The notes under the pieces were generated by a model. The model did no database searches, had not been told where the DNA came from, and saw only the letters and a program-made list of their open reading frames with translations. Shown piece after piece: positions 1 through 64,000 of a stretch of DNA of 64,000 bases. Numbering within the stretch: position 1 is the stretch's first letter; every line of letters starts with the position of its first letter. Source of the stretch: Mariannaea sp. PMI_226 (Eukaryota > Ascomycota > Sordariomycetes > Hypocreales > Nectriaceae); NCBI GenBank assembly GCA_024336345.1, contig JANFOG010000020.1, forward strand, positions 372,001 to 436,000. The letters are read 5' to 3'. The translations under genes and the position numbers were made by a program.

Positions 1-720
1 GTACCCACGCAACATGACATGCTACTGTCTCGCCGCTATCAAAGAGCTCGGATTCAAGACGTCTCAACTTTCAGATACCTGGTCGGTATCGTTATTATTA
101 TGCGGTTTCCCGTTGTTGCGCGCTGCTGGTATAATTATAGTTGTCTTATCATTTCTTTTTGGGAGCTCCGTGAGGATGCCTTGGTGCACGATTCGATCTC
201 TCCGCGAGAAACTTGCAAGACAGAACTCTCCCCTTTGAGACTGGCCTATACAAAAATTGCAGATTGAGATGAAATCTCAGATTCGAGCGTCCTTACTATT
301 TAGTTGCTTGAACTCAGCAGACCGTTGGGTATCGCAGTGCGGCGAGAGCTGAAACTCACATCTGGGTCAGCACTTCTTCCTTCCGCACTGGTTGGAATAA
401 TTTTTATGTTTGGCCCAGAGAGAGAAAAGCGAAACTTGCGACAAGAGGTCATGTTGTCCCTCGCGGGGTCCAGCCTGCCGCAAGGTCTGGCCTGCCACAA
501 AATCTAGCCTTGACCCAGGAGATGTACCTTACTGTTTAACATGACAGTCTTTACTTGGACGCACCCAATCTCTTTTCGGACGCACCCCCCCCTACATTCA
601 GCCACAGCAGTCTCCGATAATGCCCCGGTGAAATTTGCTGCAAAGCAGTGTCTCCAGTATTTCCACCGTATCAAGGCCTACTCACAGTGCCTGAGTAGTA
701 TTTTGCTACTTAATCCGGTG
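1..720. other. No supported gene
   Basis: Only short overlapping frames occur here on both strands, and none shows a recognisable motif or a convincing splice structure. The base composition is ordinary and there is no AT-rich, RIP-like decay. I see nothing further in it. Confidence 0.5.
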
Positions 721-723
721 CAA

Positions 724-1690
724 CTACAATGCTATCACCAACCTTTTGCGTTGCCTTCCGCTTTTCTGTCCCTTCGCAAGCAAAATGTCCGTGATTTTAT
801 CGTCCTCCTCCACGTCTGGAGAATGATGCTGTTTAGCTGCATTGTTCCTGCCTCTCTGTCCCTTTGCCTGTTGACGAGTAACTCGAGTTGTGACTCTAGC
901 AGCAACCTGAGGCCGTTTTCGCCGAGGTTGATGTTGGTCTAGTAGGTCAGCTGCGTCTTCCTCGTCAAGAGTTGACCCTAGCTCGAATTGAGAGTAGTTC
1001 CGACGCGCTGACCTCTGAACGCCACTTCGTGTTGACTTTTGAGGCGCAAGTTGATGATCGGGAATCGCACGTTCGTTGTCAAATGGTTCACAATTATGTG
1101 GTCGACCCTGGGATATTCCCATCGGAGGACGCTGTACTTGAAGAAGAGGGTCGTCAATTTCTCGAGATCGTTTGAGTGCCAAAATGGATCCAAGTCTTCC
1201 CTCTTAGTGGCTTATCTTGACCAGCTAACTCGAGGAGTATGTGAGCACAAGGCAAGCCGTATTGAGCCTTCGTAGAGCCTGTACACGCTAGTAAAGGCTT
1301 CTTGGAGATCCGGACTGATTCCATAAGCCTGTGGATCTCGTTGAGCTGGTCTAGCGCTCAACATGTGACACTTAGAGGCAGCTGGCTAAGCCACTCTCTT
1401 CCTGAGAACTGGTTCCGAATGGTGGTGTTTGCTTGTTGTATTTTGTCTTTATATAGCTGACGTTTATCCACTGTCTGACCGGCTGTGGCTTCTTCGACAT
1501 CAGGGAGGTCAGACCGAAGGGATAGTGGTAGGTCTTCAGAGAATGATGGTTTGACTCGGCCGGTGCTGTTGTAATCAAACCGAAGTTCCGATAATGGCGA
1601 GTATAGCAGCATGCCCATTCTTTCTTCAAGGGTAAATATGTGTTCTTGAGATACCTCAGAATTGGCTCTTGGTGTTCAAAGGTCTCTTAA
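724..1690 (-). pseudogene. MULE/FAR1-type transposase remnant, C-terminal part
   Basis: The minus strand carries, in order but in different frames, the C-terminal blocks of a fungal Mutator-like (MULE) transposase. A block near 1690-1560 reads YLKNTYLPLKKEW then HYRNFGLITTAPAESNHHSLK, matching the family's 'W...F.HFG..TTSRVE..H..LK' region. At about 1270-1190 follows YGLPCAHILLEL, the SWIM-like CxH motif that closes the zinc finger, and then DPFWH. The tail at 1182-724 has the Gly/Arg-rich RGR-type linker and a basic, charged end. The frame changes at least twice and the catalytic DDE region is missing, so this is a dead fragment. Family assignment is from motif memory; the frame breaks are seen directly. 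Confidence 0.6.
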
Positions 1691-1990
1691 AGTTGCTTCC
1701 ATGCTTGATCTTCGCGCTCGTAGACGGATTTGCGGCTCTCGGCCTTCTCGCCTCCGCGCGGCCGCGTTGAGCGCCCGTCATCTTGCTTGATACTCCAATA
1801 TCTCTGCTTGGACCCGGTTGCCCATGTCTGTAGATAGACATACTCAAAGAGCCAGATCAAGTTAGCGTAACCAGCGAGTATGGTGTGGTCACGACTGACA
1901 TCGACGCGGTGGGCGGAAGAGCGGCTTGCCCACATGGTTTGGAAGGCGAGGAGCAGGTAGGCGACAGTGCCAAAGGTATAGAATCCTATT
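1687..1990 (-). pseudogene. Opsin-like (Yro2/Hsp30-type) membrane protein fragment
   Basis: The minus strand reads KIGFYTFGTVAYLLLAFQTM, then SRDHTILAGYANLIWLFEYV, two hydrophobic helices like helices E-F of fungal opsin-related proteins (Yro2/Hsp30 family), in which a seven-helix bundle sits in the plasma membrane. After the second helix the frame runs into a charged stretch unlike the family, and no retinal-lysine helix G follows. A stop codon lies just upstream of the first helix. I read it as a truncated relic abutting the MULE remnant. It could be another multi-pass protein; the assignment rests on about 50 residues. Confidence 0.42.
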
Positions 1991-2097
1991 TTCTATATTG
2001 TGTACGCTGGGCTTAGGGCGGTGCAGAGGGCTGTTGTGACAGTGTTAACGCCTGTCATCTGCTTTGTGGTTTGGCTGTGTTGTTTGATCGTTAGAAT

Positions 2098-3441
2098 TTA
2101 CTTCGATACCTGAACAACAAAATCTTGGCTGCCATCTGCCTTCCCATCGGTAGCATTCCCACGAGAGCTGTTAGTGTTCCCCTTGTGTGCATGGCCCAGG
2201 GAGGACATTGAGAAACTCGGGACCTGGTTGACAGAGCTTACACCCATTTCCGACAAAATTTTAACATTTTCAATTGTAGCTTCGCAGACATTTGATGCAG
2301 CATTCATGGCCTTGGTGGACTGATCAACAGCGGATTGTTTTCCGCTTTGAGTCAAGATTCTCAAACCGCCGCTCCATGTCATCGGTAAGCTTTGATCCTT
2401 CGGAAAGACAACTTCCCTGCTAGAGCTTTGTCATTTTGAACAAATACTTTGACACTCTCAGCAGTAGTCGTTTCCAATTGCTCCGCACACGCCATGGCGT
2501 CCTCGAGGCGCAGTGAAGAAGGGAGCTATGTAGAGTAAGGTCAAGCCCAGCACGGCCAACGAAAACGTAGATACAAGCTGAACCAGCCAATACAAGGCGG
2601 TAAAGCTGAGGAAAGCCTGCATAAATGTTAACGTCTATCCAAGGATATCTTTTCCCTATTTCCCCGGCTAGCTATATCCGCGTTCCAACTTACAGTGAAG
2701 GTCTTTGATAAGTCTTGGCCGAAGATGATTTTCTGCACTTGGACCACGAAATACTGGATTGAGTCATGGATATATTTGAGTGTAGCGTTGAGGGTTGATT
2801 CCGGGACTTTCTTATACTTCTTCGGTCGTAAGCGGCTGAGGAAGGTATCAGAGCTGAAGTGCCGGCTGATAAACTCTATGGCGGATATTGCTAGTAGAAT
2901 AGGGTCAAAAATATTATTGCGATATTTTCAGGTGAGATTAAATACCTCCAAGAGCAACCGCTCCTGTCTTCAGAGCTAATTGCGTCAGAGGTAAGTAGTG
3001 TGCTCCGAACAGGACGATTAAACCACCAAAGTATGAGCCGAGGCTAAGTCCTGGATCTTCCCACTATATTAAACGTTAGTAGCCATATCTACTCAATGGA
3101 GTAGACTAAATGACTTACACTGATACAGTTGTTGAGGGCGACATTATGAGCTTTGGTATTCTTAGCATAGTACTTCTTTGTACATAAGACTTTGCTTTGT
3201 ATATAATCACCTAAGATCTGTTTTAGTGGACCATCTGGTTCTCCTCTATCATGGTCCTCAGCGTGTGTCTTTTTTCGCAGCGATTGTTGAATTGCTGAAG
3301 CAACTAGAAAGAAGGAATGTGAGCATTTGAAAACCGATAAAATTAGCTGACAGTCGGAGACTGACTCTCAGCTGAACCTGGCTTGGAACGTTGAGAATTG
3401 TCAGCCTGGACGGGTATAACTACATAAGCTGGTCCACTCAT
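2098..3441 (-). pseudogene. Reticulon-like ER membrane protein gene, frameshifted
   Basis: A multi-exon gene starts at ATG 3441 (MSGPAYVVIPVQ). Clear introns separate exons reading VASAIQQSLRKK, NTKAHNVALNNCIS, WEDPGLSLGSYFGGLIVLF, AISAIEFISRHF, then RLRPKKYKKVPESTL and AFLSFTALYWLVQLVSTFSL. This is the fungal reticulon layout: two long hydrophobic hairpins around a hydrophilic loop with RPKKY and IHD. Such proteins bend tubular ER membrane. After LTLLYIAPFFTA the reading frame shifts by +1 into MACAEQLETTTAESVK, then breaks again before 2382-2098, where a Ser/Ala/Asn-rich tail resumes and ends at a stop. Two frame breaks in the amphipathic tail make a pseudogene likely, although small sequence errors could give the same picture. 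Confidence 0.55.
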
Positions 3442-4434
3442 GTTTCTATATTGATTGTGGAAAAAATTTCATGTAGCTATGGTGGGGGGGGCGAGGGGTG
3501 GGGGCAGGGATGGCAAATTGTGATAACAAGTTAATGACGGGAGTTCGGCCTGCCTCCAGTGGGATTATGGCTTTTATTTGAGAGACAAAGCTTCAGACTT
3601 GTGTCGTGTATCTTGATGATACTGTTTGATGAAACCATGACGGCTGGGATTGTGTATCCAAATTACGTCAACAATAGTTCGTCATTGTGCAGGAACAAGC
3701 TCGCGACAATACGTACCATGCATATCACAAGTTGAAAAGTTCACGCGATTCATCTCATGGTGGCTTTGCTTCCCAAACTGAAGTCCGTCTTGAAATCATA
3801 ACGGAACCTTCAACTAACAATGGTCTCCAAAAAACGGGCATTTTTGGCCACTAGCAATTGCAAAGAATAATTCAGCTTAGGTCCTTTGCGTTCAGTTTTG
3901 GTTCTATTCGTCCTGGACCATTTTTGGACTCGGCTCAGTTATCGACAGTAATTACGTAGGCATCCGTCACGGAGTTCAAGACCCACCCACACAAACCCCC
4001 CTTCATACAGGTTCGACGGTGGCTGGTCTTCTTTCAAGGAAAATGACAACCCTGACAGCAATGATGTGCTACAAAAGCTCTAGCTCACAATGTCACGACC
4101 CAGTCGGCATCCATCTCTGTAGGCTATGTACAACAACAGAAAAGCAAGAAGATAGATCCGGTCGCCAGCTGAGCATCATCAGGATTGAGCGGAGAGATTC
4201 ACGTAAATATAGAGCGTCGAAAGAAACTTATTCCAGAAGAGAGACTTGATGAGAATGGAAAGGGACTTTCACGGCCTTGAAGAAGAGTCCCAATACTCTT
4301 CTAATACTGCAGTACTGTGTAATCCACAGCCCGTGCCTATTATTCAGAGGGGGCAATCTTTTGAATTATAAATAAAGAGATCAAGTGCTTATATCGCGCA
4401 AATTTGCAATGTACATAAGAGTGAGTGAGGGGCA
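3442..4434. other. Intergenic, no supported gene
   Basis: This is the shared upstream side of the reticulon-like relic and the 3' side of the allergen-like gene. A short G-rich run lies at 3481-3507. One 76-codon plus-strand frame (4019-4249) has no recognisable feature and no splice partner. Nothing else is supported. Confidence 0.45.
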
Positions 4435-5167
4435 CTAATGTTTATGGATCATCTCTTGCGCCTGAGGATCAGATCGGAGATTCTCATCCTTGAAAGTTGG
4501 ACAGCCCTCAAATTCACATAATTTCTTAGACGCTTTTTCTTTTCCTAAGTTCTCGTGCTCGAGCGAAGCGTTCGTATTCAATGTCTTGGTGGGAAGGACT
4601 GTCGCCTCATGATGAATGGGCTCAGCATGATGCGTTTCGTGGACGGGCACTGTTGTATGGACGACATGTGGTTGAATAGTTTCCTTCTGTATCACAGGTT
4701 GAACGTGATGATGAACGTGATGATGCGTGCGCTGGCTAGTCACAGCTGGCTTGGTAGCAGTAGAGTAAGTAGTCTCGTGCGTCACACTACTATCCTTATA
4801 CTTGGCAGCATCGCGGTCAAAAGCATCTCGGGAATCCGTCTCATTTCCATGGTGAAATGTCTTGTGTTGAACTGGGAGTACGTTCTGAGTGTGCTTTTCT
4901 GGGCTTAATACAAAGCGTTAGACCTGCCTGCGGCTCATCTTTATACGTTGCACAAACTCACAGGGTTTCCTGAGCTTCATAAGGCTGTATAATAGTTTGA
5001 TGATGGTCCTGATGGACCTCCTTGTTGATAGCAGTCGTTACATATTCATGCTGGCGGGGGTGGATATGTTCCTCAGTGACGCTGTCTCTAACATCCTGGT
5101 CAACGGTAGTCTTGTGTTTCCCGTCGCTCGACATGAGGTTTGCAACAGCTTGCTTTGCTATCTCCAT
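4435..5167 (-). CDS. His-rich fungal allergen-like protein
   Basis: Two exons, 5167-4962 and 4903-4435, joined by a 58-nt intron (donor GTGAGT, acceptor ..TTAAG), give 224 residues in frame. The protein starts MEIAKQAVANLMSSDGKHKT and carries the family blocks TVDQDVRDSVTEEHIHP, TTAINKEVHQDHHQT, KHTQNVLPVQHKTFHHGNE, THHHVHHHVQPVIQKETIQP and PVHETHHAEPIHH, ending with EFEGCPTF near the C terminus. This is a conserved small cytosolic ascomycete family often annotated as an allergen. Its biochemical role is unknown to me; the His/Glu-rich, disordered composition suggests metal binding or stress protection, which is inference. The start was chosen from the family N terminus: upstream in-frame residues do not match and follow an acceptor-like TTTAACAG. 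The gene appears intact. Confidence 0.82.
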
Positions 5168-8100
5168 GATAACGATATCTGCAACTGAACTGTTAAATAT
5201 GATTGAGAAGAAATTTAGTAAGTCGCAAATGCCAGACTGAAAACTTGATGAACAAAGATATATACCCGCTAGGCGAAGTGACGTAATAATTGGTGGTGAA
5301 TAACCTATCACTTCGCACTATGTCTCCGGACCAACTGTCCGAGATTGGGTGCAATCCTTAACCTAATTTGAAGTCTTTGGACAAATTCGTGATGTTATTG
5401 ATGAGTGTTGATGACGGTTACATCTGATGGTGGTGATGATGATGTGGCGGAAGTGGGGGTGTCGGTTGGGGGGCTACTGACTCTGCTCGATTATACTCCG
5501 TAAGTGCAGATGACGGAGTCGTGGAAGGAGACTTCTCCTAGAAACTGAGAGAGAGGACCTCCACTCTATTTCTATTGCAAATGATCACATTGCAAGAAGC
5601 TCGTACAGTCACATCAACGTATTGAGGCATTCTAAGAAATTGTACAGTACATTTCCTGCCCAAACCAAACAAATAGAACGAGACTAATAGGACTAGCAAA
5701 ATGGCCTCTTTGATATGCACAGAGCAGAGGAGAGATGATTTCGGAAGTCTATGAGATGTGATTGAACATATCCGTCGTTATCACATTGTCTTCATCAGCG
5801 TCCCGGACGCCCTGGAGAAATTGATACGCATGGGCATATGTGGTATTGCTTTGAATGTAACTCTCACGCTTTCAGTGATCATCGCAGCTTCAATTCCGAC
5901 GGGGCCATGTGGGATCACCTTACACAGAATCACAACGATCTTATCAACTACATAATCAATATTGATAGTTCTGACGTTTAATCAACTGAAAATCTATCTA
6001 TCATAAAGTAACCAAATAGTCCATGCCTTTAAAAACGCCCTCTCTTGCAAGACTAACCTGGAAGTGGAGTTGGAGCCCCATATCAGCCGGGAAAGCAGCC
6101 TACGGGCCGACTTTTCTTCCTCTATAGGAAATAGCAGACATTTTTATGATGTAAAAGTAGTTGCTGTATCAGCTATATCGGCAAGAGAAGAAGCACACAA
6201 GACCTTTGTAAAGTAGCAGAAGACAAGAAAAGAACATATGCCTGCTTAGGCAGATACTTTCGTCCACTGGTTTTCTCAGCTGGAGGTCTTATTGAGAGGA
6301 AACAGCCAGGACCTATTAGAAGTTACAGCAACTGCTGGAGCCTTCATAGTTAGCTGGCTGGATTCCACTATGAGTCTTGTTCTGACTAAGATCCGGGCCT
6401 CCTCTGCAGTCTCTATTGCTCCAACACCCGGAATAGCTCCACTTTCTAGGCCATTTCGTTAGGTTTTCTCTATGCCTTCTAGTCCTATATATACCACTTC
6501 GTAGGTGATGCACACCAGGTCTTCCCTCGGCATGCTATGGGAGCCCTGTGAGTCAAAAGACGGCACTGCATCATGACAAGTCAAACATTTTTCTTCTCCA
6601 GACGTTGGGCGCCCAAGTTTCCGCGGCTGGATGAATTCGTCCGTAAGTAATAGAAATAGATAATAGGAAAATGAAAATCATTATCATAGCTAGCCACTTG
6701 CTTTGCACTTTTGGCCGGACTCTGTGACGCGCGAGCGTAACGGGCGTCAAATCGAGGTATGGGCTGCCACGGAAAGTTACGCGACACTCGACGCCGCAGC
6801 CGCCACGAAAACAGCGAGTGTCGAAACCCGCCACCAATCACACACCCCTAACAGGAGCCGTGGCTTAAGTATAACTAACAAGCTTAAGTGGGATCTCGAC
6901 TCGCACTAGAGCCGGCAAGGGTCCGCATACCGTGGTGTCATTGCTACACCCACAGACATGACGAATACGGGGTAACCGGCGAGGGCTGATGCGCACATGG
7001 CCAGCTCAAGAGATGGAGGGTTCACTCTCGGTCGCAGCTCTCTCAAGTTGCAAAATTGAATTACAAGACAGGTTACACGACCTCATTGCTCGGACTGAAT
7101 CTGAGGCAGTTTTGTTTAGCCCTTGGTCAGGCTTGTAAGAGGAATGAGTAATACCCTTCATTACCTTATTCTATATTGACTGAAAAGCACCTCCGTGATT
7201 CAGCTTGTGTGGAACTTGAAGAGGACAGTCGGCTCTGCGGCAGGGACCAGGGACAATGGAGCAGGGACCATAACTACGCCAGTTCCAGTCGCTCTCGGCG
7301 ATTATCACAGGTCCAGGGGAGAACAACTCTTGGATATCCAAAACCTTAACCTGATGAGGCTAGTTGATTAAGAGGAGGTGAAAGGGGGATGTAATTTTTC
7401 GGAACTTTCCTTCCACTTCATAGAGGAGCAATAGAGTGCCGAGTGGTGTCTCCACCAATTTCGTAACGCCCAGAGTTGCTTGACGAAAAAGACTGTTCCA
7501 TACTTTCTCGCATCGCGACGGGTTTAACTACTATGTAAGGCTGACCCGGGTCATAGTTAACGAGCATGGGGGGTACCCCGCGCATTTTCTGTTCCGCCCA
7601 GGACGATGCATTCTTGAGTCAGGTCAGTGTCACAAACGTGGATTTATCGTCAACTGGCGCAAGGACGACATACCCCAACGAGCCTTATAACTAGCGTCCA
7701 GTCCGTTCTTGTGGCTTTGGGAGCGTTGCAGCTACAGCTAAAATAGTAAACGAAGCCGTTAGCCAGAGACCGTTGGAATATCGTATCTGCATGTACTGAC
7801 GCGACCTCTAGCCATGCCCCAAGCTTACTTATCAATAACTTAATCGAGAGCTCCTTGTCATGAAGTATATTGACGTCCAACGTATGCGCAACAACTATCG
7901 TCCATTCATTTCCAGATCCAGAAAAATCAACCCGAAATCCCCCATCGCTTACTCTGACGGATTAGATCCCACCATTGGTTTTCTTAAACCAGCATCGATG
8001 AGCTCGGCTTAGAAGATACGTCAAAATAGTACCAAATTGCGTTTTGACCATCTGGGGCTCCCCACGCTGAACACGTCATCACAGAGGCTTCTATGTACAG

Positions 8101-8236
8101 AACCCTCGTCGGGCCAAGACCAAGCGCAAGCTTCGCCAAAGGGCCAGAGAACCTAAAAGTAGCTCGTTCACGAATTCGAGGTGGCTGTCGCCTGATGAGG
8201 GAAGCAGCGGCGGGTAAGAAACGTGAACACAAAACA
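5168..8236. other. Three kb without a supported gene
   Basis: Many short frames occur on both strands, none longer than 90 codons and none with a motif I recognise. Composition is near neutral, without RIP-like decay. A G/T-rich stretch lies around 5420-5470. It may hold unrecognised degenerate exons, but I cannot support any. Confidence 0.45.
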
Positions 8237-8251
8237 TCAGCGTATTAACGG

Positions 8252-8530
8252 CAGGGTGGACCTAATTACTCTAGTCTTTATCCAATAACAACTGCCATGC
8301 AATCTTTTACAATCCCCATCATTTTCATTAACTTTTGATGAAGCGTAAAAGGTCCAAAGAATTTGATAAAGAAGCCCGAGCAGTTCAGGGCAATACCTAA
8401 GGTCGCAACAGAGAAGGACCAAAAGTACATCCCGTAATACCGCTTAAAGGTCCCCCCGCCTGATTAAGGTAAGCTCGATGACATTGTAGAGGGCCAGGCA
8501 AAGAAAGACAACGATGATAGTCAATGATGT
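8252..8530 (-). pseudogene. DUF7703 membrane protein, N-terminal half, inverted
   Basis: On the minus strand this reads VVFLCLALYNVIELTLI, then after a one-base slip in a run of G at about 8452-8457, TFKRYYGMYFWSFSVATLG and IALNCSGFFIKFFGPFTLHQ. These are the first two transmembrane helices of the fungal DUF7703 family, where the usual text is close to YNVIEL...FKRYxGLYFWSLL...GF.IKFF. The C-terminal half of the same kind of protein lies 100-400 bp downstream on the opposite strand (8629-9434). The two halves are complementary, not overlapping, so one gene appears to have been split by a short local inversion. The G-run frameshift would disable it in any case. Confidence 0.6.
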
Positions 8531-8628
8531 TTGAGAGAGACCCTGGTCTCCGGAGCCAAAGCCGCGGGTTTGTCATCTACACCGTTATCGGAGGGCCGAT
8601 GGGCGCTCACGGTGAGAACTGAGATAGC

Positions 8629-9434
8629 TGGGCTTTGGCTATCTTTCCTGTACGCTGAGCTTGATGGGATGGGTATGTATGGTGACGGGGCAGTCCATGG
8701 TGACGGGGCAGTCCATGGTGACGGGGCAGTCCATGGTGCTTTGGTCTAGGCTGCATTTGATCCTGCAGAACGAAAACCGCATCAGGTTTGTGATGTGGAT
8801 CATCATCACCAACGGCGTCGTCCTTCACGGCAGCATTATTCCCATGGTCTATGGCTCCTTTTCGACCAACCCTGAAATCTGGCTCAAGCTATATTCCATC
8901 GCCGAAAAATTCGAGCTCGTCATCTTCTTCCTCCAAGAGTTTATGCTATCATCTTTGTACATCTTCCAAACAATTGGCCTTATGAAGATGGAGCGGCCCC
9001 TTGGGAACAGAAGTTCGAGTTGCCTTATGATGAAGCACCTTATCCTTGTCAATATCTTCATCATTCTCGACATAACGATCCTAGCCCTTGAATTCACAAA
9101 CCAATATGACTTCCAGATATCATACAAGCCCTTCGCCTACAGTGTGAAGCTAAAGCTCGAATTCACCATTTTAAATCGACTCGTGGATTTGACAAGTAGA
9201 ATCAGGGAATTGGCCCCAGCTGACCAAGTCGAGAGTGTAGCGACCTCAACAATCCGACCATCACCCTCGAAATTTTCAGCACGGAGACCGGTGGCAAGTC
9301 TACGGGCCCTGTCTACTATGCAGTCGCTACTAGAATCCTCCAAGGGGAGCGCATCGTCATCATCAACCGAGAATGGTAAAGGAGTCATGATGACGACCGG
9401 GATTGCGAGTCATTGCGAAGAAAGAATTGCATAA
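8629..9434 (+). pseudogene. DUF7703 membrane protein, C-terminal half
   Basis: The plus strand reads FGYLSCTLSLMGWVCMVTGQ, then helices around WIIITNGVVLHGSIIPMVYG, FELVIFFLQEFMLSSLYIF and LILVNIFIILDITILALEFT, closing with YSVKLKLEFTILNRLVDL and a Ser-rich tail. This is the second half of a DUF7703 integral membrane protein, a fungal family of unknown function. The MVTGQS motif, present once in the family, occurs three times in tandem through a perfect 18-bp triplication. There is no upstream exon in this orientation; the missing N-terminal half lies inverted at 8530-8252. The frame stays open for 257 codons, so the break may be recent. Confidence 0.62.
8679..8732 (+). repeat. Three perfect 18-bp tandem copies in DUF7703 coding sequence
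   Basis: The unit ATGGTGACGGGGCAGTCC occurs three times without a mismatch and is followed by a partial fourth unit. It encodes MVTGQS in the frame of the membrane protein, so the repeat adds 12 residues at the start of a predicted helix and keeps the frame. Confidence 0.9.
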
Positions 9435-11131
9435 TTGCTGCGAGCGCATCTGCAGACCGGGAGTTATACATTCTCATCACTCCAATAGTACATATGCACA
9501 CCAAACTTCGGGCGAAATTACCATCGGGAGTAGCGATGCACCCAGTCTGAATCCATCATTTTTGGTGGGAGAAGACGCTTTGCGAGCATACTTCGACGCT
9601 TGCTCGCTTCGCGATAGAAGATAGAAGGATGGCTCACCAACCGTTTCAATGCGGTAGATGAAAATAACACTACCATTTGATCACAATTTGGAACCACATT
9701 TAAGCTAGATGAACAGTTTTGCTTTGTCTACTAAAATCTGCCAAATGATTACCATTGACGCAATATCAAGTCAAGCACTACATCTCTCGCCTCGTGGGAA
9801 ATGATCGTGATTGTTGGTACAACTGGCACTCGAAATGGAGGGCTCGATTGCTGCCCGTTTCCTCAATGACAGGGATTTACTTCACTGTCCACCTCAATAG
9901 GCTAGGATTCTTGGTCTTGGGCCTTGTAACGCGGGCGACAAAGAAAGATTTGCAAGTTCTACAGCTTCTCGAGTTCTCTTCCGAGGCTGTGCTGGGAATC
10001 CTACTGGGTGTGTTCCGGAAGTTGTTTTACGATTAGACGGTTTCCTAAGGTGGCGGAGCCTTGATTTTGCCTCAGCATACGAAAGATGAGATTCCTCTAG
10101 TAAGAGTTCGAGAGACTCCAAATAGGAATTAGATGAAAGAAGGGTGGAGCGATCGGATCCCTGACTCCTACAAAACGGGGAATTTCTTTTTTCTTGAACT
10201 TAGCGTCGGAAAACGTGTTGATCAGCGACATAGTCAGTGAACCCTGAGACTTAAGAATTGCTCTCTGACATGACAGAGGCCCAAGCAAACACTACCCATT
10301 CTCCTCACCTAGACTAGCTGGCCGGAGGCACCTGTTGGGCGAGGCACCTGTTGGGTGTGGCACCGTTACGTCGTGTAAGCGCGAACGACGCCAACCTTTG
10401 TTAAGGTCTTCTTCGGTCATGCATTCAGAGTAAAGTAGGCCTTGCACGCAGGGTTAAGGATCTCCTGATTTGCCAGTCTGGCATCCTGGAAGTGATATAA
10501 GATGGTCTCCCCTCTTGAGTACGCCTGGATTCCACATGCTCCAGTCGCAGAGGGCTAAGTTACCAGACAGGAAGTCGGATCACTGCTGCGTTTGAAGGAC
10601 CAACTTGTCCGCCATTTAGACGCATTTGAAATTTTTAGTACTGGCGAGGTACCCACAAAAATCAATATTCGTGGTGAGGAGTCAAGACTTGGGCATCTCC
10701 AATAAATGGTACCCATCAGCCTTCAGTGCCTCATTCCAGATGGCCCCTGGAATGACAAGAGAAAGCGGGGTAGTTAGAAATGCACATAATGTATAATGCA
10801 CATGAAGCCAGGAAGTCCGCTGACACGATTCCACCCCCTTCGACTCCTCTCCAGCAAAATTTGGTCCGTACGGCTGACAACAATTAGGCACGAATGGAAC
10901 AGATCCATTGGTAGCCTCACAAGCGTCACCAATTCATATGGCAACCGAACTCGAATGCTGGAGAATGCTCGCCTATTTGGCTAGACCTGTCACGTCACAC
11001 TAGTTCATCTAAACTATCGTGCAAGCTCTTTGGGTCAGGTGCCCAGCGACATCTCCTTTTCACATGTAGATCTTGGGACTGATGGGCTATGCCCCCTCGA
11101 CGAGCGGCTCGGTCACATCCAATTCCTCAAC
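9435..11131. other. Intergenic, no supported gene
   Basis: Only short unmatched frames occur. A tandem pair of about 16 bp (GGCACCTGTTGGG) sits at 10325-10357. No intron-exon structure or motif is supported. Confidence 0.45.
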
Positions 11132-12141
11132 CTAGACTCCAAGGCTGTCTTCAACAATGCTAGTCATGATGATTCCAAAGGCCAGCTGGAGGCGGCGGCG
11201 CTTTTCGACTGTGGTGCCGTAGACTTCGAAGCCAATCCGGTCAAGGAGGCAGTTGCAATTATCGTCTGCCGCGCACGAGTCAATAGTTTGTCCCAGTAGA
11301 GAGAAAATGAAGAAAACATAGACACTGAAATTTACCAGACAATTCTAAGACCTCGCGGACCGCCTTAGGACACCCTTCAATCACCTGACCCCGCAGATCG
11401 CGCAGGGGCATCAAGGTGTGCTCGGGGAGCCAGGCAGTTCGGTTCGCCTCCCTGGCATCATAGTTGTAATCCTTGAAAGATCTGACAAAGAATTTAGCCC
11501 GCAGCCCGAAAGTCAGGCCCCTGTCATGGTATTGTAACAACGGGTGGGGGTAGAGGACCGAACACTCACGGGATAGGACCCCTGTTCGTGATCAAGTTCT
11601 GCTCTATGCGAAAGAGAGTATCCAGCAGCTTGCTCATCCTGTCCATGGTGTCGGGCGACGGCTTACTGATGTTGAAGCATCCCCAGGGGAGTTTGTTGCT
11701 CGCCTCGATCTGTCGGATAGCATGGTGGTACTTGTTGGCCACGAGGCGCTTCGTCTCCTTCTCCTCGTTGGGGGTGGGGAGTAGCTGTATGAAGCTGCTA
11801 CGGGGGGCTCCGACAGGGGGGTGTTCAATGTCGTAAGATAGAATGCCAAAGCATTGGGTGCTGAAAGGCTGGTCGCTGAAGGGCAGGTTGCTGTCGTAGT
11901 AGTAGGTGTTGTCGCAGTACGAGTTTGCGGTAGCTGCCGTAGCTGGGTAAGATACTGTGGTAGGTATCCATGATGGACGAGGGGCACGGGTTGGGAGAAG
12001 AGATGGTATGGATTCGCGACCCCGAACGCGAAGTTTAGAAGCTAAATTCATGAGTGATTGAACACGGCTGTCCCAGCTCGATTGAGAGAAAAGCGCTTGT
12101 TTGTGCCGATTGGGGTCACTGCGAGCTGAGCTCTGAGACAA
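11132..12141 (-). CDS. Unrecognised three-exon fungal protein
   Basis: Exons 12141-11570, 11520-11336 and 11265-11132 are joined by introns of 49 nt (GTGAGT..ACAG) and 70 nt (GTAAAT..GCAG), with both phases matching; the sum is 891 nt, 296 residues plus stop. The N-terminal third is polar and low-complexity. The conserved-looking core reads LDTLFRIEQNLITNRGPIPG, then RAKFFVRSFKDYNYDARE, then DDNCNCLLDRIGFEVYGTTV near the C terminus, followed by a basic KRRR and a hydrophobic AFGIIMTSIV end. I do not recognise the family. The perfect frame across two introns is the main evidence that it is real. No signal peptide is evident and no neighbour suggests a function. Confidence 0.6.
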
Positions 12142-14343
12142 AATACATCTTCATGGTTGGGGGGAAGCGAAACTTATCCTGTGCAACACTCTCGGCGATT
12201 TTTTTTTTATGTTTTCATTCATAACAGCGCCCTGGCAGACTACGGCCCTGTGTACGAGCCCTGATGCAAGCTTGCTTACCTCACGCAATCCTCTGAAGCA
12301 AACCAGCTCACGGCCAACTCTAAATGTGACGGATAATCCCGCGTAAGCGCGGTCGCACAAGGTGCAATTATCAAGCGCATCAGCTTAGGACAAGCTCTGA
12401 ATGCGATCCACTCCGCGTCGCAAAGTATAGCACAAGCACCCTTGCGCACGTTGTAGTCGTCCCAAGCATATCAGCTCTGGATGATTCTTTATGGAGAACA
12501 GGGCCTTTCCTAGGAATGCAGGGGTCTAGGTCTACAAAACCAGCAATTTTTTAGGAGTTGATAGCATTGCTGATTCTAATTCCTGTTCGTCAGAAGGCTG
12601 CTCGAGTCGCACGACCATTAGGGCTCGAAGTACTCTTATGTCCAGCCAATTAATTAAAAAGCGCGAATGTGGTTACAAGATTGATTACAACCGCAGCTTG
12701 TTGTGTGGGGCTCTTCAGCCTATGGCCGGTCGAAAATGGGGAAATAATTGTCCTGATTGACCCCATTGGAGGCATTATGGGGACACTTCGAGCTAATATA
12801 GTCAATCACAAGTTCTTTGAAGAATATCATATGGTCATCATCTTCCTTGAATTGGACATCATGAAGGGGGACTTGGACGGTACCTGTGCCATGATGGATG
12901 GACAAGAAAGATGTGGGCTCCGTCGATCCTTTTGTGGGATATTCGTGAGGTACACACGTGGCCACCATCGAAATGACTCGCCATCATGATCGACGGCCAA
13001 CCCTAAATTCAATGCTCATTCAAAGAATCGCTGACCCACCCTCGAAAAGGCGCGGATAATAGCACAGCGACGCCAGGATCTCATCTTCGACAAAGACCTC
13101 CATGATCTTACCTGCGACCTTGCCGACACGCTGCGAGAGCTCGACGACCCTGCGTCTACTGAACATCATCCTCGCGCAGAAATCACCCGGCGAGACTTCG
13201 GGTAAGTCTCTATTGGAATTGTCTCTTGCGGAAGCCTTGTTTGCCCAAGAACGTTTTAGATACGCAGAATCGCTTTGCTTGGACGTCCAGTGTCGTCCTA
13301 GCCTCTTGAAGTTCGAGAAGTTGCGTTTACACATCACCATGGCAAAGATACCCCACATCTAGCCCGACACGAAGGTGCATTATCTTGTTGGAGCGGAGCG
13401 ATGAGAGAAATAGGAAAGTTTCATTTGACCAATGGCCGTAAAACTCGAATAATCGTCATATCTATTAGCGACACGCTGAGTGGTCTCGGCCAGACTTGGT
13501 TATTGCGCGAATGTCTGAAGCAGGTGACTTCTCTGGACGAAATTGTAAAGCCGGGTGGTGTCCAGTACTAGATTGCAAGCCTGCGCCATTTATAGAATAA
13601 TTACAGACTGGAAATCAGTCGTATATAGGGCTTTCTACCCGTTGAGCCTCCAAATTTCCACTCTCCCAAACTCCCCAGCCACAAACTATCTAAACCGCCA
13701 CATCCATCATGGCATGAACAGACCATGAGTGGTGCTCCAATCTGTCGCTTGCCCCGCCGCCTCGCGCAGATCGCTTACGACTGATGAGATAATTTGCGTC
13801 ATACCTAGAATGTACCTTGGAGAATGTCCTTCTGCATTGAGGAGTCGACAGCGTGCAACTGAACCTTCGCTTTTGGAGACCGGAGGGCAACGAGCGATGC
13901 GGACCTGCACGCTTCTTGGATTGTTGGGCCCGCATATGTAACCCCTCCCCTATATGCATAAAGTAGGGGATTATATCTTCCTTCGCGCATACAAAGCAAG
14001 AGATCTGTTGGTGTAAGCAAGAGGGCTACGTCAAGCCAGCCCCACAGACACGTTTGAGGGAACAGGGGAGAGCCACACATAGTATTTCTTAGATAGACTT
14101 CCCAGGCTTCCTGGACATAAGGTAGCTGCGTAGGCAAGGCGGCGTGCCTGGTGGAGGCGCTGGTTTATCTTGAGAAAATGGGATTGCAGCACGGCCAACT
14201 GAACTGCTCTCATATTCTGCTCCACCCAAGTGGTAGGGTTAAGCTCAGTAATTCATGATCCTCACCGAACCAACTGCCAAAGCCAGCGCTAATCAATATG
14301 TACAGATGGCCAGGAAAATTGTCGCCCACTAAACTCCACTAAA
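12142..14343. other. Intergenic, no supported gene
   Basis: Several 60-110-codon frames exist, the longest on the minus strand at 13020-13358 and 13805-14137, but they overlap other open frames and show no motif or splice partner I can defend. Treat as unassigned sequence. Confidence 0.4.
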
Positions 14344-14662
14344 GATGTAGTGGATCTGGGTTATATGATGATGGAATTGATGCAAGGTTATGTTAAGGAG
14401 GGTGCCAATCTGGGTCTTGACGATCCAGAGCGGTGGGACCCAGATGTCGTAAGCTTTCTTTCAGCGACAACATCTGCATCGTCTTCGAACGAGTTGAGCC
14501 AAGTCAGTCTCATTTGGATTTGTGTCAAATCAATTGCTAACATACCTCAAGCACCCATTCTTACGTTCTTGGCAAAAGGAAAAATTGAAGGGGCTGATTT
14601 CTCTGGTTATAACATGGACTAGGCAAGATTACGAGTATCTCGGCTGGCAAGAAAGGGAATAG
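14344..14662 (+). pseudogene. Ser/Thr kinase C-lobe fragment
   Basis: The plus strand reads DVVDLGYMMMELMQGYVKEG, then DDPERWDPDVVSFLSATTSA, then SSSNELSQ. A 49-nt intron (GTCAGT, branch TGCTAAC, acceptor ..CAAG, 14503-14551) follows, then HPFLRSWQKEKLKGLISLV and a tail to a stop at 14662. This is the end of the kinase fold (helix F aspartate context, the RW block and the final HPFL helix) as seen in a large, expanded fungal kinase group. Everything upstream, including the glycine loop, catalytic lysine, HRD and DFG, is absent. It is a 5'-truncated copy whose last intron survives. Confidence 0.62.
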
Positions 14663-16364
14663 CTGCTGTTATGCTCAGAGAAAGAGCTAGCTGGTCTAAC
14701 AGGAATCGGAATCTAAGCTAGGCTGTCTCCATTTTGGACCGAAAGACAGCACCCGACAGTTGCATTGAAAGGGGAAAGGCAGTGGACGGCACAGGCAGGT
14801 TATTTATAGTTACTTTATCTAGATCGGGCAACATGGTCAATGAAACGCAAAACAAGACGAACCCGCGCAGAGGGAGACGAGAAGAATGAACATTATATGT
14901 CAGGGTGTAGATGATGTAACTAGAGGTACAAGCACCGTCTGCAGTTGCCACCGGTAAAAGTAATTGCTGTCGTGCGCAAAGAATGTGATAATGCAGACAG
15001 GGAGAAACATAAAGGAAAGTAAAAAAAAAAAAAAAAAAAGGCTGCGATGGCGACTTGGTACCTAAAGGCAGCGAAACTTTAGTGCCTACGCGAAATTTAG
15101 CTTACGAGGGTTGGAGTGAGAAGCATCCTGCTTGGGAGACCCTGCTTGAGCGACATGCCGCTCGAGACGGTCTGCACATTCAGGTGTCCGCTTGAGCTAA
15201 TCTGCGTGAGAGGATTGCGTCGTATGCGTGGCCGCTTGTGCTGGAGCCTGCCTGAACGAATTCGAGGCCTTATGACATTTTGATTCTGATAAATTTTCGG
15301 CTCTAACCTCTCCCAAAACCTTGTCGGTCCGAAACCAAGGGTGTGGTGAGGCATCGCTGAGATGAGCTCTCGTCTCTGCTAACCCTGCTCAATAAATTAT
15401 CTCCTGAACGATGCACATGTTATGCGCTATGGATCTTCTGAAAGATCCCAGACGTGAGTGGGGGATATTTTACCCATGAGGTCACAAATCGAGATTTATT
15501 ACCTGGGAGGCGCCATAAAGATAGGGTACCTCTGTCCTCACCTACACATACCAGTCACAGCTATAGCTGGGCTATGTGGGTCAGAGAGTACTTTGAAAAA
15601 TTGCGAATGATGCCTCATGTCTGTCAAGTGATGTGCGAAGCCACTGGATGCTGAGCGTTCCCCCCACTGCCAATCACTGCTCACGACGACAGTGTCCCAA
15701 GCAGATCTGTCCCCGCAGTTTCGGTCGTATTCACCTCCGCGCACGGCATCTACTGCTTGCACAGATCTGCCTGCGACTTCGGCCGCGTTGGAGGATCTGC
15801 TTGAGATTTAAACTGCGTCGGCGAAGCAGCTTAAGCAGACTTCCGCTTAGGCTGTGGACCGCCGATGAGGTTCCGCATACGAATTTTTGCCTACGCTTTG
15901 AATCGACAATTAACCACTGTTAAGGACATAGACATAAACAAACCCTTTCCTCAAGTGGCTCAGCCGACAGGAAATAAGCTCAATGACTTCTGAAACCCTT
16001 CGTTCAGGGTGATTGCTGGCCAAGGGTGAGATGACCCACTGGAAATGATCCCATTGGCTGACGTTGCGAGTAGGGCTACCCGTCGAATACACCGATATGA
16101 TCCAACCAAAGGTCGCGTGCAGTCAATTATCCCTGGCGAAGCCTCCTTTTTAATGACTTGGTTCTCTTGAACTGTTGCAATACGTCATCCCCCAACAATG
16201 TGTTTGGAAACTTCTGGAACATACGTGCTTGAACCACGTCTCCACATTGTCCCACTCGTCAGGGGCATATAAGGTCATCTCTTATCGTGCACATATACTC
16301 TCGTTCAGCCTATCTTCGTCTAAAACACTTTCGTTCAACATTCGTTCCTTCTTCAGCATCTGCA
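14663..16364. other. Intergenic with poly-A run and degenerate short repeats
   Basis: A 19-A run lies at 15021-15039. From about 15118 to 15265 and again around 15700-15860 a loose 15-16-bp periodicity recurs, with cores like CTGCTTGA, CTGCGTGA and CCGCTTGA; it looks like an old minisatellite. Overlapping frames on both strands follow the periodicity and are not convincing genes. No gene is supported. Confidence 0.4.
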
Positions 16365-18236
16365 ATGACTCGGCCGACTTCAATCATGACTATCGATGAC
16401 CTTGATCAGGCTATGGAGGTTTCTTAGGCCCTCACCTTTAGTAATACCAGTTAACCACAACTAGATAGGTCTTCGAAGCTTGGGTCAAGTACATGAATCC
16501 ACATCTAAATAATCCCGATGGAAACGATACCCGCAGCCATATTCTCGCCCAGCTACAGAAAATAGTTGCGGGAACTTGGGTTGCCACTCCGGCGGTAATC
16601 TCCGTATTAACCCTAGCGATGACCCCGGCGATGACTCCGGCGATGACTCCGGCGATGACTCCGGCGATGACTCCGGCGATGACTCCGGCGATGACTCCGG
16701 CGATGACTCCGGCGATGACTCCGGCGATGACTCCGGCGATGACTCCGGCACCGGCTACGTCATCCATTCCTGCATTAACATTGGCACAGACATCCTCTGG
16801 TACCGCAACATCGCCTGAGACGAGCGTCACCGACCCCGACCCAATGAACTTGCGCTTGGCCCCGCCCGCGGACATAACGAACCCTACGAGTAACTCGACT
16901 GAGCTGCTTCGAGCTCCCTCCTCTCCGACAGAGGCCAACGAAGAAGCGCATGACCTCTCCGGTGGCTCACTTGAAACAAGGACAAGGCAGGATAAACAAC
17001 AGAAAAACAATGCGACAGGTAAAGGAAGTAAAGCAAAACCAAAGCGAGTAAAAAAAACGACCGTCCCACGTCCGGAGGCCAGAAAGATGCTAGAACCAAG
17101 ACGCCCTGACATATTCGAGGCGTTCGTGAACTTTTGTCGAGCAATGTTCGGTATCACGCGTCAAACGTACACAGTCAATCCTTTAGACCCGGAAGTTAAA
17201 CAGTTGTGGGATACGTACAAAAATATCGATGCCAAGCGGAAGGATAACGACAGTGAAGCTGAGAAAAATCGTATACTTTCTTTCTTGAGTTTGATGTCAA
17301 TCGCAAGGATCTATCAAGACGAGAGAGTTCGCCAGCATGATCTGTAAGTGCGCAATTCGTCAACTCCAAAACGAATTCGGCCCCTTGATCATCCCGATCG
17401 GGGTCGTGTTTCAAAAGATGAAGCCTTGAATATCTTAACGCGGCAAATCCTCGGTCTGGGGTCGAACTACAAATTCCGCAAGGATGATCCATTTAAGAAC
17501 CCTATCTCAAATGCTATTCGTATTGGAAGAGCCCTCAATGCTTTAAAGGATGCGTTCGGATGGGCTGCTGTAATCGTCCCAGGCTCCTTTCTGACAAACG
17601 AAGAGTGGGTTTAAATCTGCCCATTCACTTGTCCGACATGCTGTTGATTAATACTCCAGGTACCACCGTATTTGTATTAACGAGACCGGGGAGTTTATTC
17701 GTTACGTTAGAGTAACCTATACGGATTACCTACCAGAGCTGCGTGCCATATCCAACGTGGTGGAGGATTTATTGTTTCAACGTTATCCTCCCGACGCTCT
17801 GCTGAACATTCTATCCGTACCTCCGGACTATGACGTTACGCAACAGGACATGGACCTGATTCGTTGGGTTTCTTGGAACTACCCTCCTGCAGTCCCTCAA
17901 AATATGCTTAATGTGGTGGGCCAGCCGTTGGTCGAGACTGATTCCCATGTTAATCAAGACCCACCTTACGAACAACAAAATGTAACAGGTCAATCGGTCG
18001 AGCCCCAAGAATGGCGCAAGAACGCGATCGAATCACCTGCTGAGACGGACCAGTCGATGGAGACCGATTCCCAGACCCAAACAATAATTAATGACAGTAC
18101 GCAAGTCGAGCTGTTCAATGAGACAGAATTGCAAGAAGGTTTGAATAATCTTGATCTTAATCTTGCCATGAACAGTCTGCAGCATTATCAGCCAGGCGAA
18201 ATAGACCACTCAACTTCAAATGGTAATCTGATGTGA
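16365..18236 (+). CDS. Unknown protein with TPAM repeat; one in-frame TAA
   Basis: A start at 16365 gives MTRPTSIMTIDDLDQAME. A 50-nt intron (16419-16468) then leads into VFEAWVKYMNPHL in frame. Exon 2 holds an 11-copy MTPA repeat, a Ser/Thr/Pro-rich stretch, a basic patch (KGSKAKPKRVKK) and RPDIFEAFVNFCRAMFGI. A TAA at 17345-17347 interrupts, but the same frame continues open through RPLDHPDRGRVSKDEALNIL and FGWAAVIVPGSFLTNEE. A GTGGGT..CCAG intron (17605-17659) joins in phase to YHRICINETGEFIRYVR and on to a stop at 18236: 589 codons with one stop. The TAA lies inside a perfect GTAAGT donor; a 186-nt in-phase intron (17344-17529) would remove it but is long for this region. I do not recognise the fold; the basic patch and neighbours suggest a nuclear regulator (inference). 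Confidence 0.55.
16618..16749 (+). repeat. 12-bp coding minisatellite, 11 copies
   Basis: The unit GATGACTCCGGC is repeated eleven times; the first copy has CCC in place of TCC and the other ten are identical. In the coding frame it gives (MTPA)n. Long frames on other reading frames here (DDSG, GVIA and SPES repeats) are consequences of the same repeat. Confidence 0.92.
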
Positions 18237-19170
18237 GGTTTTCCACTACCGACTAGTCTACCTCTACAATAGGACTTTGCTATCCAGTCCAGACCAGGTT
18301 CAGCGTCAGTGCCACAGCGTGTGGCTAGTGCCACAAATTCCTTTTGTGCGTGGTCCGGCCACTTTTGGTTGCTCTTAGAAGCAGCGTGTATTGCGTGCAC
18401 AGACACACTAGTCCAAAAATGGACTGGCGTAGAAATTCTTTGAGCGCTCGGCACTGACGCTGAACTTGTATTGTATTGTATGGTACTGTTCTGCTTGCCA
18501 GCTGCGAGTGGTGCGGAAAAAATTATCTTCGCTGGGGAAGCGCGGTTCATTGAAACAGAGGAAAAGCAGGAAAGAGGAAGGAGAATTGAAAGAACGGGGG
18601 CAAGAAAAGAGGATAGAGAACAAAAAAGCTGAAAAAGAAAAATGGAATGAATGGGTCAAATTTACGCTCATGGTATTAGATAAGCCTCCACGACGCATCC
18701 CTTTAGGGGTGATTGCTACTCAAAATTTACGTTCGATCTTATAATGGTCTCCACTGGACAGGTCGCACATGTCGACCTACGAATTTGTTCTTCCAGCCCG
18801 ATGTAAAGGTGATGATAAATTCCTTTCACTACTCATTGGCTAACAACTTATGTACAAAATCTTGGGTTCTGTTCTCTATGTCTGTCTGCACGCACCTTCA
18901 TTGCCGCTTAGTGCACCTATTAGTCAACTACGGTGTGCCCATTCAAAGTGGAGATGTGAATGAAAACCGCCGCTTTGATTTCTTGTCGTATTTTTTCTAC
19001 AATTTTACGGACCTTGGTCCAATCTTCTTGGCATTCTTTGCTCTCCGATCATTGATGTGAGATTCCTTGTCTCTTCAGCCTGATATCCGCAGCAGTCACC
19101 TGAACCGGCAACGGAAAGCTTCTTTCCTACTTGTCTAATTAATCATCAAATCCGACAAAACTGGGAGGGG
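18237..19170. other. Intergenic, no supported gene
   Basis: A plus-strand frame at 18466-18744 includes a Lys/Glu-rich run (18530-18640), but the purine-rich composition alone explains it. No family match is seen. Confidence 0.4.
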
Positions 19171-19386
19171 TCAGTCGCTAACCAGCTCCGCTGGCGGTGG
19201 TGGCCACGCCTTGTCCGTTGATTTGAAAACGTAATTTTGCCCTTTCCGCTGTAGTAAAATGTAAACATCAGCGTGATAAATCTCATGGATATCAAAACCG
19301 GTCTTCTGCAAGGTACGCCATCTCTTCTGAAAGTTTTCGCCACTGCGGTCCCTCTTCACCAATGGAGTAGTATTATCGTCAACCAT
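19171..19386 (-). CDS. Short MADS-box-like protein
   Basis: From ATG 19386 a 71-residue frame reads MVDDNTTPLVKRDRSGENFQ, then KRWRTLQKTGFDIHEIYHAD, VYILLQRKGQNYVFKSTDKA and ends WPPPPAELVSD. This matches small fungal proteins with half a MADS/SRF domain: basic helix 'NFxKRrrTLxKKaxELh', beta strand 'aDVYxLLxRkGqxyxFxS', then 'WPPspxxL'. Those proteins would act as nuclear DNA-binding or dimerising factors; function here is inferred. The usual second lysine of KK is replaced by TG (QKTGF), a change in the DNA-contact helix. It sits between two regulator-like genes on the opposite strand. Confidence 0.5.
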   Translation of the reverse strand: MVDDNTTPLVKRDRSGENFQKRWRTLQKTGFDIHEIYHADVYILLQRKGQNYVFKSTDKAWPPPPAELVSD

Positions 19387-20033
19387 GCTTGAAGAACGTA
19401 TTGGTCGGGAGAATGAGTTGCTAATTATGGGGCATTCGCCACATTTATATACCCGAAACATCCCGCTCCCCTCTCGCACCTGAAAATCTTTCGGAGCGTT
19501 ACAGTCAAGAAACATGTCCGAGATACTGGTTCATTTTCAGAACGGAGGGACCTCGTCGTGATGGACCTGGACAGTACCCTCGGTGCTGTACCCAGAGCGC
19601 ACAACCTCGTAAATTCTCAAGCCAAATCTCCCCGGTGACGACAGCGACAATTTTTGCACCGTAGCATATACAATGGCTCCCTCCCATCCTTCTCAATGAA
19701 ACAGTGAAACAGCCAAAGTTAGTTAACACTGGACAGGTAACGTCCAATGGGAGTGGAACCTCACAGAGAAGCAAGCGTTTGCCATAACAAAACACCAAGA
19801 TTACGAAAGTTCCTCAATGACGTCAAGCGTGTCATCCGGCCGAACGATATTACACCACGACAGAAAGAGAGCTGCTCGCAATCTTGTTCGTCAAGAAATG
19901 GTCCCCGATGCAGGTATGAGGACCCGAGTGTGATGTCAAAGTGGGGGAGTCAAGCCGCCAGTGACGTTATAAAGCGAAATTACCCAAACAAATCACGACG
20001 TCGATATAGTTCCTACCCCTCCAATCTTTCTGG

Positions 20034-21581
20034 ATGATATCATATCACGTGCAAGATTATTTCCTACTTTTATCTGATCGCCACCAATCGAGCTCCCAAT
20101 CGCAGACGACTCCTACCATTGCATATCATAACTGCACCCATGCAAAGCTGGAATGCCGGTCGCAGAATTTCGAAATGTGTGAGGAGAATCAGGAGCGTGC
20201 CTATATCGCCGCCTCCAGGCGAACCGACCGCAGCCTCGAGGCTCGGGTCCAATCAGCGCAGATGGCGAGCAAGATCCACGAGAAACGTACCGGCAAGGCG
20301 CTTCGCATCTCCGAGGCGATAGTCATGGGAGAGGATATGTACGAGGACGAGGATCAGGATTTTCCTCGATCCTACCCGTCCGCCGAAACGAAGATGCGGG
20401 CGGACGCATACCTAACACACCCGGTGGTCTTATCCAAAATGGTGTCAGAATTGGAGAGAAATTGGCGTGAGAATGAGGTCAATCGAGCATTTGCCGAAGC
20501 ATATCCCCATCAAGACATCTTGAAACGATGGTCTTCATCTAAACTCCCCGATTTCGAACCAACCCGCAGTGATGGGCTTTACGTACCACAGGACCTGTCG
20601 CCTGAACCAGGCTTTGACCAGACCAAGTATGGTCGCGAGGTACAGACGCAGACACGCACTGAGACCTCACCGCTCGTTCTAGATGTTAATGGGAACTCTC
20701 AGTCTCCGGCCTTGACGTTGTTGTCCGTTGAGGCGACTCATTCAACGGAAGAGTCAGCTTGCGAAAATCTTGTCGGCTTACACTCCCTTGGCCAGCATAC
20801 GTCTGACGCAGCCTCGCCTTCATATTTGACGGTAACCCAACGAGAGAGCTGCGAAGATGGAGAATTCTTCAAACCGGAGTCATTATGCTGCATCTATGGC
20901 ACTTTACCAAGCCCGCCATTGGATAGTTGGCTGTTGACTGATACGTCAGCAGTCCTGGGCTCTGGGTCGCCGTATCCAGGCGGCCCATCTTCCTCAGGTC
21001 TGTAACAAAACCCTGCCGGCCCATGAATGAAGTATCTAAATTCTTCAGAATACGTACACAGTGATACGGAGATGCAAAACTTGAGTTATAATGACCAACA
21101 CACCAGCGACACACCTGGTCAGTCACCTGATCAATTACCCGACCAATCTTGCGATCCATCTGCAAACCAGCCCCCTAGCCCATATTCGATTACGAACCGA
21201 AGATTAGAGAGAACCGCAGTCCGTCTCGATGATTGCGGGACGGGGCACAGGCCGCATCCTGAAGGTCTTAAGGACAATCCCTTAACACAGTCTGAGTTTC
21301 TTCAACACGGAATGTCCGACATCGCCAAGCGGGCTCGACAGCGAAACCGAACCGCAGCCAACAAATTCCGGGCCAAGAAGAACAAGAATATTCAAAACCT
21401 CCGAGAGAAGGAGCAATCGCTAAGGAAGGAACACGAAAAGCTCGAGTCAGAGGTCTCCAAATTGAGATACAACGTCACAGAGCTTAAGTCCTCTTTGCTG
21501 CTTCATCATGACTGCGACTGTTCCTTAATTCAGGACTACATCACCAATGAGGCCACTAAACTAGTAAGAATGAGGGAGTGA
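20034..21581 (+). CDS. bZIP transcription factor (ATF/CREB-like), two joined blocks
   Basis: Block one (to 20997) carries a conserved fungal signature, NQERAYIAASRRTDRSLEAR, followed by VQSAQMASKIHEKRTGKALR and an acidic MYEDEDQDFPRSY. Block two (21049-21581) ends in a bZIP: basic region RARQRNRTAANKFRAKKNK, a leucine zipper through KLRYNVTELKSSLLLH, then the ATF-like DCDCSLIQDYI motif. The blocks lie in the same frame, separated only by a TAA; a 51-nt intron (20998-21048, GTCTGT..TTCTTCAG) joins them in phase. Block two could instead be its own short bZIP gene from ATG 21027. The start is uncertain: 20034 is the open-frame start, while ATG 20175 (MCEENQERA) follows an acceptor-like CGCAG, so a 5' exon may exist. 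Nuclear DNA-binding regulator by family. Confidence 0.68.
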
Positions 21582-22324
21582 TGTCCCTTCACTTCCTCTC
21601 ACGGTAGGATAATGATAGTAATATGATCACACAGTCGGGGGCATCTACAACCTGACCGAGCAAATGCTGGTACATAAACTGGCACCTGCATTGGATGGCA
21701 TCCGAGTTCATATTCACACTCCAATCAGTCATATCCACTCTAAATAAGGTTGTTGACAAGGTTTGAAACACGTACTTGGGCCGATTGCCTTATTTGGTCA
21801 GGCAGCCACGTAAAGATCAGGCTTGTTGCAGACATGGATCGACCCGAATTCATCATGATGCCGCTAGAAACGCATTCCGAGGTCCCTTGGTAGTAGCTTA
21901 GGTTTAAATATCGTCAAGCTTTGTAGTTGAGGCTTCGATGGGACCTGCTCAAGGAGGATCTTCGTGCTTGTTCGTCACAGGGAATTATGAAATGTCACTA
22001 GCACTTACTCCAAGGAGTACAGCAGCCCACTCTGTTATCTTTGATTGGGGAGCTGGAACTGTCTCACCGACAAGCAGATAGGCGTGCCTTAAAAAATGGT
22101 AAGTTTGTGGATGTGTGTGGCGTCACATGGATACTGGAGGGCTAGGAAGGATGGGTGATAGCGCACCCATACCCCTCTCTTCCAAAGCCCGATGAAGGAC
22201 GATCTTCACACTGTCAGCACAACGTCCTACGTCATACCTCAATTGCCACAACTCACACAACATTACCTGCAGTACAGCATCAGGAAGTAAAAATCGCCGA
22301 GGAGTTGCACAATTTACCGATCAC
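21582..22324. other. Intergenic
   Basis: Region between the bZIP gene and the next frame. No motif seen. A frame at 22155-22424 overlaps the next feature and is not supported on its own. Confidence 0.4.
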
Positions 22325-22945
22325 ATGGTACTTAAATTCCCAATTCCTCCATGCACCTGTTCTTGGAGTTCAAGCCTCGTCTCCCAGAAAGCTCCTTCAA
22401 TTTCCACCCCGCGCAATATATTAAACCCCATCCTCAATTCTAGCAACGCTTGCCCTTCGAAGCGACTCAAGCGAACTACTGATCTCAACGCCAAAGAATC
22501 GCCTCAGAAAGGGTCCGGAACTCACAAGTTGACCTCTTATATTACAGATCAACCTGCTGAGAAAATACCGTTTCAGTGCCAGCAGAACGGCATGGGAGAC
22601 CTTTCAGTATACCTTCATTCGGATTTCGATCTTGAATTTGACATCAACACCGACTTCGGTCTTAAATGGCACGCACCTCTGATCTCGGCATACGACAACA
22701 GCCGCATGCAAGATCAGTCGGCTTGTGAGACACTCGGTCTCCTACCAAATCACGATGGACAAAGCTCGGCACAGCACCCACAAAGAAGTGATAACCAATA
22801 TAATGGACTGGTGCTAGACAAATCAAACGAAATCTGTAATGAATTGGATCAGGCTTTGATGTATCTAACTCAACTGGGTTACAAACTACATGAACGGAAC
22901 AGGCAGCAAATCGATGTGGTAAGGAAAGAAATTCAGTGCGCTTAG
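22325..22945 (+). CDS. Hypothetical protein, acidic middle region
   Basis: An uninterrupted 206-residue frame starts at ATG 22325. It has a Ser/Pro-rich N terminus, a basic SKRLKRTTD patch, a block MGDLSVYLHSDFDLEFDINT rich in acid and hydrophobic residues (activation-domain-like), and a helical C terminus LDQALMYLTQLGYKLHERNR. I do not recognise a family. It follows the bZIP gene on the same strand. The length, absence of stops and codon pattern favour a real gene or terminal exon; the true start may be upstream. Confidence 0.4.
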   Translation: MVLKFPIPPCTCSWSSSLVSQKAPSISTPRNILNPILNSSNACPSKRLKRTTDLNAKESPQKGSGTHKLTSYITDQPAEKIPFQCQQNGMGDLSVYLHSDFDLEFDINTDFGLKWHAPLISAYDNSRMQDQSACETLGLLPNHDGQSSAQHPQRSDNQYNGLVLDKSNEICNELDQALMYLTQLGYKLHERNRQQIDVVRKEIQCA

Positions 22946-23901
22946 GATGTGTTCATAATAGAATTAAGATATGGGACACGACCAGAAACGATGAGGATAC
23001 GTTGCTGAACCCTCCTGAGCTATCAAGCGGAATGAACAGTCTCCTCTGATCACACCAGGAAGATGGATATATGCAGTCCGATTCCTAGTCCGGCACCACC
23101 ACAGTCAAAATAACTGCCCTTCTTTGGGCGCGGCGATAGAACCCAGCCCGGTTTGCTTTGGGGTGTTTCGGCACCCATTAAGGATTCTTCGGAGGAAGGA
23201 TAGTCTCGGTGATATTGGGCCTGGGGGACCGGGCGATGACAGCGGTGTCGAGGCTACCAGTAAAAAAAAAGGAAGTCAAATACAATCAACTCGACCATGA
23301 GTTCAACCTTGGACATGTGGTCTACTTCATCGAACAGTGTCATCCGGGCCTAAGGTCGGAGCTCATCAACATGTCGTATATCTTACCGAGAGTCCTCACG
23401 TGGCAGCACCTGGAATAACCCTCTCAGCGACTGTTCCCATTGTCCGCTGATATCCAGGACTTGGAGAAGACTGGGCCCTACATTAACACTGATGTATGGC
23501 CCAAACACGTCGTACCTGATCTGCACCCCATATCGACCGAATCTCCAGTTACTGGCGGCACTCACCAACCAGGCCAGACATCTACCATGGACATCTACCA
23601 TGGATTCAGGCTCTAGTAACGAACCATATGAAGCCCTGGCCCAACTAGGTCCATCTGATTCTGAGCAAGCACACCCACCAACATAGATAAGAAATCTGCG
23701 TATCCTCTCTTGAGGATAGACATACGTATAAAGCCTTCGTTGGCTGATTAGGAGTATTCAAGCCGATAAATCAATTCACCAGTGATTGAAAGCGCCCCGC
23801 CTAGCTGTGGTTGTTGATCAATAACCGCCCCGGGTCCTGCAAGGTAACGATTTCTACAACTACAGGATGGGTGACATGTCCAACAGCTAGCATGAATCCC
23901 A
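22946..23901. other. Intergenic, 3' side of DUF3435 gene
   Basis: Only short frames occur. No repeats or motifs recognised. If the DUF3435 gene belongs to a Starship, cargo would lie on this side, but none is evident here. Confidence 0.4.
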
Positions 23902-26549
23902 TCATTTTCGGAGCTTTACCCCATGCACCTTTTGGATATGGCTCTTGAAGTGATCCAGACTTGTCAAAAAATCACCCAGCGGCTTGCACTTCGGATGATG
24001 ACAGACCCATGTTGCACGCGCAGGCTGGCGTCGCAAGTGTACCTTCTCCACGTGGTCCATCATATGAGAAACACGGCTAAACTTGCGCGTTCTGTCCCGG
24101 TGGGACAAACGCTCGTCCCCAACACAGTAAATGCATTGAGTCCTCTCCAACACAAGAGGGATTTCCTCTCGCTTCTCAACAATCGGCGGATCGGAATTGC
24201 TCACCTCGGAACGATCTAGCATCTCTTCCATACCATCTGCTAAAGTCGGGTTGGGCGGACGGATCTCCCTTTGGGAAGCAAGAGCCACCATGAGATTGAT
24301 GGCGCAAACCTTTCGATTTGTGATCCCCTTGGAGCTCAAATCCTGCTTGAAGTCGCATAAAATCTTTTGTAGCCGGTTCCGTTCTTGAAGGTGGTGTTCC
24401 AATGTCGGCTCGGCTTCTCTTTCAACGACGACCATCCCGCTCAGTTGCCTCTCGAGCTCTTCATCATGAAGGCGACGTCGCCATGCCTCTTGATATATCT
24501 TCGTCATGTCATCTCGAAAATTCTTCTCAGCATTTCGGAGTTCCCGTCGGAGCTCTGAATATTTCCGACGAACCCGCTTCGGAGAAAGCCTAATGAACTT
24601 GAATTCTTGTCGAATGCTGATTGACATGCGTTTCACGCGCCTCGACAGCTCGACGATATCTGGGTCTGCAGGAAGCTCATCAAGCTCCGACTTTGGAATC
24701 TCTTTTGGGACTTCGGGATTGCATCTGATGCTCATATGCGTAAAGGCCCGGGTGAGACCATCTGCGGACGGATCTCGCTCGAGGTATGCGTCTTGCACGT
24801 TGAAGCCGACTCGGTGGTTCAAGTACGCGTTTGCCAAACACCCTGTCATAGGATCGTGTCTCATGACTTGATCTACCACCGCATCAGGCGCTAACCCAAT
24901 GATGGCGTTGGCGTTGCCTCGCCGCATACAATATGACGTCCACTTCTCCTCGGATCCAAGACTCTTGCCGATACGGTCGAGGTAGAATGCATACGTTGCG
25001 TACTTCATGGGGTCCACAGGAGATTTCTCCCATCCTCCAGAGGTTGTCCTCACCGATTTCCGAAAGACGGGGGTCTTGAGTATGTACGGCTTCCAGTGGA
25101 CTTTGACCGCGTCTTTGCCTAATTTGGTGGCGAAGAACGGTTCTGCGGAATCGTAACCATCAACCTGGATGGCGTCGTCTCGGAGGGCTCGGGCCAAGAT
25201 ATGGCTAATGGGGCAAAGAATTGGCAAAGGATGTTCGCGGAACAGGAAGACTGTCCTGTCATAAAAGATGTCAGCAGTCACGGCCAGATTACACTTCCCT
25301 GGGCTGCCAATCTCACGGCTTCGGCTTGTTGTCTGCTCCTTTGTGATACCGGAGATAAACCTCCATTGCAAGCACATCTCTGCCACCCTTTTTGGGATCC
25401 TTGACAATCCAAAGGGTCAAATCTTCATAGCATAGCGCCTTGTGAATTCGAGTCGGCTCCGTTTCTCGATCTCTGGGCGTTTGAGGTGGCTGCGCACACA
25501 ATTCATTCGGACGATCTTTGGCATCGGAAGTCTCGTGTTCGCTGATATCGGTGTCGTCTGTTGCGTCCGAGTCGTATCCGTCGTCTGAGTCGAACACAGT
25601 GTCGTCATCATCGTCTGAGTTGTAGTTGCTATCATCGCCTTCATCGTCATCCTCAATAATTTCCTCTTTTTGGATGACTTTTCGACGCTCCGATAAGCCA
25701 ACTTCCTCACCCTCTTCTGCTAGAGGGTCTTCACGGCCCCTACTCCTGGTACCATCAACCAGCTCGGCTGGTCTACAAGCGGTATAGGCTTGGAAAAGCA
25801 TGATTGTGGGAAGGTCCAATCGATCATCCTCTGTTGGGAAGATAGACCTGTCGCGGGACCAATGATGTGTGAGCCCCAGCAGCAAGTCGTCTACGCCCAT
25901 CACAGGCTTAGTCTTGGGTAGGTCGTCGAGATGGAACTTAACCTTCAAGATACCATTGATATACTGTAGGCATTAGGCGCTGATCTCGATGGAAGGGATG
26001 AATTGGCTACATACTTTCACAATTTCCTCGCAATCGTTCGCATTGACGACATGACCTTTGTTGGCTCTCCGATATAGCATCTTAAAGTCCCGCCAATACT
26101 GATTGACGGTCTTCTTCTTGGATCGCTTACGTTTGGGCTTCAGGTACGTCTCACAGATCCAGTGGAGGAAGGACATGATCAAGCCCTTGTCACAGGAGCG
26201 GGCCTTGATCGCAGTTTCCCATGAACCGTATGCATCCTCGCGGCAGAATCTGTTCTTGGGTCAATATCAACTTTATTATAGATCGGCTTGCTCTGAATGT
26301 CAGGAGAGCTTACCTCATGAACTTTTTTTTTATATAGTAAATGTTGGCTTTAGTATTGTCGGCATCAAGGGGAGCGATGAATGATGTCTCGTTCAGCCGC
26401 TCCCGCATAGCCTGGTAGCCTATGGAATCTACTTTCCATTTCTCTTCCTCTTTTCTGATCTGGGAGTCTCGATGCCGCTTCTTGGCCGCATCTTGGAGAG
26501 CATGGACAATATCCTGATGAAGTGGTCGGCGTGCAAGTACTGGAGCCAT
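23902..26549 (-). CDS. DUF3435 tyrosine-recombinase-like protein (Starship captain-like)
   Basis: Four exons, 26549-26314, 26249-26015, 25963-25317 and 25255-23902, with introns GTAAGC..ACAG, GTATGT..ACAG and GTGAGA..ACAG, give 823 residues in perfect frame. Exon 2 is the N-terminal SAM-like part (MSFLHWICETYLKPK, NQYWRDFKMLYRR). Exon 3 has MGVDDLLLGLTHHW and YTACRPAELVDGT with the first catalytic-type arginine, then a long Asp/Glu insert. Exon 4 has FLFREHPLPILCPISHILAR, TSYCMRRGNANAI and DQVMRHDP...NAYLNHRVGF, the recombinase C-terminal boxes, then a coiled-coil-like charged region and two C2H2-like fingers (CIYC...H, CHHPKC...H). DUF3435 proteins are related to Crypton recombinases, and a subset are the captains that move Starship giant elements. 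The active-site assignment is inferred. The intact frame is notable among so many relics. Confidence 0.85.
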
Positions 26550-27153
26550 AGATAGACGTAACTAAGCTGGGGGACCAGAGGGTTGCGAGAGGCTCAAATT
26601 AAAACGAATCTAAGAAAACAATAAAATATAGAGCAATGAGTGACCAAGCGGACAAGCCAGAGACCAGACGTGAGCCAAAAGAAGGAATCAGCTTCCGGGG
26701 TTACAACAACCCAAGAAGCGGTAGAGAAGGTAGTTGACAGTCGATGATGGAGACCCGGGAACCATCCTACATACTTATAGTTGCAGCCAGGCCTCATGGC
26801 ACAAAGCACAGAGCGGCAGCCTCTAAGATTCAATGAGCATTTTGACAACGAGGAGAGAGCGGCAATTCAAGTCATAAAAGATACACCCCCCTCCCTGGCT
26901 GTCTCTGGAGGAAGGGGCGTCACGTATCTGGTGAGCGGTCGAGCCCGCCAAAAGCGGCGTCAAATGACGCCGGATCTGGAAGGCCAAACCGGCACACTCA
27001 GACTTATTGTATTATTTATGGGGCCTGTAACTCTATACCCATACCACTTTAAGGCGCGGGCTCCATCTCCGTTTATTAATCCCTTCGTGATCATCTTTCT
27101 TGACGAGGCCCAAAATGCATGCCCCAACGACCTAGGACATACGCAAATCAACT
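26550..27153. promoter_or_regulatory. Shared upstream region of divergent DUF3435 and DUF4238 genes
   Basis: This 604-bp gap lies between the divergent starts at 26549 and 27154. It holds a perfect 16-bp palindrome-like element GGCGTCAAATGACGCC at about 26962-26977. If the DUF3435 gene is a captain, the element boundary would be expected here. No element-end repeat can be identified from one sequence. Confidence 0.35.
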
Positions 27154-29635
27154 ATGGAGTCCTCAAATCGCGCGCATTCGCAATTTCACCACTTTGTCCC
27201 GCAGTTCCTTCTGAAAAACTTTGCCCATCCATATGCTCCTCTAAATGATGGTTTGGCAAATCAAACAAATGCCGCGGCAGGGGTTAAAACCTACCCAGGC
27301 CAAGCCGTTGTCAACTGCTTGGACTTGTCTTCTGAAATATCAACAATTATGGAGACACCGGTGAGACGCATGCTTGGCAAGGAAAACATGTACCGGGACG
27401 CGACCAAACCGTACCCAGAGCAGCATCGTGTAGAGGCGATGCTCAGCCAGCTTGAATCCAAAGCTAGCGCTGTCTTCCGCAACGTCATGAAGTCTTTCGA
27501 CGAAGGTCATCGTGGCATTTGGCTCACACGAAACGAGCGAAACCTTGTCCGAAAATTTATTTTCCTCATGAAATATCGAGGACCAACCTTCTATCAGCGC
27601 TACAACTACCAGACAGCAAGAGACTATGACGCCAATGATAGAGACAGGCTGCTTGAGTACATGCAAAAGAAAGGCTTTGAACGGCCTGTTGATGTCTGGT
27701 TGGACAACGTCAAAACTATCATTGAACTGGAAATGGATGATCAGTTGGAGTGGATAACAGAACTTCCGAAACGCATGTATCCGGATGACGCTTTGTGGGT
27801 CGTATTACATTGCCAGTCCATGTTCATGGCCATCTGCACCCCATCTGATCCTCAGGACGACTTCATTATCACCGACAATTGTTACCACGTTTTTGAGGGC
27901 CCGAGTCGCGTCCTAATCGATCCAGAGACCGGAAAGTCAGAAGAACTTGCGTGGACGAGCTTCCACGAGTTTGCCCCGATATCCCCGAAGCTAATGATTG
28001 TCCTTCGGAGCAACCTACTTTCGTCAGAAGAAGAAGTCTCTCAGCCCAGTGAAAAAGCCGTGAGAGATAAATGGTGGTCTCTGGCAGTGGAGCACATTTT
28101 TGGAAGCGATACCAATTCTATGTTAGCCAATCTTCCTATCTCGAGAGCTCGCAACAACTATACCCAGCTTGCAAGTGGTATGTTGCAGTTGATCCCAGGT
28201 GAAGACGGCTCTTTACGACGCGAGCACAAATTCTTCTTTCGGTTTTCTCATATTGACACTCTCCATATTGACAAGATCCACGGTATATTTCTAGATAATG
28301 CGAGTGCCTGTACCAGCATAGTATTCCGGTCCAAGGAGCGTTTTCGTCGGACTCTCGAGTGGTATTTAACAGATCCTGGTCAGGCTAGAAATCGGCTTCC
28401 TCGTTTTCCCGGCGACTTGCGACTCTCCTTCTTGAAGAAGCTGGCGGTAGTGCTGAAGCAAATGGGTTCTAGCAAGGACCCTATTTGGGAAGAAGCCAAC
28501 ATTCCAGCGTTTAACAATGGCGAGACGTGGCGACTCATGAGAGAGGAGCTAAGACGGTTACTTCCTAGCATGCTTCGCCTCCTTCCAGACGATAATCCGA
28601 CCGATACCATGAAGATATACAGCGTCCTATGTGAGATAATATATAATATTCTTTTCTACATTTACTAATACGTAGCCATAGGCGGATCAAAGCAAACGCT
28701 TCCTAAAGATATTGAACAGGCTGGGTTAATGATAAAGTTACGAATTAAGATCGATGTTTGGTCATATGGAATTGACGAAAGCTTGCGTCAAAGAAACCGC
28801 GATCTCCTCATGGATGCATACCTTCGACTTCCATCTAGTCGAGTGTGGTTGTATCTAAAATACTGGAGGAGTACGCTTTTGCGGAATCCAGACAATCCCA
28901 TCCCCGCTACAGAGACTATCGATCAAGAAGACTCCCACTTTGAGGGACCCGAGGATGTTATCGCTAAAGGTAGACATTCCTTTGGTCTATCTTCAAACGT
29001 AAATTCCATCTAATGCGTTTCGATAGCCCAGCACATCATTGACCCTGCCAAGTTGAATAATCTTATGAAGATCGCTGTAGGGAATGACATTCAATTTCGG
29101 AAATTTCGAGGACATAAGCTATGGGACCAGAGAGGAGGTGAGAATTTTGAGATGATTCAAATTATTGCCTTTAATGGTGAGTTCTCCCCAATCTGCGCCG
29201 AAGTATTCTGCCAGCTAAGGTCGCTAGGTAATATCCACGAATGTGGTAAGATATCGATCAAGCCAAGCAGATACCACCTTAAGTCTAATACAATAACAAG
29301 GAATCCGAGAGATCAAGAAATCTTCGATACGATACCAAATGGAGGCCAAATTGGCACTGACTATAGACCAGACTTTGAGGGACAGGGTATATAGCGCGTG
29401 GAAGCTAACAGGAGATCAGGCCATCGAGATGTTAACGAGGATGATGGTAAGGAAAGATTTCAAACCTATTTTGGATGGCAAATTAGATGTGAGCTTATTG
29501 GACGATTTAGAGAAGTCATTCTTTGAAATCGTTTATCCCACCCCACCCCCAAAAGGTAAACTGTTAGAGAAAAGCGCTTGTTTATGCCCTGCCTCAAGCA
29601 TTGAGGTGCTTGGGATCGAAGAAGGTGTGAGTTAA
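27154..29635 (+). CDS. DUF4238 family protein
   Basis: Exons 27154-28630, 28682-28969, 29027-29245 and 29301-29635 join in frame to 772 residues. Introns are 51, 57 and 55 nt; the first has a textbook TACTAATAC branch point. The N terminus reads HSQFHHFVPQFLLKNFAHPY, the signature of DUF4238 (HHxVPxxxLxxF), found in bacteria, archaea and fungi; no activity is established to my knowledge. Later blocks include ARRMLG-like VRRMLGKENMYR, WLTRNERNLVRKFIFLMKYR, DDFIITDNCYHVFEGP and FAPISPKLMIVLRS, all typical of the fold. Exons 2-4 add a fungal C-terminal extension. It diverges from the DUF3435 gene with a 604-bp gap, so co-mobilisation is possible. No signal peptide; probably intracellular. It appears intact. 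Confidence 0.82.
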
Positions 29636-29812
29636 ATAGGAAACCCGATTTTATTTTAAAGTAGCTCATCGAATTCCAATTATTATCTTTGGTACATTTC
29701 ATGTTCTCCAACAATAACTATTATGTAGCGAAGTAGTTAGTTTATTATCAAGTTCGACAGTTGAGACGCCAGCTAACCTGGTCAACTAGCCTCCCCGAGT
29801 TAAACGGGAGCC

Positions 29813-32340
29813 CTTACCCGGCCGGATGTACACCAAGATAGCAGGTGACTCATCTGCGCCGATAAGAATCGATCGACAATAACTTCGCGATTGGTAGATG
29901 GCTCTGCCTTTTGGTGACGTATATTATAGAGCATGGCTCGATTATAGACGTAGATCCCTCTTGGACCAAACTCAGCATTGACACACCACAAACTAAGAAG
30001 CTCCGTCTAGTGGGGTAACTGACCGCCTCCAAGATGCATGCATCCTGCTAGGGCACTCTAGAATGCTTCTTCCTTCTTCATCCAGGCAAATATAGCCCTG
30101 CCATTCCATAATCCCGCCGGGGATAAACCCCGGAGCCGAGTCATGCCAGCTCTCTCATACAACTCCAGGTATACCACTTGTAATCTATTCCTCGTGTGCT
30201 TCACGAATAAGAAGCCCTGTGTCATATCCATCATGTCGTTTTTAATCTATGCAAGGTCGACAGAAAGCCTCCAGTTGAGCATCAGCTCGTCGCAGAGGGC
30301 CTCAGCCTACTTGATGAAGTACTTTAGCAGACAACAGGAGTTGCCTATAGACACATTCATAACATCATTGTGGAAGATGGTTTGGAAATCGTCACTCCAG
30401 CAGGAGAGAAATACAAGGTTTTCTATTCAAGCTAAGACCCGGCTATAGTTCTAAAGGCTCATCATCTCCTCAAAAGGCAATTAAGCGCGCCATTTACCAT
30501 ATAGGACTGTTATATAGGCTTAAGCCGCTAAGTTAATTAATTTGTGGCCATTAAGAAATCCCAAGCTTTATATAGCAATATAAAGGAAGAGCGAGTTTAA
30601 GAAAGACAAGCCGCTAGATATACATCAATCTAGACAAGTACTTTGTATAATATCGGGCGGGGAGAATGGCTTTCAAAATAGAAGAGAAGCTAGAGATTCC
30701 ACTAGCATAGACTAAGGTCGTTAAACTCAGCTGGCCATTAATTAGAATCTAAGTGCAGAGTGATATTATCAGCCTAAACAAATATTCTAGCAGCTCGGCC
30801 AGCTGGTCTATAGTACTCACTTCATATTCCTCTTCTAGAGAGTTTATGATTCCTGCCTGACTTTCAGTTAGTATACCGGCATTATCTTCCTCATCCCCCT
30901 AAGACTCTTTAGCAACATCCTCCTCCTCCTTATCATTACCGTACTCATCATCCCCATCACCATTACTACCATCATCGTCATCTTCATCACTATCACGACT
31001 ATCGCCACCATCATCATCATTTCTCCACTTTTCCTTATCAACTTCAAGAGAATCACAACACCTCCTAGCAGACTTAAGAACTGCTTATCCAGCTCCAGCT
31101 CTGGCATGGCCTATATTAGCCAATAGACTCATCATCTCTTTCACATAGTCCCAATAGGCATGGTTTTATACTAACTCTAAATAGTATATTTACTTCTTGC
31201 TAAAATAGGACCCAATAAACTTCTGTTAATTAACTAAAGCCATATAATAGGCTTGCAGGACCAGAGTAAGACATCTCATAAACAAAAGACAATATCCTTT
31301 TATAATCAAGGGGCTACTTATAAACATAATGGCTTTGGATAGCATAATAAAACTTAACTACTCCGCAACCCGCAAAGGATACCTCAACTAATCTTTCTTA
31401 TTATTTCTTCACACTAATCCATCACTCAATTGAATATGCTAAGGATGGTAGCTATCCTTAACTTATCTCTAGCTGGGCTGATGATAATGTCTGTTTCAGA
31501 ATTATTTGTGATCCGGTAACCGAGGACGTAGTCCTGACCCAAGTAATGAGGCCAGGAACCGGATCTTTCCATCAAGGCGGAGAGCACTAAGCGATTTTTA
31601 TATTGGTATATCTCCTCCCAACCACTTTGCTCAATCCATGGGGCCTTTTCAGCAAATGTTAAGTTCCCTGAACCCAAGCTTAACCCCGGTGACGATGCTC
31701 ATAGCCGCTCTGATGGTATGCTGTGGTGACCTCCAGCCCTAACCGGCCTACGCTCGCATTCCCGTTCCCATTCGCATATCGACCTCAGATGGTCCTAAAC
31801 CTACGGCCCCCCGATCGGCCACAATCGGCTGCCATTGCGTTCGATAAGTCAGCCCTATTGCCCAGGGCCACTCACCCAAATCTATAAAAAGACATACTGA
31901 AATAGCTTGTCAACTTCGTTCGCGGAGCAAGTTTGACTATAGTGGCGGCATTTATCGTGTATCGCTGGGTCGGAGAAGTGGCGTTTCATTAACTGGAGAC
32001 GAACTGTGCGAAATGTGCACCCATCACAATCAAAGCCATCGTAGGTTTGAAGGTAGGGATGTTCTAACAAACCATCCTCTTGTGGGAAGGCCTTATCAGG
32101 ATCGAGCAAACGCTATGTTTTAAGCACCTTAGTCAGGCCCTTCCTTATGTCTACTGGGATATTATGCTTGTCTCTAAGATGTATAATGATGCGTAAGCCA
32201 TTAGTGGAGAGGGCGTAGAGGCATTCGTTCCGGCAATAGATGAGAACACGGGCGTTAGGGCCGATATATAATTGAAGGTTTATTAGGAGTTTTTGAGTTT
32301 CCATTAAGAAAGGCTCCAACGGACGGCAGGCCGTGGTGTA
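29813..32340 (-). pseudogene. OrsD-like (DUF3505-type) gene relic A
   Basis: Reading down the minus strand, the relic begins near 32319 with two zinc-finger-like blocks (YCRNECLYALSTNGLRIIIH and FDCDGCTFRTVRLQLMKRHF), then WIEQSGWEEIYQYKNRLVL and an Asp/Glu-rich run (about 31020-30900, from GAT/GAC repeats). It then continues through an integrase-like helical region to TELLSLWCVNAEFGPRGIYV and REVIVDRFLSAQMSHLLSW near 29830. This order matches large fungal proteins with an OrsD/DUF3505 zinc-finger start. Many in-frame stops and several frame changes interrupt it, and C/G-to-T/A decay is visible, so it is dead. A less decayed copy of the later part lies at 47080-50701. Confidence 0.55.
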
Positions 32341-33284
32341 GACTTGTCGATTCAGGGTAATAGCGCCAAGCGTTTGTATTATATAGGATAGACAATAGAG
32401 AAAAGAAAAAGGAGAAAGGAAAGAGAAAGAAGATGTTGAGTTATTTGGTCCTTCTTAGGGGCATGTATCTCTTGGCATACTAATACCAGCAGTAGTGCTA
32501 TCACAAAAAGAAAAGTTAGTAAGGTTTATAGCGAATGTAGGATTAACCAGCGTGCACGGATAAAAAGTGTGTAATTTAATGAAATTACATTTAACAAGGA
32601 GCAGCGCACGGATAGAAAGTGTGTATTTTAGTAAATTACAAGCGATCCTTTGTACAGTAGGAGTATAATGGTCTTTTATATATGATTTTTAAATCCTTTA
32701 GTCTATTTATATTATATTCTTTTAGGCATAAATAAGTTCGTTGTTTTTCTAGCTTGGCTTCCTCCATCCTTATTGGTAGGGCCTTAAGATCTTATGTTAT
32801 TTATTAAGTTGTTTTTCTAATTATTAATTATATTATCTTAAAAGGCTTATATTTGGCCAATGTATTAGTTAATTAGTGGGTTGAATTGGTCTAATTATGG
32901 GTATTTAAGGACTATATTGTATTCTTTAAGGTTTATAATATTGAATTCTTTGCTCTATATTTCTCCCTAAATAATAACTTCTAATTAATCAATCTATTGG
33001 TTAATCTATCTGTTTTTATAGGAGAGGGCGTTTCCTTTTATATTAGATATTTTATAAGGATATTCCTTATCCTTCTATGGTAATATTAGGTTATTAACTA
33101 CCTATAGGTTGATGGTATTTATATTTACTCTATTGTTTATTAATATAGTTAATTATTTTTCCTTAATTTATATTTATAATATTATTCTATATTGTGTTTA
33201 AATATTAGATTGTTTTATATTTTTTAGAGCCTTTTGTTAATTATCTTAAGTTTATTCTAGCTATTTTTATTATTCTTTTATAGG
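32341..33284. other. AT-rich, T-biased RIP-like sequence
   Basis: The plus strand is strongly T-rich from about 32690. Stop codons fill all frames. A near-tandem pair (CACGGATARAAAGTGTGTA) lies at 32557-32625. The T bias is the mirror image of the A-rich retrotransposon at 58559-61983, which fits the inversion described in the findings. Confidence 0.6.
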
Positions 33285-33715
33285 TGTCACGTCCTGATCA
33301 GCCTCAGATCACGTGCATACAGCCCCACAAATTTCTCACCAATCAGCAATGGATCACGATTTCAAACCGTGATCCAGGAACCGGATCACGATTTATTTTA
33401 CGATCCAACGCTACGGATCACGATTCCAAACCGTGATCCAAGAACAGGAACCCAACAGAGTTCGTTCAGGTTCGGCACCGAACCTTCGCGAACCCAGGAC
33501 AGTAGCTAGTATATAAACCCCATCTATTCCCTAGATAGCCTACTTAGCTACTCAGCTTTCAATACAACTTGGTTACCACAATCTACTTGTGCATTACCAG
33601 ACGTAACACTCCAAGTGATTCTTCCGCTACTGCTCAGTATAACGCTCCAATCTTTCTGCCAACATAAACCTATTGCGACCTGGTTTATCCCTTGGGAACC
33701 GATCAGACCGTTACA
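33285..33715 (+). mobile_element. Full-length LTR copy A (431 bp, not RIP-mutated)
   Basis: Starts TGTCACGTCCTGATCAG and ends GATCAGACCGTTACA, with a TATATAAA box near the middle and internal GGATCACG/CGTGATCC short inverted repeats. By eye it is identical over all 431 bp to the reverse complement of copy B at 61984-62414. Left flank is ATAGG, right flank GATAG; these do not match each other but match copy B's flanks crosswise. Confidence 0.9.
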
Positions 33716-34076
33716 GATAGGGTTTATATACTAGCTATTGTCTTAGGTTTGCAAAGATTTGGGGCTAAATGTAAGGAGTTATGCCTTATATACTGATGTG
33801 TGGTGCAATTCTCCCACGTTGTGTGAGAATTGGTTGATCTTTTTGGTCTATTGGCGTAGCGGTCACACTACGCCGTCGCGTTACACTAAACCTAAGCGAA
33901 CTTTATTAGGTTTCTATTCTTAGATTATGGTTTAAAATTATAATCTATAGTGTTGGATTATAGAATAAATCGTGATTTAGTTCCTAGATTATGGTTTGGA
34001 ATCGTGATCTATTGCTAATTAGTGAGAAATTTGTGGGGCCGTATGTATGTAATCTAAGGCTAATTAGGATGTGATA
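33716..34076 (-). mobile_element. RIP-mutated LTR fragment (5' half), interrupted
   Basis: Minus-strand match to the 5' 240 bp of the LTR family with many G-to-A and C-to-T changes. It starts exactly at LTR position 240 (GATAGGGTTTATATAC) and runs to the LTR start at GTGATA (34076). A 116-bp element with a CTAAA duplication is inserted at 33770-33885. Its missing 3' half lies at 62415-62623. Confidence 0.75.
33770..33885. mobile_element. 116-bp TG...CA insertion with 5-bp target duplication
   Basis: Begins TGTAAGGAG and ends GCGTTACA, flanked on both sides by CTAAA (33765-33769 and 33886-33890). The ends are weak inverted repeats (TGTAAgG/TGTAAcG), and a hairpin CAATTCTC...GAGAATTG lies near its centre. 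It reads as a solo LTR of a short element or a small non-autonomous transposon inserted into an older RIP-mutated LTR; the insert itself lacks RIP-like decay. Confidence 0.72.
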
Positions 34077-34668
34077 TTTATTTCTATTTAATATATAAAC
34101 CACAATTATTATTATTAAATAGCTTACTTAATTATTTAGCTTTTAATATTATATTTTAGTTATTATAAACCCTTATATATTACTAAATATAATACTATAC
34201 CCTCTATATATTTACTTGTAATATTATCTTTAATACTCTCTACTAATATAAACTAATTACAACCGATTTATCCCTTGGGAATAAGTTAGATTGTTATAAT
34301 TATATTATTAGAAAGATATTATATTTTCATAATTAAGGAGAGGGCTTTTATAATAAGCTGCCTAATTTCTATTATAGAGATTGGCCTAATATTATTATTA
34401 CTAATATAGAGAAATGCCTACTTTAGATATACTTTAAATTAAGTAGTATATTTATAATATCCATTGGCCTAGGTCACGTTTTGAGGCCAGAGGGTCGCCA
34501 TACTAGCTTCTATATATAGGGCTTATATAGCAAAGGTTCATAGGTATCCAATTGACTCCTTGATGGATGTATTGGCTTGGTTTTGGGGCTTTAATTTCAA
34601 AAATTTCGATCTTGCTGCTTGGGAAGTTTTTTTTTATTCGGCACTGATTGTAAATTCAGGACCACTTC
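34077..34668. repeat. RIP-mutated LTR 3' half and AT-rich filler
   Basis: From about 34090 to 34297 the plus strand matches the 3' half of the same LTR family (TATATAAACC, then CTTACTTAATTATTTAGC, ending at TTTATCCCTTGGGAATAAG) with heavy transition decay. The rest to 34668 is AT-rich with no gene. Confidence 0.55.
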
Positions 34669-34996
34669 TGTCACGTCTTGATCACTCTGAGATCACGTGC
34701 AGGAACTGTCCCACAATTTTCCACCAACCAGTAGAACCCCAACTGATGGCTCACTCCTACGATCGTGAGCCCCTCACACAGTAGCTAGTATATAAACCAC
34801 AGTCATTACCATTAGATAGTCTACTTAGCTACTCAGCTTTCAATACAACTTGGTTACTACAATCTACTTGTGCATTACCAGACGTAACACTCCAAGTGAT
34901 TCTTCCGCTATTGCTCAGTATAACACCCCGATCGTACTGCCAACATAAACCTATTGCGACCTGGTTTATCCCTTAGGAATCGATCAGAACGTTACA
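34669..34996 (+). mobile_element. LTR copy C, internally deleted (328 bp)
   Basis: Starts TGTCACGTCTTGATCAC and ends GATCAGAACGTTACA. Relative to copies A and B it lacks about 100 bp in the GGATCACG repeat section and carries scattered substitutions, without strong RIP bias. Flanks ACTTC and CAAGG do not match, so it is not a simple insertion in its current context. Confidence 0.75.
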
Positions 34997-35701
34997 CAAG
35001 GCCCTATAAGCGATCCTACCCATAGAGGATACATAGTTTGTTGGGACGAAAACCCACGCCCAAAAACTACCCGCTTGCGCAAGTTTCGTGATAAGGGAAA
35101 ACGTCGTGTAAAACAGTCGCGACGGGCGGATCAGAACAGCCACACCATAAGTCTGAAAAGGGAAGGAAATCAGCCAGTTAAATTATATGGAAGTGAAGAG
35201 AACCATTTGATCAATTGGAAATATATAACACAAATCAAATAAAAAGTCAAAACTTCAGGGCCCAAACAAGATATATTACGTAGTAAGATGATGCCTTGTC
35301 CGCCCTGTTTCGCGAATATTTTATAAGGCCTACGACTAAATATGCAAGCCAATCAAAGCGCGGCAAGCAAGTGAGAAATATATTAGGTAATTTAAGCAAC
35401 ATATGCCAAAGAACTGAATTTTGTCCCCAACGCAATAGCCTGCTGTAGGGCCTTCCTATAGCTGTAAAATCAAGACCTTCTATGCCTTAAAGTTGCCCCT
35501 ACCCTATGTAACAGGATAGTTACAGTAATATTGCCCGTACCAACATTATAAGCAACTGCTACCATTCTTACAGGAGTTTGATCAATATTGGGAAAAGGAC
35601 CCTTTATTCGTGTTTATGTTGTTTCGTAAGAATATTATCTCCAATCAGCGACCACAGCTGTTGGTACGGCATATTGGCACAAATGCTCACCACTTGCCCA
35701 A
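34997..35701. repeat. Intergenic with one copy of a ~100-bp dispersed repeat
   Basis: About 35435-35514 holds GCCTGCTGTAGGGCC ... AAATCAAGACCTTCTATG ... AAGTTGCCCCTACCCTATG, which recurs in the same orientation near 54796-54870 and 57855-57928. The rest has no supported gene. Confidence 0.55.
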
Positions 35702-36405
35702 CTACAAAGCAAGTAATCCACCCATAATCAAAGCAACGCCACTTCCACCAATCATAGGGTTTAAATGTCCAGCGGCATTAGAAATGGTGCTCGCAGCAGA
35801 CGATGTCTTGGAGGTGGAATCTGTTCCAGTGCTAGAGGCATCCGGGGAAGCCTTTGTGCCTGTCGTCTCACTGCTGAAGCCATCGCTCACAGAGCCACCG
35901 AATACGGACTTTGGTTCTTCAGATGAGCCAGTCTTTGCCGCGGCCGCCTTGTACTCATCGACTGTGTGGTCGCCGCCCGTGTTGATAACACCAACCGCAC
36001 CAGCCTGACAATGGCCTGGAAGGGAGCAATACAAGAAGATAGGTTGAGTGTTGTTGATGGTAATAGAGAAGGTTGTCTAGATAAAGATTGTAATTTAGAT
36101 ATTGAGGAGGTGATGGGAAATTGAAAGGATATAGGGAAATTAATACTAACCTTATCACCAGATGGGAGGGTGCCAGAGTAAAATCCTCCTGCAGTAACAG
36201 GAGTACAAGCTTTCTCAAAATCACCAGCCACAACGCTGTGCTGGCTATTAAAATGAAACTCAACCACGTCTCCTTGGTTTGCCTTGATGGATTCGGGATC
36301 GAAGATGGTCTTAGACCCTGACTTGCCGACCTCAACCTTAATAATCTCGGCAGATGCTCCTACGGCAAGGCCGAACACAGCCAAGGTGCCGACGCTGAGT
36401 TGCAT
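35702..36405 (-). CDS. Secreted GPI-type cupredoxin (Ser-rich extracellular protein)
   Basis: Exons 36405-36151 and 36076-35702, with a 74-nt intron (GTTAGT..TCTAG), give 209 residues. The protein starts with a signal peptide (MQLSVGTLAVFGLAVGASA). Its cupredoxin domain reads IFDPESIKANQGDVVEFHFN, SQHSVVAGDFEKACTP and FLYCSLPGHCQAGAVGVIN. Likely type-1 copper ligands are the His of QHSV and the Cys and His of YCSLPGH. A Ser/Thr/Lys-rich linker and a hydrophobic end (GGSGVALIMGGLLAL) after small residues suggest GPI anchoring, so it would sit on the outer membrane face or cell wall. Many fungi have several such proteins, related to plant phytocyanins; the physiological role is not established. 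It is inside the inverted 28-kb segment and looks intact. Confidence 0.85.
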
Positions 36406-37344
36406 GATTGATGGAGAAAACTGTGTTGTAAATTGAGGAAGAATAGAGAAAGGTTGATAAGGGCGCAGCCAATACTGTTGTCTAGGCAAATAGACTGGTA
36501 GCTCCTGCTTTATATACATCCTACTACGTACCTTGGGATGTAGACAAAAGCCCTTTAGGAGTGCATCGGAAACTTGTGCACCAGTGACGCCGTGCGATCA
36601 CAAATCGCCAACAAATTCTGCTTAGCCATTTTGGTGACTCCTAGAGAAATGAAAGAAAGCAGGCAAGCTTCTCGTATGTTAGTACCTTTAGTTGCAGGTA
36701 AGGTAAGTAGGCTATGGCATTAGTAGTGATAACTGTCAGCGACACGGAAGTCCCAACCATGCTCAGCCACAAACCCCTTTGCGTACAACAAGCAGCCAAA
36801 CCGCTAATGCTGCCCGAAGACCACTTCCTGACGTCACATTCCTTGTTGGTAAGATGTGCTGTAAACGCCGGAAAGTAAAATAGCAGGCTTTTATTAGTAA
36901 GGTTATCAAACATCCCGTCGGCGCAACTAAACTGCCTTGCCCTCTATGTCGGTACTTCGGATAGTCTTGTCAGCAATGCCTTGATTGGTTGACGACTGAA
37001 TTTACACAACTGTCACTCCTTGGCCTCTACAGATTAAACTGCTTAGGAATTATACTCAAATAAGCCGCCATTTTACCCGAAGTGGTCTACTATTGCGTCA
37101 ATCTTTCCAATTTCGTACAAATGGGCTAAGCTGTAATTGTAATTGTACTATTGGAAATAGGAATCTGGTAACCAATCCAGGCCTTGTTCAGTACATACAA
37201 GATCATATATTCGTGGGTTATGTGTAAATGGGGAGCACATCGAGCCTTGAGGGTCTTGATCTATGGTGGTATCCCGAGATGTGGAGCCCGCCTTGCCGAC
37301 ATACGGGCTTAACCACGACGTTCCGGGTCAGAGACCCTCAAGTG
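36406..37344. other. Upstream region of cupredoxin gene, no other gene
   Basis: Short unmatched frames only, the longest on the minus strand at 36641-36913 with no motif. Nothing further supported. Confidence 0.4.
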
Positions 37345-37600
37345 TACAGTGGGTCCGAAAAAGTTTTGGATGGTCACTAGGTATGATATTCACACCTAGG
37401 ATTTTATAATAGCTATTATATACTTAAAACTCAAACAATGCAGTTCAAAAACTCCCAAAAGCTAATATAATAGAATATCTATTATCTGAGTACCTTTTTA
37501 TTCTAAAGTTGTATTAAAATATTGAAAAAAATGCAAGTACGTACTAAGGAGCTCTTTTAGGTACCAGGAGACGTGGTGGAACTTTTTCGGAGCCACTGTA
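37345..37600. mobile_element. Tc1/mariner-type MITE (252 bp) with TA duplication
   Basis: Terminal inverted repeats CAGTGGGTCCGAAAAAGTT (from 37347) and its reverse complement with one mismatch (AACTTTTTCGGAGCCACTG, to 37598) are flanked on both sides by TA (37345-37346 and 37599-37600). The 200-bp core is AT-rich without coding capacity. This is the layout of a non-autonomous Tc1/mariner (pogo/Fot-like) element. Confidence 0.82.
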
Positions 37601-38645
37601 GCAGGTGGGGCGCTATCCCTTTTACTGTCGTAAGGCAACACCTGGGCTACAAGCGCCACATAGCCCCCGCTTTAGCTGAGTAACATAGAGTAACTTTGAG
37701 AGTAACCCCGCAATTTCTCATATAATTTATTCTCTTGACTTTAATGGATTCCCAGGTACGAAAGGCTACAGCGACTAAAAATAGGGGCAGACCACAAATG
37801 TCGTGATATGGCTGTAAGCATTATAAAGTATTTCTTTATGTATCTAGAAATTGTTAGGACTTCTGGCATCATTAAATTAGGTGGTAAACAATGTACCTTT
37901 GATTTACTGTACTTTGGTTGGCTGGAACCCCTGCTCGTGACCCAGGTGTAGCCTTAGTCAAAGGGCTATTAGCGTTGGATCCAAACCGTAGAGTTGTTGG
38001 AAGAGGGATAGTTGTGAGTGAGAAGGGGGATGCGCCGGTGTGTTTATTGTCCGGCCTATCCATAATATGCGGGCAGATTACTCATCGTTGCGATGACGGG
38101 CTCCTTAAAGACATCTTGTCTATCAGTTACCAACATTGAACTAGATAGAATATTATAGTGGCAAGCTAGTAAAAGGGATCTTGAGGGAAAAAGGAGGAGG
38201 ACACTGCTCTAACACTCACAAGGAAGCCAGGCGGTCAGATAACATAGATGTAATAAGACGACCTAAGTCCATAAATGTGAAGCTAATAAACGAGGATGCA
38301 TTTTGGCTGCTTGGCTTGCAAACAGGCATAGGAACCTCCGCAACACTACTCTATTTTCTCAGAGGTCTTTTGTCAACTATATTTTGGTTGATAATTTGTC
38401 ATCAAGTTAATTGGGGCACAAGATGGATAAGGATGAGAAATCAGGCTCGTGCATTGTTTGTGTTCCCTATTTTCAGGTTATCCTTCATCTGCGAAAGTAG
38501 ATATGGATAGTAGCTCTTATTATATGACCCTCTCCATCTCCCTCGTATGCCTCTTCGTTGATTGATTCCGTTCATCCGCAAATTGTAACGCCGCCTTAGG
38601 CTTCGATCACTACCCAACCCGAGGCAGAAAAATTACACAGAAAAT
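37601..38645. other. Intergenic upstream of DOMON-b561 gene
   Basis: No motif-bearing frame is seen. A 109-codon plus-strand frame at 38181-38510 has no recognisable feature. Confidence 0.4.
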
Positions 38646-39985
38646 ATGAAATTTAGCACGTTAGTGGCTACCGTGGCATGTAAGACATCCATATCAGCCC
38701 TCAAGTGCCCTACACTGTTCCTCGTTTTGAATGCCTTTTCACAGCTTGTTGCTTATACAATTAACCTAATAGATGCTTATGGTACCTTCGCTACCACCTC
38801 TTCATACTGTCCCACAGATGGCGTTTGCTACCGCTGGGGTGTTCCAGAAGCTGCGGCCAATTCGACGTCTGGCGATGTATACTTCCAGATAAGGGCTCCC
38901 ACGAAGTATCAGTGGGCCGCTGTTGGCATTGGTTCCGGCATGATTGGTGCGCGGATCTTTGTCGTATATGAGGATGGTCGCGGCAATGTCACGTTGAGTC
39001 CCAGGCGGGCAATGAATCACGTCGAGCCTGAATTCTCGGCAGACGATAGGGTTACCCTTATTGATGGTTCTGGAGTAAAGAATGGCCAGATGATTGCCAA
39101 CATCAGGTGCAGCGACTGCTCCTCGCTGGACCTCAAGGGCAAAAACTCATGGATCGCTGCCTGGAAGAAGGGCGGCCCTCTGAACTCGACAAGCCAGTTG
39201 GAGCACATCACGCAGCATGATAACACTGAGGTCTTTGAAGTCGATTTCTCGTCTGCATCATTCAGTAGCAACAGCAACCCTTTTACCAGCGGATCAAATA
39301 GCAACAATGACGTAAACTCGGATTCTAATCAAGACTCCAGCAATAAAGATGGGTCCGAATCTGGACATAATGATGGTATTATATCATCAAATGGAGGCAA
39401 TAACATGAGTACTCTTGCATGTGCCCATGGCATTATTATGTCTATTGTCTTTGTTGTTGCCTATCCCGTTGGGGCTATTCTTATGCCCATTATTGGCAAC
39501 TGGCTCGTTCATGCTAGCTGGCAATTTCTTGCTTTCCTAGGCATGTGGACTGGCTTTGGTGTCGGTTATGTATTGGCCCATGATAATGGATATGTAAGTT
39601 TTCCTACACGCTCTTATAGTCGTCTGGTATGTCCACTAATATGCTTTGCAAGTTCTGGAATAATACTCATACTAAGATTGGTATTATGGTTGTTGCGCTT
39701 ATGGGTATGCAGCCTATTTTCGGGTGGGCGCACCACCAGTACTTTCTAAAGCATCGACAACGGGGCCTCATTAGCTATGTCCACATCTGGTATGGCCGTA
39801 CTCTTATTATTCTTGGTATTATTAATGGTGGACTCGGCCTGCAACTTGCCAATGCGAGAGAAGGTCTTGTTATTGCGTATTCCGTCGTTGCTGGTATTGT
39901 TGCTCTTACGTATCTAAGTCCTATCCTATTTGGTGCTAGACGAAAAAAGAACCAGTCTAAGCAACCAGCTTCTGAAATAGAGTAG
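38646..39985 (+). CDS. DOMON plus cytochrome b561 membrane protein
   Basis: Exon 38646-39593 and exon 39653-39985 (59-nt intron, GTAAGT..GCAAG) give 426 residues. After a hydrophobic start comes a DOMON/cellobiose-dehydrogenase-like cytochrome domain (YCPTDGVCYRWGVPEAAANS, YFQIRAPTKYQWAAVGIGSG, HITQHDNTEVFEVDF), a Ser/Asn/Asp linker, then a b561 module: LACAHGIIMSIVFVVAYPVG, SWQFLAFLGMWTGFGVGYV, TKIGIMVVALMGMQP, HHQYFLKHRQRG and SYVHIWYGRTLIILGIINGG. The four helix histidines expected to hold two b haems are visible (AHG, HAS, HTK or HHQ, HIW). Such proteins pass electrons across a membrane between ascorbate-like donors and ferric or other acceptors. An extra in-frame intron (38680-38772, GTAAGA..AATAG, 93 nt) is likely: removing it gives a normal signal peptide and 395 residues. 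Confidence 0.85.
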
Positions 39986-40066
39986 GAGTAACTATCTATT
40001 CTGCTATAATTTATCTGCACAAAAGCACCCATTGCCGGATTTCCAGTGTCTACCTCTTTCTTTGAT

Positions 40067-40800
40067 TCAATGGTAGAAATACTTTTTGGACTTCCTCAAA
40101 ATCTGCTCCAACGATACTAGATGGATCACTCCTTCACTAAGCTTCAAGTCACGGATGGCAGCCAAGTGGGAAGTAATATCGCCGGGATCCAACTTCTGGT
40201 TCGCTTGAATAGAAAGGTTCTGCTTTCGGCATCGCAGCGCAACCTGCGTCCAGAATCCCACAAGCTTCTCGCTCAGCTCCAAGTCCCATGTGCTGCACCA
40301 GCTGATTGTGTTGGTATTCGCAGCGGCCTTATACTGAAGTAATGGTAGCCAGTGTTAGCGAGGTTATTATGGTCTGCTTTATATTTTTGGCTTAAATAGC
40401 TCGAATATTTGCCCATTCTTACATAGGAAACTTCTCAAACATTAAGATTAAGCTTTTAGGAATAGGCGGATTTTATTAGATGATAATTCGCAATCATTAT
40501 CGCAATTATAACCATCGTCGTCACCATCGTCATTATCAACATTATCATCAACAATAGTTTGAAATTAGCTAATTAGGCCATAATTGCGATTTAGGATACC
40601 ACTTTAAGGGAGTCTAGATAGAGTAATCAATAGGTACCTTGGACTGGTGAAACTAAGATCTTTTTTAACTGATTGCAGGAGGTCAATGGTGCAAGCCGCA
40701 CTCTGCGTCTTACCTTTCACTCCCACACTACCGGCGCACAACGAGTCGCGCTCACGGAGCTCAGGAGTAACTAGCTCGAGACTCTCGCCAAGCAACGTCT
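40067..40800 (-). pseudogene. Unassigned gene fragment, two exon-like blocks
   Basis: A minus-strand block at about 40336-40067 follows an acceptor-like TTCAG and reads TNTISWCSTWDLELSEKLVG, FWTQVALRCRKQNLS and IRDLKLSEGVIHLVSLEQIL, ending at a stop. A second block, 40795-40604, reads SLELVTPELRERDSLCAGS and ACTIDLLQSVKKDLSF. Composition and lack of stops look coding, but I do not recognise the family and cannot join the blocks into one frame. AT-rich microsatellite-like sequence (40490-40560) separates them. Confidence 0.3.
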
Positions 40801-42689
40801 GATCAAATCCTTAGACTGGTGCCACAAAGCCCGGCTACCTCCTCATTCCGCTGGACTGCTTCGGCCTCAAGAACTGCGTACGTTCACAGTGCGCGAACAT
40901 CATTTCTAAGCTTGGGTTTGATGTCTTCCTCAAGGATGACCCAACAGTAAGAAGAGTCTGAAGTACCATCCTCATTGGCGATCAAACGGTAATTTAGTTG
41001 ACAAGAGGGCTATAAACTAGCTCATTTTGTAGAAGACTACTCGACGGATCCATTCCATCCCCTCTATGTTGGATTATGGGGCCAGTGATATTTATTGGTA
41101 GCAGCTAAATGTGTGGCTTTCTTCAAATACGACGTACCTACGGTACGAAATGCCAAGGCAAGGTCTAAAGTCTGCAGGGCGGGCTAAGTGGGAGTGGAGG
41201 TAACTTCGGAGACATAAGGCGGAAAAGGGGTAAAATTATGCCGTCCCCGAGGGTGGGGGGCGGGGGTTCTTTGGAACATAAGGTGATGTAGACATGCATG
41301 TCAGAATGGCGGTGTAACATTATACACGGATTACGGCATGTGGAAAAGGAATGATCGACAGAAAACCCGGGGTCAGCTCGGCAGATAGTTGGCAAATGCC
41401 ACCAGTGGGGTATACGGAAAGCAAAGAAGACTCAGGTTGCTTTGGCAAGGTACTACATGTATGAATGAGGACATTACATTTAATTTTAGAGTCTAAGTGC
41501 AAGACAAATAAAACTAGTGAGGATAGGAGCTAAACGAAACAGTACACAAGGTAAGGAGGTATTGTATGTAATTGTATTCTAGATGGGGTATGCTAATGAA
41601 TGAGGCGAGGTCCTCCGGAATCCAGCCAAGACTGCGAAGTGTTATGGTTGTGCTAGACTATTATAGCATAGGGCGAAGATTGGTTAATAATCTATATTGC
41701 AGTAATTATCCAAGCACACAACTATTATATGCCTAGACACAAAGGGCGTAGTGTTAATCTAACAGTGGCTTGAATAAAAGGGCCGTAAAAAAGCCGTGGG
41801 TTGCTGGCGATTTGGCATATACAGAAACGTACGGCCAATTGGATAACTAATCAGGAGGCACTGATCGACATGTCAGGTATAAAGTACAGTCAACCAATAC
41901 TGCCGCTGCAAGCCAACAGAAGAGAATAATACACTAAAGATCATGAGAAATTTGAATTGGCAATTTTGGGTATAACAGCATAGAGGACGAGTCTATTAAA
42001 GTTATACCAATTCTGACTCAGAAATGGCTCCAGCATTTACATCTATGAGTAATTAGACTCCAGACTACAGACTGCATATTACTAGGAAGTTCACTTCTGG
42101 TGTGATACCTTAGAACACACTTAACTACAGCGTAGATGCTACATATACTCTAAATTATTACAGAGTTGATTGTTCTTTTGTACAGGATATATATATTACC
42201 CACATCACCTCCATAGAGGGAAAGGGTTTACCCTACGTGGAGTCTATCTATTAGGAAGAGCAGGGGTTTCAGGTCCCAGCATAGATTGCTACGTTACTAG
42301 TGAGGGTATTGTGGGAAGAAAAATTTATCCCTTAGCAACTTGTAACTCACAACAGTATTAATACCCGCATTGAGTCATGCATAGAGCTATATATAGCGAG
42401 ATGCAACCAATATACACCTTAATCATGTCATTGTTTATTTATTTGACTGATGGATATGTACATTCTTAAGAATGACTGGCCACGATAACTTTAACTAACA
42501 CTTTTGTACTTTCCCCCCATCTGAGGCCCTTCCGCCGCCGCCTCCCAATCTCCAGATGATAGAGAGGGTGCTTTGATATCACCAATTTCTTCCTCGCCTT
42601 TTCTCATCTCCTTTCTTTCTATTATTGCCTTAACAAACCGCATTGCTCATCCACTACCTCTACACTTTCTGCTCTATATATCTTTCGCG
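40801..42689. other. Intergenic with an old TRIM-type LTR at 41640
   Basis: Apart from the LTR-like copy listed separately, no gene or motif is seen. The last 120 bp before 42690 is CT-rich, typical of a fungal promoter near its start codon. Confidence 0.45.
41640..41754 (+). repeat. Diverged solo copy of the TRIM LTR
   Basis: TGTTATGGTTGTGCTAGAC, then AAGATTGGTTAATAATC, AATTATCCAAGCACACAAC and ACTATTATA line up in order with the 120-bp terminal repeats at 52839 and 53174. Differences are mainly C/T transitions plus small gaps, so it is an older copy. Confidence 0.65.
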
Positions 42690-44024
42690 ATGGGTTCAGC
42701 TGGAAGCAGCAGCTCTCTTCTACCTAATTTCCTCTTGACACCACGACAGCAGAGCCTGCTCTTCGCTGCTCTTAACTCCAGTAGCCAGCAGCCTCTGGCC
42801 CCCAACGTCCTAAATCAAGTCTTTCAGGAGAGTTCCTTCCTGTACAGTTATCATTACGACCTTGGTGACTCTAGCTACGATTTCTCTTCCGCTATTACTA
42901 TCGATGAGACCCCCGGGTTAACTGGCGATCTTCCTAAGCTCGACTCGAAGCGTAGCCACCCTGACGACAAGGATGTCTCCAGTATCCCCGGCAAGGATCC
43001 CATGCGCTACAATAGCACGAAAAAGGTTCCTAAGAAGCCTGGTCGTAAGGCTCTTACCTTGGAACCCCTCTCGGTATGTTTTGCATACCTTTAACTCATT
43101 TGGTTAGTTTATTATAGCTAACACCCCACACAGAAGCGCAAGGCCCAGAACCGAGCTGCACAGCGCGCTTTTAGAGAACGCAAACAGAGATACCTGAAGG
43201 ATCTTGAGGCGAAAGTTGACGAGCTTGAGAAGGCCTTCGGGGCCGCTAATTCCGAAAATAGCTTGCTACGTGCCCAGGTTGGGGGCATGACATCCGAGCT
43301 CGGCCATCATAAGCAACAAGTTTCTGTAATAACAGATATTAAACCACTTCCGCGTGAGAAGGCACTCTCTGTCGGTAGTACCGCCGTCAATAACCTTAGC
43401 GATGCCAATTTTCAATTCGAGTCTCCAAAATCTGGTGCGCTGCCAGATACCCCCAATAACAACTTACAAAAGTCAGGCTCGCTGCAAACAAGCCCTCACC
43501 AAATGGCCTCTGCTACAAACCCATCCACTGCCTTAAGCAATAGCAACTCCCCACAAGCCCAATTCAAGGATGATCTCAGAAAGGTCTCTGACGTCTTAAG
43601 TCCTTACATATCCAGCTTGACCACTAGTGCCTCTTGCGCCAATATGGACTCTGCCAACTTCAGTTTTAATGGCGCCACCAGCTCTTCCTCAGCATCAAAT
43701 CACTCCAACGGCAATCCCAGCTCTTCCCGTGGTACTTCTCCAGAACCTTTTAGTCAGTCTTTCATCAGATTTAAGCCCATTGAGGCAATCACAACTACTA
43801 TCGAGGAGCAATTAGTTATTCCCTCTGGCACTTCTGTCTCCCACTTATTCAATGTCGACTTAAGTAGGACACATTTCGACTGGCTCGCTCACCAGAATGG
43901 TGGCCAGTTTGATGCTCAGCCCTTTGGCGACTATGGGGAACCTGAAGAGAATTCTTTAAGCAACTCATTGTTCGATAACCTATTCAAGGATTCTCTTGAT
44001 TCCGATTTCTTCACTCCCTACTAG
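42690..44024 (+). CDS. Yap1/AP-1-type bZIP lacking cysteine-rich domains
   Basis: Exons 42690-43073 and 43134-44024 (60-nt intron, GTATGT..ACACAG) give 424 residues. The start MGSAGSSSSLLPNFLLTPRQ and the basic region NRAAQRAFRERKQRYLKDLE followed by a leucine zipper are those of the fungal Yap1 family, nuclear regulators of oxidative-stress genes; the NRxAQxxFR signature is complete. The C-terminal third still resembles the family (SHLFNVDLSRTHFDWLA, DSDFFTPY) but stops at 44024 before the region where the redox cysteine-rich domain and export signal normally lie. I count one cysteine in the whole protein. It is therefore a truncated or diverged paralogue that probably cannot be controlled by disulfide-gated export; that consequence is inference. 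Confidence 0.85.
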
Positions 44025-45093
44025 CTGGCACCTAGCCTCAGTATTTCCCAGATTGCGTGGTCAAGAAGCTGGCCGTTGAAATCAGCCCTGATGACTGAAC
44101 TTGCAACCTACAGTTGGTGTATTGCGGTGAGCCATTTATCGATACACTCGATGAACGGCTGATCAGTACAACAAATCGCCCACCAGAAACCAATAGGGGA
44201 CAATGGCATTTACAGTAAGAGGATGGGTTTGAAAAACATAGTTGATATGATTATACGGATAGTCATAATCTATGGACGAATGAAAGGATTAGATGTTCAT
44301 ATCTACAGGAGGAAACATGGCCTTGGCTATATAGGCCATCAAAAATGCATCTGTCATCAACTCAGACCGTACTGGTTAGGTACCATGGACACTACGAGGT
44401 TGTCTGTCTGCTCTGCTCATGCTAAGTATAGTCTCAAGGCCGCCAAGAGAAACGCCAAATGGGGACAATTGTGGCATCAGGCTAATTGGTCGTGCCAGTG
44501 ATGCGACCTATGGCCCCGTCTACGTGGATACTATTCTCCAGGAGGTCATCGTGTTGGAAAGCCCGGAGGCTTGGAGGGATATCTCATATAGGATCCAGTA
44601 TGAACTATGGAGTAGTGTTCGAGATTTAGCACAACCCTTATGCTAGGTGTCCGTGATTATCATATCTAGACGGCTAGTATATCTATGCTAGCAAAATTTT
44701 ATTCTTCTACGGGGAGACAAGGCAATCGTATATCTCGAGGTATTACGTTTGCTTTAGACCAAACATTTGTTTTCGACAGTGCTCGCGCGATCTTTTTCGT
44801 TTATGGGCTTTTTATCGGTCAACAGATGATTTGGTTGTTTCGATATATATACTTTTTGTCTTATCAATACAATACAATACAATTTATTACGCCCGGCAGC
44901 ACTAGGGCCAAAACGGCACACCTTCCCCTTTATTTAATTTTGCCTGGCACCTGCTGTTAGTGCCCACATAGTAATCACCGCAATATCTTAACGGACATAC
45001 GGCTCCCGATTACCAACCCGCTCAAACGCGAGGGCCTCCGGGCCAGTCGTAACAGCGGCGACACCGCATCGAATAAACGCTGTATACCAGGCG
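44025..45093. other. Intergenic, no supported gene
   Basis: Short frames only. An AATAC repeat (four units) lies at 44868-44883. The last 150 bp before 45094 looks like LINE-type ORF1 leader and leads into the chimera. Confidence 0.4.
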
Positions 45094-47060
45094 TTGATTG
45101 ACAGTGGCCCTCCAACGACATTCGGATCGCCAACCCCAACCCAGCCTGCGAAAAGGAAGCGCGACGAGCAGCCGCAGCCAATTGACTGGCCAACACTGCA
45201 ACTCTCAGGAAGGTCGGCGCAGGCACCACTCGGCAACCCCATGGGGCTTCAGTCTTCCGCTCACGCCCAGCCTGCTGCAACTGCCGTCGCCATCCTAGAC
45301 GAAATCCTCACAGAAGTCCAACGACGAGACACGGCCACTCGAAAAATCTTCAACCTCGTCGCACGCTCGCTTGACAGTATCGCGGCCGCCTGTAAGGACG
45401 AAGAAAAGCCAATCGCCCAGGAAATTAATGACCTGTTCGCATCCTTCCTGACGACCAACCTACTCTCGGCTAAGAAAGGGGGAGGCCCCATGCCGGCAAA
45501 TGAGCCGAACGGTGGGGTGGCAGCCAATTGGGCCGGGGCCGGGAAATCATCGACTAAGCCCCAGACTACCCAGCAGAAGGAAACCGGCCAAAAGACAACA
45601 ACAGAAGATATCCGGATCCTGGCACGACTCCCGCAGGAACAGCTGGAGTGGTCGAGGTCGGTTAGGAACTTCGCCCTACGAACCGCCCTTTGCGATCAAG
45701 TTGGGCTCTCCCTCGCGGACATCCCGAATGTCTACCACACCGCGACCGGATTTGCTATCCATCCTCGAAACAAGGAGGTCCGCCAAGGGATCCTCGCGAA
45801 GGAAAAAGAAGCGGGTCTCTGCCTCCGTGCCACCAAGCTCGAGCTGCCCATAAAGTGGTATAAGGCAGCGGAGCCTCGACAACGGGTGCCTGTCCAAGAT
45901 CATCTGTCGCCACAGGACTGGCTTCTATTGGCGGAGATACAGAGTCTACTAAAACCGCTCAACGAAATCACTATGAGGTGCCAAGGTTGGGCCAAGGAGG
46001 GCCGTTACGGCGCCTTGTGGGAAGTGATGATCGGAATGGAATATTTGCTTAACTTCTTCGAGGAGCAGAAGCTGATATTCTCGCCGCCTGCCGCAACTGC
46101 GGATAAGCCACGGAATGCGCGAGCCTTAGCAGCCACGAGTATTTCAGGACGCAGCGGGCTACAAGCTGACCAAGTTCACGGACGCGAGAAACACTTGCCT
46201 GAGCATACTCGAGACGAATATACTAGTACATTCTCGGAAGCTGGGGGTATAAATGACGACCACCGACGATGCATACAGATCTCCATCAACAACTGTTGGT
46301 CAAAGCTTGATGAGTATTACACCCTACTTGGCCAATCCCCGCTTTACCCAGCTGCTATCATTTTTCATCCGCGCTGGAACGTGTCTTGGCTCGAGGCGAA
46401 CTGGACAAGCTGCGAGCAATTGGTATGGCTGCGAGACGCCAAGAACAGCATTCGGGAATATTTCGAACAACACTTCCAGCCAATGAGCCATCTGATCAAG
46501 TGAAAGCCATATTTATAAAAGCAATGCGGCAGGCCGAGCCTAGTCAATTCGACCAGTGGATGCAAAGCCAGGATCGGCACATAATGGAGGAAGACAATGA
46601 ACTTACAGCTTATATAAGGCAATAACCGATTAGGTAAGAGAACTTAAATCCTATTCTGTGGTGGAAGGACCACCTAGAGGAATACCCACACTTAAGCAAG
46701 TTTGCCCTCAACATATTGGCGATTCCAGCCATATCTGCCGATCCTAAGCGGACTTTCAGTGTGACAAAGCTAACAGTGAGCTCATAAAGATATAACTTAA
46801 GCTTGAAGATGATGGAGGAAATATAGTGCCTGCGGAATTGGCTGAGCTATCAGGCCATCACGGTGGGCGAAGTGGTCAGTTTGGGCGGGGAAGGCATTGG
46901 CCTGGATGAAGAAGGGGGATGGTAGTATAGCAATAACTTAATGCTGACCAATATATCAAGTATATCAAGTCGAATCAATTTAATCAAGTTCATGGACGGT
47001 TTTATTTCAAGTAATCAAGTTTGACCCTCGAACTTGACTTACTTGAATTGATATCAGCGC
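45094..47060 (+). pseudogene. LINE ORF1 / hAT transposase chimera
   Basis: A 469-codon open frame (45094-46503) joins two unrelated parts. Residues 1 to about 270 look like a Tad-type LINE ORF1: Lys/Arg-rich start, a helical LDEILTEVQRRDTATRKIFN, and the gag-like LADIPNVYHTATGFAIHP with LPIKWYKAAEP. From about 271 it is a hAT transposase: LSPQDWLLLAEIQSLLKPLN, QGWAKEGRYGALWEVMIGME, then NNCWSKLDEYYTLLGQSPLY and FHPRWNVSWLEANW. Past the stop at 46503 the hAT dimerisation region continues with frame changes and stops (ILAIPAISADPKRTFSVTKL, CLRNWLSYQAITVG) to about 46920. The AT-rich tail to 47060 has several ATCAAGT motifs, like hAT subterminal repeats. The hAT N-terminal zinc finger is missing, so it is not functional as hAT. 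Confidence 0.68.
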
Positions 47061-47079
47061 TGATCAAGTTATACTAAAC

Positions 47080-50000
47080 CGTTCAAGCTTGTCCAGCAAG
47101 TCTCCAGCAAGCGGACGTACCGTGGGCTATGGAAGCGAGCGTTGGTCCTTGTCCTACGAGCATACCGGCTAGATTCAGATATCCGGGATAGGTTGGCCGG
47201 CATCCGCTTGAAAAGAAAAGTGGAAAGATCCCTGGAGCCACTATGGAACCACCCATCCTTGGTGATGTCCATGCCATATGGACCAGCCGGCGTCCATGAC
47301 GAGAGGTTAATCCTAGGAGATGACGAGGGAAATGACAACGCTGAAGTTGAAAGAGATAAGAATGAGAGTGGTGATGAAGAAGACTCGGAGGAAGAGGAGG
47401 ATAGCGATGATGAGGATGATGCTTTCGAGGACGACGAGTCCGAAAATGCTTGGGAACTTGAAGAGGAGGCAAGGAGACTATACGATAGACCGCAATCGAA
47501 CGCAACGGAAGAGAAGCACGGACCTGATGAACGATCTGGCAAGGAGGCACCCGACGATCTGATAGAGCTTCTCTTTGGGCTAAACTTGGCGCTCTGCACC
47601 GAGCATCAGGTCGATAGCCTGCCTAGCTCAACTATGCTGGTCTATTACAGCGGAGTACTGGGCATGTCAAAACCTCGAGTCGCATTCGTCCCGCTAGGAT
47701 ATATACCTCCCTTCTTTCTGGCCTCATTTACATTCAACGACTGCTTTTCCTCGAGCAAGCCCTTCCACTTCGATCGTACCCATCGCTCGGAATAGAATGT
47801 CGTCCGCGTACTAAGCAGCTGGACCGGCTTCGGAATGTCCGCGAGCGATACATGGTAGTCGGTTCCCAGTCTGCATATGAAGAATTTATTTCCCTTCGCA
47901 GCTATGGGCGCGTTGTAGCCAGTCAGATGCACCAGCCACTCTTTTTCGCTGGAGGGATGATGGCCACACGGTTTCCTGGGGGGACGGGACTCAGATCTTT
48001 ATGGGGCAATTCCGTCTTCTGCCTGAATACCTTATGGCGAAGCTAGTCGTCTTTGTAGAGAGTTGATGTACGGATTGGAGCCCGTTATCAATTTCGGGAA
48101 GATCAAGGATAACATGGCCAACACCGATGGCGGCTACTCTTTCGTCACTAACCCCGATAAAAAGATTCGTGATACATATCTCGACCTATTCCAACGCGCC
48201 TGTACTTCTCGGCAGGATCCCCTTTCCCGGAAAGGCCGCTGGGACTGGCAAGCAGTCCTTAAATCCCTAAAGAAAGAGGAGTTATTTCGCCAGTTTCTAG
48301 GGTTAGCCATGTATACGACATGTGGCCAATTACCAAGGTGGCCTGATCTGCTCAGTGTATGGTGTGAAAATGGAGAGTTTGCAGAGAGAGGTATTTATGC
48401 ATATGGAAGGTCATTAGTCTACGTGGTACGCCACCACAAGGCAAAGAGATCTACAAACCGGGAATTCATTGTGGCCCGCTTCCTACCGGCCGAAGTTGCA
48501 CAACTGGTATACATATATTGTGTGGATATCCGTGGTTTTGTTAACTTGCTGGATCGAGAGCGTGGTCTGAGTGACCGTAGCACTGGAGGAAGCTCCCCTC
48601 TCTTATTCCGGGCGAATACCACGGCGGGAAGTAAGCCTTGGCAAAACCAGTAAACTCACTACGGCCCTCAAAGAAGCAACTAAGAAGGTGTGGGGTTATC
48701 CTGTCCACTCACAGTTATTTCGCCAGTTATGTATTGGCATAACAGAGAAGCATGTGCGCGAGATACATCAGCCTTTTAATCGATTCGACGATACAAGCGA
48801 GAACGCACATCGCAACGTCGTGTTTTCCTGGCAGAGTGGCCATCGCCCCCTCCAGCGAGGGGTTACTTATGGTCTCGATGGGGCATTTCCAACAAAAAAT
48901 CCAACCGCAGCTGCTAGAACTCTACGAGTGGGCGTCCACAAAGTGGCATGAGTTTCTTCACCTTCCTAGCAAGCTAGCCATCCCTGCAACTAAGCCCCCT
49001 TGTGACATACAGCAACTACCATGGTTAAGACCTGGGAGTAGCACACAAGCACACGCTCTCCACAGCAAATTGTCTGACCATAAGCTCCAAATCCAGGATC
49101 AAGGTGATAAAAGCACGGAGGTTTCAGTGCATCAAACTGGATATGAGAGCTTAGACTGCCGGAGCCGAGACTCTCGCGCTATATCGTGGTCAGTATCGCC
49201 GTCGCTGCGACCGAAAAGAAGACGAATTGGCGATAGGAGCATGACGCCACCACTCCAAACAATGGACTCACTATTGTTATCCTATGAAAGCACAGTGGTA
49301 AGTCATGGGCAGAGAAGGGCTCCACCGGAGCCCAAACTCACTGATTCTCTATTCGGATGCCCAAGTGAACTAAGGTCGGTCGAGGAGATGGGGGAGCTGC
49401 GTTTGATTCTCCAATTTCTTAATGGCTATTAAGCTACCAGAGAAATTGACTTTCGTCGTCAAGATCAGCTTAGAAGTATGATTCAGACGGTTGAGTGGTG
49501 GGGGCTTGTTGGCTGCCAGCTATGCTTTGCGAGCACAGGACTGCCCGAACCCGATCATGAGATAAACACATGCAGAAAGAGGGTCGATAGTGAAAAAGCA
49601 AGAGCTATTCTTCACTGGTTAGAAAATTTGACTATACCTCTATCCTACTCGCAGCAACGAGGAGATTGCAGCACACGTGTGGCATTTCATCCCTGCAAGG
49701 AAGTGGTCTTTGGTGATCGGGCAATTACGGCCCAATCTCCGAGTGAAAAAACCTTTTTGGAATGAGGAGCTCGAAATGAAGTCTAGGTCAGACGGGCACT
49801 GTGACCACAAACCTATCATTCGACAGGTCATTGCTGCCCTTTGCATTTACCATGACCAGTTCCTTTGCAAACTGCTCACTAAGTTGGTTTCGGATCGAGA
49901 TGGTGTGGACCTGACTGTTGAGTGTGATGCTCAGAAGTGGTTTGAAAAACGAATTTCATTCGAGGACTACTGTTTTTCAAATATCCTTCTTGTCTACCAG

Positions 50001-50701
50001 TCTCTTGTGCTTGCATTTTACTTCCGCCAGAACCAGAAACGCGGGCTTACGGCCTAATGGGGTTTTCCTGAGCAACAACCAGGCCTAGGACCTCCAGCCC
50101 AAGAACCACACATGAAGATTTCAGGGCTGAATGAAATTGAGGAGGTAAGCGGATGGAAGTCGGCTCTTGACTGGTGGGTGGGCAAGTGCGGTTTCTGTGC
50201 TGGCCGTGGCCTTCGAGGTCCCCACATTCTACATGAGCTGAGGCAGTGCAAAAGAGGTGGCTCAGAGCAGATATGGAAAGCGCTTGGCGAGGCAATGTAC
50301 GAAGACGGAATCCTACCATTCAATGGGCGTGATATGTGCCACCTTCCATACGATATCTGTGATGATTGGATGAGGGATGAAGATGGAGAGTGGGTGAGAT
50401 ATGATACGAACCGTGATCAATGCAAATACAGCCAGTATTTACTAGGCGATACCGTAATTGGGCTCTAATATTGCGGGAAAAGGGAATCCGGCAGGATATT
50501 CTTGACGAGGTGGAGGGATATTGTGACAGGTTGCACGCCGAGACGATGCACCGCGAGGGAAGGGATTGCAATTGGGATGATTGTATAGCGTCATTTGACG
50601 GTGAGACAATAGCTTGCTGTCTGTCGCAGCCTATTACTGTTGCTGGGGTCGAAGGCTCGAAAATGATACGGATGCTAGCTGTGTTTACAAGATTGATTTA
50701 G
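47080..50701 (+). pseudogene. OrsD-like (DUF3505-type) gene relic B
   Basis: Consecutive plus-strand blocks make up the later part of the same large fungal protein family as relic A. They are an acidic region (DEEDSEEEEDSDDEDDAFED), VDSLPSSTMLVYYSGVLGMS, PDLLSVWCENGEFAERGIYA, TNREFIVARFLPAEVAQLVY, then LTTALKEATKKVWGYPVHSQ and FSWQSGHRPLQRGVTYGLDG. Two Cys-rich modules follow (CQLCFASTGLP...H...C near 49520 and KCGFCAGRGLRGPHILHEL near 50190), then CDDWMRDEDGEWVRY. Frame changes occur at about 47795, 48650, 49430 and 50060, and the zinc-finger start is absent, so it is a relic, but it is much less decayed than relic A. Confidence 0.55.
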
Positions 50702-52838
50702 AATTTGGTGAGGAAAGACCATTAACTCAATAGTCAAGAGAATCGTAATATGTGGCTAGTTGAATGAGAGAATTGCGACGCCCCCCCCCCAAAGAAGCTA
50801 TTTGCAACTTTACAAATAATATGTATATATAAAGGAAGAAAGAGTAGTCATTAGAATAGTAGTAGGAAAAGGGGGAAGGAGCAAAAGTAAGGAAAACTAG
50901 ATGAATAATACCACTGCTCCGGTAATTACCATTATTGTCCTACAGGCTCCGCAGTCCAGGTAAGGCTGGTAACTTGCAAGCCACATACACCAAAGAAGGC
51001 ATTTGCAATTTCATTAAGAATATAAAACGGGAGGAAAGAGGGTAAGGAAAAAGTAAAAAAGAAAACGAACACCAAGGGTACTGCTAATAATAATTAATAG
51101 ACAGGGGGGAGGGAAAGTAAAGCAAGTAGAGCTAGATAAAATGGATGGATGATGCTACTACTTCTTCTTTTGGGATTTAATAGTCCAAGTATACATACTC
51201 ATTCATTCATATTCCCATCATCATCGTCGTCACCATCACCATCTCATTATTAATAATAACAATAATAATATGTCTTCTGCCGTGGAAGTAGAAACTTCCC
51301 AAGTCAATTAAATAATAGGGTAATATAAGCCGCTGCAGCTTCTCATATGCAGGTAGCAGCGCTGTCCTCAAAACAAATCAAATTCGGAGTTATATTTAAG
51401 ATATTTGGCAACCCTTAACGCTGGATTGTTAATTGAAATATTTATTTAAATATTTCAAATCTTACCCTCTATACTCTCCATACTACTATGTCCAATCTCC
51501 CGCTAGACCTCATCTCCCCCACTTACAATTGCCCCCAACTTCACCACACCATATCTAATCCAATTCTTTAGGCATTATAACTTCTCCAATATTTCTATTA
51601 TTATCAAAAGCCACTATAATATTAGCATTAACTTAGCAAGGCTAAACGACCTCTCACAATCAATTGCCATCGCCAATATCGCGAGTATATCAAGAGCTAA
51701 CTAACTAACCATTAGAAATTATCCCTAGTAAATCATCCACCACTTTATTAAATCCTCAATCTCTTATAGCTCTAGCCGCAAATATCACTTAAGCTCACTT
51801 CCCATTACTATAGTCTTTATTATCCTACTCTTCACCCATTGCTTAAACATACTATCTACCGGCATTCTCTACAATACACTTAAGGATGCTATAATCTTAA
51901 CAATTGCCCCTCGCTGCTCGTCTACCGGCCGGTTATAGCAAGACCAGCGGTCTAGGTAGCCAGGTAGTCAGATAGTCCAATTTTGACATCCCTTACCCAC
52001 ATAAGCTATTCTTCCAACGCCCAATTCACCTCCAGATAGCTCATACTTAATAATAAATAGAAAATAATAAATATAACAAATAATAATAATTCTCTAAGCT
52101 TAATATTATATTTATTGAGTTTCTACCAGGCAGTAATAATAAAGAGTTTTAAATAATATTAATAATTTTCTCCTATATTATTAATTCTTAATAATCCTAA
52201 TAATTTACCTAATCTATTATTATATTATCCCAAGCCATAACCTAATAAGGAGCTTTATATTAACTTTCGCAAATATATATCTATCTTGCAATCCCTTAAT
52301 CTAGTAGGAAGCTGCCAATTTCGGTCTGGTTGCCTTCAGGCTAGCTTAATCTACGAGTTAATATTCTCTCTAGCTGCCTCATCTAGAACAATATAATAGA
52401 ATAGCTTCCGATCCTTAAGGTATTCTAATAAGTATTCCATACCTATTATCACCTTCCAGAGTTATTTATTATCTCCCTCACTACCCCAATCCTACATTCT
52501 TATAATTTGTAAATAGAATAGCTTAAAAATATATGTAATCTCTACCAAAAGTCTTTAATTATCCCCCTTTAATATATTGGCCTTAAATAGCTATTTCTCC
52601 ACCTCTAGATAGATTAAGAATGCCCTAATATCTCCCTACTTGACAAGCGCTCAAAAAATCATAAAATAAGTAGAGTTCTATCTTATATTATTATTTATAA
52701 TAACCTCTAACTCTACTATTAACTCACTCACTAGAAGATATTCTTATATTTTATTATTTTTATATAAAATCCTCTTAAAGAGCTTATACCTTTAAGGGAA
52801 AAATTTAATAAACTTAATAACATTGTGGAGCTTCCCAC
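50702..52838. other. Gene-free, increasingly AT-rich
   Basis: A run of C lies at 50782-50791; purine-rich and CAT/TAA microsatellites occur around 50820-51290. From about 51430 the sequence is AT-rich with stops in all frames, typical of RIP-mutated repeats too decayed to name. Confidence 0.5.
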
Positions 52839-53293
52839 TGTCACGGTTGTGCTAGACCGTTGCACCAAAGGGCAAAAGATTGGTTAATAATCGCTATGTG
52901 AGCAATTATGCAAGCACGCAACTACTATTATAAGCCCACGGTGAACCAAGCCGTGACACGATGCTCCCCTCCACAAGGCTTGCCCTCAAGCCTTTGGAAT
53001 CCGGGCCGGAAGGTTACGTTTATCCGGTGTTCGTAGCTGCCAACCCCCAAGGTTACCCCGCATTGCCCAAGTGCGCGAGAAAACTAGGCAACCCTGTGAG
53101 CAGTCCGGAACGGGCTTCTAAGGGAACCAACCATAGAATCGAACCTAAGACTACCCGCTTATAGCGATTATTGTGTCACGGTTGTGCTAGACCGTTGCAC
53201 CAAAGGGCAAAAGATTGGTTAATAATCGCTATGTGAGCAATTATGCAAGCACGCAACTACTATTATAAGCCCACGGTGAACCAAGCCGTGACA
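52839..53293 (+). mobile_element. TRIM-like element with identical 120-bp LTRs
   Basis: Terminal repeats 52839-52958 and 53174-53293 read identical; each starts TGTCACGGTTGTGC and ends AAGCCGTGACA. The element is flanked by a perfect CCCAC duplication (52834-52838 and 53294-53298). The 215-bp inside is GC-rich and not RIP-mutated, and no reverse transcriptase or integrase can fit, so it is a terminal-repeat retrotransposon in miniature. It lies in AT-rich, RIP-like sequence, so it inserted after that decay. An older solo relative lies at 41640. Confidence 0.85.
52961..53164 (+). CDS. 67-codon frame filling the TRIM interior
   Basis: An ATG two bases after the left LTR opens a 67-residue frame to a TAG nine bases before the right LTR. 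It reads MLPSTRLALKPLESGPEGYV, YPVFVAANPQGYPALPKCAR and ends in a basic tail. No family is recognised. It might be a relic of a parent element's gag start or simply chance in GC-rich DNA. Confidence 0.3.
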   Translation: MLPSTRLALKPLESGPEGYVYPVFVAANPQGYPALPKCARKLGNPVSSPERASKGTNHRIEPKTTRL

Positions 53294-54774
53294 CCCACCA
53301 GCCCTTTCTTTCTCTAGTATCATAGGTCATCCTCACGACAGCCAAAAAAATCAAAGACCTACAATTCAGCCTCAAAAGCCTTAAAATCTTCACCATAAAG
53401 GAAAGCATAAACAACAAAATTCAAAATATATCCATAGTAGCACATACATCTAGCCCAAACATCCACCAAACCCATCTTTATATCAAGATCTCTATAGAAG
53501 TTCAAAAGACAATTATTATTCAAAAATATATTATCTAAGATTACTATTCTAACTCAATCCTCTATCTTCCATTTACATATAACTTACCTAAGCATCACCA
53601 CAAGATTTTCCCCACTATAATATCCAAACTGGCAACAGAATGTAAATAGGCACAACTAATGCTTGCCCTAACGGTTAAAAAAATAAGCTATAACTATTAT
53701 AACAGCATGCCAATTAGGTAATATCTACAGATTAAACCCTAAATAGATTCTAATAAGGGCATCTAAGAGCTCCTTCTTAACCTTATCCTTCTTAAACTCA
53801 TATATATCATCTAGCAAATAGCCCATCAATTGCCAGCTCTATAATATCTAATCAAATAGATAAGGGTCAAATTATTAAATAAATTGCTAAAAGAATATAT
53901 CACTAAAAAAAGAAAAAGGAACATTAATATTAATCAAAAATCCTAAGCTCATAATATTAGATTATTATATTTACAAAGGTAGTTAACTGCCGAAATCGTC
54001 ATAATAGCAGCAAAAAACTCAGGCTAACTCTTCGCATTATATAAACAACAAGCCCAATAAGGACTCAACGGACTATCATTAGTATCAATTTCAATAAGAA
54101 AAAATCCATAGTGCTTAATCTAATTCTTCCGGCACTTCAAGCCTTTCTGGGATAAAAACTCTTCCAAAATATATCGTTTATGCCTCCATATTGCTCGCAG
54201 AAGATCTACAACGGTAGGGTGATCTAATGAAGCCACCCACATCATCAGCTCGAATTAACTTGCCAGATTTCTCGGTGGGCGGAGAAGAGCAAAGGCAGAA
54301 GGAGGGTAAAGAAGGAAGCATGATGTTATTGGATTCCATTGGGTTAGGCGTCAATCGGTAAGGAATGGCACACATCGAGGAGAAGTAAACAGACTAACAC
54401 CAATGCAGTCTGATGTTATGGGGGCGAGGGATGTGAAAGTCAAGAAGCTACCTTCTCTTTAGCCAGCTTGAAGGCCCTACTAGGGGTAGCACACTAATCA
54501 AAGGTCTGAGTATTGACTCTGATTGGCCAGATCCGCTCACCAGAGCCTAACATCCACCAGGTTCCGGGTAAGCTGCACAGACACGCTCGACAGCCTAGCA
54601 GATTCGACCATTAATCATATATCATATATCAAATATATCAAATGCTATTTCAAATTCAGGGTTTTGGATTTGTTTGATTTGAAATAAGCTTTAGGCATAT
54701 TTGATTGATTTGTTTGGCAGTTTGTTTGATTGCATTTCATCTGTGGGCAGCGCTGCAAGCCCCTAGAGACAGCC

Positions 54775-54870
54775 CCATCCATAGAAGATAAATAGCCTTC
54801 TGTAGGACCTTTCCTATAGCTAGAAATCAAGACCTTTCTACGCCTTGAAGTTGCCCCTCTCCTATGTGAC
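54775..54870 (+). repeat. Dispersed ~100-bp repeat, copy 2
   Basis: Contains CCCCATCCATAGAAGATA, then TAGAAATCAAGACC and TTGAAGTTGCCC. It aligns in order with 35435-35514 and with 57828-57928. Same orientation in all three; family unknown. Confidence 0.7.
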
Positions 54871-55240
54871 ATATACCCGGGTAGTTGACTAGGCTAAAGG
54901 CACAGGAAGCTTACGAGGCTCCGATGCCCTTAGTGTTTAGAAGAGGCAGTTTGAGGAGGCAACTAGGCACATTTACCTTTTTCCTCCGCCCGCCGCTTGA
55001 AAGTTTAAAAGAAAGAATCCAATGAAATCAGTAGGACGCAAGCGAAGTCGAGCCAATGTTGGGACGCACGTGTAATCATGTGAATACCAGCAAACGAACG
55101 CACCAATCAGGTGGACAAGCCCCAAGAGTGTGCGGGAGATGCCATTTGGGAACAAAGTGGAGAAAGGCACTCAAGACCTGGATAGGCTTCATATAAAGTT
55201 TCTATCAATCGATTACAATACGGTCAATGTCCAGTCTTTG

Positions 55241-55270
55241 GGTCCGTGGCGCAATAGTTAGAGGTATATT
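55241..55270 (+). other. tRNA 5'-half-like sequence
   Basis: GGTCCGTGGCGCAATAGTTA resembles a tRNA acceptor stem start followed by an A box (TGGCGCAATxGTTAG). The anticodon arm and B box are not found downstream, so this is at best a truncated tRNA copy or the head of a tRNA-derived SINE. Confidence 0.3.
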
Positions 55271-56234
55271 ATAGCAAAAGTGGCATTAGGTCTTACGCTA
55301 TCGTAAGAAGATGGTAGAAATGAGTATGCTGTTGGATTTCTCGGAAACCATAAGAATATTTCGTTAATTTCACAAAAACCATGATTTGAACCAAGTTAGA
55401 TCCCTCTTCCATAAACTTTCAACTTCGCTTATACAGGCGCCTCCAAGACTGGCACCTCGAGAGAAGCCGCCTCGAGAGGTGCCGACCTTCTCCCCGCCCC
55501 CAACCCCCCCAAACTGGATGCCCCCGAAGTGACACTTCAGAAGCGTCACCTCCTTGAGTGACACTCCAGGTCAAACCTCGAAGGGGGGCCTTCAATTCTG
55601 AGCTACACAATTGCACATGAGGCTGTGGATGCCCCATCCTTGCCGGATTTCGGCCTCTTTATCAGCCCAAGTAATAACCCGGATGATGGGGGGTTTTCAT
55701 TTTGAAAGGATATCGAATAGCGTAAGCGTATTAGATAATGAGCCGTCACCCGATATTCTGGCGCGCGGGGGCTCTTGAACGCACATCCAGACGCCACTTT
55801 CGGGAAGTGCCACATCCTCGGGATGCCATTCGAGCGTTTCGAGTACCACTTGTGGAGATGTGGCTTGCGGATTGTCACTTTTGGGGCTGATGAGCTCTGG
55901 AGCTGTGCAAGGCCACCATTACTGGCGTCAAACCTGGGGTGGTGTTGACAGAATAATGACTAAAAGAGCCTCTCAGTGGTGCTGCGCCAGCAAAAACTCC
56001 GCACAAGCCTAGTTCAGATTTAAGTGAGCCTTTCGGTCGCGTCATAAACCGAGATTGTTTTTCCTTTTACCACATCGATATCATCATGGCGATGCACCCT
56101 CCTACATTTCGTTTGCTCCCAAAAGTTTGATACAAATTTCCGTTTATTCTCCTTTGCCAAATTGATTTATTAAAGACAGCTACCATGACAATGTTCGAGG
56201 GTCGTGTAAGACCACCGAAAGACTTGCGATCACG

Positions 56235-57678
56235 ATGGGCAATTCCCTATTCCACTATTGCTCCCTGACAGGCCCTGTTTCTCACCAGAGAACTTTCTCA
56301 TCATCAACAGCGGGAGTGTTTCCTCCACCCAGCGGGGTTACACCAGATTTCCATTCAAGGACGTCTTGCCAAAGTATTGAAATCATGGCTTGGTCAATAA
56401 CATTCGGCGCGGCAACTATTTTCTTTTTCCTACGGTCATTTACAGTAATTCATCTCCTACACCGTTTCGTTATCGACGATGGTTAGTAGGATTCTGCGGC
56501 CTCGAAGGGGGAACATGCTGACCCTTCCTCCAGTCTTGTTCACTCTTGCCTATCTTTGTGCTTTGGTTTGCTTTGTTCTAGCACTTTTAGGTATGAATAC
56601 TCATTTCAATCCTTCCGTCTCTGATATCAATAAGTTGCTAGATATGAGAGCAGGAGGAAAGCATATATGGGATGTTTCCGAAGAACAGTTCCATTTTCAT
56701 AGCTCGGTATGCCTTTGCCCTTATGAAATATTTGAGCAAACTGAGGAATAAACTAACACGAATGTCCTAGATCTCGCTCCCACTATCTATTTTATACCTA
56801 TGTGTAACGGGATTTACAAAACTCTCTTTACTCGCTCTCTACCACCGCTTATTCCCTAACAAGTTGTTCCGATATTGTATATATGGGGTTGCAGTCATGG
56901 TGGGCATGTTTGACATTGTCTCCGCAACACTGCTTATTATTTTCAGGCTTGCCAAAATAGGTACCAGTGTCGATACATTACATCTTTCAATGGCATATAA
57001 TGTCAATAATATCGTCACAGATATCATATTGATTGCCCTGCCATTACCGAAGATACTTAAGCTCAAGCTTCCCTTACGACAGAGATTTACTCTTTATGGT
57101 ATTCTGCTTATCGCATCAGGGTATATATTTTCCGTCCCATACACTTCACCTTGCACCTCCCCGAACTATATCCCTGGGTATCTTTACTAACGGCTACTGC
57201 CACCGTCTTCAGAGCTCTCACCGCATCAGTTCTGCGCCTTGCCCGTGTAGTCATGATCCAGTCCATCCTAGATGATCCAGACCAGAGTTGGATTCAATCA
57301 ACAAGCTTCTTGATGTCGGTCATCGAGATGAATTTGGGCATTATATGCAACAGCGTAGTACTCTTAAGACCTTTCGCCGCTCGGTACCTCCCGTGGCTTA
57401 TTGGCATCCATGCAGTAAAGGAGAAAAGAGAAAACAAGAATAATGAAGGGAATGGACGAAGACTGGGAACCCACAATTGGTGGTCCCGGCAAAATAACTC
57501 AGCCTTACATCCAGAAATATCGTCTATCCCACTAGATGGCTTAATTACACCGCAAAGCATGAGCGAGACAATGGCAGATACAGGGGTAGATGGAAATATG
57601 GCGACCGAGTTAGAAAGAGGCCAAAGAGCAAAGTCTAACCCTTATGTAAATGTCAAATATGGCCAGCCCGTGCTCTGA
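56235..57678 (+). CDS. Fungal rhodopsin-domain integral membrane protein
   Basis: Exons 56235-56481, 56534-56706, 56771-57120 and 57213-57678 join in phase to 411 residues (donors GTTAGT, GTATGC, GTATAT; acceptors CCAG, CTAG, TCAG; branch CTAAC in two introns). Features follow the fungal rhodopsin-domain family (Pth11-related receptors without CFEM): PPPSGVTPDFHSRT before helix 1, HRFVIDDV, ALLGMNTHFNPSVSDINKLL, HIWDVSEEQFHFHSS, FTKLSLLALYHRLFPNKLFR, NIVTDIILIALPLPKILKLK, RLARVVMIQSILDDPDQSW and MSVIEMNLGIICNSVVLLRP. The loop that normally carries a QCxP cysteine is shortened. The cytoplasmic tail is polar. Seven-helix plasma-membrane protein; ligand unknown. Intact, and isolated among repeats. 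Confidence 0.82.
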
Positions 57679-58137
57679 CTACGGACCAAAGAAAAACATA
57701 GCCAGCCTGAGCGGTGATAAGGATTGCCGGCACGGTTAGCTACAGCAGTGAGGGCACCACCAAACATTGTGATACGACTTATAACAACTATATCAGGAAG
57801 ACAATATCGGGGCTCGAGCCCCTATGGATAACCCCATCCCTAATGGATAGATAGCTTGCCGTAGGATCCTCTATCGCTAGAAATCAAGACCTTCTATTCG
57901 TTGAAGTTGCCCGTATCCTACGTAGCAGTAAAATCGCTGCTTGCAAAGTCTCCGCCACCCCTTACCGACTTCCTTTTAAGGGCGTTTCAGGTATAACCCT
58001 GCTGCTTTTTGACAACTCTAGAAGTGTTGCGTGGAGCTGATTTTCCTAGTGGAAGTCACTTATCGTCACACCCATATTCTTCTCCCTATGTTTCGTGACA
58101 ATTAATCGCACTAATCGCATTATTCTGTTGGCTTACA
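57679..58137. repeat. Intergenic with dispersed repeat copy 3 (about 57828-57928)
   Basis: Contains CCCCATCCCTAATGGATAG, TAGAAATCAAGACCTTCTA and TTGAAGTTGCCC, matching the other two copies. The remainder holds no gene. Confidence 0.6.
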
Positions 58138-58558
58138 TATCACGTCCTGATCTGCCTTAGATCACGTGCAAAACATGCCCCACAAATTTCCAGCCAATGG
58201 GCATAAGTTCGCTCGAGTTCACACATAAACCATCGCGAACCTCACAAAGTTCGTCAGGATTCGACCTCAAACCGCTGCAAACCACCAATAGAGTTCACTT
58301 AGGTTTGGCATCAAACCTTCGCGAACCCCAACACATAGCTAATATATAAACCACAATCATTACCATTAGATAGCCTAATTATTTAGCTTTTAATATAATT
58401 TAATTATCACAATCTATTTGTACATTACTAGACATAATACCCAATAATATGCCTATTAATGCCTATATTAACCATACTTAAAGTCTCCCTAATACTCTTT
58501 GCTAATATAAACCTATTGCAATCTGGTTTATCCCTTGGGAATTGATTAGATTATTATA
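58138..58558 (+). mobile_element. RIP-mutated 5' LTR
   Basis: Full-length plus-strand LTR of the same family as copies A-C, starting TATCACGTCCTGATC (TG changed to TA) and ending GATTAGATTATTATA. The 3' half is heavily C-to-T/G-to-A mutated while the first 200 bp are better preserved. It is followed by TATTAAAAGCTCTTATT, also found after the LTR half ending at 62623. Confidence 0.8.
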
Positions 58559-61500
58559 TATTAAAAGCTCTTATTCAAAAGTATTACTATTATTTTAAAT
58601 ATATTAAAATGCTCCTATTTAGATAAATATATATTATTTACTAAATAATACCAAATTATTAAAATAGCCTTTATTACCCTATCTAGCTTTATTAATAATA
58701 AGAAAATTATTATTATTAAGAAGGATAGCAATATTATAAATACCAATAATAAAGATAAAATAAAAAAGATTATCCCTTTTTTTTATAAAGAAGAAATCTT
58801 AAAGCTTAATATAAAAAATAATATATTAAAAAAACAAATTAATATATTCAAAATATAAATAAATAACCTTATTAATATAAGCTAAAGTAATAAAGTAAAT
58901 TTAAATAAATAAATTAACCAACTCCTTATATAATTATAAAATATTAATATTAAAATCAATATTATTAGGGAAAAAATAATTAAAAATACCATAATAATTA
59001 TAAATAATATCAACACTATTATTTCCAATACTAAATGAGGAAAAGATCCAAAAGAGGTACTTAAACCCAATTTGCCTTCTATATATAATAAAAATGCAAC
59101 AAACCTTTAAAAATTCCTTACCTAACTTAAAGCCTATTATATATACTTCCTATCTTAATTTATTATAAATAAAGATAAAATCTAATATATAATAATATTT
59201 TTTAAAAATAAAGTATTATAATGGTTTAAACCTATTATAAGCAATTATATTAATAATAAACCAGAAAAATATAACCAAAGCACTAAAAATATTTATAATT
59301 ATTATAATATTTTTAAATTCGAACTTAAGGGAGCATTTAGAAATTAAAAAAAAACAAGTAATAGAAATGCTATTAATAAACTTAGGTAATAAGGATCTGC
59401 CTTAATATACATTATGGAACTTAGAAACCTAATGTCTTAACTCAATTGGGGAGAAGAAGCCTTTATAATAGTTTATTATAAAGGACTAAAAGACACCATT
59501 AAAGACACCATAATAAAAAGAAGCAAACCTACTACCTTTAGCAAACAATACAACTAGCCATCAAGATTAACAACTAATAATTCAAAAAACACATTAAAAA
59601 AAAAAAAAATAATAAAAGCTTATAAAAGCCCAGATAGTATAAAAACTACCAATATTCTTTAAACCAAAAAAAAAAAAAAATACACAAACCTCTTATAAAA
59701 TAGATTCAAGACCAATAGAACTTAATACTACTTAAAAACAAAATATAACCAAAGTTAAATACTTTAATTATAATTAATTAAATATATAGCCCAAGACTAT
59801 AAAAAACCCAAAAAGGAGAAACCCTTTAGATAAATTTTAGAAAATAAGAAAAACCTAAATATACTAATAAATAAGAAAATATCCAAATCGCCAAACAGAC
59901 TATTACAACCCTCATTATATAATTAGCCAAACAAATAGACCCATATAACAAACTAGATAAATATAAAGACAAGATCGAAAAAGGAACAATTGACCAATAG
60001 ATAGTAGGAATATTTATTAAAAAAGTTATATGCAAAATCATAATAAAATGAATTTATAAGACCAATAAATACAAAATAACTAAAGTATAATAATCCTAAA
60101 TATAATAAAAAAACTACAAAGTGAAGAATATTAAAATACTCCAATCCCCCAATTAAACTTAAAATACCCCAACTACTTAAGAAATTACTTAAAATATACA
60201 CTCTTCAAATCAAATATTTTAATTAAAGAAGCTATTAACCTAAAAAAAGCCATAAAAGGAGAATATAATTATCTCTATTAGATATTTAGCTATTATAATA
60301 ATAAAACTATAATACCTATTAAAGTACTACCATACCATTACCCCATTAAAGAAGAAAACAATAAATACCCAAAATACTTCCTAAGTAATATTAATTATTA
60401 TAAAAAGTATAATAAATACCTTACTATTCCAAAACCTATTAAACAACTTTATATTTAAGAAAGAAGAATAGCCTAAAAAATCCTATATTAATTAAAAAAA
60501 AAGGAAATAGTAAGTATAAAAAATACCTACAATAAAACACTAAAACACATAGCAATATAAATAATATACTAAATCTATAAAAAAAAAGGAATAGACTATA
60601 AATTATGTTTATTAAAAGCCATAATAAAAGAATGAACCTTTAAGAACCCCTAATAGGATAGAAACCAATACTAAAAAACTATAAATTAGTCCACCTCACC
60701 AAAAACAGCAAAACCCTAGCCATAGCACACTCTAGATACAATATAGAAAGAATACCACCAAAAACAATATACCTATCTAATAGCAATCTTTACAAAAACA
60801 AAACCAAAGCAATTACCACAAAACACCAAATGGAAATATAAATATAAATACAAAAGTATAATAATAGAATGATTAGCATATAAAATATAATATTAAGGCC
60901 TTATACCCTAATCATAAACAAACCCCAATAAACACTGGTTCTATTACTAAAGAAATACCAAAACCTAGGAAATAACACCAAAAAAATAGCAATAATACAC
61001 AAAGAAAAAGACATATACTAAACACCAACCTCAATAATGCTAACAACATCCTCATAACAAAGATTAAGAAACACAACATTATATACCAAAGACTTTAATA
61101 AATACCTTATCTTATATAAAAAGAAGTAACATAAGCTCACTACTTAAGATTGCCAATCTAACAAAACATCTACTCAGAGGACTTTATAGGCAAAGGACCC
61201 TTATAATAATCTAAATAGGACAAACAAACCATTACCATTATAGAAAGATATAATACTTTTAGTATAATTAATATAAAATAAGATATATATTTAGGAAAAG
61301 AAGATATAATTTGGGAAATTATATTTAAATTACCTAAAGTTAAGAAAAAAAAAGCATCTAACTAAAAAAACCTAATAATAATAAAGAACAGATCGCAAGA
61401 GAACTAGCCACAACCTAACTAAATTTAGGACCAGAAGGACAATATAACAAAATCTATATTTATACCATCCCACACCACAAGATAGCAAAAGATAATAAAA

Positions 61501-61983
61501 CTCCTAAATAAAGAAAGAATAATAATAGAAAAATAAAAATAAATAATAATAAATATATTACTATCTTATAAACATTATATATTTACTATAAATACACTAT
61601 ATACATAAAGAAGAAAATACTTAATAATATATTCCCAATCTAAATCCCCAAAGACATAATCTATAAAAACCCATATCTCTATTAAAAATTATAAAACTAC
61701 AAAATAAATAAATAATATTATAATATCAATATAATCTGGCTTAAATAACCAGAATATACATTCCCAAAAAAATGCAAAAATAATACCAGCCCAGCAGACT
61801 GCCTATATAGAAAATGCCAGTACTATCTAAAAGCAAAGATTGCAGCATAATATGCCGGAAGAGACCATAAAGTACAAAAACTTACAGAAGGAAGGTTTTA
61901 AAAAGCCATTATACAAGCAGCTATATTAATCAAAAAAATCCAAGCCCTCAAAAAGAAATTAAAAAACAAAAATCGCCCCCTAT
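58559..61983 (+). mobile_element. RIP-mutated LTR retrotransposon interior
   Basis: A-rich plus strand with stops in every frame. Around 59755-59810 a decayed gag zinc knuckle can be read: the expected C-x2-C-x4-H-x4-C cysteines and histidine appear as tyrosine codons (KYFNYN...YIAQDYKKP), exactly what C-to-T and G-to-A mutation produces, plus one single-base gap. The position, 1.2 kb after the 5' LTR, suits gag. At 3.4 kb it is too short for a full gag-pol; the missing end probably continues at 33284 and leftward on the minus strand. Confidence 0.65.
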
Positions 61984-62414
61984 TGTAACGGTCTGATCGG
62001 TTCCCAAGGGATAAACCAGGTCGCAATAGGTTTATGTTGGCAGAAAGATTGGAGCGTTATACTGAGCAGTAGCGGAAGAATCACTTGGAGTGTTACGTCT
62101 GGTAATGCACAAGTAGATTGTGGTAACCAAGTTGTATTGAAAGCTGAGTAGCTAAGTAGGCTATCTAGGGAATAGATGGGGTTTATATACTAGCTACTGT
62201 CCTGGGTTCGCGAAGGTTCGGTGCCGAACCTGAACGAACTCTGTTGGGTTCCTGTTCTTGGATCACGGTTTGGAATCGTGATCCGTAGCGTTGGATCGTA
62301 AAATAAATCGTGATCCGGTTCCTGGATCACGGTTTGAAATCGTGATCCATTGCTGATTGGTGAGAAATTTGTGGGGCTGTATGCACGTGATCTGAGGCTG
62401 ATCAGGACGTGACA
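61984..62414 (-). mobile_element. Full-length LTR copy B (431 bp, not RIP-mutated)
   Basis: Reverse-complement twin of copy A at 33285-33715, same length and no mismatch found by eye. Flanks are CCTAT (61979-61983) and CTATC (62415-62419). These are the reverse complements of copy A's left (ATAGG) and right (GATAG) flanks. Confidence 0.9.
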
Positions 62415-62623
62415 CTATCTATTCCTCTAGATAGTCTATCTAGCTATTTAGCTTTTAATATAACTTAATTACCACAATCTATTTATACATTACTAAATAT
62501 AACACCTAATAACACACCTGTTAATACCCTACCTAACCATATTTAAAGTCTCCCTAATACGCTCTACTAATATAAACCTATTGTAATCTAGTTTATCCCT
62601 TAGGAATTAATTAGACTATTATA
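62415..62623 (+). mobile_element. RIP-mutated LTR fragment (3' half)
   Basis: Starts CTATCTATTCCTCTAGATAG, which is LTR position 236-240 onward, and ends TTAGACTATTATA. It overlaps the 5' half at 33716-34076 by exactly five bases (CTATC), so the two are halves of one LTR. Confidence 0.78.
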
Positions 62624-64000
62624 TATTAAAAGCTCTTATTTAGAATTATTATTATTACTTTAAGTATTATATTAGAGGAAAAATTCACTTCTTTAGCATA
62701 AGCCGCTTATATTACTTAATACATTTTTCACCTTACTTACCATAATTTAATTAGCTTATATTTATAATTATAGGCCTTATAAAACAATTGTAAAACAATA
62801 TGGATAAGGCATCTTTATATTATTAAATATATCTTATTTTTGCCCCGATTTTTTAATCTTTTTTATAATTTATAATTTATAATATTATTTGATTAAATAG
62901 TTCTTTTTATTTCTATTTAATTTACTTGGCTGATTTCCGCTTCTTTCCAGATTTATAATATGATTATTCTAAACCGGCTGTCATAACTATTTTATATATT
63001 GTTTTCCCATATCATAAGACTTGCCTTATGGGGTGTTTTTGGGTATAGTATTTTCTCCCAACAAATTTAAAGATTATAGTGGGAAGATAAGTTTTCCAGT
63101 TAATTAAATACTATTTAATTAATTAAAAAGCAACACTTCTATATTATAATAAGAACCAAAATATAAAGGTATTATAAGAACGGAAGAGATATAAAAAGTA
63201 ATTAAGATTTATTAAATCTAATTTATAATGGGGATTTAATTAATTCTAAAAAACTTACCTAACTTCCTTTATTAAAATTAAATAATATTAAATTCCTAAA
63301 TAATAATTAAAAGATTAATAAAAGATAAGCTAAATTCTATATAAAATATTATTTATTTACTTTATATTAATTAAAATAATTATTATTAATATAAGATATT
63401 ATTAATATAGGCCATTAGGGCTAAATACTTATATTATAATAATTAATATTTATATTAATTGAAAAGAGGTATCTATAGACTTAGTAAATATACTAAATAA
63501 TACCTTATTATTTAATTAACTAGTTTTAATATAATTAGGATTATAATTAAAATTAAAAGGACATTATAAGGCTAAAATACCCACTTAAAAAGCTAAAATA
63601 TACTTTAATATTTAGATAATATTATTAAAGATAATTATATATAGCTTAATTATTATGCTTATATTAGTTTTTATAATTTATTTCAAAAGGAGCCCTATTT
63701 TATTAAATAGAAATATTATCTAAATAATATAATTAAGCCTCAAGCAATAGTATTCCTAATTAAGAATTACTATTTATTTATTTAATAATACTCTATAGAC
63801 CTATATAGGTAGATAGTGCTTCTATACTATATAGATAGTGGAAAAACCATACTAACTAAAGCTGGAGGAAAACCTCTATCCTTCCTAGGCGGGCCCGGTG
63901 CGGGCCCCATATGCTGGCTCTACGGGTTCAAGTTTTGCTCTATAACCAGAGCTGGAATTACATACTGTTTTATAGCCGGCAGGCTAATGAGGGTTCGCTA
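62624..64000. other. AT-rich RIP-like sequence to window end
   Basis: Begins TATTAAAAGCTCTTATT as after the 58.1-kb LTR, so the first part is the start of a second decayed copy of that retrotransposon. No coding block can be read. From 63865 composition becomes normal (GCGGGCCCGGTGCGGGCCCC at 63889-63908); the feature there runs off the window. Confidence 0.5.

Follow-up and report, generated by a model that had tools for sequence, protein, structure and literature searches.

A probable 28,268-bp inversion between two opposed solo LTRs in Mariannaea sp. PMI_226

A 28,268-bp segment (33716..61983) of the DNA of Mariannaea sp. PMI_226 (Nectriaceae, Hypocreales) is bounded by two identical, opposed LTRs, and its ends fit their proper neighbours only when the segment is reversed. 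Judged from the sequence, this arrangement was very probably produced by an inversion through ectopic homologous recombination between two LTR insertions in opposite orientation. All coordinates refer to the window, the whole stretch of 64,000 nucleotides that was analysed (assembly GCA_024336345.1, contig JANFOG010000020.1, positions 372,001 to 436,000 of the forward strand). Inversion by LTR–LTR recombination had been proposed in a first-pass annotation of the same DNA and is supported here by paralogous copies, which show the restored order, mostly with a single 5-bp target.

The two LTRs and their target duplications

LTR A (33285..33715, + strand) and LTR B (61984..62414, − strand) are separated by 28,268 bp. 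Each is a 431-bp solo LTR with TGTCAC...GTTACA ends and without RIP mutation. A is the exact reverse complement of B at 431 of 431 bases, as the first-pass annotation had stated; homologous copies are thus present at both breakpoints in opposite orientation. The GC content of A is 0.464, compared with 0.22–0.25 in the surrounding old element. Both were classed as solo LTRs from their TG...CA ends and from 5-bp target duplications that are perfect after reversal. The retrotransposon interior is absent at A and at B, target sequence lying on both sides of each LTR once the order is restored.

A and B are by far each other's closest relatives among the matches listed, the nearest other copy of A being located on C10 (89% identical in the genome search, 96% over aligned bases). 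Their closeness may stem from a recent shared origin, from gene conversion or from the two together. The absence of differences (0/431) sets the divergence at 0.7% at most (95% level), a figure that is no clock because of gene conversion and escape from RIP. Full identity had been taken earlier as a sign of a recent event or of gene conversion; great youth need not follow, the solo-type LTRs of this family carrying few RIP-type changes. Neither a crossover point nor chimerism is visible in A or B because the two LTRs are identical.

At present, the flanks are ATAGG/GATAG for A and CCTAT/CTATC for B. When the segment was reversed in silico, they became ATAGG/ATAGG and CTATC/CTATC, respectively. 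This comparison bore out the earlier report that the flanks are mismatched now and form perfect 5-bp duplications on reversal. In LTR orientation, the flanks are (ATAGG, GATAG) for A and (GATAG, ATAGG) for B, a reciprocal exchange of target duplications that is observed directly in the present sequence. The duplication assigned to insertion A consists of an outer half, ATAGG (33280..33284, + strand), and a displaced half, ATAGG on the − strand (61979..61983, CCTAT on the + strand); a single ATAGG occurs at this point in eight of the 11 further host-element copies. That assigned to insertion B consists of a displaced half, CTATC on the − strand (33716..33720, GATAG on the + strand), and an outer half, CTATC (62415..62419, + strand). 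Chance agreement of 5-mers, estimated by random draws from the AT-rich flanking blocks, is about 1/240 per pair and about 3/100,000 for both pairs. Coincidence was rejected on this figure, which matters little given that the restored joins are present in other copies.

For comparison, 28 other LTR loci were fetched, a partial survey since at least 54 matches exist in the genome, some of them only pieces. Sorting by flanking motifs gave nine solo-type and 14 element-type LTRs, five with uncertain ends being left out of the counts. A perfect 5-bp duplication was found in six of the nine solo-type LTRs, and in three LTR pairs lying on one contig the outer flanks agree over 5 bp; 5 bp is the usual length of the target duplication in the family. 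One LTR sorted as element-type (L047) also has matching 5-bp flanks. One-sided flank matches occupied 19 rows, two from A and B, three from the same-contig pairs, each regarded as the two ends of one element, and 14 from others, the last mostly reflecting interior motifs common to all element LTRs. A and B form the sole reciprocal flank exchange among the 30 LTRs compared; no further exchange of this kind was found among the 28 other loci (five with uncertain ends).

The median number of C-to-T plus G-to-A changes relative to A was 81 in element-type and 15 in solo-type LTRs, a contrast that is a description rather than an independent test because the sorting was made after the flanks had been seen. 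In Podospora, the available part of the crapaud account reports that solo LTRs largely escape RIP while the LTRs of full copies are RIP-mutated, and explains the contrast by how short solo LTRs are (PMC10787394).

Three further arrangements of the family were recorded. A full-length pair is formed by the LTRs at C8:813557 and C8:821683, which span about 8.5 kb end to end and have matching outer GGAAG flanks. L036 (C24:2454229) and L042 (C24:2469976) are two LTRs of like orientation, separated by 15.7 kb and bearing CTTCC as both outer flanks; their spacing is about twice that of the C8 pair, and they may delimit a single element that carries a nested insertion. Within the window, 34669–34996 is an LTR relative that matches positions 1–62 and 215–431 of A and not the middle, and other places in the genome match likewise.

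Restored joins in paralogous copies

The old RIP-mutated element apparently hit by insertion A is represented on either side of the segment. A distal remnant (32659..33284, − strand; GC 0.230) aligns to two RIP-degraded copies, L062 and L061. The left flank of A, 32661–33284, aligns to L062 from 5013 to 4390, and 32659–33289, with five more bases, aligns to L061 from 4722 to 4093. The proximal part (58140..61983, + strand) comprises a 5′ LTR at about 58140–58558, placed by LTR matches, and an interior aligned from about 59650; this B-side interior alignment ends at L062 4394 and L061 4102. The proximal and distal parts overlap by 5 bp on L062. Since both parts map onto L061 and L062, they would be one old element cut by insertion A and then split by the flip.

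Genome searches with the 500 bp left of A and with the reversed 600 bp inside B gave 21 and 16 matches, respectively, each including self. Both queries adjoin on one strand at 11 sites outside the window, arranged as sequences that had once been contiguous would be, and the match ends overlap by exactly 5 bp at seven of these sites. The other nine non-self matches of the left-of-A query end at or before base 463 of 500, and the other four of the reversed B-inner query begin at or after base 308 of 600, all short of the junction.

A 300-bp restored-join query (150 bases per side with one ATAGG) was then aligned to the 11 fetched copies. It crossed the join in 11/11, with the alignment coming within seven bases of both query ends, and the present-order query stopped at base 148–152 of 300 in all 11. 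A single ATAGG occupies the insertion site in eight copies; ATAAA, ACAGA and ATATG are found in the other three and are probably due to RIP and decay. The fetched loci are interiors of the host element and hold one of the two neighbours only, so that any unrelated neighbour would fail there just as the present join does; because the test loci lack the second present neighbour, the weight of the evidence lies in the success of the restored join. AT skew is −0.295 left of A, −0.356 in the restored right neighbour and −0.136 in the present right neighbour. The earlier argument from strand bias holds in that the restored neighbours share a T bias, but a smaller T bias is also seen in the present neighbour.

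The target of insertion B appears to have been an older LTR of this family, itself RIP-mutated. LTR matches place its left half at 33716..34076 (− strand); its right half extends from 62415 to about 62626 (+ strand), as located by LTR matches and by the restored-join test. After restoration the two halves meet at CTATC. The restored join was crossed in all 29 LTR loci tested, the alignments reaching 18–58 bases left of the join. The present join was crossed in none (0/29), alignments beginning at query base 144–171, at most seven bases left of the join; most of these loci are LTRs without the present left neighbour, and the failure of the present join there carries little weight. In the genome-wide searches, the older-LTR halves overlap by 5 bp at C8:813791–813795 and at C15:15158–15162. 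The restored order is thus directly observed at both junctions in paralogous copies.

The two halves of one RIP-mutated LTR described in the first-pass annotation are real, with the amendment that the first also holds a 123-bp repeat. The same annotation had counted three independent joins as repaired by a single reversal; two joins are mended by one flip, and both match paralogous copies. The 123-bp repeat (33766–33888) contains a GGCGTAGCGGTCACACTACGCC hairpin, recognized by eye, and is inserted in the older LTR. Counting this copy, the genome has it at 21 places, and three of the others are 97–98% identical.

Genes in the segment and other features of the window

Three loci within the segment have Pfam matches above the cut-off. 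A CDH-cyt gene locus (38589..39985, + strand) matches PF16010 (E = 8.1e-25) and is followed by a cytochrome b561-like stretch that matches PF03188 at E = 0.0048 and 17.6 bits, below the Pfam cut-off of 23. An AP-1-like bZIP transcription factor locus (43122..44024, + strand) matches PF08601 (E = 1.8e-21) and PF00170 (E = 2.5e-11), and its ORF is 99% identical to BGZ63DRAFT_429661 (424 aa) of Mariannaea sp. PMI_226. The upstream ORF 42525–43094 may be the first exon of the bZIP gene; it gave no match of its own in the Pfam scan. A fungal rhodopsin-domain membrane protein locus (56771..57678, + strand) consists of two overlapping ORFs matching PF20684 (E = 2.5e-18 and 3.2e-07).

The fourth of the 'at least four intact genes' counted previously is a candidate cupredoxin-like gene near 35702–36597, recognized by eye only; the Pfam scan of its ORF 35887–36597 gave no match, and neither did that of six ORFs between 44992 and 50701. 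No gene appears to be broken, since dead transposon DNA surrounds both breakpoints. An AT-rich stretch of the segment holds two 121-bp direct copies (52839–52959 and 53174–53294), 100% identical and 335 bp apart from start to start.

Outside the segment, two overlapping ORFs on the − strand (23902–25972) match DUF3435, the domain of Starship captain recombinases. A DUF4238 protein is encoded near this gene by a single ORF of 510 aa (27136–28668, + strand). A 12-bp minisatellite (16562–16785) lies within a stretch of long ORFs on both strands.

Origin of the present order and known systems

In the mechanism that we propose, two insertions of one LTR-retrotransposon family would have occurred in opposite orientation 28 kb apart, insertion A into the interior of an old, RIP-mutated member of that family and insertion B into an old RIP-mutated LTR. 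Intrachromosomal homologous recombination between the inverted repeats would have flipped the 28,268 bp, swapping one half of each duplication. LTR–LTR recombination would have cut each insertion down to a solo LTR, before or after the crossover. We infer the crossover as the process and the order of these steps. One-ended or alternative integration was rejected by reasoning, both LTR ends being complete and each target being duplicated in full.

As a variant of this mechanism, full-length inverted elements may have been the partners in the crossover, each recombinant being reduced to a solo LTR later. Longer homology recombines more readily and a full-length pair exists on C8, but no interior remains at A or B to give this variant direct support, and we regard it as a tentative option with rather less than an even chance.

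The strain itself may be uninverted, the segment having been flipped by the assembler at the identical 431-bp repeats. A misassembly at A and B would yield exactly the present sequence, swapped duplications included, and the earlier wording that the inversion was 'proved by swapped target duplications' was therefore too strong. We nevertheless consider such an artefact unlikely, and take the DNA of the strain to be probably in the present order: the assembly comprises 42.2 Mb in 25 contigs and the window is without N, which suggests long reads, and these easily span 431 bp. No statement of the sequencing method of strain PMI_226 was found in the literature searched; PMC9258550, as far as its available part goes, uses the strain as a reference and gives an average nucleotide identity of 79.9% for M. 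elegans. PacBio was used for 41 root fungi in PMC8664821, the main text of which is without the word Mariannaea.

Given an inversion by ectopic recombination, the inverted repeats might still be recombining, with the two orientations of the 28-kb segment coexisting in the population or even in a single mycelium; we hold this to be quite unlikely. If they do recombine, repeated exchange would help to keep A and B identical, and if both orientations occur, the gene of the AP-1-like regulator would flip along with the segment. Movement of the 28-kb block as a unit, a composite transposon bounded by inverted LTRs, deserves almost no credence and was rejected: a gene-bearing block between perfect inverted repeats resembles one at first sight, but ATAGG and CTATC on its outer sides are no duplication of one target, and in the paralogous host sequences each outer flank runs on into the reversed opposite inner flank, the restored joins being found elsewhere in the genome.

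Inversion by ectopic recombination between LTRs thus remains the preferred reading, and it would be an event of a known type. Inversions of a defined segment in fungi are also described at mating-type loci, in Sclerotinia sclerotiorum (PMC3574095) and in Hansenula polymorpha (PMC4238957), and both papers contain the term 'inverted repeat'. Those inversions are recurrent or switching, whereas neither recurrence nor a switch is indicated at A and B.

For Galileo in Drosophila, target duplications swapped between the two ends of an inversion have been published as the mark of ectopic recombination (PMC2775673, from the available part, as are the comparisons with Galileo that follow). As in the Galileo inversion 2z3 of Drosophila buzzatii, opposed copies lie at both breakpoints, the target duplications are exchanged and a single target copy is found where the insertion is absent, here in paralogous copies. 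The Galileo duplications are of 7 bp, compared with 5 bp here at 431-bp solo LTRs, and the Galileo copies are chimeric, whereas A and B are identical. Non-inverted chromosomes were examined in the Galileo study; here, the empty sites are known from paralogous copies only. The two insertions, the two exchanged duplications and the two ancestral joins can all be read in one genome, an unusually complete record that is readable because the insertions landed in repeats that have other copies.

The crapaud element of Podospora is likewise an LTR retrotransposon of a fungus with RIP, and its solo LTRs largely escape that process. From disparate LTRs of full copies, either gene conversion or ectopic recombination was inferred there, and the available part of that account describes no inversion of the type found at A and B (PMC10787394). 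The present case suggests that unmutated solo LTRs in fungi with RIP can stay identical substrates for rearrangement.
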